DNA of 64,000 nt, from positions 62,001 to 126,000 of the forward strand of contig NZ_JAODLR010000007.1 of the NCBI RefSeq assembly GCF_025960875.1, written 5' to 3'. Position numbers and translations under genes: made by a program. Source of the stretch: Crystallibacter permensis. GTDB taxonomy: Bacteria > Actinomycetota > Actinomycetes > Actinomycetales > Micrococcaceae. Within the stretch, counting starts at the first letter, position 1. The number at the start of each line of letters is the position of its first letter. This document shows, piece after piece, positions 1 through 64,000 of this stretch. The notes under the pieces were generated by a model. It saw nothing but the letters and a program-made list of their open reading frames with translations, had not been told where the DNA came from and did no database searches.

Positions 1-454
1 AGGCAAGGTATCCGCCTTTCGCCGGGAAGAACGAGTCCCCGGCGTGGTTGGGATTGCCGCCGTGCAGGATCGTGCGCATCCGCTGCGTGAACGCGCTCAT
101 GTCCGGTGCGATGTCCACCTCGACTGTCTGCGTGTACCTGTCGTCGAAGTCCCGTTGTTCTTCCATGAACGTGAGCAGGGTGAGGGCGTGGAAAGCAACA
201 GCGGCCATATGCGGGGACTGGGTTTCTTCGTCAATGTCCTCGCCGCCCCAGAACGCGTTCAGGTGGCGTTGCAAAGCTGCGTAGGACTTGGACCATTCGT
301 AGCCGCGCCGCCAGTTGTGGGCAGCGTATTTCCTTGCCCCGATGCCGTAGTGGCGTGCAACGGCGGCGAGCGCTCCGGTGGGGATGAGGTCGTAGCGTTC
401 GTCTTTGGTGCCTTTCTCACCGCCGGTGGATGAGGTGGTGCGCACCTCGCTCAT
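1..454 (-). CDS. dATP/dGTP diphosphohydrolase-like phage protein (DUF5664), 3' end off-window
   Basis: About 151 residues are visible and the gene runs off the left edge, so the C-terminus is missing. The visible part contains KDERYDLIPTGAL, an ARKYAAHNWRRGYEW stretch and a late HMAAVAFHAL helix. I recognise this as the DUF5664 type that is often annotated dATP/dGTP diphosphohydrolase in actinophages; MazG-like enzymes of this kind hydrolyse dNTPs to dNMP. The start ATG overlaps the stop of the upstream gene by 4 bp (ATGA), so the two are translationally coupled. The neighbour also looks like a nucleotide enzyme, which fits a phage dNTP-pool function. The family call is from recall of the sequence pattern; enzymatic activity is inferred. 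Confidence 0.65.
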   Translation of the reverse strand, partial: MSEVRTTSSTGGEKGTKDERYDLIPTGALAAVARHYGIGARKYAAHNWRRGYEWSKSYAALQRHLNAFWGGEDIDEETQSPHMAAVAFHALTLLTFMEEQRDFDDRYTQTVEVDIAPDMSAFTQRMRTILHGGNPNHAGDSFFPAKGGYLA

Positions 455-813
455 ACTGTCACCTCGGCACGATCGAACAGCCGGTAGCCATGCGCCGGTA
501 TGCCTAGCGCGTTCGCCAGTGCCACCTCAGCGTTGGCGCCCTTTGACCTGGTCCAGCCGGGCAGGAGCGCGACGGCTTCGGCATGATCGCAAATCCAAGA
601 CAGATCATCTTTGAGTGCTGCCCGCAGGTCGAACCCGTGTTCTGCTGCATCGTGCCCGTTGGATCCTTCCGGGTTGTATCCGTTGTCGCGGTCGTTTTCG
701 GCGGGGGAGAACACTTCGTGGCCGAGTTCGCGGAGGTGTGCGGCGGCGGCGTCGAAGGCGGGGAAGTTGTAGTTGGGGAGCCCTGTCATGGGGCCGGCAA
801 GGTAGATTTTCAA
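451..813 (-). CDS. DUF4406 / nucleoside 2-deoxyribosyltransferase-like protein
   Basis: A 120-residue protein that starts at TTG, preceded by AAGGAAG about 10 nt upstream. An upstream in-frame start would only add low-complexity arginine-rich residues. The N-terminus KIYLAGPMTG is the hallmark of the nucleoside 2-deoxyribosyltransferase-like fold (DUF4406), and a later GANAEVALANALGIP segment matches the usual C-terminal half. Such proteins act on deoxynucleosides or their phosphates. It overlaps both neighbours by a few bases in a compact early operon. The exact substrate cannot be read from the sequence. Confidence 0.75.
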   Translation of the reverse strand: MKIYLAGPMTGLPNYNFPAFDAAAAHLRELGHEVFSPAENDRDNGYNPEGSNGHDAAEHGFDLRAALKDDLSWICDHAEAVALLPGWTRSKGANAEVALANALGIPAHGYRLFDRAEVTV

Positions 814-956
814 GGGGCGTCTTCTTCCTTTTTGGGTGTGCCGTAGGGGCCAACGTAGGGTTGGTTGCCGCGGTAGACGTAGGGTTTCCACCATTCGGGG
901 AGTACGGGGCCGGACACTAACCGGAGGGCGCGAATGATGGGTGGTTCAACGCTCAT
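810..956 (-). CDS. Small hypothetical phage protein (48 aa)
   Basis: A short frame that opens with ATG exactly where the upstream gene ends (ATGA overlap) and closes with a TGA that overlaps the TTG start of the next gene. The product is rich in proline, tryptophan and tyrosine in the middle (LPEWWKPYVYRGNQPYVGPY) and ends in charged residues. I do not recognise a family. Support is positional: both ends are overlapped by neighbours in a chain of coupled genes, and no alternative frame covers this stretch. Confidence 0.6.
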   Translation of the reverse strand: MSVEPPIIRALRLVSGPVLPEWWKPYVYRGNQPYVGPYGTPKKEEDAP

Positions 957-1129
957 TGGTCGGCGCTCCTGCTGTAGGTGTTGTGTTCGGGGATGACCAG
1001 TGTGGCTTGCATGCGCTCACGGATGGCGGGGGCGGCGTGGCCGGGGATGATCACACTGACCAGTAGGGCGCCGCACAGTGTGGGGTGGGGTGTGGTGGCG
1101 TACACCCTTCCGCGTATCTCCCGGCTCAC
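953..1129 (-). CDS. Small hypothetical phage protein (58 aa)
   Basis: It starts with GTG in a GTGA overlap with the preceding gene's stop and ends with a TGA overlapping the next ATG. The product begins SREIRGRVYATTPHP and has a hydrophobic middle (CGALLVSVIIPGHAAPA). The whole may be a small beta-rich domain rather than a membrane segment. No family is recognised. The four-base overlaps at both ends are the main evidence that it is translated. Confidence 0.55.
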   Translation of the reverse strand: MSREIRGRVYATTPHPTLCGALLVSVIIPGHAAPAIRERMQATLVIPEHNTYSRSADQ

Positions 1130-1398
1130 GCTGCTGCGTCCTTCACAGTGGCGAATGCCGGGCCGGGGAGTTCCCGCAACTGTGCGACGGCAATGTCTCG
1201 TTCGGCAGTAACCAGTGCTAGGGCGGCCAGCAGGTCGCGGATGGCGTCGGCACCGTGGATGAGGATGCTGTCGTCTTGTTCGCCGTGCATCCTGAATCGG
1301 CGTAGCCGTTCTTCCGTGTTTTCGGGTGTGCCGGCGATGCTGCGTGCGGGCATGGGCCGGTTGTAAATGGTGTCGGTGTACAGCGGGTAGGTGCTCAT
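1126..1398 (-). CDS. Hypothetical phage protein (90 aa)
   Basis: An early-operon gene of unknown function, coupled by short overlaps to both neighbours. The N-terminal part is polar (YTDTIYNRPMPARSIAGTPENT). The C-terminal half is a long predicted helix (ADAIRDLLAALALVTAERDIAVAQLREL), probably a coiled-coil or dimerisation helix. No catalytic motif is visible. Confidence 0.65.
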   Translation of the reverse strand: MSTYPLYTDTIYNRPMPARSIAGTPENTEERLRRFRMHGEQDDSILIHGADAIRDLLAALALVTAERDIAVAQLRELPGPAFATVKDAAA

Positions 1399-1643
1399 TG
1401 TTCCCCCTCGGTTCGGTACGGGTTTGGGCTAGGCGGGCCGGGAAATGCGGGGCGGCCTATCTTGTGGGCTGCGATAGCGCGGGATGCGTAACGCATGCCG
1501 GACTTCTGTCCTTCGTCCCATGCTTGTGCTTTGGCTGCCCGGATCAGCTGGTCCACCCACGGTTGAGCCCGTGACGTGATGCTGATGGTTCGGTCGGTGA
1601 GCGGGTACTCCACCGCGTCAATCATCCTGGCGGTGATGCTCAT
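1395..1643 (-). CDS. Hypothetical phage protein (82 aa)
   Basis: The gene is coupled to its downstream neighbour by a 4-bp overlap and sits 2 bp from the upstream gene. The central part WVDQLIRAAKAQAWDEGQKSG resembles the small phage proteins described only as 'AWDEGhxxG' hypotheticals, and the C-terminus is proline-rich (PAFPGPPSPNPY). I recognise the pattern as common in actinophages but know of no function. Confidence 0.65.
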   Translation of the reverse strand: MSITARMIDAVEYPLTDRTISITSRAQPWVDQLIRAAKAQAWDEGQKSGMRYASRAIAAHKIGRPAFPGPPSPNPYRTEGEQ

Positions 1644-1645
1644 AG

Positions 1646-1909
1646 TTAGAACGCTTTCGCTGAGTAGTAGGCGTCACGTGCTGCAGCTTGTTCGGGGCCG
1701 TTCATGTCGAGCCAGTCCAGGTAGCTGATGTTCTGGTGCATGATGACCTGCAGTTCCTCAGCTGTGGGTGCCGGGATGTTCACGGGGCGGCTGTCGGGTT
1801 CCACCCCGTCGTGGCGGGTGGTTCCCCAGTAGATGAGGGTGGCGCCGGCCAATACGATGCCCACACCGATGATGATGAGCGCGGCGGTGAGAAACGTTTC
1901 CCCGCTCAT
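1646..1909 (-). CDS. Small membrane protein (87 aa), phage
   Basis: The N-terminal region (about residues 5-28, FLTAALIIIGVGIVLAGATLI) is one clear transmembrane helix, followed by a soluble tail of about 55 residues. It overlaps the upstream gene by 4 bp. One-helix membrane proteins inside early operons are often superinfection-exclusion or host-takeover factors, but nothing here identifies which. Function unknown. Confidence 0.65.
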   Translation of the reverse strand: MSGETFLTAALIIIGVGIVLAGATLIYWGTTRHDGVEPDSRPVNIPAPTAEELQVIMHQNISYLDWLDMNGPEQAAARDAYYSAKAF

Positions 1910-2307
1910 GACGCGGCCTGTTCGAGTTCAATGATGCGGTCAATGAGCTTCTGCGTGTAGGGCAGCTGGCCGCTGTACCCCGGGACAGAGGTGAACTCAT
2001 CCGCCAGAGCGTCCCGGCGCTTAGTCAAGGCTTCGGCTTTCGCACGTTCGGCGCGGCCCTCTTCGTGAACTTCCAGCGCAAGGATGGCTTCGTGGACCTT
2101 AGCGGGCGCTTCGAACGGCGGGTGTGCTGCATCGAGGATGGCCAGCGCGATGGCGGGCGCGTCTGCCGGGTTGAAGAATCCGCTGGTGGATGTGTGCGTG
2201 GTCAGTGAGATGCGGAGTCCGGACGGGACCTTGGTGATTTCGAGGCGGTCGAAGTCTCGGCCTTGTGTGACGATGCCGCTGAATTCGGCTCTTGGGTTGG
2301 CTTTCAT
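1906..2307 (-). CDS. Hypothetical phage protein (133 aa), first gene of a repressor-controlled unit
   Basis: This is the promoter-proximal gene of the leftmost early unit: a sigma-70-like promoter with two operator copies lies directly upstream. The N-terminal half looks like a beta-sheet domain (FDRLEITKVPSGLRISLTTHT) followed by a helix, and the second half is a charged helix (EEGRAERAKAEALTKRRDAL). AAGGGG 10 nt before the ATG serves as ribosome-binding site. I do not recognise the family. Confidence 0.7.
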   Translation of the reverse strand: MKANPRAEFSGIVTQGRDFDRLEITKVPSGLRISLTTHTSTSGFFNPADAPAIALAILDAAHPPFEAPAKVHEAILALEVHEEGRAERAKAEALTKRRDALADEFTSVPGYSGQLPYTQKLIDRIIELEQAAS

Positions 2308-2338
2308 GGTGTGTCCCCTTGGTTTGGCTGATGAAACG

Positions 2339-2367
2339 ATCGTACCTACTAGCAGTTGTGTTGTCTA
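2339..2367 (-). promoter_or_regulatory. Early promoter with two embedded operators
   Basis: On the minus strand TAGACA (2362-2367) and TACGAT (2339-2344) are separated by 17 bp. One operator copy (2346-2358, CTACTAGCAGTTG) fills the spacer. A second (2368-2380, CTACCAGCAGTAG) starts just upstream of the -35 box, 22 bp from the first. The placement predicts repression of the gene that starts at 2307. Confidence 0.65.
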
Positions 2368-2380
2368 CTACCAGCAGTAG
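2346..2380. promoter_or_regulatory. Operator pair A (2346-2358, 2368-2380)
   Basis: Two 13-bp dyads, CTACTAGCAGTTG and CTACCAGCAGTAG, start 22 bp apart. The second is the copy closest to the consensus CTACYRGCAGTAG. Similar pairs occur upstream of other early genes. Confidence 0.7.
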
Positions 2381-2382
2381 TG

Positions 2383-2751
2383 TCAGCGGACATGAGTGCG
2401 GGCACCGGTCAGCAGTGCGACCAGGTCGGCCATGGTCATTGTCACCCACTGATCCTCCGGCTGGCCTTTGCCATGGCGTTTGTGCACGATCACCCCGGCC
2501 AGCGCGTCGTCGTTCCCGCGCTCGGTTTCGGTTTCGGCTGCCCATGTGCCGAGCATCGTTTTCGCGGTGTTCTTGCACTCGATGACGAGCCGGCCGCCCA
2601 TGTGGCGGACGCCGCCGATGTCGCCGCGGTCCTTCGCGCCCGTCTTGGCGCGCCGTTCGATCCGGTCGTCCACGTGCTCGTTCAGGTAGCCGGCAATGGA
2701 TGTTTCGAACCTGGTTCCTGCCTGTTTGGCGCTTGCCCTTGTGCGTGCCAT
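2383..2751 (-). CDS. Holliday junction resolvase-like PD-(D/E)XK nuclease
   Basis: 122 residues, counting from the ATG that has GGGAG 5 nt upstream (longer in-frame starts are less well placed). The arrangement of an N-terminal glutamate (FETSIAGYL), then GDIGGV, then VIECKN is the E...D...ExK core of PD-(D/E)XK nucleases of the Hjc/VRR type. These cleave four-way junctions or trim replication intermediates. In a phage with a RecET-like system and its own clamp, resolving recombination intermediates before packaging is the likely role. Hjc-like calls are common for this arrangement, but a general endonuclease cannot be excluded. Confidence 0.7.
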   Translation of the reverse strand: MARTRASAKQAGTRFETSIAGYLNEHVDDRIERRAKTGAKDRGDIGGVRHMGGRLVIECKNTAKTMLGTWAAETETERGNDDALAGVIVHKRHGKGQPEDQWVTMTMADLVALLTGARTHVR

Positions 2752-2811
2752 GTTTCTCCCTTGCGCCCACAGAATCGTTTCTGCGGGCCTTATTGATGGT
2801 TGCTGGTCCAA

Positions 2812-2824
2812 CTACTGCCAATAG
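2812..2824. promoter_or_regulatory. Operator copy B
   Basis: CTACTGCCAATAG matches 12 of 13 positions of the reverse-complement form seen at 14494. On the minus strand it lies just downstream of a possible -10 box TAGAAT (2827-2832), in front of the resolvase gene. A much weaker copy begins 22 bp away at 2790. Confidence 0.55.
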
Positions 2825-2829
2825 GTATT

Positions 2830-3180
2830 CTAGGCAGCCCTACCCCGCAAAGAACCGTTACGGGCGGCACGTTCCGACCTAGGCCGCACCCGCTGATCCA
2901 TAACACCCACCTTCGGAGCCCGGTAGTTCGGGTACAACTCAGCCACACACTCAGCCAACCTAGCCCGCCCCACAGCAAACGACGTAGGGTTCCGAGCCTC
3001 AGCGGCGGCCTTCACCGCCAACGCGCCCTTCATCACCGAATACGTGTCAGCCTTCGCCTCAAAATACCGGCGCCGACGCTGTGCCGCTTTGATCTTCGCC
3101 CGCAACAACTCAGACTGCACTACACGCAGTTCATCGGACATGGCTGCGTACTGCTCGGGGCTTACCGGTTCGGTGCTCAT
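2830..3180 (-). CDS. Hypothetical helical phage protein (116 aa)
   Basis: The start chosen is the ATG that overlaps the stop of the upstream gene (ATGA). Longer frames upstream would overlap that gene and are rich in proline and arginine. The product is largely alpha-helical and basic (VQSELLRAKIKAAQRRRRYFEAKAD), ending in an arginine-rich tail, so nucleic-acid binding is possible. The function is not recognised. Confidence 0.65.
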   Translation of the reverse strand: MSTEPVSPEQYAAMSDELRVVQSELLRAKIKAAQRRRRYFEAKADTYSVMKGALAVKAAAEARNPTSFAVGRARLAECVAELYPNYRAPKVGVMDQRVRPRSERAARNGSLRGRAA

Positions 3181-3542
3181 GATGGTTCTCCGTTCGTAGA
3201 ATGTTGGTTCCCCGTAGGGAGGGTCTGCTCGTCTTCGTCGTCGGGGAGGTTGCTGCTCATGTGGTGGTGCCCGCAGAGGGGCCAGATCATTCCGCACCAT
3301 GAGCAGTTGGGGCCGTTGCCGTCCATGTCGAACATGGGTTGCGCGGTGTTGGCACCGAATCGTTCCATTTTGTTGAGGATCCAGTCGGCGGCTTTGAGTG
3401 CTTGGTCGTCGTCGAGTTCGAGTTCGTCGCGGACTTCGCGCACGAATTTCATGGTTGCCTGGTACGGGGCCGGCTTGCTCATGACGGGCCGGTTCCCTTG
3501 GGCGGGGATCATTATTGCTTGGAATTCGGGGTTTAGGCTCAT
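3177..3542 (-). CDS. Hypothetical phage protein with a Cys/His cluster (121 aa)
   Basis: It starts at the ATG with AGGAAA upstream, overlapping the previous stop by 4 bp. The centre is helical (MKFVREVRDELELDDDQALK), and near residue 84 there is CSWCGMIWPLCGHHH, a plausible zinc knuckle with three cysteines and three histidines. It lies between the replication-initiator region and the resolvase, suggesting a DNA-replication accessory role. That role is inference only. Confidence 0.65.
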   Translation of the reverse strand: MSLNPEFQAIMIPAQGNRPVMSKPAPYQATMKFVREVRDELELDDDQALKAADWILNKMERFGANTAQPMFDMDGNGPNCSWCGMIWPLCGHHHMSSNLPDDEDEQTLPTGNQHSTNGEPS

Positions 3543-4018
3543 GGTGTTTTCCTTTCGGTGGCGGCTCGGATCATGTCCCTGAAATTCGGGGGAGCCGGTT
3601 TCTTCAACGGTTTGCAGTGCTTGCAGGTGGACATGTCTTCGAGCGGGTGTTCCTCGCATGGTGGTTCGTTCCCGATCGCGGCAGTGTGTGCTGGTGATGC
3701 GGCTTTCTCGTCGGTGAGCCAGTGCTTCCCGTCTTTGAAAATGATGATCGGGGTTTTCTTCTCCGGATTCCTGGCAACCTTCACGGCAGCTTCCACGAGG
3801 GCGGGGAATGGTGCGTAGGTCCGGTGCTCCCACAACAGTTTCATCATGGACGGGACTTCCCATTCCGGGCGGAGTTGCTTGAGTAGCTGGGCTAGTAGCG
3901 TGGCTTGGATTTCGGTTAGCTCGGATGAATGATTTTCAGCAGGCAAACGTCCGGTTGGGGAGTTCGGCGGTTGCGACGGTTCGAGCATTCTGGTTCGCGT
4001 CTCCTGGTTAGTTAACAT
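3539..4018 (-). CDS. Hypothetical protein near the replication module (159 aa), possible helicase-loader-like
   Basis: It follows the initiator-like gene across a 146-bp non-coding array. The product has a helical central part (LAQLLKQLRPEWEVPSMMKL) and a C-terminal CEEHPLEDMSTCKHC cluster that could bind zinc. Proteins in this position in actinophages sometimes act as helicase loaders, but no P-loop is visible here, so I do not assign that role. An alternative ATG 10 codons downstream (3988) has an AGGAG box 13 nt away; the longer start is kept because it follows the array directly. Confidence 0.6.
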   Translation of the reverse strand: MLTNQETRTRMLEPSQPPNSPTGRLPAENHSSELTEIQATLLAQLLKQLRPEWEVPSMMKLLWEHRTYAPFPALVEAAVKVARNPEKKTPIIIFKDGKHWLTDEKAASPAHTAAIGNEPPCEEHPLEDMSTCKHCKPLKKPAPPNFRDMIRAATERKTP

Positions 4019-4092
4019 CTTTGGTGAGTATTGCTTGCTGGTTGTAGGGATGATGGTTGTAGGAGTAGGTAGAAGGGTTAAGGGAGTAGGCC

Positions 4093-4210
4093 ACCCCTTT
4101 CATGGAGGGGTCCAGTTACCCTTTCCGATACCCTTTATGGACCCCTATCGGGACCCCTTTTCGGTCATGTTCCCCAACCTGTTAGCGATACTGTTTCGGG
4201 GACCCTTTCC
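4093..4210. repeat. Iteron-like array, candidate phage replication origin
   Basis: Six copies of the pattern (G/T/C)ACCC(C)TTT occur on the plus strand, beginning at 4093, 4117, 4129, 4140, 4152 and 4201 (the 4140 copy is degenerate, GACCCCTAT). Four of them are phased 11-12 bp apart, that is on the same face of the helix. An 8-bp inverted repeat GGGGTCCA / TGGACCCC (4107-4114, 4138-4145) lies inside. The array spans the 3' end of the initiator-like gene and the non-coding gap after it, the classical place for an origin. Confidence 0.5.
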
Positions 4211-4680
4211 GCTGCTATTTCGGTGGGGTTGAGGGAGGGTTTCCGTAGGATTTCGGTGAGGCTATCCCACCCCTTCAACATGGGGTCATCGACCTGTAAC
4301 CGCTTGAGCTCATGAACCAGTACCCCGCGCAGTTTCCGGGACGCGACAGCACCGTAAGCCTTGGCCACAGCGACACCCATTTTGGGTTGCTTGAGCAGCC
4401 CGTCGTGGCGGATGAACGAGCGGATGAGCGCTTCCTCCGTGTCCTCGTCAATGACCAGGTAGAGTGCGTCCTGCAGTTCGGTGGCAGCGGATTCGAGGAC
4501 GTCGAGGGTGAGGCCCTTGGACTTGGGGATGATGCGCTTCGGCCGCCAGTCAGCGACACCAGCGAGGGACAGGTCGTCGGTGAGCAGGTAGAAGTACAGC
4601 CACTGCGCGATGGGTGACAGGTCTAGGAAGTCGTCGTCCAACCAGATGAGACGTTTGATGCGAGCGTATTCGCCGGCCAT
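4165..4680 (-). CDS. Phage replication initiator / replisome-organiser-like DNA-binding protein
   Basis: 171 residues from an ATG with AAAGGA 6 nt upstream. The N-terminal region (YARIKRLIWLDDDFLDLSPIAQWLYFYLLT) has the pattern of the winged-helix N-terminal domain found in phage replisome organisers and related HTH proteins, and a second basic helical part follows (AYGAVASRKLRGVLVHELKRL). The C-terminus lies over the first copy of a repeat array. An operator pair sits in front of it, so it probably heads a repressor-controlled unit. I infer that it binds the adjacent repeats to start replication. Confidence 0.6.
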   Translation of the reverse strand: MAGEYARIKRLIWLDDDFLDLSPIAQWLYFYLLTDDLSLAGVADWRPKRIIPKSKGLTLDVLESAATELQDALYLVIDEDTEEALIRSFIRHDGLLKQPKMGVAVAKAYGAVASRKLRGVLVHELKRLQVDDPMLKGWDSLTEILRKPSLNPTEIAAERVPETVSLTGWGT

Positions 4681-4695
4681 GGTGAGTCCTTTCCC

Positions 4696-4730
4696 CTACT
4701 GCTGATTGTTGCCAAGGCTACCAGCAGTAG
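4696..4730. promoter_or_regulatory. Operator pair C (4696-4708, 4718-4730)
   Basis: CTACTGCTGATTG and a perfect second copy of CTACCAGCAGTAG start 22 bp apart, in the 64-bp gap before the initiator-like gene. A TTGGCA (minus strand, 4710-4715) lies between them, but no convincing -10 is visible, so transcription may come from further upstream and be blocked here. Confidence 0.65.
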
Positions 4731-4744
4731 GTTTGCCGGGCATG

Positions 4745-7264
4745 CTAAGCGGCGGCGGTTTCGGTGAGGTCGAACAGTGAGGGCATGTCGCGTTTGCGTT
4801 CCTCCGCCTGCAGGTACTTCACGGAGTCGAGGAAGTACCCGGTGTTGAGCTCGGATGCGCGTCCGCGGCGCCCTGCTTTGATGGCGCGGAGGGGTACGGT
4901 GCCGATGCCGCCGAAGGGGTCGAACACGAGGTCGTCTTCGTTGGAGTACCGGTTGATGAGCCTGTCGACGATGTCGAATTGGAGGGGGCAGACGTGCATG
5001 GCCAGGTTGCGGCGCTTCTGCTCCCCGTTGAGCGTGAGCATGCGGTTGACGTCGTGCCACACTTCGGGGTGCCAGGATCCGGGAGCCAATGACATGAACG
5101 TGGCCGGCAGTTTGCCTTTGCCTTCGAGCTCTTCACCAATGCGGATGTGGGATTCGTAGTCGTACACTTCGCGGAGGGTTTGCTGCGTGAACATGCGGGA
5201 CATCTGATCACCGGGCAGTGCTGCGAGCTCGTCAGGCGTCATTGGCCGATCGCCGGAGGACCGCCAGAACGCGTGCGCGTCAACCTGCCAGCGTGCCCGC
5301 GTGTAGTCGGCCTTGTCCTTCGTCACAGGGGCGTCGGCGTAGCCCTTGGAACGGTCGGTCTGCGGCTTGTGGAACAGCAGAATGTACTCCGGTGACCCGG
5401 CACCCATTTTGGAGCCGTCCTTGCACTGCTCGGACCAGCCGAGCCGGTACGTCTGGTTGTTCTCGCGGACAACATCTGTGACGACGGTGATCATGCCCAT
5501 GAAGTCGAAGCCGTGCTTGATGCCGTGCATCAGCGCTTCGGCGTGGAACGGGGAGACGGTGGGCACGCCGGCCCCGGTGACGTTGCCAAACAGGATCCGG
5601 TCTTTCACATGGCAGGCGTAGATCCTGCCGGGCGCCAGGATGCGGTGCAGCTGCGGGGTAAGGAAGTCCATTTGCGCCCAGAAGTGCTCGTTGTTATCGG
5701 TGTGCCCGAAGTCGTTGTAGGACGGCGTGTATTCGTAGTGGTTGGAGAACGGGATGCTGGTGACGATGAGGTCAACGGAGTTCTCGTCCATGATGCTGGT
5801 TTCGGCGACGCAGTCGTTGTTGGCGAGGGTCCAGCCTTCGCCGTTGGCTTCGATGCGGTCGATGCCCATGGAGCGTGTGAGAGCGTCGTTGATGGACGTT
5901 TGCGATAGACCGTGCTCTTGGATGATTTTGGTCATGTTCTTGGTCAGCTCCTTGTGTGCGGCCCATTTGGTTTTGAGGGTGGCGACGACTTCGCGCTCGG
6001 ATTCGGCGTGCACAATGTGGACAGTGCAGGGCCGATCCTGTCCGAAGCGTTGGATGCGGTGGACGGACTGGATGAAGTCGTTGAATTTGTGGGTGATGCC
6101 CACGTAGACGGCGGTGTTGCACTGCTGCAGGTTCAGGCCTTGGCCGAGCATGACGGGCTTGCCGATGAGGGCGTAGGTTTCCCGGTTGCGCCACGCTTCG
6201 ATGCGACTCTCTGTTTCCTCAATCGACAGCGAACCGTGCACAGATGAGTAGGTGAGGCCGGCCGCCTTGAGCGCTTGCTCGATGGCCGTTTGCTCGTCGT
6301 TCAAGTCGCACCAAAGAATGATCTGATCATCCGTAGAACCGCCATGCTCGAGGACGAGCTCGGTGAGACGTTCCACCCGGGCGGGCAGCGTGTCCCGTTT
6401 CTCCTTCGCAGCCTGGGGGAGTCCCATGCCGATGCCGCGCAGCAGCGTGCCCTGCCCGTCACGGTCCACGGCCGCGGTGGAGTGGTCTACCCCTACTTCG
6501 TGCCAGAGGTCGGTGAGCGGCGGCAGGTCGTAGCCGGTGGCGTCGAATCCGAGGTCGGCGGGGGATTGCAGGAAGATGGACCAGGAGTTCAGCCACAACC
6601 AGAACTCCTGTTCCTTGTGCGGGTACAGGGTGAGGTTGTTCGCCTGCGTCGAGTCGCGCTGAAAGAACCGGGTGAGCGCCTGCCCGGTGTCCATGACACC
6701 TAGGAATCCGGCGTAGTGGATGAGTTCCTTGTACCGGTTGGGGGACGGGGTGGCGGTGGCCACGAAACGGTAGGCGACGTCTTCGAACAGGGTGAGGAAC
6801 GTCTGATAGGTTTTCGATCCGAACGAGCGGAGGACGCCGGCTTCGTCGAGGGACACGGCGGTGAATAGTGCTGGGTCGAGTTTGCCGTCGCGCACGGTTT
6901 CGTAGTTGGTGAGGTAGATGCCGGGCCCGTCGATTTCCTCGGCACGGCGGATGAACCTGGCTTCGATGCCGAGCTTGCGGGCGTCGGTCATGAACTCTTG
7001 GCGGACGCCGAGCGGGCAGACTATGAGTCCGGATCCTCCGGCTTCCTCCAAGGTGAGGCGTACGGTTTCGAGTTGCATGATGGACTTGCCTAGCCCGAAC
7101 GCGGCGAAGATGGCGCGGCGCCCGCCCTCGACTGCCCACTGGACAATGGATTGCTGGTGGTCTTTGAGGATGGTATTGATCCGGTCCGCGTCGATTTCGA
7201 ACCCGTACCGCTTATCGAAGTTCACCTTCTCCTTGAGAAAGTCGGCGTAGTCGATGCTGCTCAT
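4745..7264 (-). CDS. SF2 (Snf2-like) helicase fused to a DNA amino-methyltransferase
   Basis: An 839-residue two-part protein. Residues 30-440 form a Snf2/SF2 helicase: Walker A-like FGLGKS (56-61), LDEA (139-142), TATP (170-173) and motif VI HRIQRFGQ (402-409). Residues 475-839 form a beta-type N4/N6 methyltransferase, with the catalytic motif TSIPFSN (near 502-508) ahead of the SAM motif FDPFGGIG (781-788). The usual (D/S)PP(Y/F) is SIPF here, with one proline replaced. There is no recognisable nuclease domain, so this is a modification/translocation enzyme, perhaps protecting phage DNA while tracking along it. The start overlaps the upstream stop (ATGA) and has GAGAGGAAA upstream. Such fusions are known in phages; the target site is unknown. 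Confidence 0.85.
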   Translation of the reverse strand: MSSIDYADFLKEKVNFDKRYGFEIDADRINTILKDHQQSIVQWAVEGGRRAIFAAFGLGKSIMQLETVRLTLEEAGGSGLIVCPLGVRQEFMTDARKLGIEARFIRRAEEIDGPGIYLTNYETVRDGKLDPALFTAVSLDEAGVLRSFGSKTYQTFLTLFEDVAYRFVATATPSPNRYKELIHYAGFLGVMDTGQALTRFFQRDSTQANNLTLYPHKEQEFWLWLNSWSIFLQSPADLGFDATGYDLPPLTDLWHEVGVDHSTAAVDRDGQGTLLRGIGMGLPQAAKEKRDTLPARVERLTELVLEHGGSTDDQIILWCDLNDEQTAIEQALKAAGLTYSSVHGSLSIEETESRIEAWRNRETYALIGKPVMLGQGLNLQQCNTAVYVGITHKFNDFIQSVHRIQRFGQDRPCTVHIVHAESEREVVATLKTKWAAHKELTKNMTKIIQEHGLSQTSINDALTRSMGIDRIEANGEGWTLANNDCVAETSIMDENSVDLIVTSIPFSNHYEYTPSYNDFGHTDNNEHFWAQMDFLTPQLHRILAPGRIYACHVKDRILFGNVTGAGVPTVSPFHAEALMHGIKHGFDFMGMITVVTDVVRENNQTYRLGWSEQCKDGSKMGAGSPEYILLFHKPQTDRSKGYADAPVTKDKADYTRARWQVDAHAFWRSSGDRPMTPDELAALPGDQMSRMFTQQTLREVYDYESHIRIGEELEGKGKLPATFMSLAPGSWHPEVWHDVNRMLTLNGEQKRRNLAMHVCPLQFDIVDRLINRYSNEDDLVFDPFGGIGTVPLRAIKAGRRGRASELNTGYFLDSVKYLQAEERKRDMPSLFDLTETAAA

Positions 7265-7485
7265 ATTGTGGTTTCCTCTCCCCGCGCTTTGAGTCGTTCG
7301 AGTAGTTCAAGTTCGCCGCGGTGGCGGAGCATCGCATACATGGGCCGGACACTCTCGTATCCGATGCGCACAGCGATTTGGTCTGGTGGCGTGCCGTAAG
7401 ACGCCAACCATGTGATGTCCTCCATGCGCTCTTCGTTGCGGCGGGTGCGGGCCTCGTTCATGGCCAACGTCGCTTTCGTGCTCAT
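7261..7485 (-). CDS. Small HTH-like phage protein (74 aa)
   Basis: Coupled by 4-bp overlaps to both the m5C methyltransferase and the helicase-methyltransferase. The middle (MEDITWLASYGTPPDQIAVRIGYESV) looks like the RNA-polymerase-sigma-like or terminase-small-subunit-like HTH found in many small phage proteins ('the position where a gene is skipped by its lack of recognised domain'). No further domain is seen. Its place between two methyltransferases suggests a modification accessory or regulator; that is inference. Confidence 0.6.
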   Translation of the reverse strand: MSTKATLAMNEARTRRNEERMEDITWLASYGTPPDQIAVRIGYESVRPMYAMLRHRGELELLERLKARGEETTI

Positions 7486-8168
7486 GCTGCAGCGTCCTTC
7501 CTCAGTTCATCCATGTCTGCGGCTGATTCAAGCTGTTGCATGAGTTGCCCGCCAATGAACCGCGTATATGCGGGTGGGATGGCTTCGGCGATGGACTTGC
7601 GGTTGTTGGTCCAGTCGATGCCCATGGCAACCTGCCATTCGGCTACGGTTCCTTTGCCGCCGCCTTCGCCGTGGACTGCGAGGTATGGGCCGTCGTAGTA
7701 GGTGCCGTGGCGCCATCCGCGGACCCTGCCGCGGTGTGGTTTGTGTCGGGTGGGGAATGCTTGCCAGCCTTCGACTTCGAAGTACCTGTGCCGGATGACG
7801 CCGAGGCCGAACATTTCACCGCACAAAGTGAGGTCGCGGCGCAGGTCGGAGCCTTGAACGTTCTCGATGACGGTAGGTTTGTCGATCTGTGCGAACAGTG
7901 CGCGGGTTGCCGGGATCAAGTTCACGTAGAGCTTTCCTTTGTTGGTCCCTTTGGTGAGGGCCGTTGATGCTTGGCATGGCGGGCTCGCGTGGATGGCGTC
8001 GAAGTCCTGCCAATGTGCGGCCAGGTAGGTGAGCGCGTCGCCCTGTACGAATATGTCTCCGGCGTAGTCGGGCTGGGCTGCGATGTCCACGCCGGTTACG
8101 TGGAAGCCGGCCTCTTTGTAGCCCTTTCCGGCGCCACCTGCGCCACAGAACAGATCGAGAATTTTCAT
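7482..8168 (-). CDS. DNA (cytosine-5) methyltransferase
   Basis: 228 residues with the ordered motifs of C5-methyltransferases: motif I DLFCGAGG (5-12), motif IV ASPPCQAS with the catalytic Cys65, and motif VI VIENV (100-104). It is short for the family, so the target-recognition region is compact. No restriction partner lies nearby, so it is a solitary methyltransferase and probably protects phage DNA from host restriction. The start is the ATG overlapping the upstream stop (ATGA). Sequence specificity cannot be read from the protein. Confidence 0.92.
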   Translation of the reverse strand: MKILDLFCGAGGAGKGYKEAGFHVTGVDIAAQPDYAGDIFVQGDALTYLAAHWQDFDAIHASPPCQASTALTKGTNKGKLYVNLIPATRALFAQIDKPTVIENVQGSDLRRDLTLCGEMFGLGVIRHRYFEVEGWQAFPTRHKPHRGRVRGWRHGTYYDGPYLAVHGEGGGKGTVAEWQVAMGIDWTNNRKSIAEAIPPAYTRFIGGQLMQQLESAADMDELRKDAAA

Positions 8169-8326
8169 GCGGCTGCCTTCCGAATGTCGGCTTGGGCTTG
8201 TCGTCGTTCGCGTGAGTAGTGCGTCCAGGCTTCGCGGCAACTGTCGCAGCGGCAGCCGTAGTTGGCGTAGCAGTTGGGTGTTCCGTGGCGTGGGTCTTGC
8301 GGGTTTGTGACCGGGTGTGCGGCCAT
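8165..8326 (-). CDS. Small Cys-rich phage protein (53 aa), possible zinc finger
   Basis: The start is an ATG with GGGGG 6 nt upstream; a longer frame would run into the promoter. The core HGTPNCYANYGCRCDSCREAW carries four cysteines plus a histidine, a pattern common in small actinophage proteins with 'GCRCxxC' and probably zinc-binding. It is the first gene of the unit that encodes both methyltransferases and is preceded by an operator-controlled promoter. Confidence 0.7.
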   Translation of the reverse strand: MAAHPVTNPQDPRHGTPNCYANYGCRCDSCREAWTHYSRERRQAQADIRKAAA

Positions 8327-8362
8327 TTTGTTCCCCCTATATCGTGCGGACCTTGTAATAAC

Positions 8363-8392
8363 ACTATATACCAGCAATATGTATTTACACAA
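8363..8392 (-). promoter_or_regulatory. Early promoter with two embedded operators (methyltransferase unit)
   Basis: On the minus strand TTGTGT (8387-8392), an 18-bp spacer and TATAGT (8363-8368). Operator copies ATACCAGCAATAT (8368-8380) and CAATCAACAGTAG (8390-8402) occupy the spacer and overlap the -35, starting 22 bp apart, the same layout as at 2339-2380. Confidence 0.65.
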
Positions 8393-8402
8393 TCAACAGT
8401 AG
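8368..8402. promoter_or_regulatory. Operator pair D (8368-8380, 8390-8402)
   Basis: ATACCAGCAATAT and CAATCAACAGTAG, each matching 10 of 13 positions of the consensus and starting exactly 22 bp apart. Confidence 0.6.
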
Positions 8403-8433
8403 TGGCCCCCGGCAAGGTTCTGCCGAGGGCCAC
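8402..8433 (-). terminator. GC-rich hairpin terminator
   Basis: A 13-position stem (GTGGCCCCCGGCA with TGCCGAGGGCCAC, one mismatch) around a 6-base loop. It lies between the stop of the 66-aa gene and the methyltransferase-unit promoter. No T-run follows, as is usual in high-GC actinobacteria. Confidence 0.55.
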
Positions 8434-8449
8434 AAGGGTGGGGGAGGGG

Positions 8450-8650
8450 TTAGGCGGCTAGTCGCGCCCGGCACTCGAGGTGCATGGATTCGATGGTGTC
8501 GCGCCAGTCGTCGCGGGCAGCAGTCCGCAGCTCGTCCACGTAGGCGCGGACGTCGCTCTGGAAGTCGTACTGCTCTCGCACGCATTCATCAAGGAAGTCC
8601 ATGTCCATGATCTGAGTGCTTGCGTCGCGCAGGTTCTCAAGTACGGCCAT
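8450..8650 (-). CDS. Small helical phage protein (66 aa)
   Basis: It follows the sliding-clamp gene by 2 bp and is the last gene before a hairpin. The product is wholly helical and acidic (MDMDFLDECVREQYDFQSDVRAY) with no known motif. It may interact with the clamp given the coupling, but that is only a guess from position. Confidence 0.65.
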   Translation of the reverse strand: MAVLENLRDASTQIMDMDFLDECVREQYDFQSDVRAYVDELRTAARDDWRDTIESMHLECRARLAA

Positions 8651-8652
8651 GG

Positions 8653-9753
8653 TTAGGCTCCTGGCAGTCGGACCGGCATGAGCAGGTGCCGGAGGTCGGT
8701 GTCATCGGTGGGTGTGATCACAGCGGGCTTGGGTGAGGCGGTGAATCCGATGATCACAGTTTCGGTGGGCATCGTCTTGAGCGCGTGTTCAAGGTAGGCG
8801 GGGTTGAACGCGGCGGTGATCGGGTCGCCGTCGAGTTCGCAGTCCATGAACTCGCGGCCCTGCGCGTCCTCACCTGTCCCTGCGTCGAGCTCAATCTCCC
8901 CGTCGCGGACCTGCAACCGGAGCGGCGTGTTCCGTTCCGCCACCGTGGAGACGCGGGAGACGACGTCGGCGAGCATGGCCCGGTTCACGGTCACGTTGAT
9001 GGGAGTGTTGTCGGGGAACAATGCGCTGATCTTCGGGTAATCCCCGTCCACGGTCAGGGATGTGGTTGCCCGGTTGCCGTTGCGGAATCCCACCTTGTCA
9101 TCGGCGGACAGCACCTGCAGTTCACCGGCGGCGAGCTTGGACACATCAACGAGTGTCTTGGATTTGATCAGCCAGGCGAACGAGGTTTCCGGGTCGACGG
9201 GCTCCCACGGGATGGTGCGCTCGGCCAACCGGTACCGGTCCGTCGCGGAGAGCCGTAGTTCCTTGCCTTCGGCGACGACGTGCACGGCCGCGAGGATCGG
9301 CAACGTGTCGTCGTTGGCCGCGGTCCCAGCAACCTGGGCGACAGCCGCGGCGAACGCGTGCCCGTCCACGGTCCCAGCCTTAGCGGGGAGCTCGGGCATG
9401 GCGGGGAACTCAGCGGCGGGCATGGTGGATAGCGTGTACTTCGCCTTGCCCGATGTGATGGACACCCGGGTGCCGTCGACGGTGACCTCTACTGGTCGGT
9501 TCTTTGGGAGTTTGGACAGGATGTCCGTGAGCATGCGGCCCGGGACCAGCACGTGGCCGGCATCGAGCACTTCGGCGGGCGCGGTGATTCGGTTGGACAC
9601 TTCATAGTCGAAACCGGAGAGGCGGATGGTTCCCTCAGCGGCTTCGATGAGCAGGCCGGAGAGTACCGGGGTCGCGGGTCGGGGGCTGATGGCTTTGGCA
9701 GCGAATACGGCGGCTTCGGCGAACGTGGTGGAGTCGATACGGATCTTGGTCAT
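8653..9753 (-). CDS. Phage DNA polymerase III beta-like sliding clamp
   Basis: 366 residues, the usual length of a bacterial DnaN. Recognisable segments are RPATPVLSGLLIEA near the N-terminus, GFDYEVSNRI, ATDRYRLAER in the middle domain, and the C-terminal LRHLLMPVRL. The last is the MPVRL-type end of beta clamps that forms part of the peptide-binding pocket. It forms a ring that holds polymerase on DNA. No phage polymerase is visible in this window, so the clamp probably recruits the host polymerase III or lies upstream of one off-window. Confidence 0.9.
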   Translation of the reverse strand: MTKIRIDSTTFAEAAVFAAKAISPRPATPVLSGLLIEAAEGTIRLSGFDYEVSNRITAPAEVLDAGHVLVPGRMLTDILSKLPKNRPVEVTVDGTRVSITSGKAKYTLSTMPAAEFPAMPELPAKAGTVDGHAFAAAVAQVAGTAANDDTLPILAAVHVVAEGKELRLSATDRYRLAERTIPWEPVDPETSFAWLIKSKTLVDVSKLAAGELQVLSADDKVGFRNGNRATTSLTVDGDYPKISALFPDNTPINVTVNRAMLADVVSRVSTVAERNTPLRLQVRDGEIELDAGTGEDAQGREFMDCELDGDPITAAFNPAYLEHALKTMPTETVIIGFTASPKPAVITPTDDTDLRHLLMPVRLPGA

Positions 9754-9773
9754 GTTCAGGCTTCCTTAGGTGG

Positions 9774-10037
9774 TTAGGCTGCGGCTTGGGCGGGCTTGCA
9801 GAACTCGGACAGCAGGTCCGGGCGGAATCCGAACCAGTGTTTTTCGTCGTGGGTGTCGCCGTTGTCGTTGACGATGACGACGGGGGCGGCCTCGTATCCG
9901 AGTGCTTTTACGGCGGCCAGGTCTTGCGGCGACTTGGAGAGGTCGACGGTGTTGTAGTCGGCATGGTTGCGGTCGAGCCATCTCTTTGTGCTTACGCACT
10001 GGCCGCATGCTGGTGTCGTGTAGACGGTGATTTTCAA
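9774..10037 (-). CDS. NrdH/glutaredoxin-like redoxin
   Basis: 87 residues from a TTG start (AGAAAG upstream). The reading frame before it has no plausible start close by, and the protein begins with the fold's first strand (KITVYTTPACGQC). The CGQC active site and the AAPVVIV cis-proline segment are typical of NrdH-like redoxins, which deliver electrons to ribonucleotide reductase. In phages they support dNTP synthesis. It sits between SSB and the clamp. Confidence 0.85.
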   Translation of the reverse strand: MKITVYTTPACGQCVSTKRWLDRNHADYNTVDLSKSPQDLAAVKALGYEAAPVVIVNDNGDTHDEKHWFGFRPDLLSEFCKPAQAAA

Positions 10038-10104
10038 AGCGTGTTCTTTCTGGTTGGGGTGGTGCCGCCCTTCCCCCAAGGTAGGGCGGCACCGGTTCAT
10101 GGGT

Positions 10105-10572
10105 TTAGGTCCAGCCGTTGCCAGTGTTAGCGGGGGCGCCCCACGGGTCCGCGCCGTCGCCGTTCTGGCTGGTGTTGCCGCCGAAGCCATCGTTGCCGAT
10201 GCCCTGCCGCTGTGCACGGTTGACCTGCGCGGACACCCAACGCAGGTCCGGGCCGATGGACTCGATGCGGGCCTCGGTCACGGTTCGCTTCTCGCCACTG
10301 GTGGTTTCGTAGGAACGGGATTCCAGTTCGGCCAGAGCGATGACCGCCATGCCTTTATCGAGGGATTCGGATACGTTCTCAGCCATTTCCTTCCATGCCG
10401 AGCAGCGCCAGAAGATGGCTTCCTTGTCCTTCCATTCGTTGGACTGTTTGTCGAACTGGCGGGCGTTCGCAGCAATGGTGAAGTTGGCGACTGCGGCGCC
10501 GGACGGCGTGAACCTGAGTTCGGGCGGGCCAGTCAGCCGGCCCCGGATGGTGATGAACTGTTCATTGGCCAT
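10105..10572 (-). CDS. Single-stranded DNA-binding protein
   Basis: 155 residues. The N-terminal OB fold is clear: ITIRGRLTGPPELRFTPSGAAVANFTIA, then WKEMAENVSESLDKGMAVIALAELESRSYE. A glycine/asparagine-rich linker and a shortened C-terminal tail follow. The usual acidic DDDIPF tip is absent; the protein ends NTGNGWT, so it may not recruit the host partners of SSB in the usual way. It coats ssDNA for replication and the RecET-type annealing encoded next to it. Confidence 0.92.
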   Translation of the reverse strand: MANEQFITIRGRLTGPPELRFTPSGAAVANFTIAANARQFDKQSNEWKDKEAIFWRCSAWKEMAENVSESLDKGMAVIALAELESRSYETTSGEKRTVTEARIESIGPDLRWVSAQVNRAQRQGIGNDGFGGNTSQNGDGADPWGAPANTGNGWT

Positions 10573-10579
10573 GATTTGG

Positions 10580-10792
10580 CTACTTTCTTGCTAGGTGGAC
10601 GAATCTGCAGATACCGCATTTGTAGGCTCTTGGTGTGCCGGTCATTTTGGCGGCGACCAGTGCGGCGTCCTCTTTGGTTTGGTATCGGTACTTCGCTAGG
10701 CATTGGCTCCCGGCGGGACGCCCATATCGCATGTGCGCCCGACGTTTCTTTGCCCCTGCGCTCACGCGGGTACGGGCGCGGGTTCGGGCCAT
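10580..10792 (-). CDS. Small zinc-ribbon-like basic protein (70 aa)
   Basis: A basic N-terminus (MARTRARTRVSAGAKKRRAHMRYG) is followed by a short domain with AYKCGICRFVHLARK; together with an earlier Cys this could bind one metal. It overlaps the 3' end of the annealing-protein gene by 31 bp in another frame. The same CGxCxxVHL ending is common in small actinophage proteins of unknown role. Confidence 0.65.
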   Translation of the reverse strand: MARTRARTRVSAGAKKRRAHMRYGRPAGSQCLAKYRYQTKEDAALVAAKMTGTPRAYKCGICRFVHLARK

Positions 10793-11766
10793 GCTGCGTC
10801 ATCGCCCTCAGCGGCTGGCAATGCCTCTGCTACGAGGTTGGTGAAGTGTTCGAGCATCCGGTTCGCTTCGTCGGCGGTGATGTCCTGGGGTCCACCGGTT
10901 TCGCGCTGCAAGAACCCGTTGACGGCGGCGCCCATGGACGGCTTCGTCTTGTGGCCGGCACCCTTGAGCGCCACGGTGAGGTGGGTCCACTGGTCAGGGG
11001 TGCACATCGGGATTTCGCCTGCGGTGTCGGAGGCAGCCTCATCCACGACTTCGGGATCCGCTTCCGGGGCGGCTTCCGGTTCGGGTTCCGGGGCGTCGTG
11101 CACAATGTCCGGCAGCGACGGGGCAGGGGCAGCTTTCCGCTTCACTGTGCGCTTCGGCTTATCCTCCACCGAGGCGGCCGGGGCTTCGCCCATATCCTCG
11201 ATGGGGTCCATGAGTTCGACGTCGGCCTCGTTGTAGGCGAGGCCCGCCAGCACGTCCGGCGCCACAACCCGGCACACGTCGCCGATGGCACGGGCGCGCA
11301 GCATGGCGATCGGCTCCGTCAGGTACTTCTTGTTCGTGTCGTAGCCTGCCTTCTTGGCGCGCTCCGGCGTCCAGCGGGAAGTGCTCACCGTGTCGGCGCC
11401 CTTGCGCTTCCCCTTCACCACGACTTCCTGCGGCGACTCGGATTCCACCCACACCTGGTGGCCGGCGGCGAGGACGATGGCGTGCATGGCCTTGGAGTAG
11501 AGCCCGGGGCGGCCGGAGACAACGAAGATGGACGACATTGACGCCAGCGGATCCAAGCCCAGAGACTTGCCGTGCAGAATGGCTACAGCTGCGGCTTCTG
11601 GCTTGCCCTGAAAGTCGCGGGGCGCGAACGGGGTGCGGCAGATGCGTTCCGCCAGCGTGTAGGCGTTCCCAAGGTCGTTGACCCATGCCGCCAGGTCGGT
11701 GCCGTTGCCGACGTCGGAGAGTGCCACACCTGTGGCGGGCGCTTCGTTTACTGCTATCTCGGTCAT
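10762..11766 (-). CDS. RecT-family single-strand annealing protein
   Basis: 334 residues. The N-terminal two thirds match the RecT pattern: WVNDLGNAYTLAERICRTPFAP, KPEAAAVAILHGKSLGLDP, SIFVVSGRPGLYSKAMHAIV and LRARAIGDVCRVVAPDVLAG. The C-terminal third (from about residue 200) is a proline/glutamate-rich linker and a small helical domain. It promotes annealing of complementary strands together with the exonuclease coded immediately upstream. The 4-bp overlap couples the pair. Confidence 0.88.
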   Translation of the reverse strand: MTEIAVNEAPATGVALSDVGNGTDLAAWVNDLGNAYTLAERICRTPFAPRDFQGKPEAAAVAILHGKSLGLDPLASMSSIFVVSGRPGLYSKAMHAIVLAAGHQVWVESESPQEVVVKGKRKGADTVSTSRWTPERAKKAGYDTNKKYLTEPIAMLRARAIGDVCRVVAPDVLAGLAYNEADVELMDPIEDMGEAPAASVEDKPKRTVKRKAAPAPSLPDIVHDAPEPEPEAAPEADPEVVDEAASDTAGEIPMCTPDQWTHLTVALKGAGHKTKPSMGAAVNGFLQRETGGPQDITADEANRMLEHFTNLVAEALPAAEGDDAAWPEPAPVPA

Positions 11767-12686
11767 GCTGCTTCCTGTTCTGTGATTGCGATGGTGATGG
11801 GGTCTGTGATGATGCCGTCCCGGTACTTCGTCATCTTGTGCGTGTACGCGGCAGCCAAGAACTGCCCGTACTGCACCTTGATTTCGTCCCGGTCAGCGGC
11901 GAGCTGGTAGAGGCTGGTGCCGAGCGGCCACCCGTCGTAGCGGGCGTTATCCCCGTCCCGGTCCAATGGGGTGACGTGTGCGACGTAGGTTGCCACGACT
12001 TCGGGGAGCGGTTGCTCGTCGCCGTTATCGTCCATGTAGAACTCACCCAACGAGTAGGCTGCGGTCTGCAACGCGGTTTCCCCGTACACGCCCTTGGACG
12101 TTTTCAGGTCGATCTGGATGACCTTGCCCGCGGCGATGTCCTCCGCGCTCATGAGCAGGGGGGAGGTGGCGAACAGGTCGAACGTTCCCGCCCACCAGTC
12201 CTTACGGTTCCCCACGGGGCGTTCCGCCAGGACTGCGGTGATCTGGAAGCGGTCCAAGAATTCGACGTACCCTTCCACGAAGCTGATCAGGTCTTCCGGC
12301 ACGTCCGGCGCTTCCCCGGTGGAGTGTAGGGTTTCGGCGTGCCCGTGGACTGCGGTTCCTCGGATGCCGGCGGCGTCGCGTTCCTTCGTGGGCAGTTCCT
12401 TGAGTTCGCGGACGGCGGCGTCCGGGTCCCCGGCGAGCAGCTGCTCGAGTGCCTCCCGGTTGGCGGGGTTGGCCACCCATTCGGCAACAACCTTGGGCGC
12501 CCAACGGACCAGCGCGGGCTTGGGGATGCCGCCACCGAGCAGTGTGGTGACGCCGGAGACGGGAAGGAACTTGTTGTCCGGGCCGATGACGCCGGGCTTC
12601 TGTGACATGCGGTAGCGGTGGCCGGAGGGTGTGAACTTGAGCCCGCCCTTTTCGGGGGCCTTCGGGGTCCTGGTCTTGGCGGTCAT
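11763..12686 (-). CDS. RecE/Cas4-like PD-(D/E)XK exonuclease
   Basis: 307 residues with the order typical of RecB/Cas4-like phage exonucleases: GTAVHGHAE (110-118), GTFDLF (167-172), IDLKTSKG (192-199) and QTAAYSLGE (207-215). The aspartates in GTFD and IDLKTS plus the lysine form the metal centre. It resects double-stranded ends to give single strands for the RecT partner. The C-terminal part is a helical cap. It is coupled to both neighbours by ATGA overlaps. Confidence 0.87.
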   Translation of the reverse strand: MTAKTRTPKAPEKGGLKFTPSGHRYRMSQKPGVIGPDNKFLPVSGVTTLLGGGIPKPALVRWAPKVVAEWVANPANREALEQLLAGDPDAAVRELKELPTKERDAAGIRGTAVHGHAETLHSTGEAPDVPEDLISFVEGYVEFLDRFQITAVLAERPVGNRKDWWAGTFDLFATSPLLMSAEDIAAGKVIQIDLKTSKGVYGETALQTAAYSLGEFYMDDNGDEQPLPEVVATYVAHVTPLDRDGDNARYDGWPLGTSLYQLAADRDEIKVQYGQFLAAAYTHKMTKYRDGIITDPITIAITEQEAA

Positions 12687-12979
12687 GCTGCTACCTCTTC
12701 CTTGATCTGCGCAGTCTTGCTACGTACGGTTTCGACCGAACGGTCGATCTGATCTGTGGTGGTCAAGACGATCCCATGCTCGACCATGCCTTCGCGGTCC
12801 CAGAAGACGGCGATGGTCAGGTGTGTGGGCTTTGAGTACTGGCGGTTGTCGAACTTGAGATCGATGCTGAAACGTGCACTGGGCACAACCTCACGGAGTT
12901 CCTGAACTGCGGGGTTCAGTGTGTTGTATGCGTAGCGCGCCAACCAGAACAGGTCGTGCGCCGTGGTCTTGGTGGTCAT
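12683..12979 (-). CDS. Hypothetical phage protein (98 aa)
   Basis: The gene lies immediately before the exonuclease and overlaps it by 4 bp. The product is a small alpha/beta protein (AHDLFWLARYAYNTLNP, then ARFSIDLKFDNRQY and HLTIAVFWDREG). No family is recognised. Its tight coupling to the RecET-type pair suggests a recombination accessory. Confidence 0.65.
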   Translation of the reverse strand: MTTKTTAHDLFWLARYAYNTLNPAVQELREVVPSARFSIDLKFDNRQYSKPTHLTIAVFWDREGMVEHGIVLTTTDQIDRSVETVRSKTAQIKEEVAA

Positions 12980-13116
12980 TTCGTGAGTCCGATCATTCGT
13001 GCGAGCTTGTCGCGGTCCGGTTGGGTTGAGATGGCGAGGGCGGCTGCGATGCGTTCCTCGTCGGTTACGTGGATGGGTTCGTCGAGTTGCGTGGATTCGA
13101 GTTGCAGGGTGCTCAT
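12976..13116 (-). CDS. Small acidic phage protein (46 aa)
   Basis: A short frame below normal size cut-offs. It opens with ATG overlapping the preceding stop and closes on the next start (ATGA). The product (STLQLESTQLDEPIHVTDEE then a helix ending MIGLTK) is acidic and helical. Support comes from coupling on both sides. Confidence 0.55.
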   Translation of the reverse strand: MSTLQLESTQLDEPIHVTDEERIAAALAISTQPDRDKLARMIGLTK

Positions 13117-13238
13117 GCCTCGGCCTTGTGGTACTCGCAGTCCGGGTCGTTGACGAGCATCCCGGCTTTCGCTTCCCACTCCGGACATGTGCCGGCGGCG
13201 CAGATGCAACCGTCTTCCGGTTCGGCGAGGTTGGGCAT
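13113..13238 (-). CDS. Tiny Cys-rich phage protein (41 aa)
   Basis: The ATG has GAAGGGG upstream and overlaps the stop of the membrane peptide gene (TGATG). The product has four cysteines (CICAAGTCPEWEAK, NDPDCEYH) plus a histidine, possibly metal-binding. The larger frame that covers it upstream is an arginine-rich shadow and was discarded. Confidence 0.55.
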   Translation of the reverse strand: MPNLAEPEDGCICAAGTCPEWEAKAGMLVNDPDCEYHKAEA

Positions 13239-13315
13239 CAGATCCACCCCTTCCGGCTGGCAACGAACAGGTACGCGCTGCAGGCGACGAGCGCCAGGAA
13301 CTGGATGCCGTTCAT
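13238..13315 (-). CDS. 25-residue membrane peptide
   Basis: MNGIQFLALVACSAYLFVAS is one hydrophobic helix followed by RKGWI, the form of a small transmembrane peptide. Its ATG overlaps the preceding stop (ATGA) and its TGA overlaps the next ATG (TGATG), so it is a link in a chain of coupled genes. The size makes it uncertain, but such peptides can be lysis regulators or membrane effectors. Confidence 0.5.
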   Translation of the reverse strand: MNGIQFLALVACSAYLFVASRKGWI

Positions 13316-13644
13316 GGCCGGACACCGGCGTTGTCGAGCATCGCCCGGATGCTGAACCGGAGCATGTCGCGGCAGTAGTCGAGCAGGTCCGCCGTGTTGT
13401 CCAAGGTCCCGGCCCGGTTCCGGTTGATTGCCGGGTGCGAGCCGTCGAGCACTGCGTCGAGCATCCGCCACGAGTCGATGACATCGTCCAAGTAGTGGGC
13501 TTTCACATCGGCGTGAATGGCGGCGGACAGTTCGCGGGCCGTCTGGTCAAGGTCCGAGTCCGGGTTTTCCACGAAGTTGCCGACGAAGTGGCGGCTGATC
13601 AGGTCCGCCTGGTTGCGGGTGACTGTATGCTGGATAACGGTCAT
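13312..13644 (-). CDS. Hypothetical helical phage protein (110 aa)
   Basis: It starts at an ATG with AGGAG 7 nt upstream; the longer frame above it adds only proline-rich residues and was rejected. The protein is largely helical (AIHADVKAHYLDDVIDSWRML, LDYCRDMLRFSIRAML) and has no known motif. Confidence 0.65.
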   Translation of the reverse strand: MTVIQHTVTRNQADLISRHFVGNFVENPDSDLDQTARELSAAIHADVKAHYLDDVIDSWRMLDAVLDGSHPAINRNRAGTLDNTADLLDYCRDMLRFSIRAMLDNAGVRP

Positions 13645-13666
13645 GACTTCTCCTAGGTGGTCGTGT

Positions 13667-13921
13667 TCACTGGCCCCGGCGTTGCAGCGCCGGGGTTTTC
13701 TTGTTGAGCAGCTGGTTGAGCTTCCGGGTTCCGCCCTTGGCGCCGGCTGGCTTGGATTCGGTTCGTGCGAGGATCTGGTTGACATGGTTTTCGGTGAACC
13801 GGATGGTGCGTTCCCCGAACCTTTGTGACGGCCATTCGTTGCGCCGCGCCCGTTCCCTGACGAAGTCGGGTGTCACTTCGAACCGTTCGGCCAGTTCCTT
13901 CGGGGTGTAGAGCTTGTTCAC
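13667..13921 (-). CDS. Excisionase-like MerR/Xis-type HTH protein
   Basis: 84 residues from a GTG whose first four bases (GTGA) include the upstream stop. The pattern KLYTPKELAERFEVTPDFVRERARRNEWPSQRFGERTIRF is the MerR-like winged helix of phage excisionases and AlpA-type regulators, with a basic C-terminal tail. In this position among early genes it may act as the excisionase that directs att-site recombination, although the integrase is not in the window. It could instead be a transcription regulator. Confidence 0.65.
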   Translation of the reverse strand: MNKLYTPKELAERFEVTPDFVRERARRNEWPSQRFGERTIRFTENHVNQILARTESKPAGAKGGTRKLNQLLNKKTPALQRRGQ

Positions 13922-14202
13922 AGCAGCATCCCTCTGTGTTCCGGCCGGCCCTGCCAGACAGCGCATACTCCGCCGGACCTGCCCGGGCGCCGTGACCGGT
14001 GGTAGCCGATCACATGGATGAGCTGATCCTTTGCCGCTGCGCTGAACAGTGCGCCCCACTGGTTCGGGTTTGCCGGGTCGGCCATGCTGTACCGTTCCTG
14101 CAGGTCGAGTGCGTCGAAGTGGCGGCCGGTTGTCGCTTCCTTGCGGATCGCGGTGAGCGCGTCTTTCTTCCAGTCCGTTTCAAGGACCATCGCGGTACTC
14201 AT
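13918..14202 (-). CDS. Hypothetical phage protein (94 aa)
   Basis: The N-terminus (METDWKKDALTAIRKEA-type helix; actual start MSTAMVLETDWKKDALTA) and the mid part (FDALDLQERYSMADPANPNQWGALFSAAAK) look like the small HTH domain found in phage proteins that follow Cro-type genes. The C-terminus is basic (RSRRPGRSG). Overlaps of 4 bp couple it to both neighbours. Function not recognised. Confidence 0.6.
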   Translation of the reverse strand: MSTAMVLETDWKKDALTAIRKEATTGRHFDALDLQERYSMADPANPNQWGALFSAAAKDQLIHVIGYHRSRRPGRSGGVCAVWQGRPEHRGMLL

Positions 14203-14462
14203 GCCAACTCGATGTGGTAGACGTTCAGGCGGACACCGTTGTCAGGTCCGAACTGGAACGTGGTGGTGTAGATGGTCCCGTCCTCGTCACGGTTTTCCCG
14301 GACGGGTGCAGCGAACCGCGCAGCGTACTCGTTGAGCGCTTCGAGAGTCTCTACACTTACGCGAACATCCAATGGCTGTTCGGGGTACGCCATACCAACA
14401 ATTGGGTTGGCCTCTATGAAGTCCGCCAACACGCGGAAACCTTCAGCAAAATTTCTGGACAT
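14199..14462 (-). CDS. Hypothetical phage protein (87 aa)
   Basis: It starts with an ATG immediately after the Cro-like stop (TAA-ATG adjacent). The N-terminal helix (EGFRVLADFIEANP) precedes a small beta domain. No known family. An operator-like pair (14472, 14494) lies just in front of it, inside the coding end of the upstream gene. Confidence 0.6.
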   Translation of the reverse strand: MSRNFAEGFRVLADFIEANPIVGMAYPEQPLDVRVSVETLEALNEYAARFAAPVRENRDEDGTIYTTTFQFGPDNGVRLNVYHIELA

Positions 14463-14771
14463 TTACGCCACCATCTTCTGATTGTCGAAAGCACTACTGG
14501 CAGTAGTGATCTTGGGTACGAAAATAGAATCAATCTCCACACCGAGAGACACCGAGATAAGTGCGGCCGTCTTGGGCGTGCAGGTGGACTTCCGGCCATC
14601 CTTCAAGTGGCTGATGAACGAGTAGTGGACTCCGGCCCGTCGGGCGAGCTCGGAGGCGGTGCAGATGAAACGCGGGCTGTTGCGTGTGAGCAGCTCCTTG
14701 AACTGCTCACGGTCCCTGATTTTCATGTATAACCCCTGGGTCTGACGTTTTCTGATCATGGTTACTGACAT
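14463..14771 (-). CDS. Cro-like XRE/HTH regulator, first gene of the leftward early operon
   Basis: 102 residues. A helix-turn-helix (residues about 38-75: TASELARRAGVHYSFISHLKDG) of the XRE type is clear. The start ATG has GGGGGAG 7 nt upstream; an internal ATG 15 codons on also has AGGGG. It diverges from the CI-like repressor across 253 bp that contain the early promoter and operators, the classic cro position. It probably shuts down repressor synthesis or fine-tunes early genes. Confidence 0.7.
   Translation of the reverse strand: MSVTMIRKRQTQGLYMKIRDREQFKELLTRNSPRFICTASELARRAGVHYSFISHLKDGRKSTCTPKTAALISVSLGVEIDSIFVPKITTASSAFDNQKMVA
14472..14506. promoter_or_regulatory. Operator-like pair E (14472-14484, 14494-14506)
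   Basis: CATCTTCTGATTG (weaker) and CTACTGGCAGTAG (11 of 13, nearly perfect dyad) start 22 bp apart. They lie within the 3' end of the Cro-like gene, just before the next start, so they could act as an intragenic roadblock rather than at a promoter. Confidence 0.5.
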
Positions 14772-14818
14772 TGGTTTTTCTCCCCCTCTTGGTGTTTGTG
14801 TGGCTACCGACCCCCTAA

Positions 14819-14874
14819 CAATTGGTAGTAGCTCAAATATCTACTACCGGTAGCAGTCTGTCAACTGCTGATTG
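14819..14874. promoter_or_regulatory. Triple operator F in the divergent immunity region
   Basis: Three dyads start at 14819 (CAATTGGTAGTAG), 14841 (CTACTACCGGTAG) and 14862 (CAACTGCTGATTG), with start-to-start distances of 22 and 21 bp. They cover the early leftward promoter from downstream of the -10 to the -35, similar to the three-operator control regions of lambdoid phages. Confidence 0.7.
14836..14864 (-). promoter_or_regulatory. Early leftward promoter
   Basis: Minus-strand TTGACA (14859-14864, perfect), 17-bp spacer, GATATT (14836-14841). It drives the Cro-like gene and probably the whole early operon. The middle operator lies in the spacer and the 14862 copy overlaps the -35. Confidence 0.7.
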
Positions 14875-14931
14875 TGTTGTACTTGCCAAGCGTGCTGCGT
14901 TTCACCATCGAAACCTAGGGTTTTTCCAAGT

Positions 14932-14967
14932 CAACGGCTGGTAGTGTCCAACTAAACCGGCAGGTAG
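14932..14967. promoter_or_regulatory. Operator copy G and degenerate partner upstream of the repressor gene
   Basis: CAACGGCTGGTAG (14932-14944) matches 11 of 13 positions of the operator. A partner with one inserted base begins at 14954, again 22 bp away. They lie 50-90 bp before the repressor start, a sensible place for autoregulation. Confidence 0.45.
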
Positions 14968-14988
14968 CAGCAGGGGAGTTGCGGGCCA

Positions 14989-15017
14989 TTGACCGGGGGG
15001 ACACCTAGTAGGAATCT
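14989..15017 (+). promoter_or_regulatory. Possible repressor promoter (leaderless transcript)
   Basis: TTGACC (14989-14994), 17-bp spacer, GAATCT (15012-15017). Transcription would begin only a few bases before or at the ATG, giving a leaderless message. The -10 is weak. Confidence 0.35.
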
Positions 15018-15024
15018 TGGGAGC

Positions 15025-15600
15025 ATGACAACAAACCAGCCCCTCAGCGGGGGTATCCGTGAACTGATCGGCGAGAAGCGCGGCAAGCGCACCTACGCGG
15101 CACTGGCAGCAGACTGCGGCGGCATGCCATCAGCCATCAGGTTGCAGCAGCTGGCCAACTATTCGCCGGCGCCGAAGACGTTCCCGGACCCTGAAACCAT
15201 TACGGGTTTGGCGCAGGGGTTGCGGGTGACGCCGGCTCAGGTGCTGATTGCGTGGGCCCGGACGTTGGGGGTGGAGGCCCGGCACATGGAAGTCGGCGGC
15301 CTAGTGATACCGGGTGCGCATGATTTGCCGTTGGAGCAGCAGGAGCTTTTGTTGTCGATGGGCAGGGAACTGGTGTCTCTACAACGGGAGAAAGATAAGC
15401 TTGAGGAAGCAGTGAGCAACACCACAGGGAAAAAGGTTTCAGTGAAAGGTGACATCATCGACCAAAATGTCGGTGATAAGCCGCATACTAAAGGTGTAAT
15501 TTCAAATCGGTTGGGGGCCGAGAGTCAGGATGAGCTCGCTTTGGTTGCCCGCCGGATACACCCAAGAGAGCGCCGCACCAAAAATGGATACTCCCCCTGA
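15025..15600 (+). CDS. CI-like prophage repressor (XRE-type, ImmA-paired)
   Basis: 191 residues. The N-terminal half has a degenerate helix-turn-helix (LIGEKRGKRTYAALAADCGG, then ITGLAQGLRVTPAQVLIAWA), as in actinobacterial phage repressors. The C-terminal half has a basic/acidic helix (LLSMGRELVSLQREKDKLEEAV) that looks like a dimerising coiled coil and is a possible cleavage target. It is divergent from the Cro-like gene and overlaps the ImmA/IrrE-type peptidase gene by 17 bp, the arrangement known from ICEBs1-type immunity, where the peptidase inactivates the repressor. It is the obvious candidate to bind the recurring 13-bp operators. The ATG is preferred to an upstream TTG. Confidence 0.72.
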   Translation: MTTNQPLSGGIRELIGEKRGKRTYAALAADCGGMPSAIRLQQLANYSPAPKTFPDPETITGLAQGLRVTPAQVLIAWARTLGVEARHMEVGGLVIPGAHDLPLEQQELLLSMGRELVSLQREKDKLEEAVSNTTGKKVSVKGDIIDQNVGDKPHTKGVISNRLGAESQDELALVARRIHPRERRTKNGYSP

Positions 15601-16030
15601 TATTGTTTTCCGCCACCTCCCCGAAGGCCTGGCAGGCCACTACGACCACAAGACCCGTGAAATAGTTTTGGATCCGCGGCATCCGCGCCGCACTGTGCGT
15701 CCCACCGTCGTGCACGAAATGGTGCACCACAACCTGGACCACATGCCCGTGCATTGTGCAGCGTCGAACACTGCCCGGGAAATCATGGTCGAGTCGATGG
15801 CGTCCCGATACCTGATCTGCTTTTCTGCGCTGCTCGACGCGTACATGACATTCGACAGTATCGAGGACATGGCCGAACATTTGGAAGTGGACCTTGGGGC
15901 GATCTACGCCAGGTTCGGTTCACTCACCGCGCTTGAGCAAACCATTCTTGCCGCGTGCGGCCGGCACTGTAAAAACATGTGGGCACAGCGCGAAAGCGCC
16001 GTACACCATGTACACCAAATAGCCGCATAA
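15584..16030 (+). CDS. ImmA/IrrE-family metallopeptidase (anti-repressor)
   Basis: 148 residues; an ATG 54 bp upstream is an alternative start. The zinc motif HEMVHH with a following HxxxH region (VVHEMVHHNLDH, residues about 44-55) and the helices LPEGLAGHYDH and STAREIMVESMASRYL are typical of ImmA/IrrE peptidases. In ICEBs1 and related phages this enzyme cleaves the repressor after DNA damage. Here it follows the CI-like gene in an overlapping pair, so lysogeny is probably broken by peptidase-mediated cleavage, not RecA-stimulated self-cleavage. That mechanism is inferred. Confidence 0.8.
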   Translation: MDTPPDIVFRHLPEGLAGHYDHKTREIVLDPRHPRRTVRPTVVHEMVHHNLDHMPVHCAASNTAREIMVESMASRYLICFSALLDAYMTFDSIEDMAEHLEVDLGAIYARFGSLTALEQTILAACGRHCKNMWAQRESAVHHVHQIAA

Positions 16031-16052
16031 GGCCGTCCCAGCCGTGCTAAAC

Positions 16053-16090
16053 GTGTTGGACTTCCCCTAGAATCCGCGGAAGTCCAACAC
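16053..16090. terminator. 13-bp perfect hairpin at the prophage end
   Basis: GTGTTGGACTTCC (16053-16065) and GGAAGTCCAACAC (16078-16090) around a 12-base loop, 22 bp after the peptidase stop and just before the tRNA fragment. It probably ends prophage transcription; it might also be part of the attachment region. Confidence 0.55.
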
Positions 16091-16100
16091 CCGCACCGTT

Positions 16101-16130
16101 CCTAAGTGGGTTCGAGTCCCACCTCGGGCA
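16101..16130 (+). other. attR-type end: tRNA 3' fragment (T arm and acceptor strand)
   Basis: GTGGG (16106-16110), loop TTCGAGT, CCCAC (16118-16122) make a perfect T arm. CTCGGGC (16123-16129) and discriminator A follow, so the partner 5' acceptor strand would be GCCCGAG, as in many tRNA-Leu genes. No 5' half of a tRNA lies upstream; instead the prophage genes begin here. The normal terminator follows. This is what integration into a tRNA 3' end leaves at the far end of an element, with the intact tRNA expected at the left, off-window end. Confidence 0.7.
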
Positions 16131-16137
16131 CGAGTAT

Positions 16138-16174
16138 GCCCCTTCTCTTGTATCCCAGGAGAAGGGGCTTTTTT
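16138..16174 (+). terminator. Rho-independent terminator of the interrupted host tRNA
   Basis: GCCCCTTCTC (16138-16147) pairs with GAGAAGGGGC (16159-16168), followed by TTTTTT (16169-16174). It sits 8 bp after the tRNA fragment, as for a native tRNA gene. Confidence 0.85.
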
Positions 16175-16179
16175 GATTT

Positions 16180-16608
16180 TGGCGTCCTGGCGTTCCACTG
16201 GCGGCCGAGTGCTGGTTCAGGCAAACAGCGTCCTTGACACGGCTGGAAAAGCGTGGACGCTCACCGTCCCCTCCGGGAGTTCGACCGTATCGAGGTTGCG
16301 CCGGAACGGGGACCGGAACATAGGTGCGAATCCAGCTGCGGATGGCGGGGCGACCCGTGGGTGGCGGGCGCGGGACATAACTTGTCGGAACATGATTGAA
16401 GCTCCTAGGAATGCTGGGATTTCTACCCAATGCCATACGGAGACGTTGGGGATATCGATGGAGCCACCAACGCCGATGCAACATTCGATGCGAATCGCAT
16501 CGACTATCCGGGCGGCGATTCTCTGCGGTAGATGTACTCCTTGCGACCGGCAGCCGACTGCGGCAGGCATAGGCTGGGTCAGGGACCAACTATGACAGGA
16601 GCGGGCAG
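16180..16608. other. Stretch of about 430 bp with no convincing gene
   Basis: Open frames exist on both strands here, but their products lack known motifs and have irregular composition, with no ribosome-binding site. It may be intergenic or a decayed remnant beside the integration hotspot. I see no repeat or tRNA in it. Confidence 0.6.
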
Positions 16609-16971
16609 ATGAAACATGAACCAGCAACTCCGGGGATCCGCGAGGTTGTAAGGGAACTGACGGATGATCTGGGACCGACTATGGTCTCTGCCCTGGCCGG
16701 CGACCGCGTCCGCCTAACCGCCGATGACTGGGTCATGGAAGACGGCCCGGAACCTGACGAAAAGGAGGCAGAACGTCTCCGGTTCGCCTACGACCAGTGG
16801 CAGCTGCTGGTTGCACAGGGAGCTGACCGTGCCCGGGCCTGGTTCATCGGAGACAACCCGAGGCTCGGTGATGAGTCTCCGGTGGTGGCTATCCACGACG
16901 GCCGGTTCGATGATGTGAGGAACGCAGTGCGTGCCTTCTTGGAGGAAGGCACTCCGGCTGACCGGTGGTAA
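16609..16971 (+). CDS. MbcA/ParS/Xre-type antitoxin C-terminal-domain protein, orphan
   Basis: 120 residues from an ATG with AGGAG 7 nt upstream. The C-terminal part WFIGDNPRLGDESPVVAIHDGRFDDVRNAVRAFLE follows the consensus of the MbcA/ParS/Xre toxin-binding domain (DUF2384), in which a small helical domain binds a RES-type toxin. The N-terminal part is only a helical leader (IREVVRELTDDLGPTMVSALAG). No RES-domain toxin follows; the next gene is convergent and unrelated. It lies beside the att site and may be a remnant or a stand-alone regulator. Confidence 0.6.
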   Translation: MKHEPATPGIREVVRELTDDLGPTMVSALAGDRVRLTADDWVMEDGPEPDEKEAERLRFAYDQWQLLVAQGADRARAWFIGDNPRLGDESPVVAIHDGRFDDVRNAVRAFLEEGTPADRW

Positions 16972-17040
16972 ACACAGAACTATGTATCACGAGTAGGCAG
17001 AGGCCTACGACCCGGCTCTCGGCCCGAAAACCTAACTCCG

Positions 17041-17742
17041 CTACACGAGGGGCCATGGGTAACGCATGCCGGTGTCATCGACTGGCAGCACCCGCTCACG
17101 CAGCAGGCGCTTCACCCGGAGCCGCAGGGCGGCAACTTCCATGTCGTCGAGGAGTTCGGCTACGTCGGCAGGTACAGCTTGTGCGAGCGGGGCAATGTCA
17201 TCCAGCAGAGCGCACGGGATAGATTCACCGGCGAAATCCCAAATCACAGTGCGCAGTTTGAAGTGTGCTGCGAAGCACAGCCCGTGGTCGATGCCCCATA
17301 CCCGTCCGTCGTAGCCGCGGAGCACATGCCCGCTTTTGCGATCAGTGTTGTTGGCAATGCAATCGAACAGGGCGATCTGCGCCAAGCAGTCATGGGTTTC
17401 GGCTGATTCTGCATAGAGCGTGAAGTAATGCTCACGCTGGTCGTTCTCGACGAACCACTGTAGCGACCCGATGCCCAAGGGACAGTCCTCGCGGATCACC
17501 GTCGGCGGAACTAGGCCCCACCCCAGATACTCGCTCAGCAGATAAGCCGCACGTTCCCGCCGGTAGAGCCCAGGCTCAAAATCGGACAGCGCCCGTTCCC
17601 CGGCCTCCGGCTTGTAAACTGCCCACGCCGAGTCCTCCCGGCAGGAGACTTGGACGAGGAACGTCGCGTTGCTGCTGCGCAGGATACGTCCGAGCATCTC
17701 GATGCGGCCCTCGGCGAGCAGTGTCAGCTGCTGTCCGGACAC
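17041..17742 (-). CDS. SCO1664-family protein (HipA/PI-kinase-like fold)
   Basis: 233 residues from a GTG with AGGGA upstream. The family is recognised by its conserved segments FLVQVSCREDSAWAVYKPEAGERALSDF, WGLVPPTVIREDCPLGIGSLQWFVE and the C-terminal WGIDHGLCFAAHFKLRTVIWDFAGE. The last resembles the DHG/D...F active region of PI3/4-kinase- and HipA-like proteins. It is adjacent to the MSMEG_4193 phosphomutase in many actinobacteria, and the two appear to work together in an uncharacterised phosphate-related pathway. It is probably cotranscribed with the gene upstream (13 bp gap). Confidence 0.8.
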   Translation of the reverse strand: MSGQQLTLLAEGRIEMLGRILRSSNATFLVQVSCREDSAWAVYKPEAGERALSDFEPGLYRRERAAYLLSEYLGWGLVPPTVIREDCPLGIGSLQWFVENDQREHYFTLYAESAETHDCLAQIALFDCIANNTDRKSGHVLRGYDGRVWGIDHGLCFAAHFKLRTVIWDFAGESIPCALLDDIAPLAQAVPADVAELLDDMEVAALRLRVKRLLRERVLPVDDTGMRYPWPLV

Positions 17743-17755
17743 AGTTTGTCCCTTT

Positions 17756-18415
17756 TCACGACGCCCTCAGCCCGCTCAGTGATTCCAGAGTCGAGTTCAC
17801 CATGAGCACGGCGGGCGCCTGACCCTCCACGTACGAGATGACCGAGACCGAGCACGGGCTGATAACGATCCTCTGGAAGAGGTCCAGGTGCGTGCCCAGG
17901 GCGTGGGCAACGGCGGCCTTGATCGGGTCGGCATGGGAGAAGCAAACGACGACGCCGCCAGCGTGGGCGGCACACAGCGCCTCGAGGGTGCCGACCATCC
18001 GTGCTTGCATCTGCGCGAAGCTTTCCCCGTCCGGGAAGCGGAAGTCGGACGGAGTGTGCTGTACGGTCTGCCACTGTGGCAAACCCATCAGCTGGGTGAG
18101 CGCGGCTCCGGTCCACGCGCCGAAGTCACACTCGATCAGTCCAGCGTGCTCGTTCACCTTGAGCCCAGTGCTGGCTGCCGTCGGTTCGGCAGTCTCGCAG
18201 GCGCGCTCCAGCGGGGAGGAGTAGATGCCGTCAATCGGAAGGGCTGCCAGCCGCTCCGCGACCCGTTGGGCTTGGACCTGGCCTTCGTCGGAGAGATGTA
18301 GTCCGGGGGCAAGCCCGGGCAGCACCGTGCCCGTCGTGGGCGTCTGCCCATGGCGCACCAGAAGGAGCAGGGTACTCGGCGGTTTTGCTGGCGCCGACGG
18401 TGTTGTTGCAGTCAT
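17756..18415 (-). CDS. MSMEG_4193-type histidine phosphatase (putative phosphomutase)
   Basis: 219 residues. LLLVRHGQT holds the catalytic histidine, with SSPLERACETAEP and CFSHADPIKAAVAH as the conserved middle and end motifs of the phosphoglycerate-mutase superfamily. Actinobacteria carry this paralogue beside SCO1664 and DUF3090; the substrate is unknown. The DUF3090 gene usually found with the pair is not here. The ATG was preferred to an overlapping TTG. Confidence 0.82.
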   Translation of the reverse strand: MTATTPSAPAKPPSTLLLLVRHGQTPTTGTVLPGLAPGLHLSDEGQVQAQRVAERLAALPIDGIYSSPLERACETAEPTAASTGLKVNEHAGLIECDFGAWTGAALTQLMGLPQWQTVQHTPSDFRFPDGESFAQMQARMVGTLEALCAAHAGGVVVCFSHADPIKAAVAHALGTHLDLFQRIVISPCSVSVISYVEGQAPAVLMVNSTLESLSGLRAS

Positions 18416-18511
18416 CAAAATCCAGCGTATGCGGTTCCGGGGGCTGACGCGTTGGAATCATCAAGAAGTCGGATGCTCGATTCACGGCAGTTCGAGGACT
18501 ACCTTTGAGGT

Positions 18512-19900
18512 GTGAGTGATCGTCCCGAAATCTTCACCGTTGGTGAACTACGTGCAGCCGGCCATGTCCACAAGGACCTGCGCCACGAAATCCGCGACAA
18601 CCTGCTCGCCGCGCTTGCCGCAGACCGCGATCCGTGGCCCGGCATGTTCGGTTTCAGCCGCACGGTGCTTCCCCAGCTCGAGCGTGCCTTGATCGCCGGC
18701 CACGACGTTGTCCTGCTCGGCGAGCGGGGACAAGGCAAGACGCGGCTCCTGCGCACCCTGGTCGGGCTCCTCGACGAGTGGTCTCCGGTGATCGAGGGAT
18801 CGGAACTGAACGAACACCCGTACGAACCGATCACCGAGCAGTCCCGGGCCCGTGCCCTCACGGAAGGGGACCGGCTGCGTGTAGCCTGGCGGCACCGCTC
18901 GGAACGCTACGTCGAGAAGCTCGCCACCCCTGACACCTCTGTCGCCGACCTTATCGGCGACGTCGACCCCATGCGGGTAGCCGAGGGCCGCCGGCTCGGG
19001 GACCCGGAAACCATCCACTACGGTCTCGTCCCACGCTCCAACCGCGGCATCATCGGCATCAATGAACTGCCCGACCTTGCCGAGCGCATCCAGGTCGCGA
19101 TGCTCAACGTGATGGAGGAGCGCGACATCCAGATCCGCGGCTACGTCCTGCGGCTGCCCCTCGATGTGCTTGTCGTCGCGTCGGCGAATCCGGAGGACTA
19201 CACCAACCGCGGCCGGATCATCACTCCATTGAAGGACCGCTTCGGCGCCGAGGTCCGCACCCATTACCCGATCGAGCTGGAAGACGAGGTTGCAGTCATT
19301 GCGCAGGAGGGCCGGCTGGTCGCCGACGTTTCGCCCGTCATCCTCGAGATCCTGGCCCGCTACACCCGTGCGCTCCGTCAATCGCCGGCGGTTAACCAAA
19401 GCTCCGGAGTCTCGGCGCGGTTCGGCATCGCGGGCGCCGAGACGGTCGCCGCGGCAGCGCTGCGCCGGGCTGCCGTGCGCGGGGAAGATGAGGCAGTCGC
19501 CCGGATCGTCGATCTGGAGAGTGCTGTCGATGTCCTCTCCGGCAAGATTGAGTTCGAATCAGGTGAAGAGGGGCGGGAGCGCGCCGTCCTCGATCACCTT
19601 GTGCGCACGGCCACTGCCGAGGCCGTGCGGACGCACTACCGCGGCATCGATTTCGGGCCGCTCGTTGCTGCGCTCAACGGCCACACGACCGTAACCACCG
19701 GGGAAGGAGTCACCGCGCGGGAGTTCCTCGCCACCCTCCCGGCGCTCGACGGATCCGACCTGTACGACCAGATCGGAGCGCGTCTGGGCGCGAAAAACGA
19801 GGGGCAGCGCGCTGCCGCCATCGAACTTGCACTGGAGGGACTTTTCCTCGCCCGGCGGATTTCCAAGGAGTCCGACGACGGGGAGACGATCTACGGCTAG
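18512..19900 (+). CDS. MoxR/BchI-like AAA+ ATPase
   Basis: 462 residues. Walker A GERGQGKT is near residue 71, followed by GLVPRSNRGIIGINELPDL (Walker B region) and VVASANPEDYTNRGRIITPLKDRFG (sensor 1 region), the profile of Mg-chelatase subunit I-like/MoxR ATPases (compare Rv0958). The C-terminal part has a lid and a helical extension. Such ATPases act with a VWA-domain partner to remodel or metallate a target complex. The VWA protein is encoded 27 bp downstream, so they are almost certainly one operon. Start: GTG. Confidence 0.85.
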   Translation: MSDRPEIFTVGELRAAGHVHKDLRHEIRDNLLAALAADRDPWPGMFGFSRTVLPQLERALIAGHDVVLLGERGQGKTRLLRTLVGLLDEWSPVIEGSELNEHPYEPITEQSRARALTEGDRLRVAWRHRSERYVEKLATPDTSVADLIGDVDPMRVAEGRRLGDPETIHYGLVPRSNRGIIGINELPDLAERIQVAMLNVMEERDIQIRGYVLRLPLDVLVVASANPEDYTNRGRIITPLKDRFGAEVRTHYPIELEDEVAVIAQEGRLVADVSPVILEILARYTRALRQSPAVNQSSGVSARFGIAGAETVAAAALRRAAVRGEDEAVARIVDLESAVDVLSGKIEFESGEEGRERAVLDHLVRTATAEAVRTHYRGIDFGPLVAALNGHTTVTTGEGVTAREFLATLPALDGSDLYDQIGARLGAKNEGQRAAAIELALEGLFLARRISKESDDGETIYG

Positions 19901-19927
19901 GAATCAGGACTAGGGATAGGCAGCATC

Positions 19928-21931
19928 ATGAGCGCTCACCACCGGTCCTCCCGGTACGGACGGTACACTGGCGGACCCGATCCGCTCGCCCCGCCGGTTG
20001 ATCTGGCCGAGGCACTTGACGCGGTCGCCGAAGAAGTCATGGCAGGCTACTCGCCCCGGCAGGCCCTGCAGGAGTTCCTGCGCCGCGGCGGCCGGGACCG
20101 GGAAGGGCTGGATGACCTCGCCGGCCGTGTTCAGCAACGACGACAGGACCTGCTGAGTCGCCACCGGCTGGACGGCACCCTCAGCGAAGTCCGGAAGCTT
20201 CTCGACACCGCCGTGCTGGAGGAACGCAAGCAGTTGGCCCGCGACGCCATGATGGACAACACCGATCGCGCATTCCGGGAGATGCAGCTGCAGAATTTGC
20301 CCTCGTCCACCGCCGCAGCGGTCAATGAGCTCGCCTCCTATGACTGGCAGTCGAGCACGGCACGGGAGGCCTACGAACGGATCAAGGACCTGCTGGGCCG
20401 AGAGGTTCTTGACCAGCGGTTCGCCGGCATGAAACAGGCGCTCGAGAATGCCAGCGACGAAGACCGCGAAGCCGTGAGCGGTATGCTGCGCGATCTCAAC
20501 AAGCTGCTCGACAAACACCGGCGCGGCGAGGACACCGACGAAGACTTTCAGAAGTTCATGTCTCGACACGGCAGCTTCTTTCCGGAGAATCCGGAATCAG
20601 TCGAGGAGCTGATCGATGCCCTGGCCCAGCGGGCAGCCGCAGCCCAGCGGCTCCTGCAATCCATGTCGCAGGAGCAGCGCGATGAGCTGATGCGTCTGTC
20701 GGCCCAAGCGTTCGGCTCGCCCGAACTGATGGCGCAGCTCGATCAGCTCGACGCGAGCCTGCGCACCCTGCGCCCCGGCGAGGACTGGACTGGTTCGGAA
20801 CGTTTCGAGGGACAGGAAGGGCTCGGGCTGGGTGACGGCACAGGAGTGCTCCAGGACATCGCCGAACTCGACGAGCTCGCCGAACAGCTCTCCCAGTCCT
20901 ACAACGGATCACGTCTGGATGATCTGGACTTGGACGCCCTCGCACGCCAACTCGGTCAGAATGCGGCCGTATCGGCCCGCGCTCTCGTGGACATCGAACG
21001 GGCGATGCAGGACGGCGGGTATCTGCGGCGCGGTCCCGACGGCGACCTCCGGTTGTCGCCACAGGCTATGCGGCGACTGGGGAAGTCGCTGTTGCGGGAC
21101 ACTGCCAAGCAGCTCTCCGGCCGCCAAGGACGCCGGGATACGCGTGTCGCCGGGGCCGCGGGCGATCAGACCGGTTCCAGCCGTGAGTGGCAGTTCGGGG
21201 ACGCCGAGCCGTGGGACGTCACTCGCACCATAACGAACGCGATCCGCCGGACGATGGCCGACGGCGGCGATCCGAGCCGCGGCTTGCGCCTCGGTGCGGG
21301 TGACATTGAGGTGGCGGAAACGGAGGCCCGTACTCAAGCCGCCGTCGTCCTGCTCGTCGATGTGTCGTTCTCGATGGCCGCCGAGGGACGCTGGGTGCCG
21401 ATGAAACGCACGGCGCTCGCCTTGCACCAACTCGTCTCAACCCGTTTTCGTGGGGACCGGCTGCAGCTGATTACTTTCGGCCGTTACGCGCAGTCGATGG
21501 ACATCGGCGACCTCACGGCCCTACCGGCGCTCCGGGAGCAGGGAACAAACCTGCATCACGGCCTGCTGCTGGCCAATCGCTTCTTCCGGCGGCACCCTTC
21601 AATGCAGCCCGTCCTCCTTGTGGTGACCGACGGCGAACCTACTGCGCACCTGCTGGCGGAGGGCGAGTCGTGGTTCTCCTGGCCGCCCGATCCGGAGACA
21701 ATCCGCGTAACAGTGGCCGAACTCGACCGGCTTGGACGTGCCGGCACCCAAGCCACGTTCTTCCGGCTCGGCGACGACCCAGGGCTCGCGCGGTTCGTGC
21801 AAAATATGGTCCGGCGGATCGACGGCCGGGTCGTCGCTCCAGAGGCCGGGGAACTCGGTGCAGCCGTTGTGGGGGAGTACCTCCGCGCCCACTTCCACGG
21901 CATCTACGACGACGTCGATTGGGGTTCGTAG
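19928..21931 (+). CDS. VWA-domain protein, partner of the MoxR-like ATPase
   Basis: 667 residues. Most of the protein is helical (residues 1-450). The C-terminal VWA domain has the metal-ion-dependent adhesion motif DVSFS (VVLLVDVSFSMAAEG) and later threonine and aspartate positions (GTNLHHG, VVTDGEPTAH). Homologues pair with the ATPase as a chelatase-like or remodelling complex (Rv0959 type). There is no signal peptide, so it is cytoplasmic. The partner target is unknown. Confidence 0.85.
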   Translation: MSAHHRSSRYGRYTGGPDPLAPPVDLAEALDAVAEEVMAGYSPRQALQEFLRRGGRDREGLDDLAGRVQQRRQDLLSRHRLDGTLSEVRKLLDTAVLEERKQLARDAMMDNTDRAFREMQLQNLPSSTAAAVNELASYDWQSSTAREAYERIKDLLGREVLDQRFAGMKQALENASDEDREAVSGMLRDLNKLLDKHRRGEDTDEDFQKFMSRHGSFFPENPESVEELIDALAQRAAAAQRLLQSMSQEQRDELMRLSAQAFGSPELMAQLDQLDASLRTLRPGEDWTGSERFEGQEGLGLGDGTGVLQDIAELDELAEQLSQSYNGSRLDDLDLDALARQLGQNAAVSARALVDIERAMQDGGYLRRGPDGDLRLSPQAMRRLGKSLLRDTAKQLSGRQGRRDTRVAGAAGDQTGSSREWQFGDAEPWDVTRTITNAIRRTMADGGDPSRGLRLGAGDIEVAETEARTQAAVVLLVDVSFSMAAEGRWVPMKRTALALHQLVSTRFRGDRLQLITFGRYAQSMDIGDLTALPALREQGTNLHHGLLLANRFFRRHPSMQPVLLVVTDGEPTAHLLAEGESWFSWPPDPETIRVTVAELDRLGRAGTQATFFRLGDDPGLARFVQNMVRRIDGRVVAPEAGELGAAVVGEYLRAHFHGIYDDVDWGS

Positions 21932-22009
21932 ACCCCCGCTGCCAGTCTCCGGTTCCTGACAGCAGTGCGAAGTTCCCCGGCTTCGGCACCCGCTACGCAG
22001 CGGGCGAAC

Positions 22010-22456
22010 CTAGGGTGCTTCTGTAGGCGAAATAGCCAAGGCCCACATCCCTTTGGTGTTCGCTGCGTGCACCTTTACAGCGATTTCTCCTACTGGCAGT
22101 TCCATGGTGGTGGTAACAGCTGGGCCGCATGGAGTGATCCCGGATCCGAGCTCACCGCCGGTCCCGGTGATCTTCACCGAGATCGAAGTAGGACCCTTGC
22201 AAGCAATGCTGATGCTGTGCCAGCCGGGCTGTCCAGGTGTGAAGCTCATTCCGGCTTCGCTGCCCGGCGCTATGCCACCGGCGCCACCTGAGACTCCCTC
22301 GGCCTGCCACAGGTCAGAACCGAAGACTTCCTGAGCCCACGTATTCGGATCGCGTTCTTGGAAGCTCACTGAGTTCGTCGACTCGCCACCCACGCATGCA
22401 GTCAATCCAAGCAGCAGTATTGCGCCGGAAGCGACAGGTGTCCAACGACGGGTCAT
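22010..22456 (-). CDS. Putative lipoprotein (148 aa)
   Basis: A signal peptide (MTRRWTPVASGAILLLGLTACVG) ends in the lipobox LTAC, so Cys21 would be lipid-modified and the protein anchored outside the membrane. The rest is a small beta-rich domain (WHSISIACKGPTSISVKI, LPVGEIAVKVHAANTKGMW). No binding motif is recognised. Confidence 0.8.
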   Translation of the reverse strand: MTRRWTPVASGAILLLGLTACVGGESTNSVSFQERDPNTWAQEVFGSDLWQAEGVSGGAGGIAPGSEAGMSFTPGQPGWHSISIACKGPTSISVKITGTGGELGSGITPCGPAVTTTMELPVGEIAVKVHAANTKGMWALAISPTEAP

Positions 22457-22683
22457 ATCCGCAGCCTAGCCGACAACGCCAACGTTGGTCAGCAGTAAGT
22501 GCCGAAGGCTGCTCATGATGGCTTGTCGCACTCCGGTACGCACCACCGTCCGGGGACACAATCCCAAACTCGAGCTGCGGGAACCGCCGCGCGCGTCGCT
22601 GTGCTCACCGCGACCGGAGCCCTCCATTACGGACAGAAATTAGCTGCTATGAACGGCGTGCGCAGATCACGACTTAGGTGGGG

Positions 22684-23928
22684 TCATGATCCAGGGCGCC
22701 CCGGCCACTCCTTGCCTGCCCATGGGTCATAATCAGCGATGAGCTCTTCCTGCGGTGGACGCTCCGCTTCGGGGACGTGCTGCAGGTTCACCCGCACCCT
22801 GTACCAAAGCGAGCTCGATCCGCGCATTCCATCCACGAGCACATCGGCCGGGTGCAGGGCTTGGACGAGATCCGCATGCCGGGTCTTCCACTGATCGAGC
22901 GCCGCGAGTGCCTCGGGCTTGGTCTTGGTGCGTGCCACCTCGATGAGCGGCATCATCGACTGCCGGCGGCCGGAGCCGTCGCCGCCGCGTGGCGGCTTCT
23001 CGGCCGGGCCGAGCTCGGCTGCCAAGGCGAGGAGTCCGTCAAGTGTGCCGACCGCGTCGTCGATACCGGCGTGTGGATCTCCCAGCTCGGCGAACCGCTC
23101 GGGCACCGTGCGCACGGTGAATTGTTCGGGCCGGGTGGAGCGGACCTCCTCCCAGGCGAGCGGCGTCGAGACGCGGGCATCGGGCAGGGACCGGACCGAG
23201 TACGCCGACGCCACAGTGCGGTCCTTGGCATTCTGGTTGAAGTCGACGAACACGCTCTCGCCGCGCTCCTCCTTCCACCACCGAGCGGTGGCGAGGCCGG
23301 GAGCGCGGTTCTCGACCTCACGGGCGAGGGTCTCGGCGGCGAGCCGCACGTCGCGGTACGACCACTTCGGTGCAATGCGCACCAGAATGTGGAGTCCGCG
23401 TGACCCGCTCGTCTTCGGCCAACCCACCAGCCCCACGTCGTCGAGCACCTCGCGCGCTACATACGCGACGTCGACGATCTGCGACCAGTCGACACCCGGC
23501 ATCGGATCGAGGTCGACCCGCAGCTCGTCGGGGTGCTCGAGGTCCTCGGCGCGCACAGGGTGCGGGTTGAGGTCCAGGCATCCAAGATTCACCACCCAGG
23601 CCAAGCCGGCTGCATCCCGGATGACAGTCTCTTCGGCTGATGTCCCCGACGCATAGTGCAGGGTTGTTGTGTCGATGAAATCGGGGTGGTTTTCTGGCAC
23701 GCGCTTCTGAAAGAAAGGCTCAGCGTCGATGCCCTTCGGGAAGCGTTTGAGCACCATCGGGCGGCCGCCGGCGCCACGCAGCGCACCCTCCGCGACGGAG
23801 AGGTAGTAACGAACCAGATCGAGTTTCGTCAGCCCGGGCTCGGGGAAAACCATTTTGTCCGGACTCGAGATGCGGACCTCGGAGCCGGCGATGGTGAGGA
23901 TTTCGGCCGGGGTTTTCGACGGCGTCAT
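22684..23928 (-). CDS. LigD-type polymerase/primase (PolDom), stand-alone copy 1
   Basis: 414 residues covering one LigD polymerase domain with a C-terminal extension, but no ligase or nuclease domain. Conserved parts include ISSPDKMVFPEPGLTKLDLV, LKRFPKGID, the metal-binding DLDP (139-142), KTSGSRGLHILVRI and VFVDFNQNAKDRTVASAYS. Such enzymes resemble PolD1/PolD2 of mycobacteria and add or fill nucleotides at broken ends in non-homologous end joining or repair synthesis. A second copy lies 12 kb away (34843), with different neighbours. Confidence 0.85.
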   Translation of the reverse strand: MTPSKTPAEILTIAGSEVRISSPDKMVFPEPGLTKLDLVRYYLSVAEGALRGAGGRPMVLKRFPKGIDAEPFFQKRVPENHPDFIDTTTLHYASGTSAEETVIRDAAGLAWVVNLGCLDLNPHPVRAEDLEHPDELRVDLDPMPGVDWSQIVDVAYVAREVLDDVGLVGWPKTSGSRGLHILVRIAPKWSYRDVRLAAETLAREVENRAPGLATARWWKEERGESVFVDFNQNAKDRTVASAYSVRSLPDARVSTPLAWEEVRSTRPEQFTVRTVPERFAELGDPHAGIDDAVGTLDGLLALAAELGPAEKPPRGGDGSGRRQSMMPLIEVARTKTKPEALAALDQWKTRHADLVQALHPADVLVDGMRGSSSLWYRVRVNLQHVPEAERPPQEELIADYDPWAGKEWPGRPGS

Positions 23929-23990
23929 TCCACCACGCTAGCAACGATCGGCGGTCCCAGCCACAGGTTGGTGATGTCGACTGGACGGTG

Positions 23991-24413
23991 CTACTCGGCA
24001 GACGGTCGCTTTCGTTGCTGTTTCGTCGCCGCACGCTGTTGCTTTGCGGCGAGGCGCCGTCGGTTCGAACCACGGGTGGGTTTGGTCGCCCGGCGGCGAG
24101 CAGCCTCGGGAGCAAGACCTTGCGCCACGAGGTCGGCGAGTTTGGCCAGTGCTATCTCGCGATTGCGCAACTGGGAGCGCCGCTCGGAGGCGGTCACCGT
24201 GATCACTCCGGCGGTGAGTCGTGACCCGAGACGCTCGACCAGCATCTGCCGTTGCACATCCGAAAGCGCTGCCGAGTCGGCGACGTTCCACGAGAGCTCG
24301 ACGCGGCTGTCCGAAGTGTTGACGTGTTGGCCCCCTGGCCCGGACGAACGCGAGAACCGCCAGCTCAGTTCCGACGCGGGAATCGTGAGCGCGCGCGACA
24401 CCTCCAGATCCAT
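23991..24413 (-). CDS. arfB: ArfB-type peptidyl-tRNA hydrolase (ribosome rescue)
   Basis: 140 residues: a compact release-factor domain 3 with the catalytic GGQ (SSGPGGQHVN, near residues 24-33), followed by a basic C-terminal tail (RRRATKPTRGSNRRRLAAKQQRAATKQQRKR). The tail enters the empty mRNA channel of stalled ribosomes in ArfB/YaeJ. It frees ribosomes stuck on truncated messages. Size and domain order match the family. Confidence 0.88.
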   Translation of the reverse strand: MDLEVSRALTIPASELSWRFSRSSGPGGQHVNTSDSRVELSWNVADSAALSDVQRQMLVERLGSRLTAGVITVTASERRSQLRNREIALAKLADLVAQGLAPEAARRRATKPTRGSNRRRLAAKQQRAATKQQRKRPSAE

Positions 24414-24510
24414 ATAACCAGCCTTGCACAGTATTGGAGTTTTCCCTGCTGCAGGGAGTTCCCAGCCGCGTCATGAATGACTAGGCTGTGCGGATGGATA
24501 GGAGCCAGTC

Positions 24511-25338
24511 ATGACCACGCGTACTTATCCACCAGGTGTCCCGTGCTGGATCGATACGGAGCAGCCCGATGTCGAGGCAGCCATCGAATTCTACGGCGGC
24601 ATCTTCGGCTGGATGTTTGAAGACGTGATGCCTCCGGAATCGCCGGACCGCTATGTGATTGCCAAGCTCGATGGCCAGGACGTCGGCGCTATCGCCGGCC
24701 CCCGCGAGGGGACTGCCAAGTGGAACACCTACGTCTCCGTGGACAGCGCGGATGCCGCGGCAGAGCGTCTGGTTGCAGCCGGTGCCGTTCTCCGATCGGC
24801 GCCGGCCGATGCGGGAGAGGGCGGCCGCGGTGCCTTGCTGACCGATCCGGAGGGGGTCGAGTTCCGCATTTGGGAAGCCAAACGGCGGCCGGGCGTGCAG
24901 CTGGCCAACCAGCCGGGAGCATGGAATTTCAGCGATCTTCACACGAGCCGTGCCGATGCCGCCACCGCGTTCTATGAGCAGGCGTTCGGCTGGCAAGTAG
25001 ACGACGTCGGCTTCGGCAAGTTGATCCGCCGTCCCGGCTATGGCGACCACCTGGAAGCGACGATCGACCCAGGCATTAGAGCACGGCAGTCGGAGATCGC
25101 CACCCCGGTGGGTTTCGAGGATGCGGTCGCTTGGCTGGCTCCGGTTGCCCCTGACGAGGTGCCGCATTGGCATGTCTCGTTCACAGTGGCCGATCGCGAC
25201 CAGACCGTGGTTGACGCTGAGCGGCTGGGCGCGAAAGTCCTTGGGCAGGACGACAACGAATGGACCCGCAGCGCATTGATCCGTGACCCCCAGGGAGCGG
25301 AGTTCACCGCCAGCCAATTCGCGCCGACTGGCTTCTGA
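24511..25338 (+). CDS. VOC-family two-domain glyoxalase-like protein
   Basis: 275 residues built from two VOC repeats: residues 1-125 (GVPCWIDTEQPDVEAAIEFYGGIFGW, DPEGVEFRIWE) and about 145-270 (WNFSDLHTSRADAATAFYEQAFGW, DPQGAEFTASQF). The pattern is that of glyoxalase/bleomycin-resistance/dioxygenase proteins, but without a clear full set of metal ligands. The start has AGGAG upstream (ATG). Likely cytoplasmic; substrate unknown. Confidence 0.82.
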   Translation: MTTRTYPPGVPCWIDTEQPDVEAAIEFYGGIFGWMFEDVMPPESPDRYVIAKLDGQDVGAIAGPREGTAKWNTYVSVDSADAAAERLVAAGAVLRSAPADAGEGGRGALLTDPEGVEFRIWEAKRRPGVQLANQPGAWNFSDLHTSRADAATAFYEQAFGWQVDDVGFGKLIRRPGYGDHLEATIDPGIRARQSEIATPVGFEDAVAWLAPVAPDEVPHWHVSFTVADRDQTVVDAERLGAKVLGQDDNEWTRSALIRDPQGAEFTASQFAPTGF

Positions 25339-25391
25339 AAGAGAAGCGGGTCCGGCGGGAGGGACGTGGCGCCGTCGTCGTAATTCTTCAA

Positions 25392-26864
25392 TCAGCGGGT
25401 GGGGAGGGGCTCGCCGCCCTGCAGGCCGGCGTGGTGGTCTGCGACGATCATCCGCCGGGCGATGATGGAGCCGATCAGCGAGGTTAGCGCGATGGCAAAC
25501 AGCAGGATGGCCGGGCCCAGCGAGCTGCCGCCCGTCATGGTGAGGATCCAGGCGGCGAGCGCCGGCATGAACCCGGCAATGATGCCGGAGATGTTCGCCG
25601 AAAGTGCAATGGCGGAATAGCGCAGCCGGATCGGGAAGAGCTGGGTGAGCGTTGTTCCCACGGGTGCGTAGGGAATGGAGGCGAACCCCAGCCCCAGGAT
25701 CATGGCCACGGTGATCAGCAGGGAACTGCGCGTGTCCACCAGCCAGAAGATCGGGAAGGCAACGACGACGGCGATCACGTAGCCGATCACCACCATTTTG
25801 GCCGGGGTGATCCGGTCTGCCACCTTGCCGGCGATCGTCATCGAAATGATCTGTGCGACGGCGCCCCACGAGATGGCGGTGAGGATCACCGTGGGCTCCA
25901 GCTCCAGGACTCTGCTGACGTAGCTGATCATGAACGTGGTGAGCAGGAAGAAGCCGGCGTTGCCGAACAAATAGGTGCAGATGCCCACAACCAGGCGGCC
26001 GGGGATGTGCCGGAAGATCTCGACCACCGGGATGGTCTTGTGCGCGCCCGGTGCGGCGTCGGCGGCGGCGGCACGGTAGTCGGGCGTTTCGTCCACGGCC
26101 AGCCGGAGCCAGACACCGACTGCCACGAGCACGATCGAAATCAGGTACGGGATCCGCCAGCCCCATTCGAGGAACTGGTCCCCGGTCCAGGCCACCACGC
26201 CGGCCACGATCAGGCTGGACAGCAGGGTGCCGGTGGGGGAGCCGAGCTGGACGACGGCGCCGTAGAATCCGCGCTTCTCCGGCGGTGCGGACTCGACGGC
26301 CATCAGGGTGGCACCGCCCCATTCGCCGCCGGTTGCCAGTCCCTGGACGAAACGCAGCGCGGCCAGCAGGATCGGCGCCACGATGCCCGCCGTCTCGAAG
26401 GTCGGCAGCACGCCGATAAGGGCGGATGCCACACCCATAACCACGATCGTGATGACGAGGATGCCCTTACGGCCCAGCCGGTCGCCGAAGTGGCCGAAGA
26501 CCAGTGCTCCGAGCGGCCGGCCGATAAAGCCGACGCCGAAGGTCAGGAAGGCCTGGATGGTGCGCAGCGCGGGGTCGTCGCCGCCGAAGAACAGCGGGGC
26601 GAAGACGATCGCGGCGGTGGTACCGAACAGGAAGAAGTCGTACCACTCCAGGGAGGTTCCCACGTAGGAACCCCAGAGTGCTCTGCGCGCTTTTTTCGGG
26701 TCGGTCTGGATAGGGGCCAGCGGTGCGGCGTCGTCGGTTTCTCCGGGGATATGGATGCGCCGATGGTGGGGGTGGCCTGACCGCCCGGGTTCGGAGGGAG
26801 GCGTTGTATTCAAGGTTCCGTCCTTATCGTCGTCGTAACGGTCTTCGGCAGCGGTTGTTGCCAC
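25392..26864 (-). CDS. MHS-family MFS transporter (metabolite:H+ symporter)
   Basis: 490 residues with about 12 transmembrane helices after a long acidic N-terminus. Motifs: WGSYVGTSLEWYDFFLFGTTAAIVF, the loop GHFGDRLGRKG (the MFS A motif), GLATGGEWGGATLM, and DETPDY in the cytoplasmic loop. These define the MHS subfamily that imports organic acids or similar compounds (compare ShiA, YhjE). The substrate cannot be read. Divergent from hrpB. Confidence 0.85.
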   Translation of the reverse strand: MATTAAEDRYDDDKDGTLNTTPPSEPGRSGHPHHRRIHIPGETDDAAPLAPIQTDPKKARRALWGSYVGTSLEWYDFFLFGTTAAIVFAPLFFGGDDPALRTIQAFLTFGVGFIGRPLGALVFGHFGDRLGRKGILVITIVVMGVASALIGVLPTFETAGIVAPILLAALRFVQGLATGGEWGGATLMAVESAPPEKRGFYGAVVQLGSPTGTLLSSLIVAGVVAWTGDQFLEWGWRIPYLISIVLVAVGVWLRLAVDETPDYRAAAADAAPGAHKTIPVVEIFRHIPGRLVVGICTYLFGNAGFFLLTTFMISYVSRVLELEPTVILTAISWGAVAQIISMTIAGKVADRITPAKMVVIGYVIAVVVAFPIFWLVDTRSSLLITVAMILGLGFASIPYAPVGTTLTQLFPIRLRYSAIALSANISGIIAGFMPALAAWILTMTGGSSLGPAILLFAIALTSLIGSIIARRMIVADHHAGLQGGEPLPTR

Positions 26865-26935
26865 TCATGATGCTCCTTTGGCCCGACGAACGGAAGGGCT
26901 GCGCCCCTGCAACAGGACCAAGGCACAATGGAGGC

Positions 26936-29632
26936 GTGACTTCTGCGTACCTCTCCTCCGGCCCCGCAAACAGCCCCGGCCTCTTCGACCTGGCCGCCAT
27001 CGGTGCCGGCCTGGTCTTTGCCGAGTCGTTGGGGGAGCTGGCCGAGGCGATCAGTGCGGGCGGCCCGGCCGGATCCGCGGTGGTGCAGGCTCCTCCCGGT
27101 ACCGGCAAGACCACCCTGGTGGCGCCGCTGCTGGCGAACCTGGCTTGGAGCAGGGGCGGAGGGGATGCCCGGGACAAGGGCGGCCTTCCCCGCGTTGTGG
27201 TCACCCAGCCGCGGCGTGTTGCTGCACGCTCTGCTGCACGTCGTCTCGCCGCTTTGGACGGCACGCGGCTGGGCGACCGCGTTGGGTACACGGTCCGGGG
27301 TGAACGCCGGACCGGCGCTGGAACGCTGGTCGAGTTCGTCACGCCGGGCATCCTGCTGCGCCGTCTGCTCGCGGATCCGGGGCTGGAAGGCACGGATGCG
27401 GTGATCCTTGACGAGGTCCACGAACGCGGGCTCGAGACCGACCTGCTGCTGGGCATGCTCGCCGAAGTCCGCGAACTACGCGGCGATCTGACGTTCGTGG
27501 CAATGTCCGCTACCCTCGACGCCCCGCGCTTCGCCGCTTTGATCGGTAAGTACGACGGCGAGGGGCCGGCTACCGTTGTCGATTGTCCTTCCGCACTCCA
27601 TCCCTTGGAAACAGTCTGGGCGCCGGCAGCGGTGGCACGGCTGGACGGACGCGGCGTCACCCGCGCCTTCCTGGACCACGTCGCGGATACGGCGGCGGCG
27701 TCGCATCAGGAAGCGCTCGCAGCCGACGCGGGGATTGATGCGCTGGTCTTCGTGCCCGGTGCCTGGGAAGTTTCCCACGTCGCCTCCCGCATCCGGAACC
27801 GGGTGCGCAGCCACGGTGCGGGGACCGAGGTACTGGAACTGCATGGGCAGGCCGGGCCGGCGGCGCAGGACCGGGCGGTCTCCGGCCGGGAGCCAGGCGA
27901 ACCGCCGCGGATCATCGTGTCCACGGCGCTCGCCGAATCCTCGCTGACGGTTCCGGGCGTCCGGCTGGTGGTCGACGCGGGTCTGTCGCGGGAGCCACGG
28001 CGGGATGCCGCCCGGGGCATGTCCGGCCTGGTCACCGTGTCCTGCTCCCGTGCGTCCGCCGAGCAGCGTGCGGGACGCGCCGCGCGGCAGGGCCCGGGCA
28101 CGGTGGTGCGTTGTTATGACCAGAAGACTTTCGGGGCTGCAGCGGCCCACCGGACACCCGAGATCATGGCCGCGGACCTGACCGGTGCGGCGCTGGTTCT
28201 GGCTTGCTGGGGCGCGCCCGGCGGCCAGGGACTTGCCCTGCCGGACGATCCTCCCCGGAATGCGATGGACGAGGCCGTCGAGGTGCTGCGCGATCTCGGC
28301 GCCGTGGAGCCCTCCGGGCATGCCACGGAGCTGGGCAGGACTCTCGCCCGGATTCCGGCGGACCCAAGATTGGGGCGCGCCTTGCTGGACGGCTCCGCTC
28401 TGCTGCGGCGTTCCGCCACAACAAAACAGACCACCGCGGCGGAGATTGTCGCTATGGTCTCCGGCGATCTGCGAGCGCCGGGGGCAGACCTCACCCGCCT
28501 GCTGTCCGCGCTGCGTGCGGGGCAGGAACCCGCGGCCGCGCGCTGGGTAGAGGAGGTGCGGCGGCTGGAGGGAATCGTGCGCGAGGAGGTTTCCGGCGTC
28601 GTACTTGATGGGGAACCATCGGAGCCTGTGCCGGAGGGTGATGCGGTGGGGTTCGTCGTCGCGCTGGCGTTCCCCGGCCGGGTGGCCCGCCGTGTTCCGG
28701 GCGGGGGACCGGAACAGTATCTGCTGGCCTCCGGTACCCGGGCTGGCCTGCCCTCCGGCAGCACGCTGGCCGGACACGAATGGCTGGCCGTCGCCGAGGT
28801 ATCGAGGGCACAGGGGCGCGCTGCGGCCGGAACCGGCGCCGTGATCCGTTCGGCCGCACCGCTGGCTACGGAGACCGCGGAGGCGGCGGCCCGCCACTTG
28901 CTGGCCGAGGCCGTGGAAGCCTCCTTCGCAAACGGCAGGGTGACGGCCCGGCGGCAACGCAGGCTAGGCGCCATTGTGCTGTCCTCGACTCCGATCCGGC
29001 CCCCGCTGTCCGAGGGGCGCGCCGCAGTGGTCCGCGCGCTGGAGCAGGACGGGCTGTCGGTCATCGGATGGTCGACGGCGGCGGACACTCTGCGCCGCCG
29101 GCTCGCCCTGCTGCACCGCGAACTGGGCGAACCCTGGCCGGACGTTTCCGACGAGGCACTTATTGCACGGCTGGATGAGTGGCTGGCGCCGGAGATCGAG
29201 GCCCTGGCCGGCGGCACTCCGGCGAATGCGGTCAAACTGACCGATCCCTTGCGGCGGCTGCTGCCCTGGCCGGAGGCGGCACGGCTCGGGGAACTGGCAC
29301 CCGAGTCGCTGGAAGTACCGAGCGGTTCGCGGGTGCGGATCGACTACCCCGCGATGGAGGACGGAGGCGGCCGCCCGGTGGTGGCGGTCAAGCTACAGGA
29401 GTGCTTCGGCTGGGCACGGACGCCGCGGCTGGTGGATGAGCGGGTGCCGGTGTTGTTCCATTTACTCTCGCCGGCCCGGCGCCCACTGGCCGTCACGGAT
29501 GATCTTGCCTCGTTCTGGTCCGGACCCTACGCGCAAGTCCGGGCGGAAATGCGCGGCCGCTATCCGAAGCACCCCTGGCCCGAGGATCCCTGGACGGCGC
29601 GGGCGACGGCACGGGTGACGAGGAAAGCATGA
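26936..29632 (+). CDS. hrpB: ATP-dependent helicase HrpB
   Basis: 898 residues from a GTG that follows GGAGG; a longer frame exists upstream but overlaps the divergent transporter. Motifs: APPGTGKTTL (53-61), DEVHERGLETD, SATLDA, and QRAGRAARQGPGTVVRCY. The C-terminal HrpB-specific region (from WPEAARLGELAPESL to KHPWPEDPWTA) is present. DEAH-box helicase of the RNA type, of unclear physiological role (linked to mRNA processing in some species). Confidence 0.9.
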   Translation: MTSAYLSSGPANSPGLFDLAAIGAGLVFAESLGELAEAISAGGPAGSAVVQAPPGTGKTTLVAPLLANLAWSRGGGDARDKGGLPRVVVTQPRRVAARSAARRLAALDGTRLGDRVGYTVRGERRTGAGTLVEFVTPGILLRRLLADPGLEGTDAVILDEVHERGLETDLLLGMLAEVRELRGDLTFVAMSATLDAPRFAALIGKYDGEGPATVVDCPSALHPLETVWAPAAVARLDGRGVTRAFLDHVADTAAASHQEALAADAGIDALVFVPGAWEVSHVASRIRNRVRSHGAGTEVLELHGQAGPAAQDRAVSGREPGEPPRIIVSTALAESSLTVPGVRLVVDAGLSREPRRDAARGMSGLVTVSCSRASAEQRAGRAARQGPGTVVRCYDQKTFGAAAAHRTPEIMAADLTGAALVLACWGAPGGQGLALPDDPPRNAMDEAVEVLRDLGAVEPSGHATELGRTLARIPADPRLGRALLDGSALLRRSATTKQTTAAEIVAMVSGDLRAPGADLTRLLSALRAGQEPAAARWVEEVRRLEGIVREEVSGVVLDGEPSEPVPEGDAVGFVVALAFPGRVARRVPGGGPEQYLLASGTRAGLPSGSTLAGHEWLAVAEVSRAQGRAAAGTGAVIRSAAPLATETAEAAARHLLAEAVEASFANGRVTARRQRRLGAIVLSSTPIRPPLSEGRAAVVRALEQDGLSVIGWSTAADTLRRRLALLHRELGEPWPDVSDEALIARLDEWLAPEIEALAGGTPANAVKLTDPLRRLLPWPEAARLGELAPESLEVPSGSRVRIDYPAMEDGGGRPVVAVKLQECFGWARTPRLVDERVPVLFHLLSPARRPLAVTDDLASFWSGPYAQVRAEMRGRYPKHPWPEDPWTARATARVTRKA

Positions 29633-29657
29633 CCCGAACGGTGTCCGCGCATGCGGC

Positions 29658-30395
29658 TCAGCCCGGGGTGAGGACGCAGAACTCGTTGCCTTCCGAGTCG
29701 GCGAGGCATACCCATGGCACATCGCCCTGGCCGACGTCCAGGTCACTGGCGCCCAAAGCCTTCAGCCGGGCCACCTCCGCCGCCTGATCGCCACCTGGGT
29801 ACGGCATCAGGTCGAGATGGACGCGGCCGCACTCGGTCTTCAGGGCGGGCGTGTGGAGGAACTCCAGATACGGGCCGACGCCCTTGGCCGAACGCAGCCT
29901 CGCATGATCGTCGGTCACCTCGTGCAGGGTCCAGTCCATCGCCTCGCTCCAGAACCGGGCCATGGCCCGAGGATCTGCGCAGTTGACCATCACCGCAGCG
30001 ATCGGCCCGGTGTCCCGGTAAACCGGTCGAGGCTCCAGCACACGGAACAGGTTGCCCTCCGGGTCGGCCAGAACTGTCCACGGCACATCACCCTGGCCCA
30101 CGTCGACGGGCGTCGCGCCGAGCTCCTTCAGGCGTGTGACCAGCTCTGTCTGATGGGCGGCAGAGGTGGTATTGAGATCGAGGTGTGCGCGGTACCTCAC
30201 GGTCTCAGGGTCCGGGACGGTGACCACATCGACGCAGACGGCGACGGGGTCCGGCCAGTCGAAGCCCACGGGTTCAACGTTGGTTACACCGGGGCCTTCG
30301 CTGGAAACGCCCCAGCCGAGCGCCTCCGCCCAAAACCGCCCGAGCGCCGAGTCGTCCTGAGCCTTGAAATTCACCTGAACAAGTCGCAACGCCAT
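29658..30395 (-). CDS. VOC-family two-domain protein
   Basis: 245 residues from the internal ATG (ALRLVQVNFKAQD). Two similar halves end in LADPEGNLFRVLE and LADSEGNEFCVLT, and share KELGATPVDVGQGDVPW / KALGASDLDVGQGDVPW. This is the glyoxalase-like VOC fold (glyoxalase_6 type). Convergent to hrpB. Substrate not evident. Confidence 0.8.
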   Translation of the reverse strand: MALRLVQVNFKAQDDSALGRFWAEALGWGVSSEGPGVTNVEPVGFDWPDPVAVCVDVVTVPDPETVRYRAHLDLNTTSAAHQTELVTRLKELGATPVDVGQGDVPWTVLADPEGNLFRVLEPRPVYRDTGPIAAVMVNCADPRAMARFWSEAMDWTLHEVTDDHARLRSAKGVGPYLEFLHTPALKTECGRVHLDLMPYPGGDQAAEVARLKALGASDLDVGQGDVPWVCLADSEGNEFCVLTPG

Positions 30396-30527
30396 ACCGC
30401 CTGACCCTATACCGAGGCACACCCGAGATAAAGAGGCACATCTGGCTGTCCGTTGCCGGTGCCGCAGGGTGCTGGGACGATAGTGGCATCAGAAATGGGC
30501 GTGGTTCAGTACCCAAGGCGGTGGCAG

Positions 30528-31124
30528 ATGATGGGCGGCATGAGCTCCGGCGAGCATGAGCGAAGGCTGGCGCGCGCGGCCGAACTGCGTGCCGCGCGTG
30601 CTTCCGGCGGCCGCCGGACTCACAGCACGGACGCGGACGAGGAAGCGCGGCGTAAGCGCAACAAGATCAGCGACGCGGCCAAGGCGGACTACCTCATCCG
30701 CGACGCAATGGCGCGCGGTGAATTCGACAATCTGGAGTACGCCGGAAAACCAATCCCGGGGCTGGGGGAGCGCTACGACCCGGACTGGTGGATCAAGGGC
30801 CTGATCCAGCGCGAACACATCACCGGGCTGGGACCGGCAGCCATCATGCTGCGCACTGAGGACGCCGGGCTGGACCAGGTGCTGGACAAGCAGTACAGGG
30901 AGAAACAGGTCCGCGAGATCGTCGAGGACTTCAATACCCGCGTGATCGAAGCCCGGCGCCAGCTGCTCGGCGGACCGCCGGTCATTACCAAGACCAGGGA
31001 TGTCGACGGCGAGGTGGCCCGTTGGCGTGAACGCAAGGCAGCCCGTGCGGCAGCAGCCCCGGCCAGGCCGGCACCGGAAATCAAGCGTCCCTGGTGGCGG
31101 CGGATCTGGAGCCGGCCGGCGTAA
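30528..31124 (+). CDS. DUF1992 (DnaJ-C28-like) protein
   Basis: 198 residues. The core RNKISDAAKADYLIRDAMARGEFDNLEYAGKPIPGLGERYDPDWWIKGLIQREHITG is the DUF1992 domain of DnaJ homologue subfamily C member 28 type, with a basic C-terminal tail (KRPWWRRIWSR). It may associate with the membrane or chaperone system; function unclear. Two ATG candidates lie within 12 bp; the first is chosen. Confidence 0.8.
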   Translation: MMGGMSSGEHERRLARAAELRAARASGGRRTHSTDADEEARRKRNKISDAAKADYLIRDAMARGEFDNLEYAGKPIPGLGERYDPDWWIKGLIQREHITGLGPAAIMLRTEDAGLDQVLDKQYREKQVREIVEDFNTRVIEARRQLLGGPPVITKTRDVDGEVARWRERKAARAAAAPARPAPEIKRPWWRRIWSRPA

Positions 31125-31166
31125 GCGACTTCAGCCGCGTTCCGTCGGGTTCCGGCCGAAGCGGAG

Positions 31167-31832
31167 TCAGCTCTTGGCTTGCAGGAACGCCGCGGCGGGT
31201 TCGGCCAGGGAAGCACCGACCTGGTCCGCGGTGCGCTTCAAGCCCGCGACCTCCAAGGAATGGCCGCCGCCCTCCAGCCACTGCAGCACAGCGGTTGCCC
31301 CGATGCGGGAAACAACATTCTCCAGGATTTCAGGCGTGGCGAACGGATCGCGCGTCCCTTGGAGGAAAAGCATCGGCAGGGTCAGTCCGTAGAGGTGCTC
31401 GTCACGGAGCTTCTCCGGCTTACCCGGCGGATGCAGCGGGTAGCCAAGGTAGACCAGTCCTGCCGCAGGCATACCTTCGGCGACGGCCATCGAGGCCATG
31501 CGCCCACCGAAGGATTTGCCGGCCGCCCAGAGCGGCTCGCCGTTCGCTTCCGCGGCGGCAAAGTCCATGGCGGCGCGCCAGGCGGCGATTGCGGCCGGCG
31601 GGCGGTCCGGGAACTTCCTGCCTGCCTCGCGGTAGGGGAAGTTGAAGCGCAAGGTGGCTACGCCGTCGTCGTTCAATGCCCGGGTGAAGCCCTGCAGGAA
31701 CGGATGCTCCATGCCGGCGCCTGCCCCGTGGGCCACGACCATTGTGGCCAGCGGGTTATCGGGCCGGGCATAGACGCCCGAGACCGGTGTCTCGCCGACG
31801 GAGATGGTGACGGGGGATTCGGAGGTGGCCAT
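31167..31832 (-). CDS. Alpha/beta hydrolase (KANL3/Tex30-like)
   Basis: 221 residues. VVAHGAGAGMEHPFLQGF and GKSFGG (GxSxG nucleophile serine) fit the small alpha/beta hydrolases of the KANL3/Tex30 type, with GTRDPFATPE (acid) and EGGGHSLEV (His) completing the triad. Probably cytosolic esterase/hydrolase; substrate unknown. Confidence 0.82.
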   Translation of the reverse strand: MATSESPVTISVGETPVSGVYARPDNPLATMVVAHGAGAGMEHPFLQGFTRALNDDGVATLRFNFPYREAGRKFPDRPPAAIAAWRAAMDFAAAEANGEPLWAAGKSFGGRMASMAVAEGMPAAGLVYLGYPLHPPGKPEKLRDEHLYGLTLPMLFLQGTRDPFATPEILENVVSRIGATAVLQWLEGGGHSLEVAGLKRTADQVGASLAEPAAAFLQAKS

Positions 31833-31952
31833 GTATCCATCATGCTGGATGCGCCGCCCAACCCTTGCCGTTTCCGCTGCCGCGGGTGTCGAATCTAATC
31901 ACAGGAAATGGGCACAGGCGGCTGCGGCTAGGGGAGGGCTAGGGGAGATGTC

Positions 31953-34133
31953 ATGTCGGTAAAAGGGACAAACGGTCAGGGGAAGGGGCCCGGGCGCTCC
32001 GGGACTGCACTGCGACGGGCCGGCGGGTCCACCGCGATGCAGGCCGAGCGGCCGGAGCAGATCCGCAACGTCGCGCTGGTGGGGCATTCGGGGGCAGGGA
32101 AGACGATGCTGGCCGAGGCATTGCTGGCCGCCACCGGAGCCATCGGCAGGATGGGCTCCATCGCCGACGGGACGACGGTCAGTGACTCGGATCCCGCGGA
32201 GATCCACCAGCAGCGGTCGGTGTCGCTGTCCGTGCTGCCGGTGGTTTTCAACGACATCAAAGTAAACCTGCTCGACACGCCCGGCTACGCGGATTTCATC
32301 GGCGAACTGCGGGCCGGACTGCGCGCCGCGGATGCAGTGCTGTTCGTGGTGTCGGCCGTGGACGATATCGATGCGGCCACCATCGCACTATGGAACGAGT
32401 GCGAAGAAGCCGCAATGCCCCGGGCCGTGGCGATCAGCCGGCTAGATCATCCCCGGACCGATTACGCACGGGCGCTCGCAGATGCCCAGCAGGCATTCGG
32501 TGATGCCGTCCTGCCGCTCTTCCTCCCGGTGGGCGCCGGCGAAACGTTCCGGGGATTGCACGGGTTGCTCTCAGGCACGGTGTCGGAATACCCGGCCGGG
32601 GAGTTGCAGCCTGCCCAACGTGCCGCGACGGAGGCGGAACTGGCGGCGGCTGAGTCCGCTCGCGGTGCGCTGATCGAAGGGATCATCGCCGAAAGCGAGG
32701 ACGAGACGCTGATGGACCGCTATCTCGGTGGTGAGCAGATCGGCGAGGAAACGTTGGTCGGGGACCTGGAAACCGCCGTCGTCCATGGTTCCTTCTTTCC
32801 GGTGGTGCCCGTCTCGGCGGAGACGTTGGTCGGGACCGCCGAAGTGCTGCATCTGCTCATCCGGGCCTTCCCCTCGCCCGCCGAGCGCGACCTGCCGGCA
32901 GCGATGAACCTCTATGGCAAGCCTGCCCGGGCGCTGAGCTGCGATCCGGAGGGTCCGCTCGCCGGTGAGGTGGTGCGGACCAGCATCGATCCCTTTCTGG
33001 GCCGCGTCTGCCTGGTGCGTTTGTTCTCCGGCACTTTACGCGAGGACACTGCTATTCACGTGAGCGGGCATGGCATGGCTGAACGCGGGCACCCGGACCA
33101 CGACAGCGACGAGCGGGTCACCCATCTGCATGCCCCGGTCGGGTCGGCCCTGCAGGCGGTGCCGTTCTGCGTGGCGGGTGACATCTGTGCGCTGACCAAG
33201 GTGGGCAATGCCGAAACGAGCGACACGATCTCGGCCAAGGACACACCGTTGCTGATCGAACCGTGGCCTATGCCGGAACCGCTGCTGCCGGTGGCGGTCG
33301 AGGCAGCTTCGCATGGCGATGAAGACGCCCTCGCCCGCAGCCTGGCGAAGGTGGCTTCAGGGGATCCGACGCTGCGGGTGGAGCGGAACGCCGAAACCCG
33401 CCAACTGGTGCTGTGGTGCATGGGCGAAGCCCATGCGGACGTGGTGCTGGGGAGGCTGGCCGACCAGGGAGTCCAGCTCCAGACGGTCAATGTCATCACG
33501 CCGCTGCGGGAGACCTTCGCGGAGCCGGCCAAGGGGCATGGCCGGTACGTCAAGCAGTCCGGTGGCCACGGCCAGTTTGCCATCTGCGACATAGAGGTTG
33601 AGCCTCTCGGGCGCGGGGCAGGATTCGAATTTGTCGACAGGATCGTCGGAGGGGCCATCCCGGGGCCGTTCATCGGGTCGGTGGAGAAAGGCCTTAGGGC
33701 ACAGCTGCTCAAGGGCGTTTCCGCGGGGTTCCCTGTTGTGGACATCCGCGTGACGCTGGTCGGCGGCAAGGCGCACAGCGTCGACTCCTCGGATGCCGCC
33801 TTCCAGTCCGCCGGGGCGCTGGCCCTGCGCGAAGCGGCGGCGGGGGCGCGCATCCAGCTGCTGGAACCGGTGTCCGCGGTGACCGTCATGGTGCCGGACG
33901 AATACGTTGGCGCCGTGCTCAGCGACTTGTCCTCCCGCCGCGGTCGGGTGACGGGAACGACGTCGGTGGGCGGCGACCGTACTGAAATCAGCGCCGAAGT
34001 GCCGGACGAGGAATTACTGCGGTACGCCATCCACTTGCGCTCGCTGACCGCAGGCACCGGGAGCTTCCGGCGCGGCTACCTGCGGCATGAGCCGGTGCCT
34101 TCCAATGTCACACCGGCAGCTGTAGGCGGCTAA
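31953..34133 (+). CDS. EF-G-like translational GTPase (EF-G2)
   Basis: 726 residues with the EF-G domain order: G domain with GHSGAGKT (P-loop), DTPGYADF (G3), then domains II-V including PAKGHGRYVKQSGGHGQFAICD and a C-terminal domain V. The G4 motif NKxD is replaced (SRLDHPRTDY), so guanine recognition differs from EF-G proper. Such paralogues (EF-G2, FusA2) occur in actinobacteria and are thought to act in ribosome recycling or other non-canonical roles. AGGGGAG upstream supports the ATG. Confidence 0.85.
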   Translation: MSVKGTNGQGKGPGRSGTALRRAGGSTAMQAERPEQIRNVALVGHSGAGKTMLAEALLAATGAIGRMGSIADGTTVSDSDPAEIHQQRSVSLSVLPVVFNDIKVNLLDTPGYADFIGELRAGLRAADAVLFVVSAVDDIDAATIALWNECEEAAMPRAVAISRLDHPRTDYARALADAQQAFGDAVLPLFLPVGAGETFRGLHGLLSGTVSEYPAGELQPAQRAATEAELAAAESARGALIEGIIAESEDETLMDRYLGGEQIGEETLVGDLETAVVHGSFFPVVPVSAETLVGTAEVLHLLIRAFPSPAERDLPAAMNLYGKPARALSCDPEGPLAGEVVRTSIDPFLGRVCLVRLFSGTLREDTAIHVSGHGMAERGHPDHDSDERVTHLHAPVGSALQAVPFCVAGDICALTKVGNAETSDTISAKDTPLLIEPWPMPEPLLPVAVEAASHGDEDALARSLAKVASGDPTLRVERNAETRQLVLWCMGEAHADVVLGRLADQGVQLQTVNVITPLRETFAEPAKGHGRYVKQSGGHGQFAICDIEVEPLGRGAGFEFVDRIVGGAIPGPFIGSVEKGLRAQLLKGVSAGFPVVDIRVTLVGGKAHSVDSSDAAFQSAGALALREAAAGARIQLLEPVSAVTVMVPDEYVGAVLSDLSSRRGRVTGTTSVGGDRTEISAEVPDEELLRYAIHLRSLTAGTGSFRRGYLRHEPVPSNVTPAAVGG

Positions 34134-34138
34134 GACCC

Positions 34139-34759
34139 TTACTCGAACCTGGAGGGATCGCCCATACCGCGCCGAACAACCTCGGCACCGCCGCCCGAGA
34201 AGTCGATCACGGTGGTCGGCTCGGCACCGCAGTCCCCGGAGTCGACCACGCCGTCGACAACGTGTTCCAGGTGCTCCTTGATCTCCCACCCCTGCGTCAG
34301 CGGCTCCTCCTGGCCGGGAAGCAGCAAAGTGCTGGAGAGCAGCGGTTCGTTGAGCTCGGCCAGGATGGCATGGACCACTTTGTTGTTGGGAATGCGGACT
34401 CCCACGGTCTTCTTCTTCGGATGCAGCAGGCGACGCGGAACTTCCTTTGTCGCCGGCAGGATAAAGGTATAGCTGCCCGGCGTGACCGACTTGATGCTGC
34501 GGAAGACGTCATTGTCGATCAGGACGAACTGCCCGAGCTGGGAAAAATCCTTGCAGACCAAGGTGAAGTGGTGCTTGTCATCGAGCTGGCGGATGGTGCG
34601 GATCCGCTCCAGCGCCTCCTTGTTACCGAGTTGCGCACCCAGCGCGTAACAGGAATCCGTGGGGTACGCGATCAGCCCACCCGACTGCACCAGGTCGACG
34701 ATCTGCCCTACGGTGCGCGGTTGGGGGTTCTCAGGATGAACATCAAAGTATCTCGCCAT
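34139..34759 (-). CDS. YciO/Sua5-type threonylcarbamoyl-AMP synthase-like protein
   Basis: 206 residues. The Sua5/YciO domain shows as TVGQIVDLVQSGGLIAYPTDSCYALGAQLGNKEALERIRTIRQLDDKHHFTLVC, with a later VGVRIPNNKVVHAIL. The family makes threonylcarbamoyl-AMP for t6A modification of ANN-decoding tRNAs; YciO-type paralogues may have a lesser role. Convergent to the EF-G-like gene, with 5 bp between the ends. Confidence 0.82.
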   Translation of the reverse strand: MARYFDVHPENPQPRTVGQIVDLVQSGGLIAYPTDSCYALGAQLGNKEALERIRTIRQLDDKHHFTLVCKDFSQLGQFVLIDNDVFRSIKSVTPGSYTFILPATKEVPRRLLHPKKKTVGVRIPNNKVVHAILAELNEPLLSSTLLLPGQEEPLTQGWEIKEHLEHVVDGVVDSGDCGAEPTTVIDFSGGGAEVVRRGMGDPSRFE

Positions 34760-34842
34760 GGAACGAGCTTACGGACCACGGTCGGCAGATGCACCTGCCG
34801 GAAGTGGGTGACGGCCGCCGTGGTTGTCGGTATGTTGTTCCC

Positions 34843-35865
34843 ATGGCCAGCGAAGCAACGACGCTCACGGTTGAGGGACCCCACGGCGAGCGGGAAATGC
34901 GCATTTCCAGTCCCAGCAGAGTGCTGTGGCCCGACCTGGGCCTGACGAAGCTGGACCTAGCCCGCTACATCGCCGACGTGGGCGAGGCCTTCGTGGTCGC
35001 GAACGGGGACAGGCCCGTCTCCCTCCAGCGGTTTCCCGAGGGAATCGACGGCGAAATGTTCTTTTCGAAGAACCCGCCCAAGGGTGTGCCCGAATTCGTG
35101 CGGTCCGTGAAGGTGGTGTACCCCAGCGCCAGATCGCACCCCCAGCTGGTTATCGATGAACCTGCCGCCGCCGTCTGGGCAGTGCAGATGAACACGATCG
35201 TCTTCCACCCCTGGCCCTCGCGCGCCGGGAACTCGGACAATCCGGACCAGCTGCGCATCGACCTCGACCCGCAACCCGGGACCGACTTTGACGACGCCGT
35301 TCCAGCCGCCCTGGAACTTCGATCGGTACTCGCCGAGGCCGGACTGACCGCCTTCATCAAGACGTCAGGCAACCGCGGGCTGCACGTGTTCGCGCCGATC
35401 GAACCTACCCGCGAGTTCCTGGACGTGCGCCACGCCGTGATAGCGGCCGCCCGCGAGCTAGAACGCCGCATGCCGCAGCAGATCACCACCAACTGGTGGA
35501 AGGAAGAACGCGGAGAACGGGTGTTTGTGGACTTCAACCAGGCCAACCGTGACCGGACCATGGCCGGTGCGTATAGTCCGCGGGCCTTGCCCCAGGCCCC
35601 CGTTTCCTGTCCGCTCGAATGGGACGAGCTGGAAACGGCGGACCCGAAGCAATTCACTATCGCCACGGTGCCTGACCGGCTCAGGACCACCGGCGACCCT
35701 TGGGCGGACATGCACGCCAGTCCCGGCACCATCGACGTGCTCCTGAAATGGTGGGAGCGAGACCTGGCGGCAGGGCTCGGTGAGATGCCGTTCCCGCCCG
35801 ATTACCCGAAGATGCCGGGTGAGCCGCCGCGGGTGCAGCCGAGCCGGGCGAAGAAGAAGAGCTAG
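34843..35865 (+). CDS. LigD-type polymerase/primase (PolDom), stand-alone copy 2
   Basis: 340 residues of a single LigD polymerase domain. Conserved positions: ISSPSRVLWPDLGLTKLDLA, RFPEGIDGEMFFSKN, metal-binding DLDP (140-143), KTSGNRGLHVF, VFVDFNQANRDRTMAGAYS and RPQKWDEL-like ending. Lacks the ligase and nuclease parts, so it works with separate ligase and Ku proteins not in this window. It differs from copy 1 by the short C-terminus. Probably a repair polymerase for double-strand breaks. Confidence 0.85.
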   Translation: MASEATTLTVEGPHGEREMRISSPSRVLWPDLGLTKLDLARYIADVGEAFVVANGDRPVSLQRFPEGIDGEMFFSKNPPKGVPEFVRSVKVVYPSARSHPQLVIDEPAAAVWAVQMNTIVFHPWPSRAGNSDNPDQLRIDLDPQPGTDFDDAVPAALELRSVLAEAGLTAFIKTSGNRGLHVFAPIEPTREFLDVRHAVIAAARELERRMPQQITTNWWKEERGERVFVDFNQANRDRTMAGAYSPRALPQAPVSCPLEWDELETADPKQFTIATVPDRLRTTGDPWADMHASPGTIDVLLKWWERDLAAGLGEMPFPPDYPKMPGEPPRVQPSRAKKKS

Positions 35866-35904
35866 ACGCGTTGGGGATGGCTGCAACCGAGCTGGAGCAG
35901 TTGG

Positions 35905-36264
35905 CTACGAAGGGTCGCTCTGGTCCATCCACCACTCGGTGAACTCCCGGGCCAGGCCCTCGGCCGTTAGCTTGATCACCCACAGGTTGCTGTAGGTCGG
36001 CCCGTCCCGGTAAACCGTGGTGCCCTGGATGATCGACACGTCCGGGGTGGCGACCAGTTCGGACCATTCGAACGCCGTGCTTCCCGGAGCATCCTGTTTC
36101 TCCAGCCACCCGGCCACGATCTCCTCGTGTCCCCGCCACGGCACCACCCACGGATCGGTCCGGTATTCGGCGTCCTCGGTAAACAGCGCGCGGATATCGT
36201 CCGGCTCATTCGATTCCCACGCCCGCCTATAGCCGGTGATCCATGACTCAAGATTGCCGCTCAT
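35905..36264 (-). CDS. SnoaL-like / NTF2-fold protein (119 aa)
   Basis: A small protein whose core (ESWITGYRRAWESNEPDDIRALFTEDAEYRTDPWVVPWRGHEEIVAGWLEKQ) is the usual NTF2-like cone fold (SnoaL_2 type). The start is the internal ATG; longer frames add a non-conserved basic leader. Such proteins often bind small molecules or act as isomerases; no specific role is seen. Confidence 0.78.
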   Translation of the reverse strand: MSGNLESWITGYRRAWESNEPDDIRALFTEDAEYRTDPWVVPWRGHEEIVAGWLEKQDAPGSTAFEWSELVATPDVSIIQGTTVYRDGPTYSNLWVIKLTAEGLAREFTEWWMDQSDPS

Positions 36265-36460
36265 GGACCAGTTGTACTGCCAGCGAGTTCGCGCCACAAG
36301 CCCAAGGATCCGCCGCTTCACCGACCTATGGCTGCCGGATGGGGTTTGTCGCTGCTCCGGCGGCATCTACAATCGGTTAGCGCCGCACCCGCAGCTGAAC
36401 CAATCATGACCCCCGGGTGAACGGCAGCCGAACTTTCCCGCTGACCAGATTGGGCACCAG

Positions 36461-37651
36461 GTGGATCTCACCTTAATGGTCGTGCTTGTCATAGCACTGG
36501 CCTTGTTCTTCGACTTTACGAACGGCTTCCACGACACGGCGAATGCGATGGCAACCCCCATTGCCACCGGTGCCATCAAGCCCAAGGCCGCGGTCCTGCT
36601 GGCAGCCATCCTGAACCTGGTGGGCGCGTTCCTGTCCACCGAAGTGGCCCAGACCATCTCCGGCGGGCTGATCAGGGAAGGCGAGGGCGGAATCCAAATC
36701 AGCCCCGTCATGATCTTTGCCGGCCTGATCGGGGCCATCGTGTGGAACATGATCACCTGGCTGCTGGGGCTGCCATCGAGCTCCTCGCACGCCTTGTTCG
36801 GCGGCCTGATCGGTGCCGCCATCGTCGGTGCCGGATTCGCCGCGGTGGACTACGGCGTCGTCGTCTCCAAACTCCTGCTGCCGGCCGTGCTGGCGCCGTT
36901 GATCGCCGGCACCGTGGCCTACCTGGGTACCAAGTTGGCGTATGCCATAACCCGTCGCCAGGGAAATTCTGCTGCACCCAAACGCGGTGGCTTCCGCTAT
37001 GGACAGATCTTCTCCTCGTCGCTGGTGGCCCTGGCCCACGGCACTAACGATGCCCAGAAGACCATGGGCGTCATCACCCTGGTACTGATCGCCGGCGGCT
37101 TCCAGTCGGCCGGCAGCGGACCGGTTTTCTGGGTGATCGCCGCCTGCGGTCTGGCCATCGCCCTGGGCACGTACTCCGGTGGCTGGCGGATCATCCGTAC
37201 CATGGGCTCGGGGCTGACCGAGGTGAAGCCGGCGCAGGGTTTCGCCGCCGAGACGTCCACCGCGTCGGCGATTCTGGCGTCGTCGCACTTGGGTTTTGCG
37301 CTCTCTACCACGCAGGTCGCTTCCGGCTCCGTGATCGGCTCCGGGCTGGGCCGCAAAGGGGCCAAGGTCCGCTGGAACACCGCGGGCCGGATCGGTATCG
37401 GCTGGCTGCTGACCCTGCCTGCCGCCGGCGGCGTCGGTGCACTGGCGGCCTGGGTGGCCCACCTCGGCGTCGCGGGCATCATCATCGACGCGGTCGCGGG
37501 AATCCTGATCATCCTCGCGATGTACGTCGTTTCCCAGCGGTCCAAGGTCGGCCATGACAACGCCATCAGCGACGTCGACCAGGCAGGCGAGGTAGTCAAG
37601 ATCAAGCGCAAACGCAAGAAAAAGAAGGACCGGCTGGAGGCAGGACAATGA
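36461..37651 (+). CDS. pit: Pit-family inorganic phosphate transporter
   Basis: 396 residues with 10 or more membrane helices and two inverted PHO-4 halves. GFHDTANAMATPIATGAI and HGTNDAQKTMGVI are the signature sequences of the family. It co-transports phosphate with a metal or proton. The next gene overlaps its stop by 4 bp and is a small membrane protein, making the pair a unit. The C-terminus is lysine-rich (KRKRKKKKD). Confidence 0.92.
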   Translation: MDLTLMVVLVIALALFFDFTNGFHDTANAMATPIATGAIKPKAAVLLAAILNLVGAFLSTEVAQTISGGLIREGEGGIQISPVMIFAGLIGAIVWNMITWLLGLPSSSSHALFGGLIGAAIVGAGFAAVDYGVVVSKLLLPAVLAPLIAGTVAYLGTKLAYAITRRQGNSAAPKRGGFRYGQIFSSSLVALAHGTNDAQKTMGVITLVLIAGGFQSAGSGPVFWVIAACGLAIALGTYSGGWRIIRTMGSGLTEVKPAQGFAAETSTASAILASSHLGFALSTTQVASGSVIGSGLGRKGAKVRWNTAGRIGIGWLLTLPAAGGVGALAAWVAHLGVAGIIIDAVAGILIILAMYVVSQRSKVGHDNAISDVDQAGEVVKIKRKRKKKKDRLEAGQ

Positions 37652-37872
37652 GTATCGACTGGTTTGCATTTGTTATTGTCGCCGTCGCCACGCTGGTGGC
37701 TTCCATGGTCGTGGTCGGGTTTTACGGGCTGGGCATGCGTCTGCTGGCGGTAGCCACGGACGCCGCTCCAACGCGGCAGCCCGCGGTCCGGCTAAGTGCC
37801 TACGCCTGCTTTGCGGTGTGCGTCGCCGCCGTGCTGTACGGCATCTATCTGATCGTGCCTGCTTTTCACTGA
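37648..37872 (+). CDS. Small membrane protein coupled to the phosphate transporter (74 aa)
   Basis: Two helices (WFAFVIVAVATLVASMVVVGFYGLGMRLLAV and SAYACFAVCVAAVLYGIYLIVPAFH) separated by a short loop. It overlaps the transporter stop (ATGA) and commonly follows pit in actinobacteria, so a subunit or stabiliser role is likely. Confidence 0.75.
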   Translation: MSIDWFAFVIVAVATLVASMVVVGFYGLGMRLLAVATDAAPTRQPAVRLSAYACFAVCVAAVLYGIYLIVPAFH

Positions 37873-37894
37873 TGAACCGGGCTAGCATGGGCCC

Positions 37895-38467
37895 ATGGCA
37901 CGCACGCTCTACTACGTTGCAAGCTCGCTGGACGGGTACATCGCGGACGAAAACGACAAGCTGGACTGGTTGTTCCGGTTTAACGACGCCGAAGGCGTGG
38001 CGGACACCTACAAGTCCTTCATCGCGGGGATCGGCGCCATTGTCATGGGCTCCCAGACGTACAAGTTCATTCTGGACCAGGGCGGTGCCGATGCCTGGGA
38101 GTACGGACAGATGCCTACCTGGGTCTTTACGCACCACGAGCTGCCGGGCATCGCCGGCGCGGACATCACCTTTGTCCGCGGGGACATCTCGCTGTTCCAC
38201 GCGAACATAATTGCCGACGCCGGGGACAAGGACGTCTGGGTGGTCGGCGGCGGTTCCCTGGCCGCGCAGTACCTGGACGCCGGGTTGCTCGACGAGTTGA
38301 TTGTCACATACGTGCCGGTCGCGATCGGCCGGGGCAAGAGCCTGCTGCCCGTGGGGTCGGCGACGGAACCTGCCCAGCTGCTTGGCTCGCGGACCCTTGG
38401 CGCCGGCATGGTGGAACTAAGCTACCGCTTCACCGCTGGCGGTCCCGCAACCGAAGCGGGCCGGTAG
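37895..38467 (+). CDS. Dihydrofolate-reductase/RibD-C-fold family protein
   Basis: 190 residues. RTLYYVASSLDGYIA and WVVGGGSLAAQYLDAGLLDELIVTYVPVAIGRGKSLLP fit the RibD C-terminal/DHFR-like fold seen in many small actinobacterial proteins. It probably uses NADPH; substrate unknown. Compact gene 22 bp after the phosphate transporter pair. Confidence 0.82.
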   Translation: MARTLYYVASSLDGYIADENDKLDWLFRFNDAEGVADTYKSFIAGIGAIVMGSQTYKFILDQGGADAWEYGQMPTWVFTHHELPGIAGADITFVRGDISLFHANIIADAGDKDVWVVGGGSLAAQYLDAGLLDELIVTYVPVAIGRGKSLLPVGSATEPAQLLGSRTLGAGMVELSYRFTAGGPATEAGR

Positions 38468-38493
38468 GCCAGGATTTACTCGTAATCCCTGCT

Positions 38494-38976
38494 TTACGCG
38501 TTGGCCCTGATCATGTTGGTGATGCGGGCGGTGGAAAGCCGGCGCCCCTGGTCATCGGTCATGGCCACTTCGTGGACCGTCAGAGTCCGGCCCAGGTGGA
38601 TGGCGGTGGCCGTGCCGGTCACCAGCCCCGCGGCCGCGGCACGGTGATGGGTAGCGCTGACTTCGATGCCCAGCGCGTGCCGGTCAGGCCCGGCATGGAT
38701 GGCAGCGGCGAAGGATCCCAGAGTTTCGGCCATCACCGTGTGCGCACCCCCGTGCAGGATCCCGGCCACCTGCGTGTTGCCCTCGACCGGCATGGTGGCA
38801 ACCATCCGCTCGGCGCTCATGTGCGAAAAAACGATCCCCATTTTCACCACCAGGGCGCCCACGCCCATATGCCGCAGCCACGGACGCAGTTCCACCGGCA
38901 CCCCTGCGGAAACAAGCTCTTCAGTCAAATCCGGGGCTGCCGCCGGAACCGCTTCCGGTGTGAAATTGTCGCTCAT
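38494..38976 (-). CDS. PaaI-type hotdog thioesterase
   Basis: 160 residues from the ATG divergent to polA. The HGGAHTVMAETLGSFAA segment is the hotdog active-site helix (HGG-x-H-x-E), and MPVEGNTQVAGILHGGAHT the preceding loop. Members of this family hydrolyse acyl-CoA thioesters (PaaI/YbgC-like). It shares a 19-bp divergent gap with polA. Confidence 0.82.
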   Translation of the reverse strand: MSDNFTPEAVPAAAPDLTEELVSAGVPVELRPWLRHMGVGALVVKMGIVFSHMSAERMVATMPVEGNTQVAGILHGGAHTVMAETLGSFAAAIHAGPDRHALGIEVSATHHRAAAAGLVTGTATAIHLGRTLTVHEVAMTDDQGRRLSTARITNMIRANA

Positions 38977-38995
38977 GGGAACTAGGCTGGCACCT

Positions 38996-41746
38996 GTGAG
39001 TGAAACTAACAAACCGGTGTCCCCAGCCGGCGATACGCTGACGGCCACGGCCGCAGCCCCTGAAGGAAATTCCAGCCAGGAACGAAAGCGCCTGCTGGTC
39101 ATCGATGGCCATTCCATGGCATTCCGGGCGTTCTACGCCCTGCCGGCGGACAAGTTCTCCACGGATACAGGGCAGCACACCAACGCTGTCTACGGTTTCA
39201 CTTCCATGCTGCTGGTCATGATCCGCGAGCACAAGCCGACCCACGTGGCGGTGGCGTTCGACCTTGACACTCCCACATTCCGCGACCAGGAATACAGCGA
39301 ATACAAGGGCGGGCGGAGCAAGACCCCGCAGGAATTCCATGGCCAGGTGGACCTGATCATCAAGCTCATGGAGGCCATGCGGATCCCCACCATCTCCATG
39401 GACGGGTTCGAGGCCGATGACATCATCGCCACCCTTGCCACCCAGGGCGAAGCAGCCGGCTGGGATGTGCTGGTGGTCTCGGGCGACCGCGATGCGTTCC
39501 AGCTCATTACGGACAACGTGACGGTGCTCTACCCGAAGAAGGGCATCAGCGACATCCCGCCCATGGACGCCGCGGCTGTGGAGGCCAAGTACTTCGTGTC
39601 CCCGGCCCGCTACTCGGATCTGGCGGCGCTCGTTGGCGAGACCGCGGACAATCTTCCCGGCGTGCCGGGCGTGGGGCCGAAGACGGCCGCCAAGTGGATC
39701 AACCAGTATGGCGGTCTGGACGGCATCCTGGAGAACCTGGATTCCATCGGCGGCAAGGTCGGTGACGCCCTCCGGGCCAATGTCGAGGACGTCAAGCGCA
39801 ACCGCCGGCTCAATCATCTGCTCAGGGACATGGATCTGCCGGTCAATCTGGAAACCATGCTCCTGCAGCAGCCGGACCGGGACGCCATCGAGGAACTCTT
39901 CGACGCCCTCCAGTTCAACACTTTGCGCAAGCGGTTGATCGACACCTTTGGCGGCGAAGAGCAGGTCGAGGACACCGAGGTCCACGCACCGCAGCACGTG
40001 GTTTTGACGAATGAGAAGGAACTGGACGACTGGCTCGACAGCACCAACCAGCTCCCGGTCGCCGTGCAGTTGGTCACCGAGCAATCCACAGCAGGGGACG
40101 ACGGCGTGGGCCTGGCCTTGGTGAGCCCCACGGCTGCCGCTTACGTTGCCTTTGAAGGCCTCGACGCCGACGCCGAGCGCCGGCTTGCGGAGTGGTTGGA
40201 GGATCTGGATGCGCCCAAGGTCATCCACGATTTCAAGTCGGCCTACAAGCTGCTCGCCGTCCGGGGCCTCGAGCTGGCGGGCGTCGTTGATGACACCGCG
40301 ATCTCCGCGTACCTGATCCAGCCGGACCGCCGCAACTACGATCTGGCCGATCTGGCGCAGTACCACTTGAAACTCTCGGTAGCATCGGCGGCATCGCCCG
40401 GCGGCGGCCAGCTGGAGCTGAGCCTCGGGGGAGACGATGTGGCGGCTCCCGCCGTCGCAAAAGCTTTTGCCTCGCTGGAACTGAGCGAGCACTTCGCTGG
40501 CCAGCTCATCGAGCGCGGCGCGAACCAGCTGCTGGCGGGACTGGATCTGCCGCTGTCGCTGGTGCTGGCCCGGATGGAGCTGGACGGCATTGCTGTTGCC
40601 GTGGACAAGCTGGACGGTCTGATGGACGGCTTCAACTCCACTATCAACGCCGCAAGCTCGGAAGCCTTCCGGATCATCGGCAAGGAGATCAATCTGGGTT
40701 CGCCGAAACAACTCCAGACGGTCCTGTTCGACGAGCTGGAACTGCCCAAGACCAAGAAGATCAAGACGGGCTACTCCACTGATGCGGACGCCCTGAATGA
40801 TCTGATCGCCAAAACGCAGCATCCGTTCCTGGTGCAGCTGCTGGCTTACCGGGATGCCACCAAACTCAAGCAGACGGTGGAAGGGCTGAAAAAGTCGGTA
40901 GCCGAGGACGGCCGCATCCACACCACGTACGCGCAGACGGTGGCTGCGACCGGGCGCCTGTCATCGAACAACCCGAACCTGCAGAACATCCCCGTCCGCT
41001 CCGAAGAGGGCCGCCGCATCCGCGAAGTCTTCATCGTGGGGGAAGGCTATGAAACGCTGCTCACCGCGGACTACTCGCAGATCGAAATGCGCATCATGGC
41101 GCACCTGTCCGGTGACGAGGGACTGATCCAGGCCTTCCGCCAGGGCGAGGACCTGCACAGGTTCGTCGGCGCCCACATCTTCGGAGTGGCCCCGGAAGAG
41201 GTCACCAGCGAGATGCGCGCGAAGGTGAAGGCGATGTCCTACGGCCTGGTGTACGGCCTGAGTTCCTTCGGGCTGTCCAAACAGCTGAAGATTTCGGTTG
41301 ATGAGGCCCGGACCCTGATGAAGGACTACTTCGCGCGGTTCGGGGCCGTACGGGACTACCTGCGCGGCATTGTCGAGCAGGCACGCAAGGACGGTTTCAC
41401 TTCCACGATTGAAGGCCGCCGCCGCTACCTACCGGACCTGAACAGCGATAACCGCCAGCTGCGCGAGATGTCGGAGCGGGCTGCGCTGAACGCACCCATC
41501 CAAGGTTCGGCAGCGGACATCATCAAGAAGGCAATGCTCGGTGTTGAGGCCGGGCTCAGGCGCCAGAAGCTGTCCTCAAGGATGCTGCTGCAGGTGCATG
41601 ACGAACTGGTACTTGAGGTGGCCCCGGGGGAGCGCGAGACGGTGGAGAAGCTGGTGCGGGAGCAGATGGCGGCAGCAGCCGAGCTGACTGTTCCGCTGGA
41701 TGTGTCGGTCGGTGTCGGCAACAACTGGAACGAAGCCGGCCACTGA
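38996..41746 (+). CDS. polA: DNA polymerase I
   Basis: 916 residues from a GTG (a longer frame would overlap the divergent thioesterase). N-terminal 5'-3' exonuclease: LLVIDGHSMAFRAFYALP, TNAVYGFTSML, GFEADDIIATLA, GDRDAFQLI. A degenerate 3'-5' exonuclease domain follows, without clear acidic residues (IHDFKSAYKLLAVRGLEL), as in other actinobacterial PolA. Polymerase domain with DYSQIEMRIMAHLSGDE (motif A), the O helix RAKVKAMSYGLVYG and VHDE (motif C). Replicative gap filling and repair. Confidence 0.95.
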   Translation: MSETNKPVSPAGDTLTATAAAPEGNSSQERKRLLVIDGHSMAFRAFYALPADKFSTDTGQHTNAVYGFTSMLLVMIREHKPTHVAVAFDLDTPTFRDQEYSEYKGGRSKTPQEFHGQVDLIIKLMEAMRIPTISMDGFEADDIIATLATQGEAAGWDVLVVSGDRDAFQLITDNVTVLYPKKGISDIPPMDAAAVEAKYFVSPARYSDLAALVGETADNLPGVPGVGPKTAAKWINQYGGLDGILENLDSIGGKVGDALRANVEDVKRNRRLNHLLRDMDLPVNLETMLLQQPDRDAIEELFDALQFNTLRKRLIDTFGGEEQVEDTEVHAPQHVVLTNEKELDDWLDSTNQLPVAVQLVTEQSTAGDDGVGLALVSPTAAAYVAFEGLDADAERRLAEWLEDLDAPKVIHDFKSAYKLLAVRGLELAGVVDDTAISAYLIQPDRRNYDLADLAQYHLKLSVASAASPGGGQLELSLGGDDVAAPAVAKAFASLELSEHFAGQLIERGANQLLAGLDLPLSLVLARMELDGIAVAVDKLDGLMDGFNSTINAASSEAFRIIGKEINLGSPKQLQTVLFDELELPKTKKIKTGYSTDADALNDLIAKTQHPFLVQLLAYRDATKLKQTVEGLKKSVAEDGRIHTTYAQTVAATGRLSSNNPNLQNIPVRSEEGRRIREVFIVGEGYETLLTADYSQIEMRIMAHLSGDEGLIQAFRQGEDLHRFVGAHIFGVAPEEVTSEMRAKVKAMSYGLVYGLSSFGLSKQLKISVDEARTLMKDYFARFGAVRDYLRGIVEQARKDGFTSTIEGRRRYLPDLNSDNRQLREMSERAALNAPIQGSAADIIKKAMLGVEAGLRRQKLSSRMLLQVHDELVLEVAPGERETVEKLVREQMAAAAELTVPLDVSVGVGNNWNEAGH

Positions 41747-41754
41747 TCCGGATG

Positions 41755-41785
41755 GCTGAAGCCGGCCGCGTGGGCCGGCTTCAGC
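41755..41785 (+). terminator. polA terminator hairpin
   Basis: GCTGAAGCCGGCC and GGCCGGCTTCAGC (13 bp, perfect) around a 5-base loop, 8 bp after the polA stop. GC-rich with no T-run. Confidence 0.65.
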
Positions 41786-41890
41786 GGTGCGGTCTGCGCC
41801 GCGCCAGACAGGCCCCCTCTCATTTTTGTCTCATTTACTGCCGGTAGGGTTTCCTTGATCGTTTAAGCCGGCTATGCCAGGAGAATTCAA

Positions 41891-42571
41891 TTGCTTTTCG
41901 GCCAACAGCCACGTGCCCGCGCGGCCGTCCGCTTCCTTCTGCTGGTTACAGCCCTCATCATGGCGCTGTTCGTAGCCGTGTTCGCGCTCCACTACGTGAC
42001 CCCGCTGGACGAAGTGAAGGAATTCGTGGACATCGGGGCCGAGGCCAATCTGCCCACCTGGTGGAACTCGGCGCTGCTGTTCCTGGTGGCCGCGCTGGCC
42101 GCAGCCTCCGCGCTGACTGCCCACGGCAGGACACGCTTCTCCTGGACGGTGATTGCGGCGGCGGCCGCGTACCTGAGCCTCGACGAAGCAGCGCGGCTGC
42201 ACGAGCGGCTCGCCCGGCCGCTCCTGGCCGCAGGGCTGGACACCCCGACCTACCCCTGGCTCGCGCTGGGTGCGGTCGTCGGGATTGCCGGTGCCACTGT
42301 GCTGTTCTTCGCCGGACGGTCGCTGCCCAGGGAAACGGGACGGCGCCTCGCCCTGGGGCTGGGCTGCTACGGTGCAGGCGCCCTGGGCGTCGAAGCGTTC
42401 AACGGCTGGATCCGTCAGAACGGCCCCGAGTACGTCTTCTCCGCGGGCTTGATCCTGGAGGAAGGCCTGGAGATGTTCGGCTGCATCATCGCTGCCGGCG
42501 CCATCGCTGATCACCTCGCGCGGCGGCTGCAACGCTCCCAGTATCTGGTGGAAGCCGAAAATGCCCACTAG
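41891..42571 (+). CDS. Polytopic membrane protein (226 aa)
   Basis: Starts at TTG with AGGAG 9 nt upstream. Hydrophobic helices at about residues 14-38, 60-77, 85-95, 122-140 and 153-172 suggest 5-6 transmembrane segments. The part LSLDEAARLHERLARPLL and the charged loops are conserved in actinobacterial relatives of unknown function. Stand-alone gene, no family known to me. Confidence 0.7.
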   Translation: MLFGQQPRARAAVRFLLLVTALIMALFVAVFALHYVTPLDEVKEFVDIGAEANLPTWWNSALLFLVAALAAASALTAHGRTRFSWTVIAAAAAYLSLDEAARLHERLARPLLAAGLDTPTYPWLALGAVVGIAGATVLFFAGRSLPRETGRRLALGLGCYGAGALGVEAFNGWIRQNGPEYVFSAGLILEEGLEMFGCIIAAGAIADHLARRLQRSQYLVEAENAH

Positions 42572-42582
42572 GCTCGTAAACC

Positions 42583-43893
42583 GTGGACACCAACGCGGCA
42601 ACCGCATCCTCGACCCTGCGGATTGAACAATTCCCTGCCGATACTGGGACCGGCACTCCGTCAGCCCGGTTCCAGGGCTGGTTCAAGGCCGTCGATGCAG
42701 GTTTCCATGAAAGTTCTACCGATGCAGCGCACGTAGCCGAATACGCGAAGGGCTACGCCGCGGACAACCGCATGTTGTGGGGAGTTTACGACGACGAGCC
42801 CCGCCCCGGTGTGTGGAGTGCCGATATTCCGGTAGCCACCTACGCCACCATGGTGAACAGCATGAATGTCGGCGGCGGCCGCCTGCTCGATGCCCACCAG
42901 ATCACCGCCGTGACCGTCCGGCCCACCCACCGCCGGCGCGGACTGCTGCGGCGCCTGATCACCAGCGACTTAGAACAGGCCGCCCGCTCCGGTCTGGGCA
43001 TCGCCTCGCTGACCGCATCCGAAGCGACGATCTACGGCCGCTTTGGCTTCGGAGCGGCAACTTTCACCCGCGAGGTGGAGGTGGACGTCCAGGAGCGTTT
43101 CGGCCTCCGGACGCCGCAGGCCGGCACAGTCGAGATGGCGGACCCGGCATCCCTGCAGCAGCTGGGGCCGGAGATTTTTACCCGGTTCCATGCCAGGACT
43201 CCGGGGTCGGTGGCCCGGCAGTATGCCTACGCGAAGAGAATCTCCGGCCAATGGGGGCATGACAAACCGGAACCGGACAAGTCGATCCGGGCGGCCGTCC
43301 ACTATGACGGCAGCGGGACGCCCCAGGGTTACGTGAGCTACCGGTTCGCCGGCTGGTCCAAGGAACCGTACACAATGAAGGTCGTGGATCTGGTGGCGGC
43401 CACCGCGGAAAGCTACCGGGAACTGTGGCGGTATCTGGGCTCCATTGACCTGGTGCAGCGGATCAGCTGGCCCCTTGCTCCGGTCGAAGACCCGTTGCCG
43501 TGGGCGCTGCAGGACGGACGTGGATACGCGGCGAAATCAGCCGAAGATGTCCTCTGGCTGCGGATTCTGGATCCGGTCAACGCATTACAAGCGCGTCATT
43601 ACGACGGCGAGGGCCGGCTGGCACTGGAGATTGTTGATCCGCTCGGCCTGGCCGCAGGCCGGTTCCTGCTGGAGGCCGCCGGCGGAAACGCACGGGTGCA
43701 ACCGCTGGCACCGGACGCCGCGGTGGACCTGAGCGTTGATGTCGACGTGCTGGGCTCGCTCTACCTGGGCGGCGTCAGGGCCGGGACGCTGGCGGCCGCC
43801 GGTAGGCTGCCCGGTGCAACCGAGGACGCCGTGGGAAGGCTGGAGCGGATTTTCGCCACCACAGCACAGCCGTACTGCATCACGCACTTCTGA
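42583..43893 (+). CDS. eis: Eis-like GNAT acetyltransferase
   Basis: 436 residues from a GTG. The acetyl-CoA site VTVRPTHRRRGLLRRLI (V-x-P-x-x-R-R-x-G) and the region ASLTASEATIYGRFGFGAATF are characteristic of Eis-type proteins with two GNAT domains and a C-terminal SCP-like domain. In mycobacteria Eis acetylates aminoglycosides and host proteins; the role here is unknown. Confidence 0.8.
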   Translation: MDTNAATASSTLRIEQFPADTGTGTPSARFQGWFKAVDAGFHESSTDAAHVAEYAKGYAADNRMLWGVYDDEPRPGVWSADIPVATYATMVNSMNVGGGRLLDAHQITAVTVRPTHRRRGLLRRLITSDLEQAARSGLGIASLTASEATIYGRFGFGAATFTREVEVDVQERFGLRTPQAGTVEMADPASLQQLGPEIFTRFHARTPGSVARQYAYAKRISGQWGHDKPEPDKSIRAAVHYDGSGTPQGYVSYRFAGWSKEPYTMKVVDLVAATAESYRELWRYLGSIDLVQRISWPLAPVEDPLPWALQDGRGYAAKSAEDVLWLRILDPVNALQARHYDGEGRLALEIVDPLGLAAGRFLLEAAGGNARVQPLAPDAAVDLSVDVDVLGSLYLGGVRAGTLAAAGRLPGATEDAVGRLERIFATTAQPYCITHF

Positions 43894-43950
43894 GTAGCGA
43901 CTGCCCGCTCGGGATGTGGAAGATAGCCGGCCCCGCGGGGCTTCAACGCT

Positions 43951-43980
43951 TTGACCGCGGTTGGCTCAAGCGGCTAGACT
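43951..43980 (+). promoter_or_regulatory. rpsA promoter
   Basis: TTGACC (43951-43956), an 18-bp spacer and TAGACT (43975-43980). The ATG lies 155 bp further, so the message has a long leader, in keeping with the autoregulated S1 leaders of other bacteria. Confidence 0.65.
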
Positions 43981-44134
43981 TATCGGGCGCGTAATGCGTA
44001 CGCACTACCCTTTTATTAAAGTCCACCTCCGGACGGTCGATAACCGCAAGGCTGCAGCTATTTTGTGCTGGCGCTGAGCATGGAGTCAAACCGCCTGGAA
44101 CTAAGAAATCTATCCACATCGGAGCCCCTACTAC

Positions 44135-45616
44135 ATGACCATCACCTCCACCGAGAAGCCCGGTACCCCGCAGGTCGCCATCAACGACATTGGTACCGCC
44201 GAAGACTTCCTCGCTGCCGTCGACGCCACCATCAAGTACTTCAATGACGGTGATCTCGTCGAAGGTACCGTCGTCAAGGTTGACCGCGATGAAGTTCTGC
44301 TCGACATCGGTTACAAGACCGAAGGTGTCATCCCGTCCCGCGAGCTTTCCATCAAGCACGACGTTGATCCCGGCGAAGTTGTCGCCGTGGGCGATCAGGT
44401 CGAAGCCCTTGTCCTGACCAAGGAAGACAAGGAAGGCCGCCTCATTCTCTCCAAGAAGCGTGCTCAGTACGAGCGTGCTTGGGGTGACATCGAGAAGGTC
44501 AAGGAAGAGGACGGCGTCGTTACCGGTACCGTCATCGAGGTCGTCAAGGGTGGTCTAATCCTCGACATCGGCCTGCGCGGCTTCCTGCCCGCCTCCCTCG
44601 TCGAGATGCGCCGTGTGCGCGACCTGGCTCCGTACATCGGCCAGAAGATCGAAGCCAAAATCATCGAGCTGGACAAGAACCGCAACAACGTTGTGCTCTC
44701 CCGCCGTGCATGGCTTGAGCAGACCCAGTCCGAGGTCCGCTCCACCTTCCTCAACAAGCTGGAAAAGGGCCAGGTCCGTCCGGGCGTCGTTTCCTCCATC
44801 GTCAACTTCGGTGCATTCGTGGACCTGGGCGGCGTCGACGGTCTGGTTCACGTCTCCGAGCTGTCCTGGAAGCACATCGACCACCCGTCCGAGGTTGTCG
44901 AAGTTGGCCAGGAAGTCACCGTTGAGGTTCTGGAAGTCGACCTGGACCGCGAGCGTGTTTCCCTGTCGCTGAAGGCCACCCAGGAAGATCCGTGGCAGAC
45001 CTTCGCCCGCACCCATGCCCTTGGGCAGGTTGTTCCGGGTAAGGTCACCAAGCTGGTTCCGTTCGGTGCGTTCGTCCGCGTTGAAGACGGCATCGAAGGT
45101 CTGGTTCACATCTCCGAGCTGGCCGTCCGCCACGTCGAGCTGGCCGAGCAGGTTGTCTCCGTGGGCGACGAGCTGTTCGTCAAGGTCATCGACATCGACC
45201 TCGAGCGCCGCCGCATCTCCCTCAGCCTCAAGCAGGCCAACGAGGGCGTTGACCCGGAGGGTACCGAGTTCGACCCGGCCCTGTACGGTATGGCTGCCGA
45301 ATACGACGAAGAGGGCAACTACAAGTACCCGGAGGGCTTCGATCCGGAGTCCAACGAGTGGCTTGAGGGTTACGAGACCCAGCGCGCCGCTTGGGAGCAG
45401 CAGTACGCTGATGCCCAGGCCCGCTGGGAATCCCACAAGAAGCAGGTTGCCCAGCACCTGCAGGAAGACACCCAGGCTACTTCCGAGCCCGGCGAATCCG
45501 CTGCCACCAGCTACTCCTCTGAGCCCGCTCCGACGGAGACCGCCAGCACCGGTGGCGGAACGCTCGCTTCGGATGAGGCCCTCGCCGCACTGCGCGAGAA
45601 GCTCACCGGCAACTAA
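44135..45616 (+). CDS. rpsA: 30S ribosomal protein S1
   Basis: 493 residues with four S1/OB repeats: GDLVEGTVVKVDRDEVLLDIGYKTEG, EDGVVTGTVIEVVKGGLILDIGLRGFLPAS, KGQVRPGVVSSIVNFGAFVDLGGVDGLVHVSELSWKH and GQVVPGKVTKLVPFGAFVRVEDGIEGLVHISEL. The C-terminal tail is acidic and serine/threonine-rich. It uses GTT, GGT and CGT codons far more than its neighbours, as expected of a highly expressed gene. Mediates mRNA binding to the 30S subunit. Confidence 0.95.
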   Translation: MTITSTEKPGTPQVAINDIGTAEDFLAAVDATIKYFNDGDLVEGTVVKVDRDEVLLDIGYKTEGVIPSRELSIKHDVDPGEVVAVGDQVEALVLTKEDKEGRLILSKKRAQYERAWGDIEKVKEEDGVVTGTVIEVVKGGLILDIGLRGFLPASLVEMRRVRDLAPYIGQKIEAKIIELDKNRNNVVLSRRAWLEQTQSEVRSTFLNKLEKGQVRPGVVSSIVNFGAFVDLGGVDGLVHVSELSWKHIDHPSEVVEVGQEVTVEVLEVDLDRERVSLSLKATQEDPWQTFARTHALGQVVPGKVTKLVPFGAFVRVEDGIEGLVHISELAVRHVELAEQVVSVGDELFVKVIDIDLERRRISLSLKQANEGVDPEGTEFDPALYGMAAEYDEEGNYKYPEGFDPESNEWLEGYETQRAAWEQQYADAQARWESHKKQVAQHLQEDTQATSEPGESAATSYSSEPAPTETASTGGGTLASDEALAALREKLTGN

Positions 45617-45638
45617 TTGCGCCGGCCCTAACGGGTAA

Positions 45639-45684
45639 GCAGACAAAAGAACCCCTGTCGCCTGACAGGGGTTCTTTTGTCTGC
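45639..45684. terminator. Bidirectional terminator of rpsA and the RsmC-like gene
   Basis: A perfect 21-bp inverted repeat (GCAGACAAAAGAACCCCTGTC) around a 4-base loop. It carries TTTTGT on both strands, so it can stop both rpsA and the convergent methyltransferase gene. Confidence 0.92.
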
Positions 45685-45695
45685 CCGGAACGGTT

Positions 45696-46823
45696 CTAAG
45701 GCTGGCGGGTACTCACGGTGACGGTGAATTTCGGGTTCCGGGCAACCTCTCGGGTCGGTCCGACCAGCCGGTTCAGGGCCGGTTTGTAAGCGAGGTGGCT
45801 GTTCCACACCGTCCAGAGCTCGCCGCCGGGAACCAGCACACGGCCGGCATCGGCGAAGAGCTTGAGGGCGATGCCGGCATGTACCGCGTTGCCGATGTGG
45901 AACGGGGGATTGAGCACAATGAGTTCCTCGCTGGAGCCGGGAAGCGCGGACAGGGCATCGTCCCGCTGAACGGTCACCCGCCCGCTGACTCCGTTTGCCT
46001 CCGCGGTGGCCCGGGCCGAGGCGACGGCGGACTCGGACTGGTCCGTGGCCAGGACAGCCAGGTCCGGGCGCGACACGGCGAGGTAGGCCGCAATCGTCCC
46101 GTTGCCGCAGCCCAGGTCCACTGCTCGCCGGGCAGCGCGGGCATCCGCGAGGGCCGGGAGCAGGAAACGGGTGCCCGTGTCGAGCTTGGCTCCGCCGAAA
46201 GTACCGCCAAAGGCGACGATCCGCAGCGGAGCCGGCAGCCCGACGTCGTACTCTTCCTGGAGCGGGAAACGGCTGCTGACGCCGTCCCGGGGAACGGTTG
46301 CCGTCAGCACCCGGGCCTTCTGCCGGCCCCGCCCCGCGCTCACAGAGGCGAACGCCGCTCCCAGCACCTGGTTCATCGCGGGGGACATATGTTTGTCGCG
46401 CCCGCCGGCAACCACCGTCACCTCCGTTGCTGCCGCGGCAGCGATGACGGCCGCAGTTTCTTCGAGGGCATCCAGTGACCGGGGCAGCTGCATCAGCACC
46501 AGACGGACGCCCGTAAACAGCTCAGGACCCAGCGGGGAGTGCGTGTAGCCGCCGAGTCCGAGTAGGCGGGCGTTGTTGTCCAATGCACGTGCGGCCGAGA
46601 GCGGATCCTGATGGACCCGCAGCCCGGTGAAACCTGTGGCAGCCAGGGAAAGGGTCAGCGCACCGTAGTGGTCGTTGACGACGGCGATCTGGCTGCCCTG
46701 CAGTCCGGCTAGCAGGGTGGTGGCCGAGTCGAGCAGCAGCCGGTCTGCAGCATCTGCCGCATAGAGGTTATTCGCCTCCACATCAGGCCAGCGGCGTAAG
46801 CGGGCCAAGTCCAGTTCAGGCAA
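45696..46823 (-). CDS. RsmC/RlmG-like rRNA (guanine-N2) methyltransferase
   Basis: 375 residues from a TTG overlapping the YigZ stop by 8 bp; longer frames would run through the YigZ gene. Two methyltransferase-like halves: the N-terminal lacks SAM motifs, while the C-terminal has VDLGCGNGTIAAYLA (motif I) and IVLNPPFHIG (motif IV, NPPF). This is the architecture of RsmC/RlmG, which methylate G1207 of 16S or G1835 of 23S rRNA. The TTG start is a choice, and an ATG at 46892 is possible. Confidence 0.78.
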   Translation of the reverse strand: MPELDLARLRRWPDVEANNLYAADAADRLLLDSATTLLAGLQGSQIAVVNDHYGALTLSLAATGFTGLRVHQDPLSAARALDNNARLLGLGGYTHSPLGPELFTGVRLVLMQLPRSLDALEETAAVIAAAAATEVTVVAGGRDKHMSPAMNQVLGAAFASVSAGRGRQKARVLTATVPRDGVSSRFPLQEEYDVGLPAPLRIVAFGGTFGGAKLDTGTRFLLPALADARAARRAVDLGCGNGTIAAYLAVSRPDLAVLATDQSESAVASARATAEANGVSGRVTVQRDDALSALPGSSEELIVLNPPFHIGNAVHAGIALKLFADAGRVLVPGGELWTVWNSHLAYKPALNRLVGPTREVARNPKFTVTVSTRQP

Positions 46824-47496
46824 GATCCACCCACTCGGTTCCGCGAGGCGCGGCTGGTTCTCCGCCCGCGGTGAGCGAAGCCAGCTGCTCATGGAAGCGG
46901 GCCAGCACCGCCGGGTCATCCGCGAGTGCCACATTGATCTCCACTCCGGCCGCCCCATAGTCGCTGCCGAGCACGGTAACTCCTGCAGCGCGCAGCTCGT
47001 TCTCGAGCCGGCCGGCCTGGGCGTGTCCAGCAGCGATTGCATACAGCTGCATGCGCCGCCGCTGCACCAAGCGGGCGGAGGCTACGGCTTGCGAAACCGA
47101 CTCCGAGTACGCCCGTACCAGACCGCCGGCGCCCAACAGGATCCCGCCGAAATAGCGTACGACGACGGCCGCAATGTCGCTGAGGTCTGTCACGCCGGGC
47201 GCTGTCTCGCGTCTGGTCAGAGCTTCCAGCATCGGGAGCCCGGCGGTACCGGAGGGTTCGCCGTCGTCGTTGGAGCGTTGCACATCGCGATCCGGACCCA
47301 GGACGAACGCAGAGCAATGATGCCGGGCATCATGGAACTCCTTGCGCAGGCCGGCGACAAGATTCCGGGCGGTTTCCTCGGTCTCGGCCCGGCGAAGTAC
47401 CGTGATGAAGCGGGAGCGCTTAATCTCGATTTCGTGCCGGTGTTCGCCAGCAATAGTCGTATAGCTGGTCACCGTGGACTGGGAGGCTGGATGCAC
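46816..47496 (-). CDS. YigZ/IMPACT family protein (UPF0029)
   Basis: 226 residues. The N-terminal signature DDGEPSGTAGLPML and VVVRYFGGILLGAGGLVRAYSESV define the Impact/YigZ family, with the C-terminal domain after residue 145. Function unclear, sometimes linked to translation control. The 3' end overlaps the methyltransferase gene, so the two are translationally coupled. Confidence 0.88.
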   Translation of the reverse strand: MHPASQSTVTSYTTIAGEHRHEIEIKRSRFITVLRRAETEETARNLVAGLRKEFHDARHHCSAFVLGPDRDVQRSNDDGEPSGTAGLPMLEALTRRETAPGVTDLSDIAAVVVRYFGGILLGAGGLVRAYSESVSQAVASARLVQRRRMQLYAIAAGHAQAGRLENELRAAGVTVLGSDYGAAGVEINVALADDPAVLARFHEQLASLTAGGEPAAPRGTEWVDLA

Positions 47497-47622
47497 CCAA
47501 CCAGCCTAGTACGGCGGCCGCCATCCTGCGCCCCTCCCTCCGTTGCCCGTGCCAGGGGCTCTGTCTGGGCTTGGGGCAAGTGGTTGGCGGGGGAGGGCTA
47601 GTCGCCTCGATAGACTGATGCT

Positions 47623-48834
47623 GTGCTTAAGGTCGGTCTGACAGGCGGAATTGCCGCGGGTAAATCTCTGGTGGCGCGGCGGCTGCGTGAACGCGGCGCG
47701 CTGCTGATCGATGCCGACGTGCTCGCTCGCGAAGTCGTCGAACCGGGGACTCCCGGACTGCAGGCTGTGGTGGCGGCGTTCGGGGAAAAGATTCTGACCG
47801 ACGACGGCGGACTGGACCGTCCGGCGCTCGGCGCTGCGGTTTTCGGTGATCATGCGAAACGGGAACAGCTCAACGCCATCATCCACCCGCTGGTCCGCGC
47901 ACGTTCGGCTCAGCTGGTTGCAGAGGCCGAGCCGGAGCGGATCATCGCTCAGGACATCCCGCTGCTGGTGGAAACCGGGCAAGGGTCGCGGTTCCATCTG
48001 GTCGTTGTGGTGGATGCCCCCGAGGAAGTCCGGATCCGGCGCATGGTCTCTGACCGCGGCATGGCTGAGGCCGACGCCCGGGCACGCATTGCCGTGCAGG
48101 CGACACATGCCGAACGGCTGGCAGCGGCTGACGTCGTCCTGGAAAACGTGGAATCCCCGGAAGCCCTCCTGGCACGGGTAGACCGCTTGTGGGATGAGCG
48201 GCTCGAACCTTTCGCGGCGAACCTTGCGGCGGCGCGGGTGGCCGCCCATAGCGGCGGGCCTGTCCTGGCCGAACCGCGGCGGGACTGGCCGCAGCAGGCG
48301 AAGCGGTTGGCGGACCGGATCCAGGCGGCGGATGAGCGGATTCTGGCGGTGGACCACATCGGCTCGACGGCTGTGCCAGGGCTGCCGGCGAAGGACGTCA
48401 TCGATCTGCAGGTCAGCGTGCGTTCGTTGGCTGAAGCCGACGCGGTTGCAGACAGCCTGGCATCGGCTGGCTTCCCCCGTCGTCGGGGATTGTGGCGGGA
48501 TATCCCCAAGCCATCGCACCCGGACCCCGCCGACTGGGAGAAGCGGCTGCACGGGAATGCAGACCCGGGGCGGAGCGCAAACGTCCATGTCCGGGTGGCC
48601 GGATCCCCTGGCTGGCGGTTTGCGCTGGGCTTCCGGGACTGGCTGCGCGCCAACCCGCTGATGGTGCAGGAGTACTTGGCGGAAAAGAAACGGCTTGCCG
48701 ACCTGCACGCAACGGACAGCTCAATCGGCCGCTACGCGAAAGATAAGGAACGCTGGTTCACGGAGGTAGCCGAACCCGGGATGCAGGACTGGATGCGCCG
48801 TGTCGGATGGCGGCCGGACAGCGCGGTGGGGTAG
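47623..48834 (+). CDS. coaE: CoaE-GrpB fusion: dephospho-CoA kinase with UPF0157 domain
   Basis: 403 residues from a GTG. N-terminal CoaE (1-205): VGLTGGIAAGKS (P-loop), DIPLLVETG; it phosphorylates dephospho-CoA, the last step of CoA synthesis. C-terminal GrpB/UPF0157 domain (from about 225): ILAVDHIGSTAVPGLPAKDVIDLQVSV, NVHVRVAGSPGW, FRDWLRANPLMVQEY. The fusion is common in actinobacteria. The GrpB part resembles nucleotidyltransferases; its role is unknown. Confidence 0.92.
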   Translation: MLKVGLTGGIAAGKSLVARRLRERGALLIDADVLAREVVEPGTPGLQAVVAAFGEKILTDDGGLDRPALGAAVFGDHAKREQLNAIIHPLVRARSAQLVAEAEPERIIAQDIPLLVETGQGSRFHLVVVVDAPEEVRIRRMVSDRGMAEADARARIAVQATHAERLAAADVVLENVESPEALLARVDRLWDERLEPFAANLAAARVAAHSGGPVLAEPRRDWPQQAKRLADRIQAADERILAVDHIGSTAVPGLPAKDVIDLQVSVRSLAEADAVADSLASAGFPRRRGLWRDIPKPSHPDPADWEKRLHGNADPGRSANVHVRVAGSPGWRFALGFRDWLRANPLMVQEYLAEKKRLADLHATDSSIGRYAKDKERWFTEVAEPGMQDWMRRVGWRPDSAVG

Positions 48835-48859
48835 TGGCGGCCGGCGCGCTACCCCACCG
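48824..48859. terminator. Hairpin between convergent coaE and the ProP-like gene
   Basis: CGGTGGGGTAG (48824-48834) and CTACCCCACCG (48849-48859), 11 bp perfect, 14-base loop. It covers the coaE stop and precedes the convergent transporter stop by a few bases; no T-run. Confidence 0.55.
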
Positions 48860-48866
48860 TGGCCCG

Positions 48867-50318
48867 TCAGCGGGCCGCTTCTGCCCGGTCCCGTTCGATG
48901 CTGGGGATTTCCGTCCCGCGGATGGAGCAACCAGCGGTTTCCGGGATGAACTTCAGCGCAATGGCGCCGACGACACACGCCACCATCATGTAGTAGGCGG
49001 GAACCAGCGTGTCACCGGTAACTTGAATCAGCAGATCGTTCACCAGCGGCGCCGTCCCGCCGAAGAGCGCCGTTGACACGTTGTAGGTGATGGCGAAACC
49101 GGCATACCGCACCTGCGTGGGGAACATGGCCGGGAACGTCGCGGAGATTGTCGCCAGCTGAAGCACGTACAACAGGCCCAGCACCGCGAAGCCGATCAGG
49201 GCCGTGCCGAAGTTAATCCGCATGAGCAGGTACATGGGTATGGCGGCCACAAAGAGGCCCAGCAACGAGGCCCACCACATGGGTTTTCGGCCGATCCTGT
49301 CCGAGAGCTTGCCGGCAAACGGGATGACAATCATCATGGCCAGCTGGCCCAGCAGCAGCAGCGTCAGAGCATTGTTGGCGGGCAGATTGATTTCCGTCTG
49401 CAGGTAGGTGGGCATGTAGCTCAGCAGGGTGTAGTTCGTGACATTCAGCGCTACGACCAGTCCGCCCATGGTCAGCAGCGGCTTCCAATATTTCACCACC
49501 AGATCGCGCAGCTCGGTCTTCGCGTTGGGCTCTTCCAGATGGTGGTCCTCGAGATCGCGGAAGACCGGCGTATCTTCGAGCTTGGTACGCAGATAGAGAC
49601 CGATCAGACCCATGGGACCCGCCACCAGGAACGGCAGGCGCCAGCCCCACTCGGTCATTGCCTGCTCACCCAGCACGATCTGGAAGAACAGCACCAGCGC
49701 CGTGCCGAGGATGAAACCGAACAGGGTGCCGAATTCCAGGAAGCTGCCGAAGAAACCGCGCTTCTTATCCGGCGAGTACTCGGCCATGAAGGTCGCCGCG
49801 CCGCCGTATTCGCCGCCGGTGGAGAACCCCTGCACCATGCGGAGCAGAATCAGCAGGATGGGGGCCCAAACGCCGATCATTTCATAAGTGGGCAGCAGGC
49901 CGATGGCAAAAGTAGCGCCCGCCATCAAGATGATGGTCAAAGCCAGAATGGCCTTGCGGCCAAGCCGGTCGCCGAGCGGACCCCAGACCAGCCCGCCCAA
50001 CGGACGGACGAGGAATGAGATGGCGAAGGTGGCCAGCGCGAGGGCGGTGCCAAGGCCGCCTTCCGTGGGGAAGAAGTTGGCGGTGATGTACGTGATGGCT
50101 ACCGCATAAATGCCGTAGTCGAACCACTCCGTGGCGTTGCCCATCGCCGACGCGCCGATGGCGTTCCGGATGGTTTTCCTGCCTTCAGGGGTATCGGTGG
50201 TCGGGGCCGCGTATTTTTCCTCCACGGGCTCAGACGCCGCGTTCTGCTGGGGGTTTGCGTCGTCCTGGCCGGGCCTCTGACCCGGCTCCGGCTCAGACGG
50301 CCGTTCATCGGTTGGCAC
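48867..50318 (-). CDS. ProP-like MHS-family transporter
   Basis: 483 residues with an acidic N-terminus and about 12 helices. Motifs: [40 protein letters not shown] and [27 protein letters not shown]. Closest in style to ProP, the proton symporter for proline and glycine betaine. There is a second MHS transporter at 25392. The C-terminus lacks the long coiled coil of enterobacterial ProP. Confidence 0.82.
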
Positions 50319-50550
50319 TGTCTCTCCATCCAGATCAGTGATCTTTGCAGATCCTCATCTTCTGTTCGGTTCGATTGGCGTCGCTATAGCTCACAGTATC
50401 CACCGGCAGAGCGCCGAGGCCAACCGTTTTCGGCAAATTCTCCTCGCCGGATCAGCGGTCGCGGCTGAGATAACGCAGGTTCTGGCCCGATGTTCAGCCG
50501 GGAGCAATCGCGGACGAGCGCTGGCCGCAATTGGGGCTACCGTTAATGCC

Positions 50551-52647
50551 ATGAGTCTTGCGCAGGACATTAACCGAGTTGTAGCTCCATTCGAAGTAAT
50601 CAGTGATTACAAACCAGCAGGTGACCAGCCGGGCGCCATTAAGGAACTCACCGGCCGGATCCAGGCAGGGGAGAAGGACATCGTCCTGCTGGGTGCAACG
50701 GGCACCGGCAAAAGCGCCACGACAGCGTGGCTGATCGAACAGGTGCAGCGGCCCACGCTGGTTATGGTCCAGAACAAGACACTGGCAGCCCAGTTGGCGA
50801 ACGAGTTCCGGGAACTGTTGCCGAACAATGCAGTGGAGTACTTCGTCTCCTACTACGACTACTACCAGCCGGAAGCTTACGTGCCACAGACGGACACGTT
50901 CATCGAAAAAGACTCCTCCGTCAACGAGGAAGTCGAACGGCTCCGGCATTCGGCGACGAACGCTTTGCTGACCCGCCGTGACGTCGTCGTCGTTGCTACG
51001 GTCTCCTGCATCTACGGTCTGGGCACGCCCGAGGAATACGTGGCTGGCATGGTCACTCTCCGTCAGGGCGAGGAGATGAACCGTGATGAGCTGCTGCGCA
51101 GATTCGTATCCATGCAGTACGCGCGTAATGACATGGACTTCCACCGGGGCACCTTCCGGGTGCGCGGGGATACGGTGGAGATCATTCCGATGTATGAGGA
51201 ACAGGCCCTACGCATCGAGTTTTTCGGGGACGAAATCGAGAAGATCTACACTTTGCATCCCCTGACCGGCGAGATTATCCGCGAGGAAACCGAGATGTAT
51301 GTTTTTCCGGCCTCGCACTACGTGGCGGGGCCGGAGCGGATGAGCCGGGCGATTAAGGAGATCGAGGATGAGCTGGCCGGCCGGCTGCAGGTCCTGGAAT
51401 CCCAGAACAAACTGGTGGAGGCCCAGCGGCTGCGGATGCGCACGACGTACGACCTCGAAATGATGCAGCAGATGGGCTTCTGCAACGGCATTGAAAACTA
51501 CTCCCGGCACATCGACGGCCGTGGTGCCGGAACCGCGCCGCACTGCCTGCTGGACTACTTCCCCGACGACTTCATGCTGGTGATCGACGAGTCCCACGTG
51601 ACCGTCCCGCAGATCGGCGCCATGTACGAAGGCGATATGTCACGCAAGCGCACGCTGGTGGACCACGGATTCCGGTTGCCCTCGGCAATGGACAACCGGC
51701 CGCTGAAATGGGATGAATTCCTCGAGCGGATCGGCCAGACCGTGTACCTCTCGGCGACGCCGGGCAAATACGAGCTGGGCAAGGCCGACGGGTACGTCCA
51801 GCAGATCATCCGCCCGACCGGCCTGATCGACCCGGAAGTCGTGGTGAAGCCGACCAAGGGCCAGATCGACGACCTGCTGGGCGAGATCAACACCCGGGTG
51901 GAGAAAAACGAGCGCGTCCTGGTCACCACGCTGACCAAACGGATGGCCGAGGACCTGACCGCATACCTCATGGAGCACGGCGTCAAAGTCCAGTACCTGC
52001 ACTCGGACGTCGATACCCTGCGCCGGGTGGAACTCCTGCGCGAACTGCGGATGGGTACCTTCGACGTCCTGGTCGGGATCAACCTGCTGCGTGAAGGCCT
52101 GGACCTGCCCGAAGTCTCCCTGGTCAGCATCCTCGATGCAGACAAGGAGGGATTCCTGCGCAGCAGCACGTCGCTGATCCAGACCATCGGCCGCGCGGCC
52201 CGTAACGTGTCGGGCGAGGTCCACATGTATGCGGACCGGATCACCGATTCCATGGCGCACGCCATCGAGGAGACCAACCGGCGCCGCGAAATCCAGCAGG
52301 CCTACAACAAGAAACACGGGGTGGACCCGCAGCCGCTGCGCAAACGGATCGCGGACATTACCGACCAGCTGGCCCGCGAGGACGCCGACACCGCGGAGCT
52401 GCTAGGTGAGTTTGATTACGGCAAGGGCAAGCGCGGATACTCGGCCGCGAAGCCGAAGGAAAAGATCCGTAAGGACGGTCTTGCCGCGGTGCCCGCCGAG
52501 GACCTTGCCTCCCTGATCGAAGAGATGACCGCGCAAATGCATGCGGCAGCGGCGGAACTGCAGTTCGAGTTGGCCGGGCGGTTGCGGGACGAAATAGCAG
52601 ATCTCAAGAAGGACCTCCGGCAGATGCGTGCAGCCGGTCACGCCTGA
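50551..52647 (+). CDS. uvrB: Excinuclease UvrB
   Basis: 698 residues from the ATG preceding [15 protein letters not shown]; a longer frame upstream has no conserved residues. GATGTGKS (48-55), [12 protein letters not shown] (the beta-hairpin region that wedges the DNA), ATPGKYEL and the helicase motif [19 protein letters not shown] are present. The C-terminal UvrC-binding segment ([28 protein letters not shown]) is intact. It verifies damage in nucleotide excision repair and works with UvrA coded 9 kb away. Confidence 0.95.
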
Positions 52648-52667
52648 CCCCGGAGCGGCCGATCGGG

Positions 52668-52673
52668 TACACT
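52668..52673 (+). promoter_or_regulatory. -10 box for the riboswitch-terC transcript
   Basis: TACACT just upstream of the riboswitch fits a -10 element; no clear -35 is visible. Confidence 0.4.
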
Positions 52674-52675
52674 CG

Positions 52676-52790
52676 TTGAGGCGTAGGGGAGTATCCCAAG
52701 TGCTGTGAACGTCAACACGCCCGGCGAAGTAGCCGGGCCGGGCACAGCGGCCGGCCTCTGGTTGCCGGCGGAGAGACTTGCGGCAACCAC
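52676..52790 (+). ncRNA. yybP-ykoY riboswitch (manganese-sensing)
   Basis: The leader carries the two conserved parts of the yybP-ykoY family: AGGGGAGTA (from 52683) and AACGTCAACA (from 52708), followed by GC-rich helices and the GAGAGACTTGCGG end. It sits right before a TerC-type gene, the usual target, and 25 bp before its GTG. In this family Mn2+ binding turns on expression of a Mn exporter. The ribosome-binding site GAAAGG (52800-52805) is just downstream, so control may be translational. Confidence 0.75.
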
Positions 52791-52814
52791 TCGTACCCTC
52801 GAAAGGCCTTTTTC

Positions 52815-53870
52815 GTGCTCGAATTACCCGTTTGGTTTGAAGTCGGCACCTTTGTGGTGCTCGGACTTGTCCTGTTGTTCGACCTTCTCTATGTGGTAAA
52901 ACGCCCGCATGAGCCCTCCATGAAGGAAGCCGGGCTTTGGGTTGCGTTCTACGTGACGCTTGCCCTGATCTTCGGCGCCATGATGTTCGCGTTTACCGGG
53001 CCTGAATTCGGCGGGCAGTTCCTGGCCGGTTGGGTGACGGAATACAGCCTCAGTATCGACAACCTGTTCGTCTTCATCATCATCATGGCGCGCTTCTCCG
53101 TGCCGCGTAAGTACCAGCAGGAAGTGCTGATGGTGGGCATCATCATCGCACTGGTCCTGCGCGGAATCTTCATTCTGCTGGGCGCAGAGTTGGTGGAGAA
53201 CTTCAGCTGGATCTTCTACATCTTCGGTGCCTTCCTGCTCTGGACCGGCTACAAGCAGGCCAAGGACGACGGCGAAGACGAAGAAGAGGGCGCGGAGAAC
53301 CCGCTGATCGCCAAGCTGCGCACCGTGGTGCCGATGAGCGACAAGTACGACGGCAACAAGCTCCGCACCGTGGTGAACGGGAAAAAGGTCTTCACCCCGA
53401 TGCTGGTCGTGTTCGTGACCATCGGCCTGACCGACCTGCTCTTCGCCGTCGACTCCATCCCGGCAATCTTCGGTCTGACCCAGAGCGCGTTCATTGTTTT
53501 CACCGCCAACATCTTTGCGCTGATGGGCCTTCGCCAGCTGTACTTCCTGCTGGGCGGCCTCATGACGCGCCTGGTTTACCTCAAGCACGGCCTGGCCTTC
53601 ATCCTCGTGTTCATTGGCGTCAAGCTGATCTTCCACGCCATGCATGTGAATGAACTGCCGTTCCTCAACGGCGGCCAGCCCATCGAATGGGCACCGGAGA
53701 TTCCGACCTTCGTCTCCTTGGCGGTCATCGTTGGAACGATTGTCATCGCCACCGTGGCGAGCCTGCTGAGCCCTGCGGCCAAGGCCGCAAAGCTCGACGC
53801 CGAACTCGCTGCGGACCTGGAGGCCAGCCGTCGCGACGACCGCGAGGAAGACAAGCTCAACGAACAGTAG
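52815..53870 (+). CDS. TerC-family membrane protein (metal exporter)
   Basis: 351 residues from a GTG with GAAAGG 9 nt upstream. About 9 helices; the TerC signatures are VTEYSLSIDNLFVFIIIM and LLFAVDSIPAIFGLTQSAFIVFTANIFALMGLRQLYFLL. The aspartates in SIDN and VDS are the likely metal ligands. With the riboswitch upstream it is most likely a manganese exporter or a metallation helper for exported enzymes (Alx/MeeF-like). Also called tellurium resistance protein, from the original plasmid gene. Confidence 0.88.
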   Translation: MLELPVWFEVGTFVVLGLVLLFDLLYVVKRPHEPSMKEAGLWVAFYVTLALIFGAMMFAFTGPEFGGQFLAGWVTEYSLSIDNLFVFIIIMARFSVPRKYQQEVLMVGIIIALVLRGIFILLGAELVENFSWIFYIFGAFLLWTGYKQAKDDGEDEEEGAENPLIAKLRTVVPMSDKYDGNKLRTVVNGKKVFTPMLVVFVTIGLTDLLFAVDSIPAIFGLTQSAFIVFTANIFALMGLRQLYFLLGGLMTRLVYLKHGLAFILVFIGVKLIFHAMHVNELPFLNGGQPIEWAPEIPTFVSLAVIVGTIVIATVASLLSPAAKAAKLDAELAADLEASRRDDREEDKLNEQ

Positions 53871-53921
53871 CTAGTTGAACGACAGGAAGCGCACGGCGCC
53901 CTGCGGCGTTATGCTCGCAGT

Positions 53922-55301
53922 GTGAGTTCTCCTGTGAACGCGGCGCTGGATGTCCAAGCACGGCTTGGACGCATCCAGCGCCGCACCGTTTTAACCCTCG
54001 CCCTCGCCCAGTTGTTCAGCGGCGTGGGCAATGGTGCCGCACTCGCGATCGGCTCCCTTCTTGCCGTGGAGCTTTCCGGCAATGAAGAGCTTGCCGGTAC
54101 GTCCACCATGGCCCTGTCCCTGGCCGGTGCCCTGGTCGCGCTGCCGCTGGCCGGCCTGGCGGCTCGGAGAGGCCGGCGGCAGGCGCTGATCTCCGGCCTG
54201 CTGCTGGCTATGCTGGGCGCCGCACTCATGGTGCTGGCGCCGATTCTGCGTTCCTACCTGCTGGTGCTGGCTGGATCCGCCTTGCTCGGCGTCGGCGCTG
54301 CAGTCAATCTGCAGGCCCGGTTCGCAGCCGTCGATCTGGCCCGCCCGGAGCACCGTGGGCGCGACCTGTCCTTCGTCGTCTGGTCCATCACCATCGGAGC
54401 GGTGGCAGGACCAAACCTGATCAAGCCCGGAGCCGAACTGGCCCTAGCGCTGTCCCTGCCGGAGACGTCCGGCCCGTTCCTGTTTTCCATGGCAGGGCTG
54501 GCGATCGGAGCGGTTCTGCTGTTCGTCGGGCTGCGTCCGGATCCGCTGCTGGTGGCCCGGAGCGTGGCCGCCGGCCCTGTACCGTCCCCCGCATCTCCCG
54601 CCGCACATAGTCCCGCACCGGCGACGGCGGCTGCAGCGGACTCCGCCTTGCCCCGAAGGCTTCGCGGCGGTTCGCTGGGCGCCGGCCTGGCGGCGGTCGG
54701 CCGGTCACCGATGGCTCAGCTGGGTCTGGTCACGGTCGTCGGGGCGCACTTGGTCATGGTCGCCGTGATGTCCATGACTCCCGTCCATCTGCAGGCGCTC
54801 GATCATGCGTCCGGCCTGCACCACAGCGAGGCCGATACACTCGCGTTCATCGGATTCACCATCTCCCTGCACATCGCCGGCATGTACGCGCTGTCGCCGG
54901 TGATCGGTCTGCTCACCGACAGGCTGGGCAGACCTCGGATGATCATGGCCGCCCAACTGGTGCTGCTGGCCGCCGTCGGGCTGGCCGGGATCGGGCACGG
55001 GGACCAGCTGTGGGTGGGAGTCGGACTGGCCGTCCTTGGCGTGGGCTGGTCGGCTGCCACCATCGCCGGCTCCACCTTGCTGACCGAATCAGTCTCCGAC
55101 GAGGACCGGGTGCTGGTGCAGGGAGTCTCCGATACCTGCATGGGTGCCGCGGGTGCGTTGGGTGCGGCACTCTCCGGCGTAGCACTGGCGTTCTTTGGCT
55201 TCGCCGGACTGAACCTGGCAGCGGCGCTGGCGGCCGGCGTCGTCCTGGTCTTCGCTGTGGTGGAGGCCGCCCGGAACCGCGGGAGCCAGCGAAAGACGTA
55301 G
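53922..55301 (+). CDS. MFS transporter
   Basis: 459 residues from a GTG, about 12 helices in two halves with a proline/alanine-rich loop in the middle. LALAQLFSGVGNGAALAIGSLLAVELSGNEELAGTS and the loop PLAGLAARRGRRQALISGLL belong to the drug-exporter-like MFS. Substrate unknown. It may be cotranscribed after the terC-type gene but has a 51-bp gap. Confidence 0.82.
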   Translation: MSSPVNAALDVQARLGRIQRRTVLTLALAQLFSGVGNGAALAIGSLLAVELSGNEELAGTSTMALSLAGALVALPLAGLAARRGRRQALISGLLLAMLGAALMVLAPILRSYLLVLAGSALLGVGAAVNLQARFAAVDLARPEHRGRDLSFVVWSITIGAVAGPNLIKPGAELALALSLPETSGPFLFSMAGLAIGAVLLFVGLRPDPLLVARSVAAGPVPSPASPAAHSPAPATAAAADSALPRRLRGGSLGAGLAAVGRSPMAQLGLVTVVGAHLVMVAVMSMTPVHLQALDHASGLHHSEADTLAFIGFTISLHIAGMYALSPVIGLLTDRLGRPRMIMAAQLVLLAAVGLAGIGHGDQLWVGVGLAVLGVGWSAATIAGSTLLTESVSDEDRVLVQGVSDTCMGAAGALGAALSGVALAFFGFAGLNLAAALAAGVVLVFAVVEAARNRGSQRKT

Positions 55302-55344
55302 GACGCGCCGCTGTTGTTTCCGGCAGCGGAGTTCGTAGCGTCAA

Positions 55345-56670
55345 CTACTCGACGGCGCCATCCTGGCTGCGGCACATGGCGAGCAGGCGGCGGAAGATGC
55401 CCTCGCCGTCGTCAGAAATGCCGTCATGATGGAAATCGGCGGTCTCCCAGACCTGCAGTCCCTTGACCCGGTCGGCAGTTTCCAGCGACAGGTCGCGGTC
55501 CACGTAGATGTCCTCGGCATACACCGCAGCTGCGGCCGGCACGGTGTTGGCGGCCAGCCGTTCGAGATCATAAAGCGCGGGCCAGTCGTCCTTGGCGGCC
55601 AGCAGCCCGGCCACCTCCTGCAGCGGCACCAGCGCCGGGTCCTCCTCGAAGTACCACGGGTAGACCATTTCGCCGGTGAGCAAAGGGTGCTCCGCTTTCG
55701 GGCTGAACTGCGGATACTGCTCAAGGATCCGCCAGGCGGACCAGTCGGTAGCTTCCTGCTGGGCGTAGATCGCTTCGTGCAGCAACGCGTAAAGGGGATT
55801 GGCAGCCCGGCTGACTTGGTGGCTGACCTGTTCGAGGAAGGTATCGGACAGCCGCGGGCCCTCCGGCGTGGCCGTGAATGCATCCTCCAGCAGGTAGTGC
55901 AGAGCGTCCACCCGGGTATTGCCGCCCAGGAAGGAACCGAGCATCTGGAAGCGGCGCACGCTCAGTTGCTCGCCGGTAGGCAGGTATTCCGGCACCTGTT
56001 CCAGATGCCGCGCTATCCGGGTCACCTGCTGGCGGTCCTCCGGGTAGCGGGCGAAATATTCGGCGTTACGTGCCTCGACCCGCTTGAAGGTGGCCTGGTA
56101 CACCCGGTCCGGGTGGCCGGTCAGCGGTGCCAGTCCGCCGGTGATGAGGACCTCGCGGAGTCCCACCGGTGCAAACGACAGGTAACTCAGGGCGCAGAAG
56201 CCGCCATAGCTCTGGCCGAAGATGCTCCAAGGCGCGGCGGCCAGCTCCTGCCGGATCAGTTCGGCGTCCGCCACGATGGAGTCTGCCCGAAAGTGGGTCA
56301 AGTAGTCCGCCTGTGCCACCGCGCCGCCCTGCAGCGGAAGGCTCTGGCGGGAGAGGGGAGTGGACAGCCCGGTTCCGCGCTGGTCCAGCATCAGGATGCG
56401 GAAGTGCCGCGCGGCTTCCTTCATCCAGCCGCCCAGGGACGTCACCCGGTTGCCGCGGCCGCCCGGACCGCCCTGCAGGAACAGCAGCCAGGGCAGGGAC
56501 TTCACTGCCTCGGGGCTGTGCTCCAGGGACGTGTATTCCCGGGCGAAGACCTCGATGCTGCCACCGTCCACGTCCCCGTGGACCAGCGGAACGGTGAACC
56601 AGTGTTCCACCGTCCTGGCCCCGTGCATGACGTGCGAGGCGGCAATTCGGTGGGCTGCGCCGTCGTGCAT
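55345..56670 (-). CDS. Prolyl aminopeptidase-like alpha/beta hydrolase
   Basis: 441 residues. LFLQGGPGGRGNR (oxyanion part, typical of S33), LDQRGTGLS, and GQSYGGFC with the nucleophile serine are the signature of the proline iminopeptidase family. A cap domain separates these from the acid and His near the end (DRVKGLQVW, HHDG). It probably removes N-terminal residues from peptides. The start and the preceding GNAT stop share one base (TAATG). Confidence 0.82.
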   Translation of the reverse strand: MHDGAAHRIAASHVMHGARTVEHWFTVPLVHGDVDGGSIEVFAREYTSLEHSPEAVKSLPWLLFLQGGPGGRGNRVTSLGGWMKEAARHFRILMLDQRGTGLSTPLSRQSLPLQGGAVAQADYLTHFRADSIVADAELIRQELAAAPWSIFGQSYGGFCALSYLSFAPVGLREVLITGGLAPLTGHPDRVYQATFKRVEARNAEYFARYPEDRQQVTRIARHLEQVPEYLPTGEQLSVRRFQMLGSFLGGNTRVDALHYLLEDAFTATPEGPRLSDTFLEQVSHQVSRAANPLYALLHEAIYAQQEATDWSAWRILEQYPQFSPKAEHPLLTGEMVYPWYFEEDPALVPLQEVAGLLAAKDDWPALYDLERLAANTVPAAAAVYAEDIYVDRDLSLETADRVKGLQVWETADFHHDGISDDGEGIFRRLLAMCRSQDGAVE

Positions 56671-57173
56671 TATGCCGTCCGGGCAGGAACGGTGGAGCCG
56701 AATTCACGCAGCGCGGTGCCGGTCAGGCGGAAGGTGGACCACTCCTCCTGCGGCAGCGCGCCCAGGCTGCGGTAGAAGTTGATGGACGGTTCGTTCCAGT
56801 TCAGCACCGCCCATTCCACCCGGGCATAACCGTTCTCGACGGCGTGCTGTGCCAAGGTGCGCAGCAGTGCCTTTCCGTGCCCCGCGCCGCGTGACTCCGG
56901 GCGCACGTACAGGTCCTCCAGATAGATGCCGTGGACGCCCTCCCAGGTGGAGAAATTGCGGAACCACAGCGCAAAACCCTGCACGCCGCCGTCGTCCTCG
57001 GCGATATGGGCGAACACGGACGGGTTGCCGCCGAAGAGTGCCTGCTTCAGCTGCTCCTCGGTAGTTTTGACCGCGTCCGGTTCCTTTTCGTAGACGGCGA
57101 GCTCGCGGATGAGCTCAAGGATGACGGGAACATCGGATTCGCGGGCACGCCGGATACTGGTCATAACTGGCAT
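56670..57173 (-). CDS. GNAT-family N-acetyltransferase (SAT-like)
   Basis: 167 residues. YLEDLYVRPESRGAGHGKALLRTL gives the acetyl-CoA loop RGAGHGK, and the C-terminal WNEPSINFYRSLGA is typical of diamine/spermidine N-acetyltransferase-like proteins. The stop overlaps the hydrolase start. Substrate probably an amine; not proven. Confidence 0.85.
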   Translation of the reverse strand: MPVMTSIRRARESDVPVILELIRELAVYEKEPDAVKTTEEQLKQALFGGNPSVFAHIAEDDGGVQGFALWFRNFSTWEGVHGIYLEDLYVRPESRGAGHGKALLRTLAQHAVENGYARVEWAVLNWNEPSINFYRSLGALPQEEWSTFRLTGTALREFGSTVPARTA

Positions 57174-57178
57174 CTTAT

Positions 57179-59719
57179 TCAGAGCGGGCCCACAGCGGTA
57201 ATCCGCACGGCGGCCGTGCCCAGTTCGTTGGCTTCGGCAAGATTAACGACGGCGTTAATGCCCCAGTCATGGTCCCTGGCCGGGTCGTCGAAGATCTGCC
57301 GGACCTTCCACTCCGCGGGGCCTTCGTCAATGATCAGGTACTTGGGACCACGGGCGTCCGGCCCGATGCCGAGGTCATCGTGTGCGTCGAAATAGGCGTC
57401 CATGGCGTCCGCCCACCGGTCCGCATCCCAGCCGCTGTCCGCGTCCAGTTCGCCAAGTGCCGCTTCGTTTTCCGCTTCGAAGAGCTCCACCCGGCGGAAG
57501 AGTTCGTTCCGGACCATGACGCGGAACGCGCGCACGTTGTCCGTGAGCTTCGGCGGCGCCTTGGTCAGCACGGATTCTGCGGCGTGTTCCGCTGCCAGAT
57601 CCGCGGCTCCGGCGCCGGAAGTCAGCTCTTCCCATTCGTCCAGCAGGCTCGAGTCCACCTGGCGTACCAGTTCGCCGAGCCAGGCGATGATGTCCTCCAG
57701 GTCTTCCCGCAGTGCCTCGGTCGGCACCGTCTGGCGCAGGGCCTTGTACCCGTCGGTGAGGTAGCGCAGCAGGATGCCTTCGGAGCGCGCCAGCGAGTAG
57801 AACTGCACATACTCGCTGAAGTTCATCGCCCTTTCATACATGTCCCGGATAATCGACTTCGGCGCGAGTTCGAAGTCGCCCAGCCAGGGGGCACTCTTGC
57901 GGTACACGTCGAAGGACTGGAACAGCAGCTCGGCCAGCGGCTGCGGATAAGTGACCTCCTCCAGCATGGCCATGCGCTGGTCGTACTCGATGCCGTCCGC
58001 CTTCATGGCGGCAACAGCTTCGCCTCGGGCCTTCTTTTCCTGGGCGGAGAGCACCTGCCGGGGCTGCTCCAGGATCGCTTCGATGGCGGAAACGACGTCG
58101 AGTGCATAGCTGCCGCTCTCCGGATCCAGCAGTTCCAGACTGGCTACCGCGAACGGGGACAGCGGCTGGTTCAGGGCGAAGTTCGCCTGCAGGTGGATCT
58201 TCAGCCGCACCAGGCGGCCGTCTTCGTCCGGCTCGGGCAGGCGCTCTACCAGGCCGGAGGCGACGAGTTCGCGGTAGATGCCCAAGGCGCGCTTGATCAG
58301 CTTGAGCTGCGAGGCACGGGTTTCGTGGTTCTCGGTCAGCAGCCGCTTCGCGGCGGCAAAGGGATCCCCGGGCCGCTCCAGCAGGTTCAGCAGCATCGAG
58401 TGGCTGACCGTGAAGCTGGACGTCAGTGGCTCTGGTTGGCCGTCCACCAGTTTCTGGTAAGTGGGCTCGCCCCAGCTGACAAAGCCTGCCGGCGGCTTCT
58501 TCTTGACCACCTGGCGCAGCTTCTTCTGGTCATCACCGAACTTCGCTACCGCCTTGGCCATCGCCTTGGTGTTTTCCACCACGTGCTCCGGCGCCTGGAC
58601 GACGACGGTGCCGGCCGTGTCATACCCGGCCCGTCCTGCCCGGCCGGCGATCTGATGGAATTCCCGCGCGTTGAGCAGCCGGGTGCGGACGCCGTCGTAC
58701 TTGCTCAACGCCGTCATCAGGACGGTACGGATGGGGACATTGATGCCCACGCCGAGAGTGTCCGTGCCACAGATGACCTTCAGCAGGCCGGCCTGGGCCA
58801 GCTGCTCGACAAGCCGCCGGTACTTGGGCAGCATGCCGGCGTGATGGACGCCGATGCCGTGGCGGACCAGCCGGTTCAAGGTCTTGCCGAAGCCCGGGGC
58901 GAACCGGAAGCCGGCGATCAGTTCGCCGATCCGGTCCTTCTCCTCGCGCGTGCAGACGTTGATGCTCATCAGGTTCTGGGCCCGTTCGATCGCCTCCAGC
59001 TGGCTGAAGTGCACCACGTACACCGGCACCTGGCGGGTGCTCAGGAGCTCCTCCAGCGACTCCTGAACCGGTGTCTGGACGTAGTAGTAATGCAGCGGAA
59101 TGGGACGCTCGGCCGAGCTGACCGTGGTGGTTTGCCGCTCGGTACGCTGGGTCAGCTCCTTCTCGAACCGGGTGACGTCGCCGAGGGTGGCGGACATCAG
59201 CAGGAACTGCGCCTGCGGCAGCTCCAGCAGCGGGACCTGCCAGGCCCAGCCGCGCTGCGGGTCCGAGTAGTAGTGGAATTCGTCCATAACTACGGTTCCC
59301 AGCTGGGCCTCCGAGCCCTCGCGCAGGGCGATGTTGGCGAGGATTTCCGCAGTGCAGCAGATGATGGGAGCGTCCTGGTTCACCGACGAATCGCCGGTCA
59401 CCATGCCGACGTTGTCCGGACCGAAGATGTCGCACAAGGCGAAGAACTTTTCCGAGACGAGGGCCTTGATCGGGGCGGTGTAGTAACTTCGCCGCCCGTG
59501 GGCCATCGCATGGAAATGTGAGGCGATGGCCACCATGGACTTACCCGAGCCGGTCGGCGTAGCCAGAATGACGTTGTTGCCCGTGACCAGCTCCATCACG
59601 GCCTCGTCCTGGGCCGGATACAGCGCCATGCCACGGCCCTCCACCCAGTCGATGAAGGCGGTGTAGATTTCGTCCGGGCTGGCGGTGGCGGCTGCGGGGA
59701 GCTGTTCAAGTAGGTTCAT
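57179..59719 (-). CDS. DUF3516 DEAD/DEAH-box RNA helicase
   Basis: 846 residues. ATPTGSGKS (53-61), MDEFHYYSD (DEVH-like box), SATLGDV, and HQIAGRAGRAGYD are Ski2-like helicase motifs. The C-terminal half from about residue 540 is the DUF3516 extension found in actinobacteria. Proteins of this type are probably RNA helicases for mRNA turnover or ribosome biogenesis. The gene runs with the GNAT and hydrolase downstream. Confidence 0.88.
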   Translation of the reverse strand: MNLLEQLPAAATASPDEIYTAFIDWVEGRGMALYPAQDEAVMELVTGNNVILATPTGSGKSMVAIASHFHAMAHGRRSYYTAPIKALVSEKFFALCDIFGPDNVGMVTGDSSVNQDAPIICCTAEILANIALREGSEAQLGTVVMDEFHYYSDPQRGWAWQVPLLELPQAQFLLMSATLGDVTRFEKELTQRTERQTTTVSSAERPIPLHYYYVQTPVQESLEELLSTRQVPVYVVHFSQLEAIERAQNLMSINVCTREEKDRIGELIAGFRFAPGFGKTLNRLVRHGIGVHHAGMLPKYRRLVEQLAQAGLLKVICGTDTLGVGINVPIRTVLMTALSKYDGVRTRLLNAREFHQIAGRAGRAGYDTAGTVVVQAPEHVVENTKAMAKAVAKFGDDQKKLRQVVKKKPPAGFVSWGEPTYQKLVDGQPEPLTSSFTVSHSMLLNLLERPGDPFAAAKRLLTENHETRASQLKLIKRALGIYRELVASGLVERLPEPDEDGRLVRLKIHLQANFALNQPLSPFAVASLELLDPESGSYALDVVSAIEAILEQPRQVLSAQEKKARGEAVAAMKADGIEYDQRMAMLEEVTYPQPLAELLFQSFDVYRKSAPWLGDFELAPKSIIRDMYERAMNFSEYVQFYSLARSEGILLRYLTDGYKALRQTVPTEALREDLEDIIAWLGELVRQVDSSLLDEWEELTSGAGAADLAAEHAAESVLTKAPPKLTDNVRAFRVMVRNELFRRVELFEAENEAALGELDADSGWDADRWADAMDAYFDAHDDLGIGPDARGPKYLIIDEGPAEWKVRQIFDDPARDHDWGINAVVNLAEANELGTAAVRITAVGPL

Positions 59720-59787
59720 GTCCCCTCCAGCCTATCGGTCGGTGCGCCGCCGGGGGACGGACGCAGCGGCAACCGTAGGGTGGGGAC

Positions 59788-60561
59788 ATGAAATGGGATC
59801 CGTCCAAGTACGCCGAGTTCGCCGATTACCGCAGCCGCCCCTTCTTTGACCTGACCGGCAGGATCGCAGCGGACGAGCCGCGCCGGGTGGTGGACCTGGG
59901 TTGCGGTCCGGGCAGCCTGACCGCGGCGCTTGCAGACCGTTGGCCCGGGGCGCGGGTCACGGGGCTGGATTCGTCCGCCGCCATGATCGCCGCAGCCAGT
60001 GCCGCTTCACAACCGCAGAACCTGGATTTTGAAGTCGGCGACATCGCGGCCTGGACCCCGCCGGAGGACTTGGACGTGCTCGTCTCGAACGCCGCCCTCC
60101 AGTGGCTCCCGGGGCACGAGGACCTGCTCCGTGTGTGGGCGGCAGCGCTGAGCTCCGGCGGGTGGCTGGCGTTTCAGGTTCCCGGCAACTTCTCGGCTCC
60201 GTCGCATACGCTGATGCGCCGGCAGGCCGCCTCGAGCAGGTGGCGGGCCCGGCTCGATGGCGTACTCCGACACGAAGATGCCGTCAGCGAGCCCGCGGAT
60301 TACCTCGCGCTGCTGCTGGAGGCGGGATTCGACGCCGATGCTTGGGAGACGACGTACCTCCATGTCTTGCAGGGGCCCGATCCGGTGCTGGGGTGGGTCC
60401 GGGGGACGGGCTTACGCCCGGTGCTGGCCGCCCTGGAACCTCAGGAGGCCTCCGAGTTCGAGACGGAATATGCCGAGGCGCTGCGCCATGCCTATCCGGC
60501 CGGCCCGCATGGAACGGTCTTCCCCTTCAGGCGGATCTTCTGCGTTGCGCGCAAGCGCTGA
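59788..60561 (+). CDS. tam: Trans-aconitate 2-methyltransferase
   Basis: 257 residues. VVDLGCGPGSLTAALADRWPGARVTGLDSSAAMIAAA is the SAM-binding motif I-II, LVSNAALQWLPGH and FQVPGNFSAPSH are conserved in Tam, as is the N-terminal MKWDPSKYAEFADYRSRPF. It methylates the spontaneously formed trans-aconitate so that it no longer inhibits aconitase. Confidence 0.9.
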   Translation: MKWDPSKYAEFADYRSRPFFDLTGRIAADEPRRVVDLGCGPGSLTAALADRWPGARVTGLDSSAAMIAAASAASQPQNLDFEVGDIAAWTPPEDLDVLVSNAALQWLPGHEDLLRVWAAALSSGGWLAFQVPGNFSAPSHTLMRRQAASSRWRARLDGVLRHEDAVSEPADYLALLLEAGFDADAWETTYLHVLQGPDPVLGWVRGTGLRPVLAALEPQEASEFETEYAEALRHAYPAGPHGTVFPFRRIFCVARKR

Positions 60562-61200
60562 CTACCAGCCCCGCTCGCGCCATTCGGCCAGGTGCGGCCG
60601 TTCGGCGCCGAGCGTAGTGCCCTTGCCATGGCCCGGGTGGACCACCGTGTCGTCCGGCAGGTAGTCGAAAATGCGGCGTTCGACGTCGTCAATCAGCGAG
60701 GCGAAGCGCTGCGGGTCCTGCTGGGTATTGCCAACGCCTCCCGGGAACAGCGAGTCCCCGGTAAACAGGTGCGAGGGTCCGTGCGCGTTGCGGTACAGGA
60801 GAGCCACCGAGCCCGGGGTGTGGCCGCGCAGTTTGATGGTCTCCAGCGAGAACCCGTCGAATTCGGCGATGTCCCCGTGATCGAGTGCGACGGCGGTGGG
60901 AACCTCGATCTGCGCGATGTCTTCGGTTCCGGCCGCGGTGCGGGCGCCGGTGAGTTTCACTGTCTCGGCGAGGGCGCGCACATGGTCCCAATGGCTGTGC
61001 GTGGTGATTATCATTGCCACTTTGGCGGGCGCCGGACTGTCCTGCGCCCCTTCGGCCAGCAGCTTTTCGATGGCGGGCAGATCGTCGGCGGCGTCGATGA
61101 GCACCTGCGTGCCGGTGTCCTTGGCCGTGATCAGGTAGACGTTGTTGTCCATCTCGCTGACGGACGCGGACCGAATGGTGATGTCATCAAGTTCCCACAT
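60562..61200 (-). CDS. Metallo-beta-lactamase-fold hydrolase
   Basis: 212 residues from the internal ATG (MWELDDITIRS). THSHWDH (HxHxDH) provides the metal ligands, with GHTPGSVALL and GDSLFPGGVG and a final HPGHG, as in the glyoxalase II-like group. Convergent to tam with no gap. Substrate unknown, possibly a thioester. Confidence 0.85.
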   Translation of the reverse strand: MWELDDITIRSASVSEMDNNVYLITAKDTGTQVLIDAADDLPAIEKLLAEGAQDSPAPAKVAMIITTHSHWDHVRALAETVKLTGARTAAGTEDIAQIEVPTAVALDHGDIAEFDGFSLETIKLRGHTPGSVALLYRNAHGPSHLFTGDSLFPGGVGNTQQDPQRFASLIDDVERRIFDYLPDDTVVHPGHGKGTTLGAERPHLAEWRERGW

Positions 61201-61340
61201 GCGCCCCAGTCTAATCACAGGCCGGATGCTGCCCGGGCCGGGTCTGCGCCCAGAGTGAAAGTCCTTGTCGGACCTCAGGAAATTGGCGTAAATTCGATTG
61301 GTCCGGGAACGGACAATTGCAGAAGGGCAGGCACCGGTAC

Positions 61341-61712
61341 ATGGAAGCTGACCAATTCGACTGGCGGCTGGATAAGCAGAGCTCGGTGCCGCTGTTCGAG
61401 CAGCTGCGCCTGCGCATCATCGAGGCGTCCGACGGCGGAGAGCTGGTCATCGGAACCAAGCTGCCGCCGGTGCGGCGGCTGGCCGACCATCTGGGCATTG
61501 TGCCTAACACCGTGGCCCGCGCCTACCGGGAACTGGAGACGGCCGGCCGGGTGACCACCGGAGGCCGGGCAGGCACCGTGATCAGCGCCGGCGGGAACGA
61601 GTCCTCGCGACTGCTGGCCGAGGCCGCCACCAGCTTCGCCGAGACGGCCCGGGCACAGGGCGCCACGGTGAAGACAGCACTAGCCGCGGTCAAGGCGGCC
61701 TTGGAACGCTGA
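61341..61712 (+). CDS. GntR-family regulator (YtrA-type, short)
   Basis: 123 residues from an ATG with AGAAGGGCAGG upstream. SVPLFEQLRLRIIEASDGGELVIGTKLPPVRRLADHLGIVPNTVARAYRELETAGRV is the winged-helix of GntR, with only a short C-terminal helix, as in YtrA-type regulators that usually control ABC transporters. No transporter is adjacent; it precedes uvrA. The target is unknown. Confidence 0.85.
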   Translation: MEADQFDWRLDKQSSVPLFEQLRLRIIEASDGGELVIGTKLPPVRRLADHLGIVPNTVARAYRELETAGRVTTGGRAGTVISAGGNESSRLLAEAATSFAETARAQGATVKTALAAVKAALER

Positions 61713-61845
61713 TCTTTAGGACCGGCCAGGCCAGAGGAAGAACCCCCGTCACCATTGACGGAACGCGGACAAGTATCGTCCGTGTGCGCACCGATGTGCC
61801 CAACGCAATACATTTTCGAACGGACTTTCGATTAGAGTGGAAACC

Positions 61846-64000
61846 GTGCTAAAAGCGAGTGAATCAACTGGACCCGGATCCCACGAGTATGCCCGGACGG
61901 ACCTATCCCGGCTGGTCGTGAAGGGCGCGCGGGAGCACAACCTGCGCAATGTCGACCTGGACCTGCCCCGGGATTCCATGATCGTATTCACCGGGCTCTC
62001 CGGTTCCGGCAAGTCCTCCCTGGCCTTCGACACGATCTTCGCCGAGGGGCAGCGCCGCTACGTCGAGTCGTTGTCCGCCTATGCGCGCATGTTCCTGGGC
62101 CAGGTGGACAAGCCGGATGTCGACTTCATTGAAGGCCTGTCCCCGGCAGTTTCCATCGACCAGAAATCGACAAGCAAAAACCCCCGTTCAACGGTGGGAA
62201 CGATTACCGAGATCTACGACTACATGCGCCTGCTCTGGGCCCGCGTCGGCCGGCCGCACTGCCCGGTTTGCGGCGAGCCGGTGACACGTCAGACTCCGCA
62301 GCAGATTGTGGATCAGCTGCTGGAGCTTGAGAGCGGCACCCGGTTCCAGATCCTGGCCCCGGTAGTCCGCGGGCGCAAGGGCGAGTTCGTAGACCTGTTC
62401 AAAGAACTTTCCGCCAAGGGCTATTCCCGCGCCAAGGTGGACGGCAAACTGGTCCAGCTGTCGGAGCCGCCCAAGCTCGGCAAGCAGTTCAAGCACACCA
62501 TCGAAGTGGTCGTCGACCGGCTGGTGGTCAAGGACGGCATCCAGCAGCGGTTGACTGACTCGATTGAGACCGGGCTGGGCCTGGCCGAGGGCCGTGTGCT
62601 GGCGGATTTTGTGGACCTGGATGAAAGCGATCCGGGACGCACCCGGGCCTTTTCGGAGCACCTTGCCTGCCCCAATGAGCACCCATTGGCCATTGATGAA
62701 GTCGAGCCGCGGTCCTTCTCGTTCAACAATCCGTTCGGTGCCTGCCCGGTCTGTACCGGCATCGGCAGCAAGCTCGAAGTGGACGAAGACCTGGTTGTTC
62801 CGGACCCGGAGCTCAGCCTCGGCGACGGCGCGATCGCACCTTGGGCCCTGGGCACCGCAACACAGCAGTACTGGAACCGGCTGCTTGAAGGCCTGTCCCA
62901 CGAACTCGGATTCTCCATGGACGTTCCGTTCAATGAGCTGTCCAAGGATGCGCGCAAGGCCGTGCTCTACGGCAAGGACCACAAGGTGGTGGTCCAGTAC
63001 CGCAACCGCTTTGGCCGCGAACGCAAGTACAGCACCGGCTTCGAAGGCGCGGTGCAGTACATCCACCGCAAACATCTGGAAACCGAGTCCGACAATGCGC
63101 GGGACCGCTACGAGCAGTACATGCGGGAGATCCCCTGCCCCGAGTGCAAGGGCGCGCGGCTGAACCCTGCATCCCTGTCGGTGCTCATCAATGGCAGGTC
63201 CATTGCCGAAGTATCCGCGATGCCGCTGCAGGAATGCCGCGACTTCCTGAATTCGCTGGAGCTGACGTCGCGCGAGGCGCAAATCGCCCAGCAGGTTCTC
63301 ATCGAGATCCAGGCGAGGCTCCGCTTCCTGCTGGACGTAGGCCTCTCCTACCTGAACCTCGAACGTGCTGCCGGAACCCTCTCGGGCGGTGAAGCCCAGC
63401 GCATCCGGCTGGCAACACAGATCGGTTCCGGCCTGGTCGGCGTGCTCTACGTCCTGGACGAGCCGTCCATCGGACTGCACCAGCGGGACAACCGCCGGCT
63501 GATCGAAACGCTGACCCGCCTGCGCGACCTGGGCAACACGTTGATCGTGGTCGAGCACGACGAAGACACCATCAGCGAAGCCGACTGGATTGTGGACGTC
63601 GGTCCAGGTGCGGGCGAACACGGAGGCCAGATAGTCCATTCCGGTTCGCTCAAGGAACTGCTGGACAATGAGCAGTCCATTACCGGTGATTACCTCGCCG
63701 GTAGGCGCCGTATCGACGTTCCCGCCAAACGCCGCAAGATCGACAAGAAGCGGCAGCTCAAGGTGGTCGCTGCGCGGGAAAACAACCTGCAGGGCATCGA
63801 CGCAGTCTTCCCGCTTGGCGTCTTCACCGCCGTCACCGGCGTGAGTGGTTCCGGAAAGTCCACCCTCGTCAACGACATCCTGTACAAGGTACTGGCCAAC
63901 AAGCTCAACCGGGCCAAGCAGGTCGCGGGCCGGCATACACGGGTCGAGGGACTTGAGCACTTGGACAAGGTCATCCACGTCGACCAGAGCCCGATCGGTC
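61846..64000 (+). CDS. uvrA: Excinuclease UvrA (N-terminal 3/4; cut by window end)
   Basis: About 718 residues are visible. Starts at GTG (a GTG 9 bp earlier is also in frame). [23 protein letters not shown] (Walker A of ATPase I), CPVCGEP zinc site, CPVCTGIG, the signature [32 protein letters not shown], then the second ATPase with GVSGSGKST. The frame runs to the window end, so the last quarter including the second signature is missing. Damage recognition with UvrB. Confidence 0.93.

Follow-up and report, generated by a model that had tools for sequence, protein, structure and literature searches.

In Streptomyces phage phiC31, which has three repressor isoforms, inverted repeats are located before the early promoters; their motif is another than the one described below, and we know of no 22-bp pairing among them. 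According to the accessible part of one report, which gives one figure for phiC31 and L5 together, such phage genomes carry 18-30 dispersed repressor sites (PMC4557955). The same portion describes the operators of gp33 of mycobacteriophage BPs as built from two palindromic half sites of 12 bp, separated by 5 or 8 bp and often one good and one degenerate, which reside at several small intergenic regions, some of them promoter-bearing, in a phage whose immunity is integration-dependent (PMC4557955). The stoperators of cluster A phages, as presented in the available sections, are single, asymmetric sites of 13-14 bp in one orientation (PMC9934374). ICEBs1 and TnSmu1, whose ImmR/ImmA systems are treated in the accessible parts of two further reports, are conjugative elements (PMC8960796, PMC10233336).

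The window is the whole stretch of DNA that was analysed (64,000 nt), and positions follow its numbering; coordinates with the prefix C7 follow that of contig C7. The prophage, about 48.5 kb in length, carries the following genes and boundary.

14463..14771, minus strand, P0003, Cro-like HTH protein, leading gene of the leftward early cluster
15025..15600, plus strand, P0001, candidate immunity repressor, PHROG 12831
15530..16030, plus strand, P0002, M78/ImmA-like metallopeptidase, whose gene overlaps the end of that for P0001
16106..16131, no strand, right attachment site, a 26-bp copy of the 3' part of tRNA-Leu(CAA) and exact repeat of C7:29582-29607

P0001 matched PHROG 12831 over residues 11-128, the conserved N-terminal part (E 8.8e-16), and is a member of this family; the Pfam profile search yielded no match, the structure model confidently predicted five N-terminal helices, and the fold search returned nothing at E 0.001 or better. 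For P0003, the best Pfam match, HTH_26, stayed under the curated cut-off (E 0.0012), and PHROG 14639, 'cro-like repressor', was matched at E 0.012. P0002 was assigned by PF06114 (23.4 bits against a cut-off of 22) and by PHROG 87, metallo-protease (2.2e-9). Thus, a gene for an M78-family peptidase directly follows that of the repressor, in an arrangement of the ImmR/ImmA type. As far as the accessible portions of the reports on ICEBs1 and TnSmu1 go, the likeness lies in an HTH repressor gene adjoining an ImmA-like peptidase gene, whereas those are conjugative elements and the element here is a prophage with a repressor of PHROG 12831.

The dispersed repeats that the earlier note had pointed out in front of the early genes are real, and they are imperfect 13-bp palindromes of about CWAYYRSYRRTWG. 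Within the leftward early region of the prophage they form pairs with a spacing of 22 bp (21-23) at nine places, 19 sites in all. Two of these pairs are located left of the window (C7:58805/58827 and C7:60869/60892); the others are as follows.

2346..2380, no strand, predicted operator pair 2346/2368, 18.3 and 17.9 bits, spacing 22, on the predicted leftward promoter TAGACA-17-TACGAT (score 8.0), directly after a RusA-family gene
2790..2824, predicted operator pair 2790 (weak)/2812, 8.5 and 18.5 bits, spacing 22
4696..4730, predicted operator pair 4696/4718, 16.0 and 17.9 bits, spacing 22, between a helicase/methylase gene and a replication-initiation gene
8368..8402, predicted operator pair 8368/8390, 12.3 and 13.7 bits, spacing 22, on the predicted leftward promoter TTGTGT-18-TATAGT (score 7.4)
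14472..14506, site 14494 with weak partner 14472, 19.3 and 4.1 bits, spacing 22
14819..14874, predicted triple operator 14819/14841/14862, 17.6, 17.9 and 14.7 bits, spacings 22 and 21, on the main predicted leftward early promoter TTGACA-17-GATATT (score 8.6)
14932..14967, site 14932, 12.7 bits, with a possible partner near 14955 of only 1.5 bits, spacing 22

At three pairs, the partner is weak (2790, 14472 and about 14955; 1.5-8.5 bits). These weak partners, the constant pairing at about 22 bp and the two pairs left of the window had been absent from the earlier list. A matrix built without the latter two pairs was scanned over 126 kb of contig C7 (C7:1-126000), while the whole genome was searched by patterns. 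Eight pairs reached at least 23.4 bits in the scan, all within the prophage and with spacings of 21-23, and the best pair outside the prophage reached 19.4 bits at a spacing of 13. Of the 19 sites, 17 fit the claim of a position almost exclusively in gaps, compared to a non-coding share of 12% in the region; the exception is 14472/14494, which lies within the 3' end of the P0003 gene.

A related 13-mer occurs at all twelve positions for which a shared dyad had been reported, while the consensus written for them, CTACYRGCAGTAG, fits only in part, and the palindrome describes the sites better. It is exact at three of the twelve (2368, 4718 and 14494), deviates by one mismatch on one strand at 2346, 2812 and 14841 and by two at 4696 and 14932, and by more than two at the remaining four (8368, 8390, 14819 and 14862). 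With up to two mismatches, CTACYRGCAGTAG gave 22 rows in the window, several of them a single place counted on both strands or shifted, compared to 1.83 expected and a maximum of 7 in 100 shuffles; 15 rows fall within 2346-14932 and 7 across the other 48 kb, and a match at 8658 is probably due to chance. In the whole genome, up to one mismatch was found in 28 rows, 7 of which (6 places) are in the prophage, and the reversed pattern gave 110 rows. The strict palindrome CWAYYRSYRRTWG occurs at 26 places in 4.95 Mb (53 when read backwards), with 10 in the prophage, which makes up about 1% of the genome, and 16 elsewhere, and is thus about 63 times denser in the prophage. A similar density outside the prophage, which would have spoken against an operator network, was not observed in these genome-wide searches by pattern.

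Of the six best leftward sigma-70-like promoters predicted in the prophage, four coincide with pairs, at 14819-14874, where the score is the highest on the leftward strand, at 2346-2380, at 8368-8402 and at C7:58805-58839. There, the palindromes extend over the -35 box or touch it, and for the most part occupy the spacer between the -35 and -10 boxes. In the form of promoter overlap, the proposed location ahead of transcription units stands for four of the nine pairs and possibly for a fifth. At three pairs, among them 2790/2812 and 4696/4718, no convincing leftward promoter was predicted; these may act as roadblocks.

In our best reading, the closest described systems are those of BPs and phiC31 rather than the asymmetric stoperators. 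The likeness to BPs, by operator layout and as far as the available part of the source extends, consists in palindromes paired at a fixed, short distance, of which one is often degenerate, whereas the BPs motif, CGACATATGTCG, is different and the centre-to-centre distance calculated from the half-site gaps is 17 or 20 bp instead of 22 (PMC4557955). Similarly, phiC31 is described there with repressor sites dispersed over the phage genome (PMC4557955). What is shared with the cluster A phages and MabJ, judging from the accessible sections, is many repressor sites in short actinophage gaps, at least one of them on an early promoter (PMC9934374, PMC9283540). The stoperator-like form suggested by the earlier note found no support, the sites here being imperfect palindromes in pairs and those of cluster A, in the portion available, asymmetric and of one orientation (PMC9934374).

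Most probably, the sites serve as operators for the immunity of the prophage itself, bound by an HTH repressor that keeps the early genes off in the lysogen. This repressor-operator network is the best-supported reading, as judged from the sequence: it is backed by the motif and its pairing, the concentration in the prophage, the location in gaps, the overlap with the strongest predicted early promoters and a related palindrome in the same position before some relatives of the 15025 repressor. Each 13-bp palindrome would be bound by the HTH repressor, most likely P0001 and presumably as a dimer, and the two dimers, two helical turns apart, would occupy one face of the helix and probably bind cooperatively. 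Since the palindromes lie over the -35 box and the -35/-10 spacer, bound repressor would exclude RNA polymerase at the four promoters and thereby silence the early genes. Site 14932, upstream of the repressor gene, might serve putative autoregulation, the M78 peptidase may remove the repressor upon induction, and P0003 may use the same sites.

P0003, or both HTH proteins equally, might even be the main binder, in which case the network would time lytic early genes rather than maintain lysogeny; we consider this unlikely. Its divergent gene adjoins the triple operator, and the palindrome is present in all six examined loci matching both proteins, by which P0001 and P0003 are not separable. However, of three examined loci that match P0003 but have only a far-diverged repressor, two lack the palindrome and one has a reduced form, a weak indication given the small numbers, and locus G022 matches both proteins, yet has no perfect palindrome near the repressor. 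It is also rather improbable that most sites are L5-type stoperators at which bound repressor halts elongating RNA polymerase in the gaps of one long leftward transcript. The position in short gaps between co-directional genes and the three pairs devoid of a convincing promoter would fit, whereas four pairs coincide with the best leftward promoters and, by the accessible part of the cluster A report, each stoperator is a lone, asymmetric site with a set orientation (PMC9934374). Given the symmetry and pairing of the sites here, we set stoperators aside as the main reading. Sites of a host regulator, or chance palindromes, are very unlikely: the 16 strict copies outside the prophage might suggest them, but these lie dispersed, with no two of them within 1 kb, and neither the pairing nor the promoter overlap would be expected by chance.

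Returning to P0001 as the presumed binder, no close relative was found in three scans, those of genome_contigs and viral_contigs among them yielding nothing besides its own copy. Among its relatives, a related palindrome, GCCTAC-N2-GTAGGC, is often located in the -35/-10 spacer. GCCTA-N4-TAGGC is the top palindrome upstream of these relatives (16 copies, 11 of 28 regions) and, in four of seven relatives scanned, falls into the spacer of an early promoter that ranked at the top; its perfect form is near the repressor in only 8 of 24 loci, and it is not dispersed elsewhere in these loci. On ten named phages, the matrix of this prophage scored few or no sites, and a 22-bp pair passing the filter was found only in BIM BV-113 and TripleJ, not in Kukla, though its control region is nearly identical to that of TripleJ. 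A spacing of 22 was the best in 7 of the 25 pair-bearing sequences among 36 relatives scanned; this preference is supportive only, because L068, L070 and L074 within the count are homologous regions and equally high scores occur at other spacings in Richie (31, 22.2 bits) and L080 (20, 21.0 bits). The small spacer counts for exact CTAC-Nx-GTAG are a hint at most. Positional conservation before the replication-initiation gene was discarded, as none of 13 relatives, the own copy aside, had a site of at least 12 bits in the 160 bp upstream. A word search with up to three mismatches in phage control regions was too noisy and did not even rank the prophage's own operators first.

For CTACCGGTAG, CTACTGGCAGTAG, CTACCAGCAGTAG and GCCTACCGGTAGGC, the literature searched, as far as its text was accessible, held matches only to the 10-base string, in papers on other subjects. 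For these strings and this literature, the site sequence appears undescribed, while other phages are known to follow the same general scheme. It might tentatively be speculated that repressors of the PHROG 12831 type share an operator grammar, in which a spacer palindrome and a second one about 22 bp away are reused at dispersed promoters, particularly directly after the resolvase/nuclease gene, with letters that vary by repressor and promoterless pairs as symmetric roadblocks. If this were true, operators and immunity groups would be predictable from sequence across phages with this repressor family. The analysis provides a testable operator motif for the PHROG 12831 family, so far mainly known by annotation, and at least four predicted early promoters for the prophage. 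It also suggests a route to the operators of related phages, which would make superinfection immunity among actinobacterial phages easier to predict.

A matrix built from the 12 sites of the earlier note, both strands included, yields a palindrome near CWAYYRSYRRTWG; these sites are real, although most match the consensus written for them only loosely. In a scan of positions 1-126000 of contig NZ_JAODLR010000007.1 (C7), eight pairs reached at least 23.4 bits, overlapping registers of the same sites omitted, and every one lies within the prophage:

C7 58805/58827, pair, spacing 22
C7 60869/60892, pair, spacing 23
C7 64346/64368, pair, spacing 22
C7 64790/64812, pair, spacing 22
C7 66696/66718, pair, spacing 22
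C7 70368/70390, pair, spacing 22
C7 76472/76494, pair, spacing 22
C7 76819/76841/76862, triple, spacing 22, then 21
C7 76932, ninth place, single good site (12.7 bits), partner at 22 bp just 1.5 bits

The first two pairs are located left of the window and outside the matrix training set (site scores 15.0, 12.3, 8.4 and 15.8). Beyond the prophage, the top pair in the scanned stretch scores 19.4 bits at spacing 13 (window 16788). Left of the window, the prophage's late region contains one more 22-bp pair, a weak one of 17.5 bits (C7:40052-40086).

The 3' part of tRNA-Leu(CAA) recurs as a 26-bp copy at window 16106-16131, identical to C7:29582-29607 inside the tRNA gene; this attachment repeat at both ends gives the prophage an extent of ~48.5 kb, its right part forming the first 16.1 kb of the window, which spans C7:62001-126000. 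The integrase gene lies at the left end, with terminase and portal genes in between. Sites of at least 12 bits number 16 in the 48.6-kb prophage, none in the 29.5 kb to its left and three in the 47.8 kb to its right. In the whole genome (4.95 Mb, 66 contigs) 26 places match the strict palindrome, 10 in the prophage and 16 elsewhere, a density ~63-fold higher in the prophage, where nine of the ten places had shaped the pattern and 58805 had not. Equal density elsewhere, named by the earlier note as speaking against its operator network, was thus not observed with this pattern.

The genes of the control region are arranged as follows:

Window 15025-15600, P0001, candidate repressor, facing P0003
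Window 15530-16030, M78 metallopeptidase gene, directly after P0001
Window 14463-14771, minus strand, P0003, Cro-like gene, first of the leftward early cluster

The cluster further comprises excisionase, exonuclease, RecT, SSB, processivity factor, methyltransferase, helicase, replication-initiation and RusA-family genes; among the matches listed, phages sharing related genes infect Arthrobacter, Glutamicibacter, Gordonia, Tsukamurella and Mycobacterium. As had been proposed, the sites fall almost only in gaps: based on simple gene calls, edited by removing two doubtful ones and manually adding three small genes, 17 of 19 are non-coding versus 11.9% of the 18.45-kb early region (16/19 versus 10.1% with all calls retained). 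Under either count, 14472/14494 is coding, falling within the Cro-like gene at its 3' end.

With a home-made score (both hexamers and spacing), six predicted leftward promoters reach at least 7.4 in the prophage, four of them on pairs:

Leftward, TTGACA-17-GATATT, on 14862/14841
Leftward, TTGACA-18-TAGTCT, on C7:58805
Leftward, TAGACA-17-TACGAT, on 2368/2346
Leftward, TTGTGT-18-TATAGT, on 8390/8368

The remaining two (C7:35811, 34064) and all four rightward ones lie off the pairs. At each of the three window promoters, the spacer is occupied by one palindrome, and its partner overlaps the -35 box or abuts it. In the C7:58805 promoter the -35 box overlaps one end of a site, with the -10 beyond that site. 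C7:60869/60892 has a TAGAAT box and a poor -35, and by this score no convincing leftward promoter was found at 2790/2812, 4696/4718 or 14472/14494. A second candidate repressor promoter (window 14989-15025; TTGACC, followed 17-18 bp later by AATCTT or GAATCT) ends directly ahead of the ATG at 15025, so that the repressor mRNA would have almost no leader.

Which protein might bind was approached through nine examined loci with a P0003 match, out of 17 genomes other than this one. The palindrome is present in all six matching both P0001 and P0003; where P0003 is accompanied by a far-diverged repressor only, two of three loci lack it and one carries a reduced form. This co-occurrence weakly favours P0001 over the Cro-like protein, and no perfect copy was seen close to the repressor of genome G022, which matches both. 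The P0001 structure model (mean pLDDT 73.8, pTM 0.49) predicts, with confidence, five helices in the N-terminal part, and further on a longer one; many of the 50 PDB matches listed are Cro/C1-type HTH proteins, none significant (best E 0.038).

P0001 homologs occur in 27 of 394 other family genomes, 30 phage records (E 0.01) and 18 viral-contig loci including its own copy; no close relative was found in genomes or viral contigs. Of 16 family loci retrieved, nine were excluded from later counts after reading, their upstream side seeming to be coding or to lack a divergent control region. Among 28 upstream regions (own included, some duplicated, e.g. L068/L085 and L079/L092), GCCTA-N4-TAGGC ranks first of the gapped palindromes, with 16 copies in 11 regions versus 0.01 expected. 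The palindrome of this prophage is without the outer GC and keeps the core CTACCGGTAG at 14844. Early-strand promoters were scanned in seven relatives. The palindrome occupies the spacer of the highest-scoring one in L065, L068, L070 and L077, in L077 also that of the second (one adjoins the repressor, the other is 10.6 kb off), and lies in the third-ranked one in L074 and in none in L075. In L079 the second promoter (tied first) holds half a palindrome and a lower one (7.1, tied) holds CTACTTGCAGTAG. In L077 and L079 the distal sites stand at the end of an ORF that, by eye, resembles a nuclease. In phage BIM BV-113, CAACCAATGGTTG lies in the spacer of the top-scoring promoter within the first 20 kb, directly after rusA, similar to 2346/2368 after the RusA-family gene here. 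Upstream of the repressor homolog, L065, L068 and L070 show two tandem early promoters separated by 44, 44 and 46 bp, respectively, or roughly double the 22-bp operator spacing. Two tandem repressor paralogs each were seen at G080:C7:144796-145620 and G203:C3:214126-214989. Other local repeats noticed by eye, ACAAGTG in phage TripleJ (L055:9645-9886) and AGTGATAACC in BIM BV-113 (L058:2316-2548), are perhaps those phages' own operators.

Taken together, the earlier note's reading of its sites as a repressor-operator network, here one of paired palindromes, is well supported at the sequence level. The repressor would bind the pairs, cooperatively, and repress the early promoters, and the peptidase would drive induction. 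The suggested likeness to stoperators is not supported as regards form: the sites lack the asymmetry of stoperators. The network type is already known from BPs and phiC31, and that of this prophage would work like both; searched in one library as exact strings, the motif appeared only in unrelated papers. A perfect GCCTA-N4-TAGGC lies near the repressor in eight of 24 relatives' loci and is absent there in 16, and since no dispersal of perfect copies was seen across these loci (10.5-20 kb scanned per locus), the wide dispersal of the sites may be special to this prophage.
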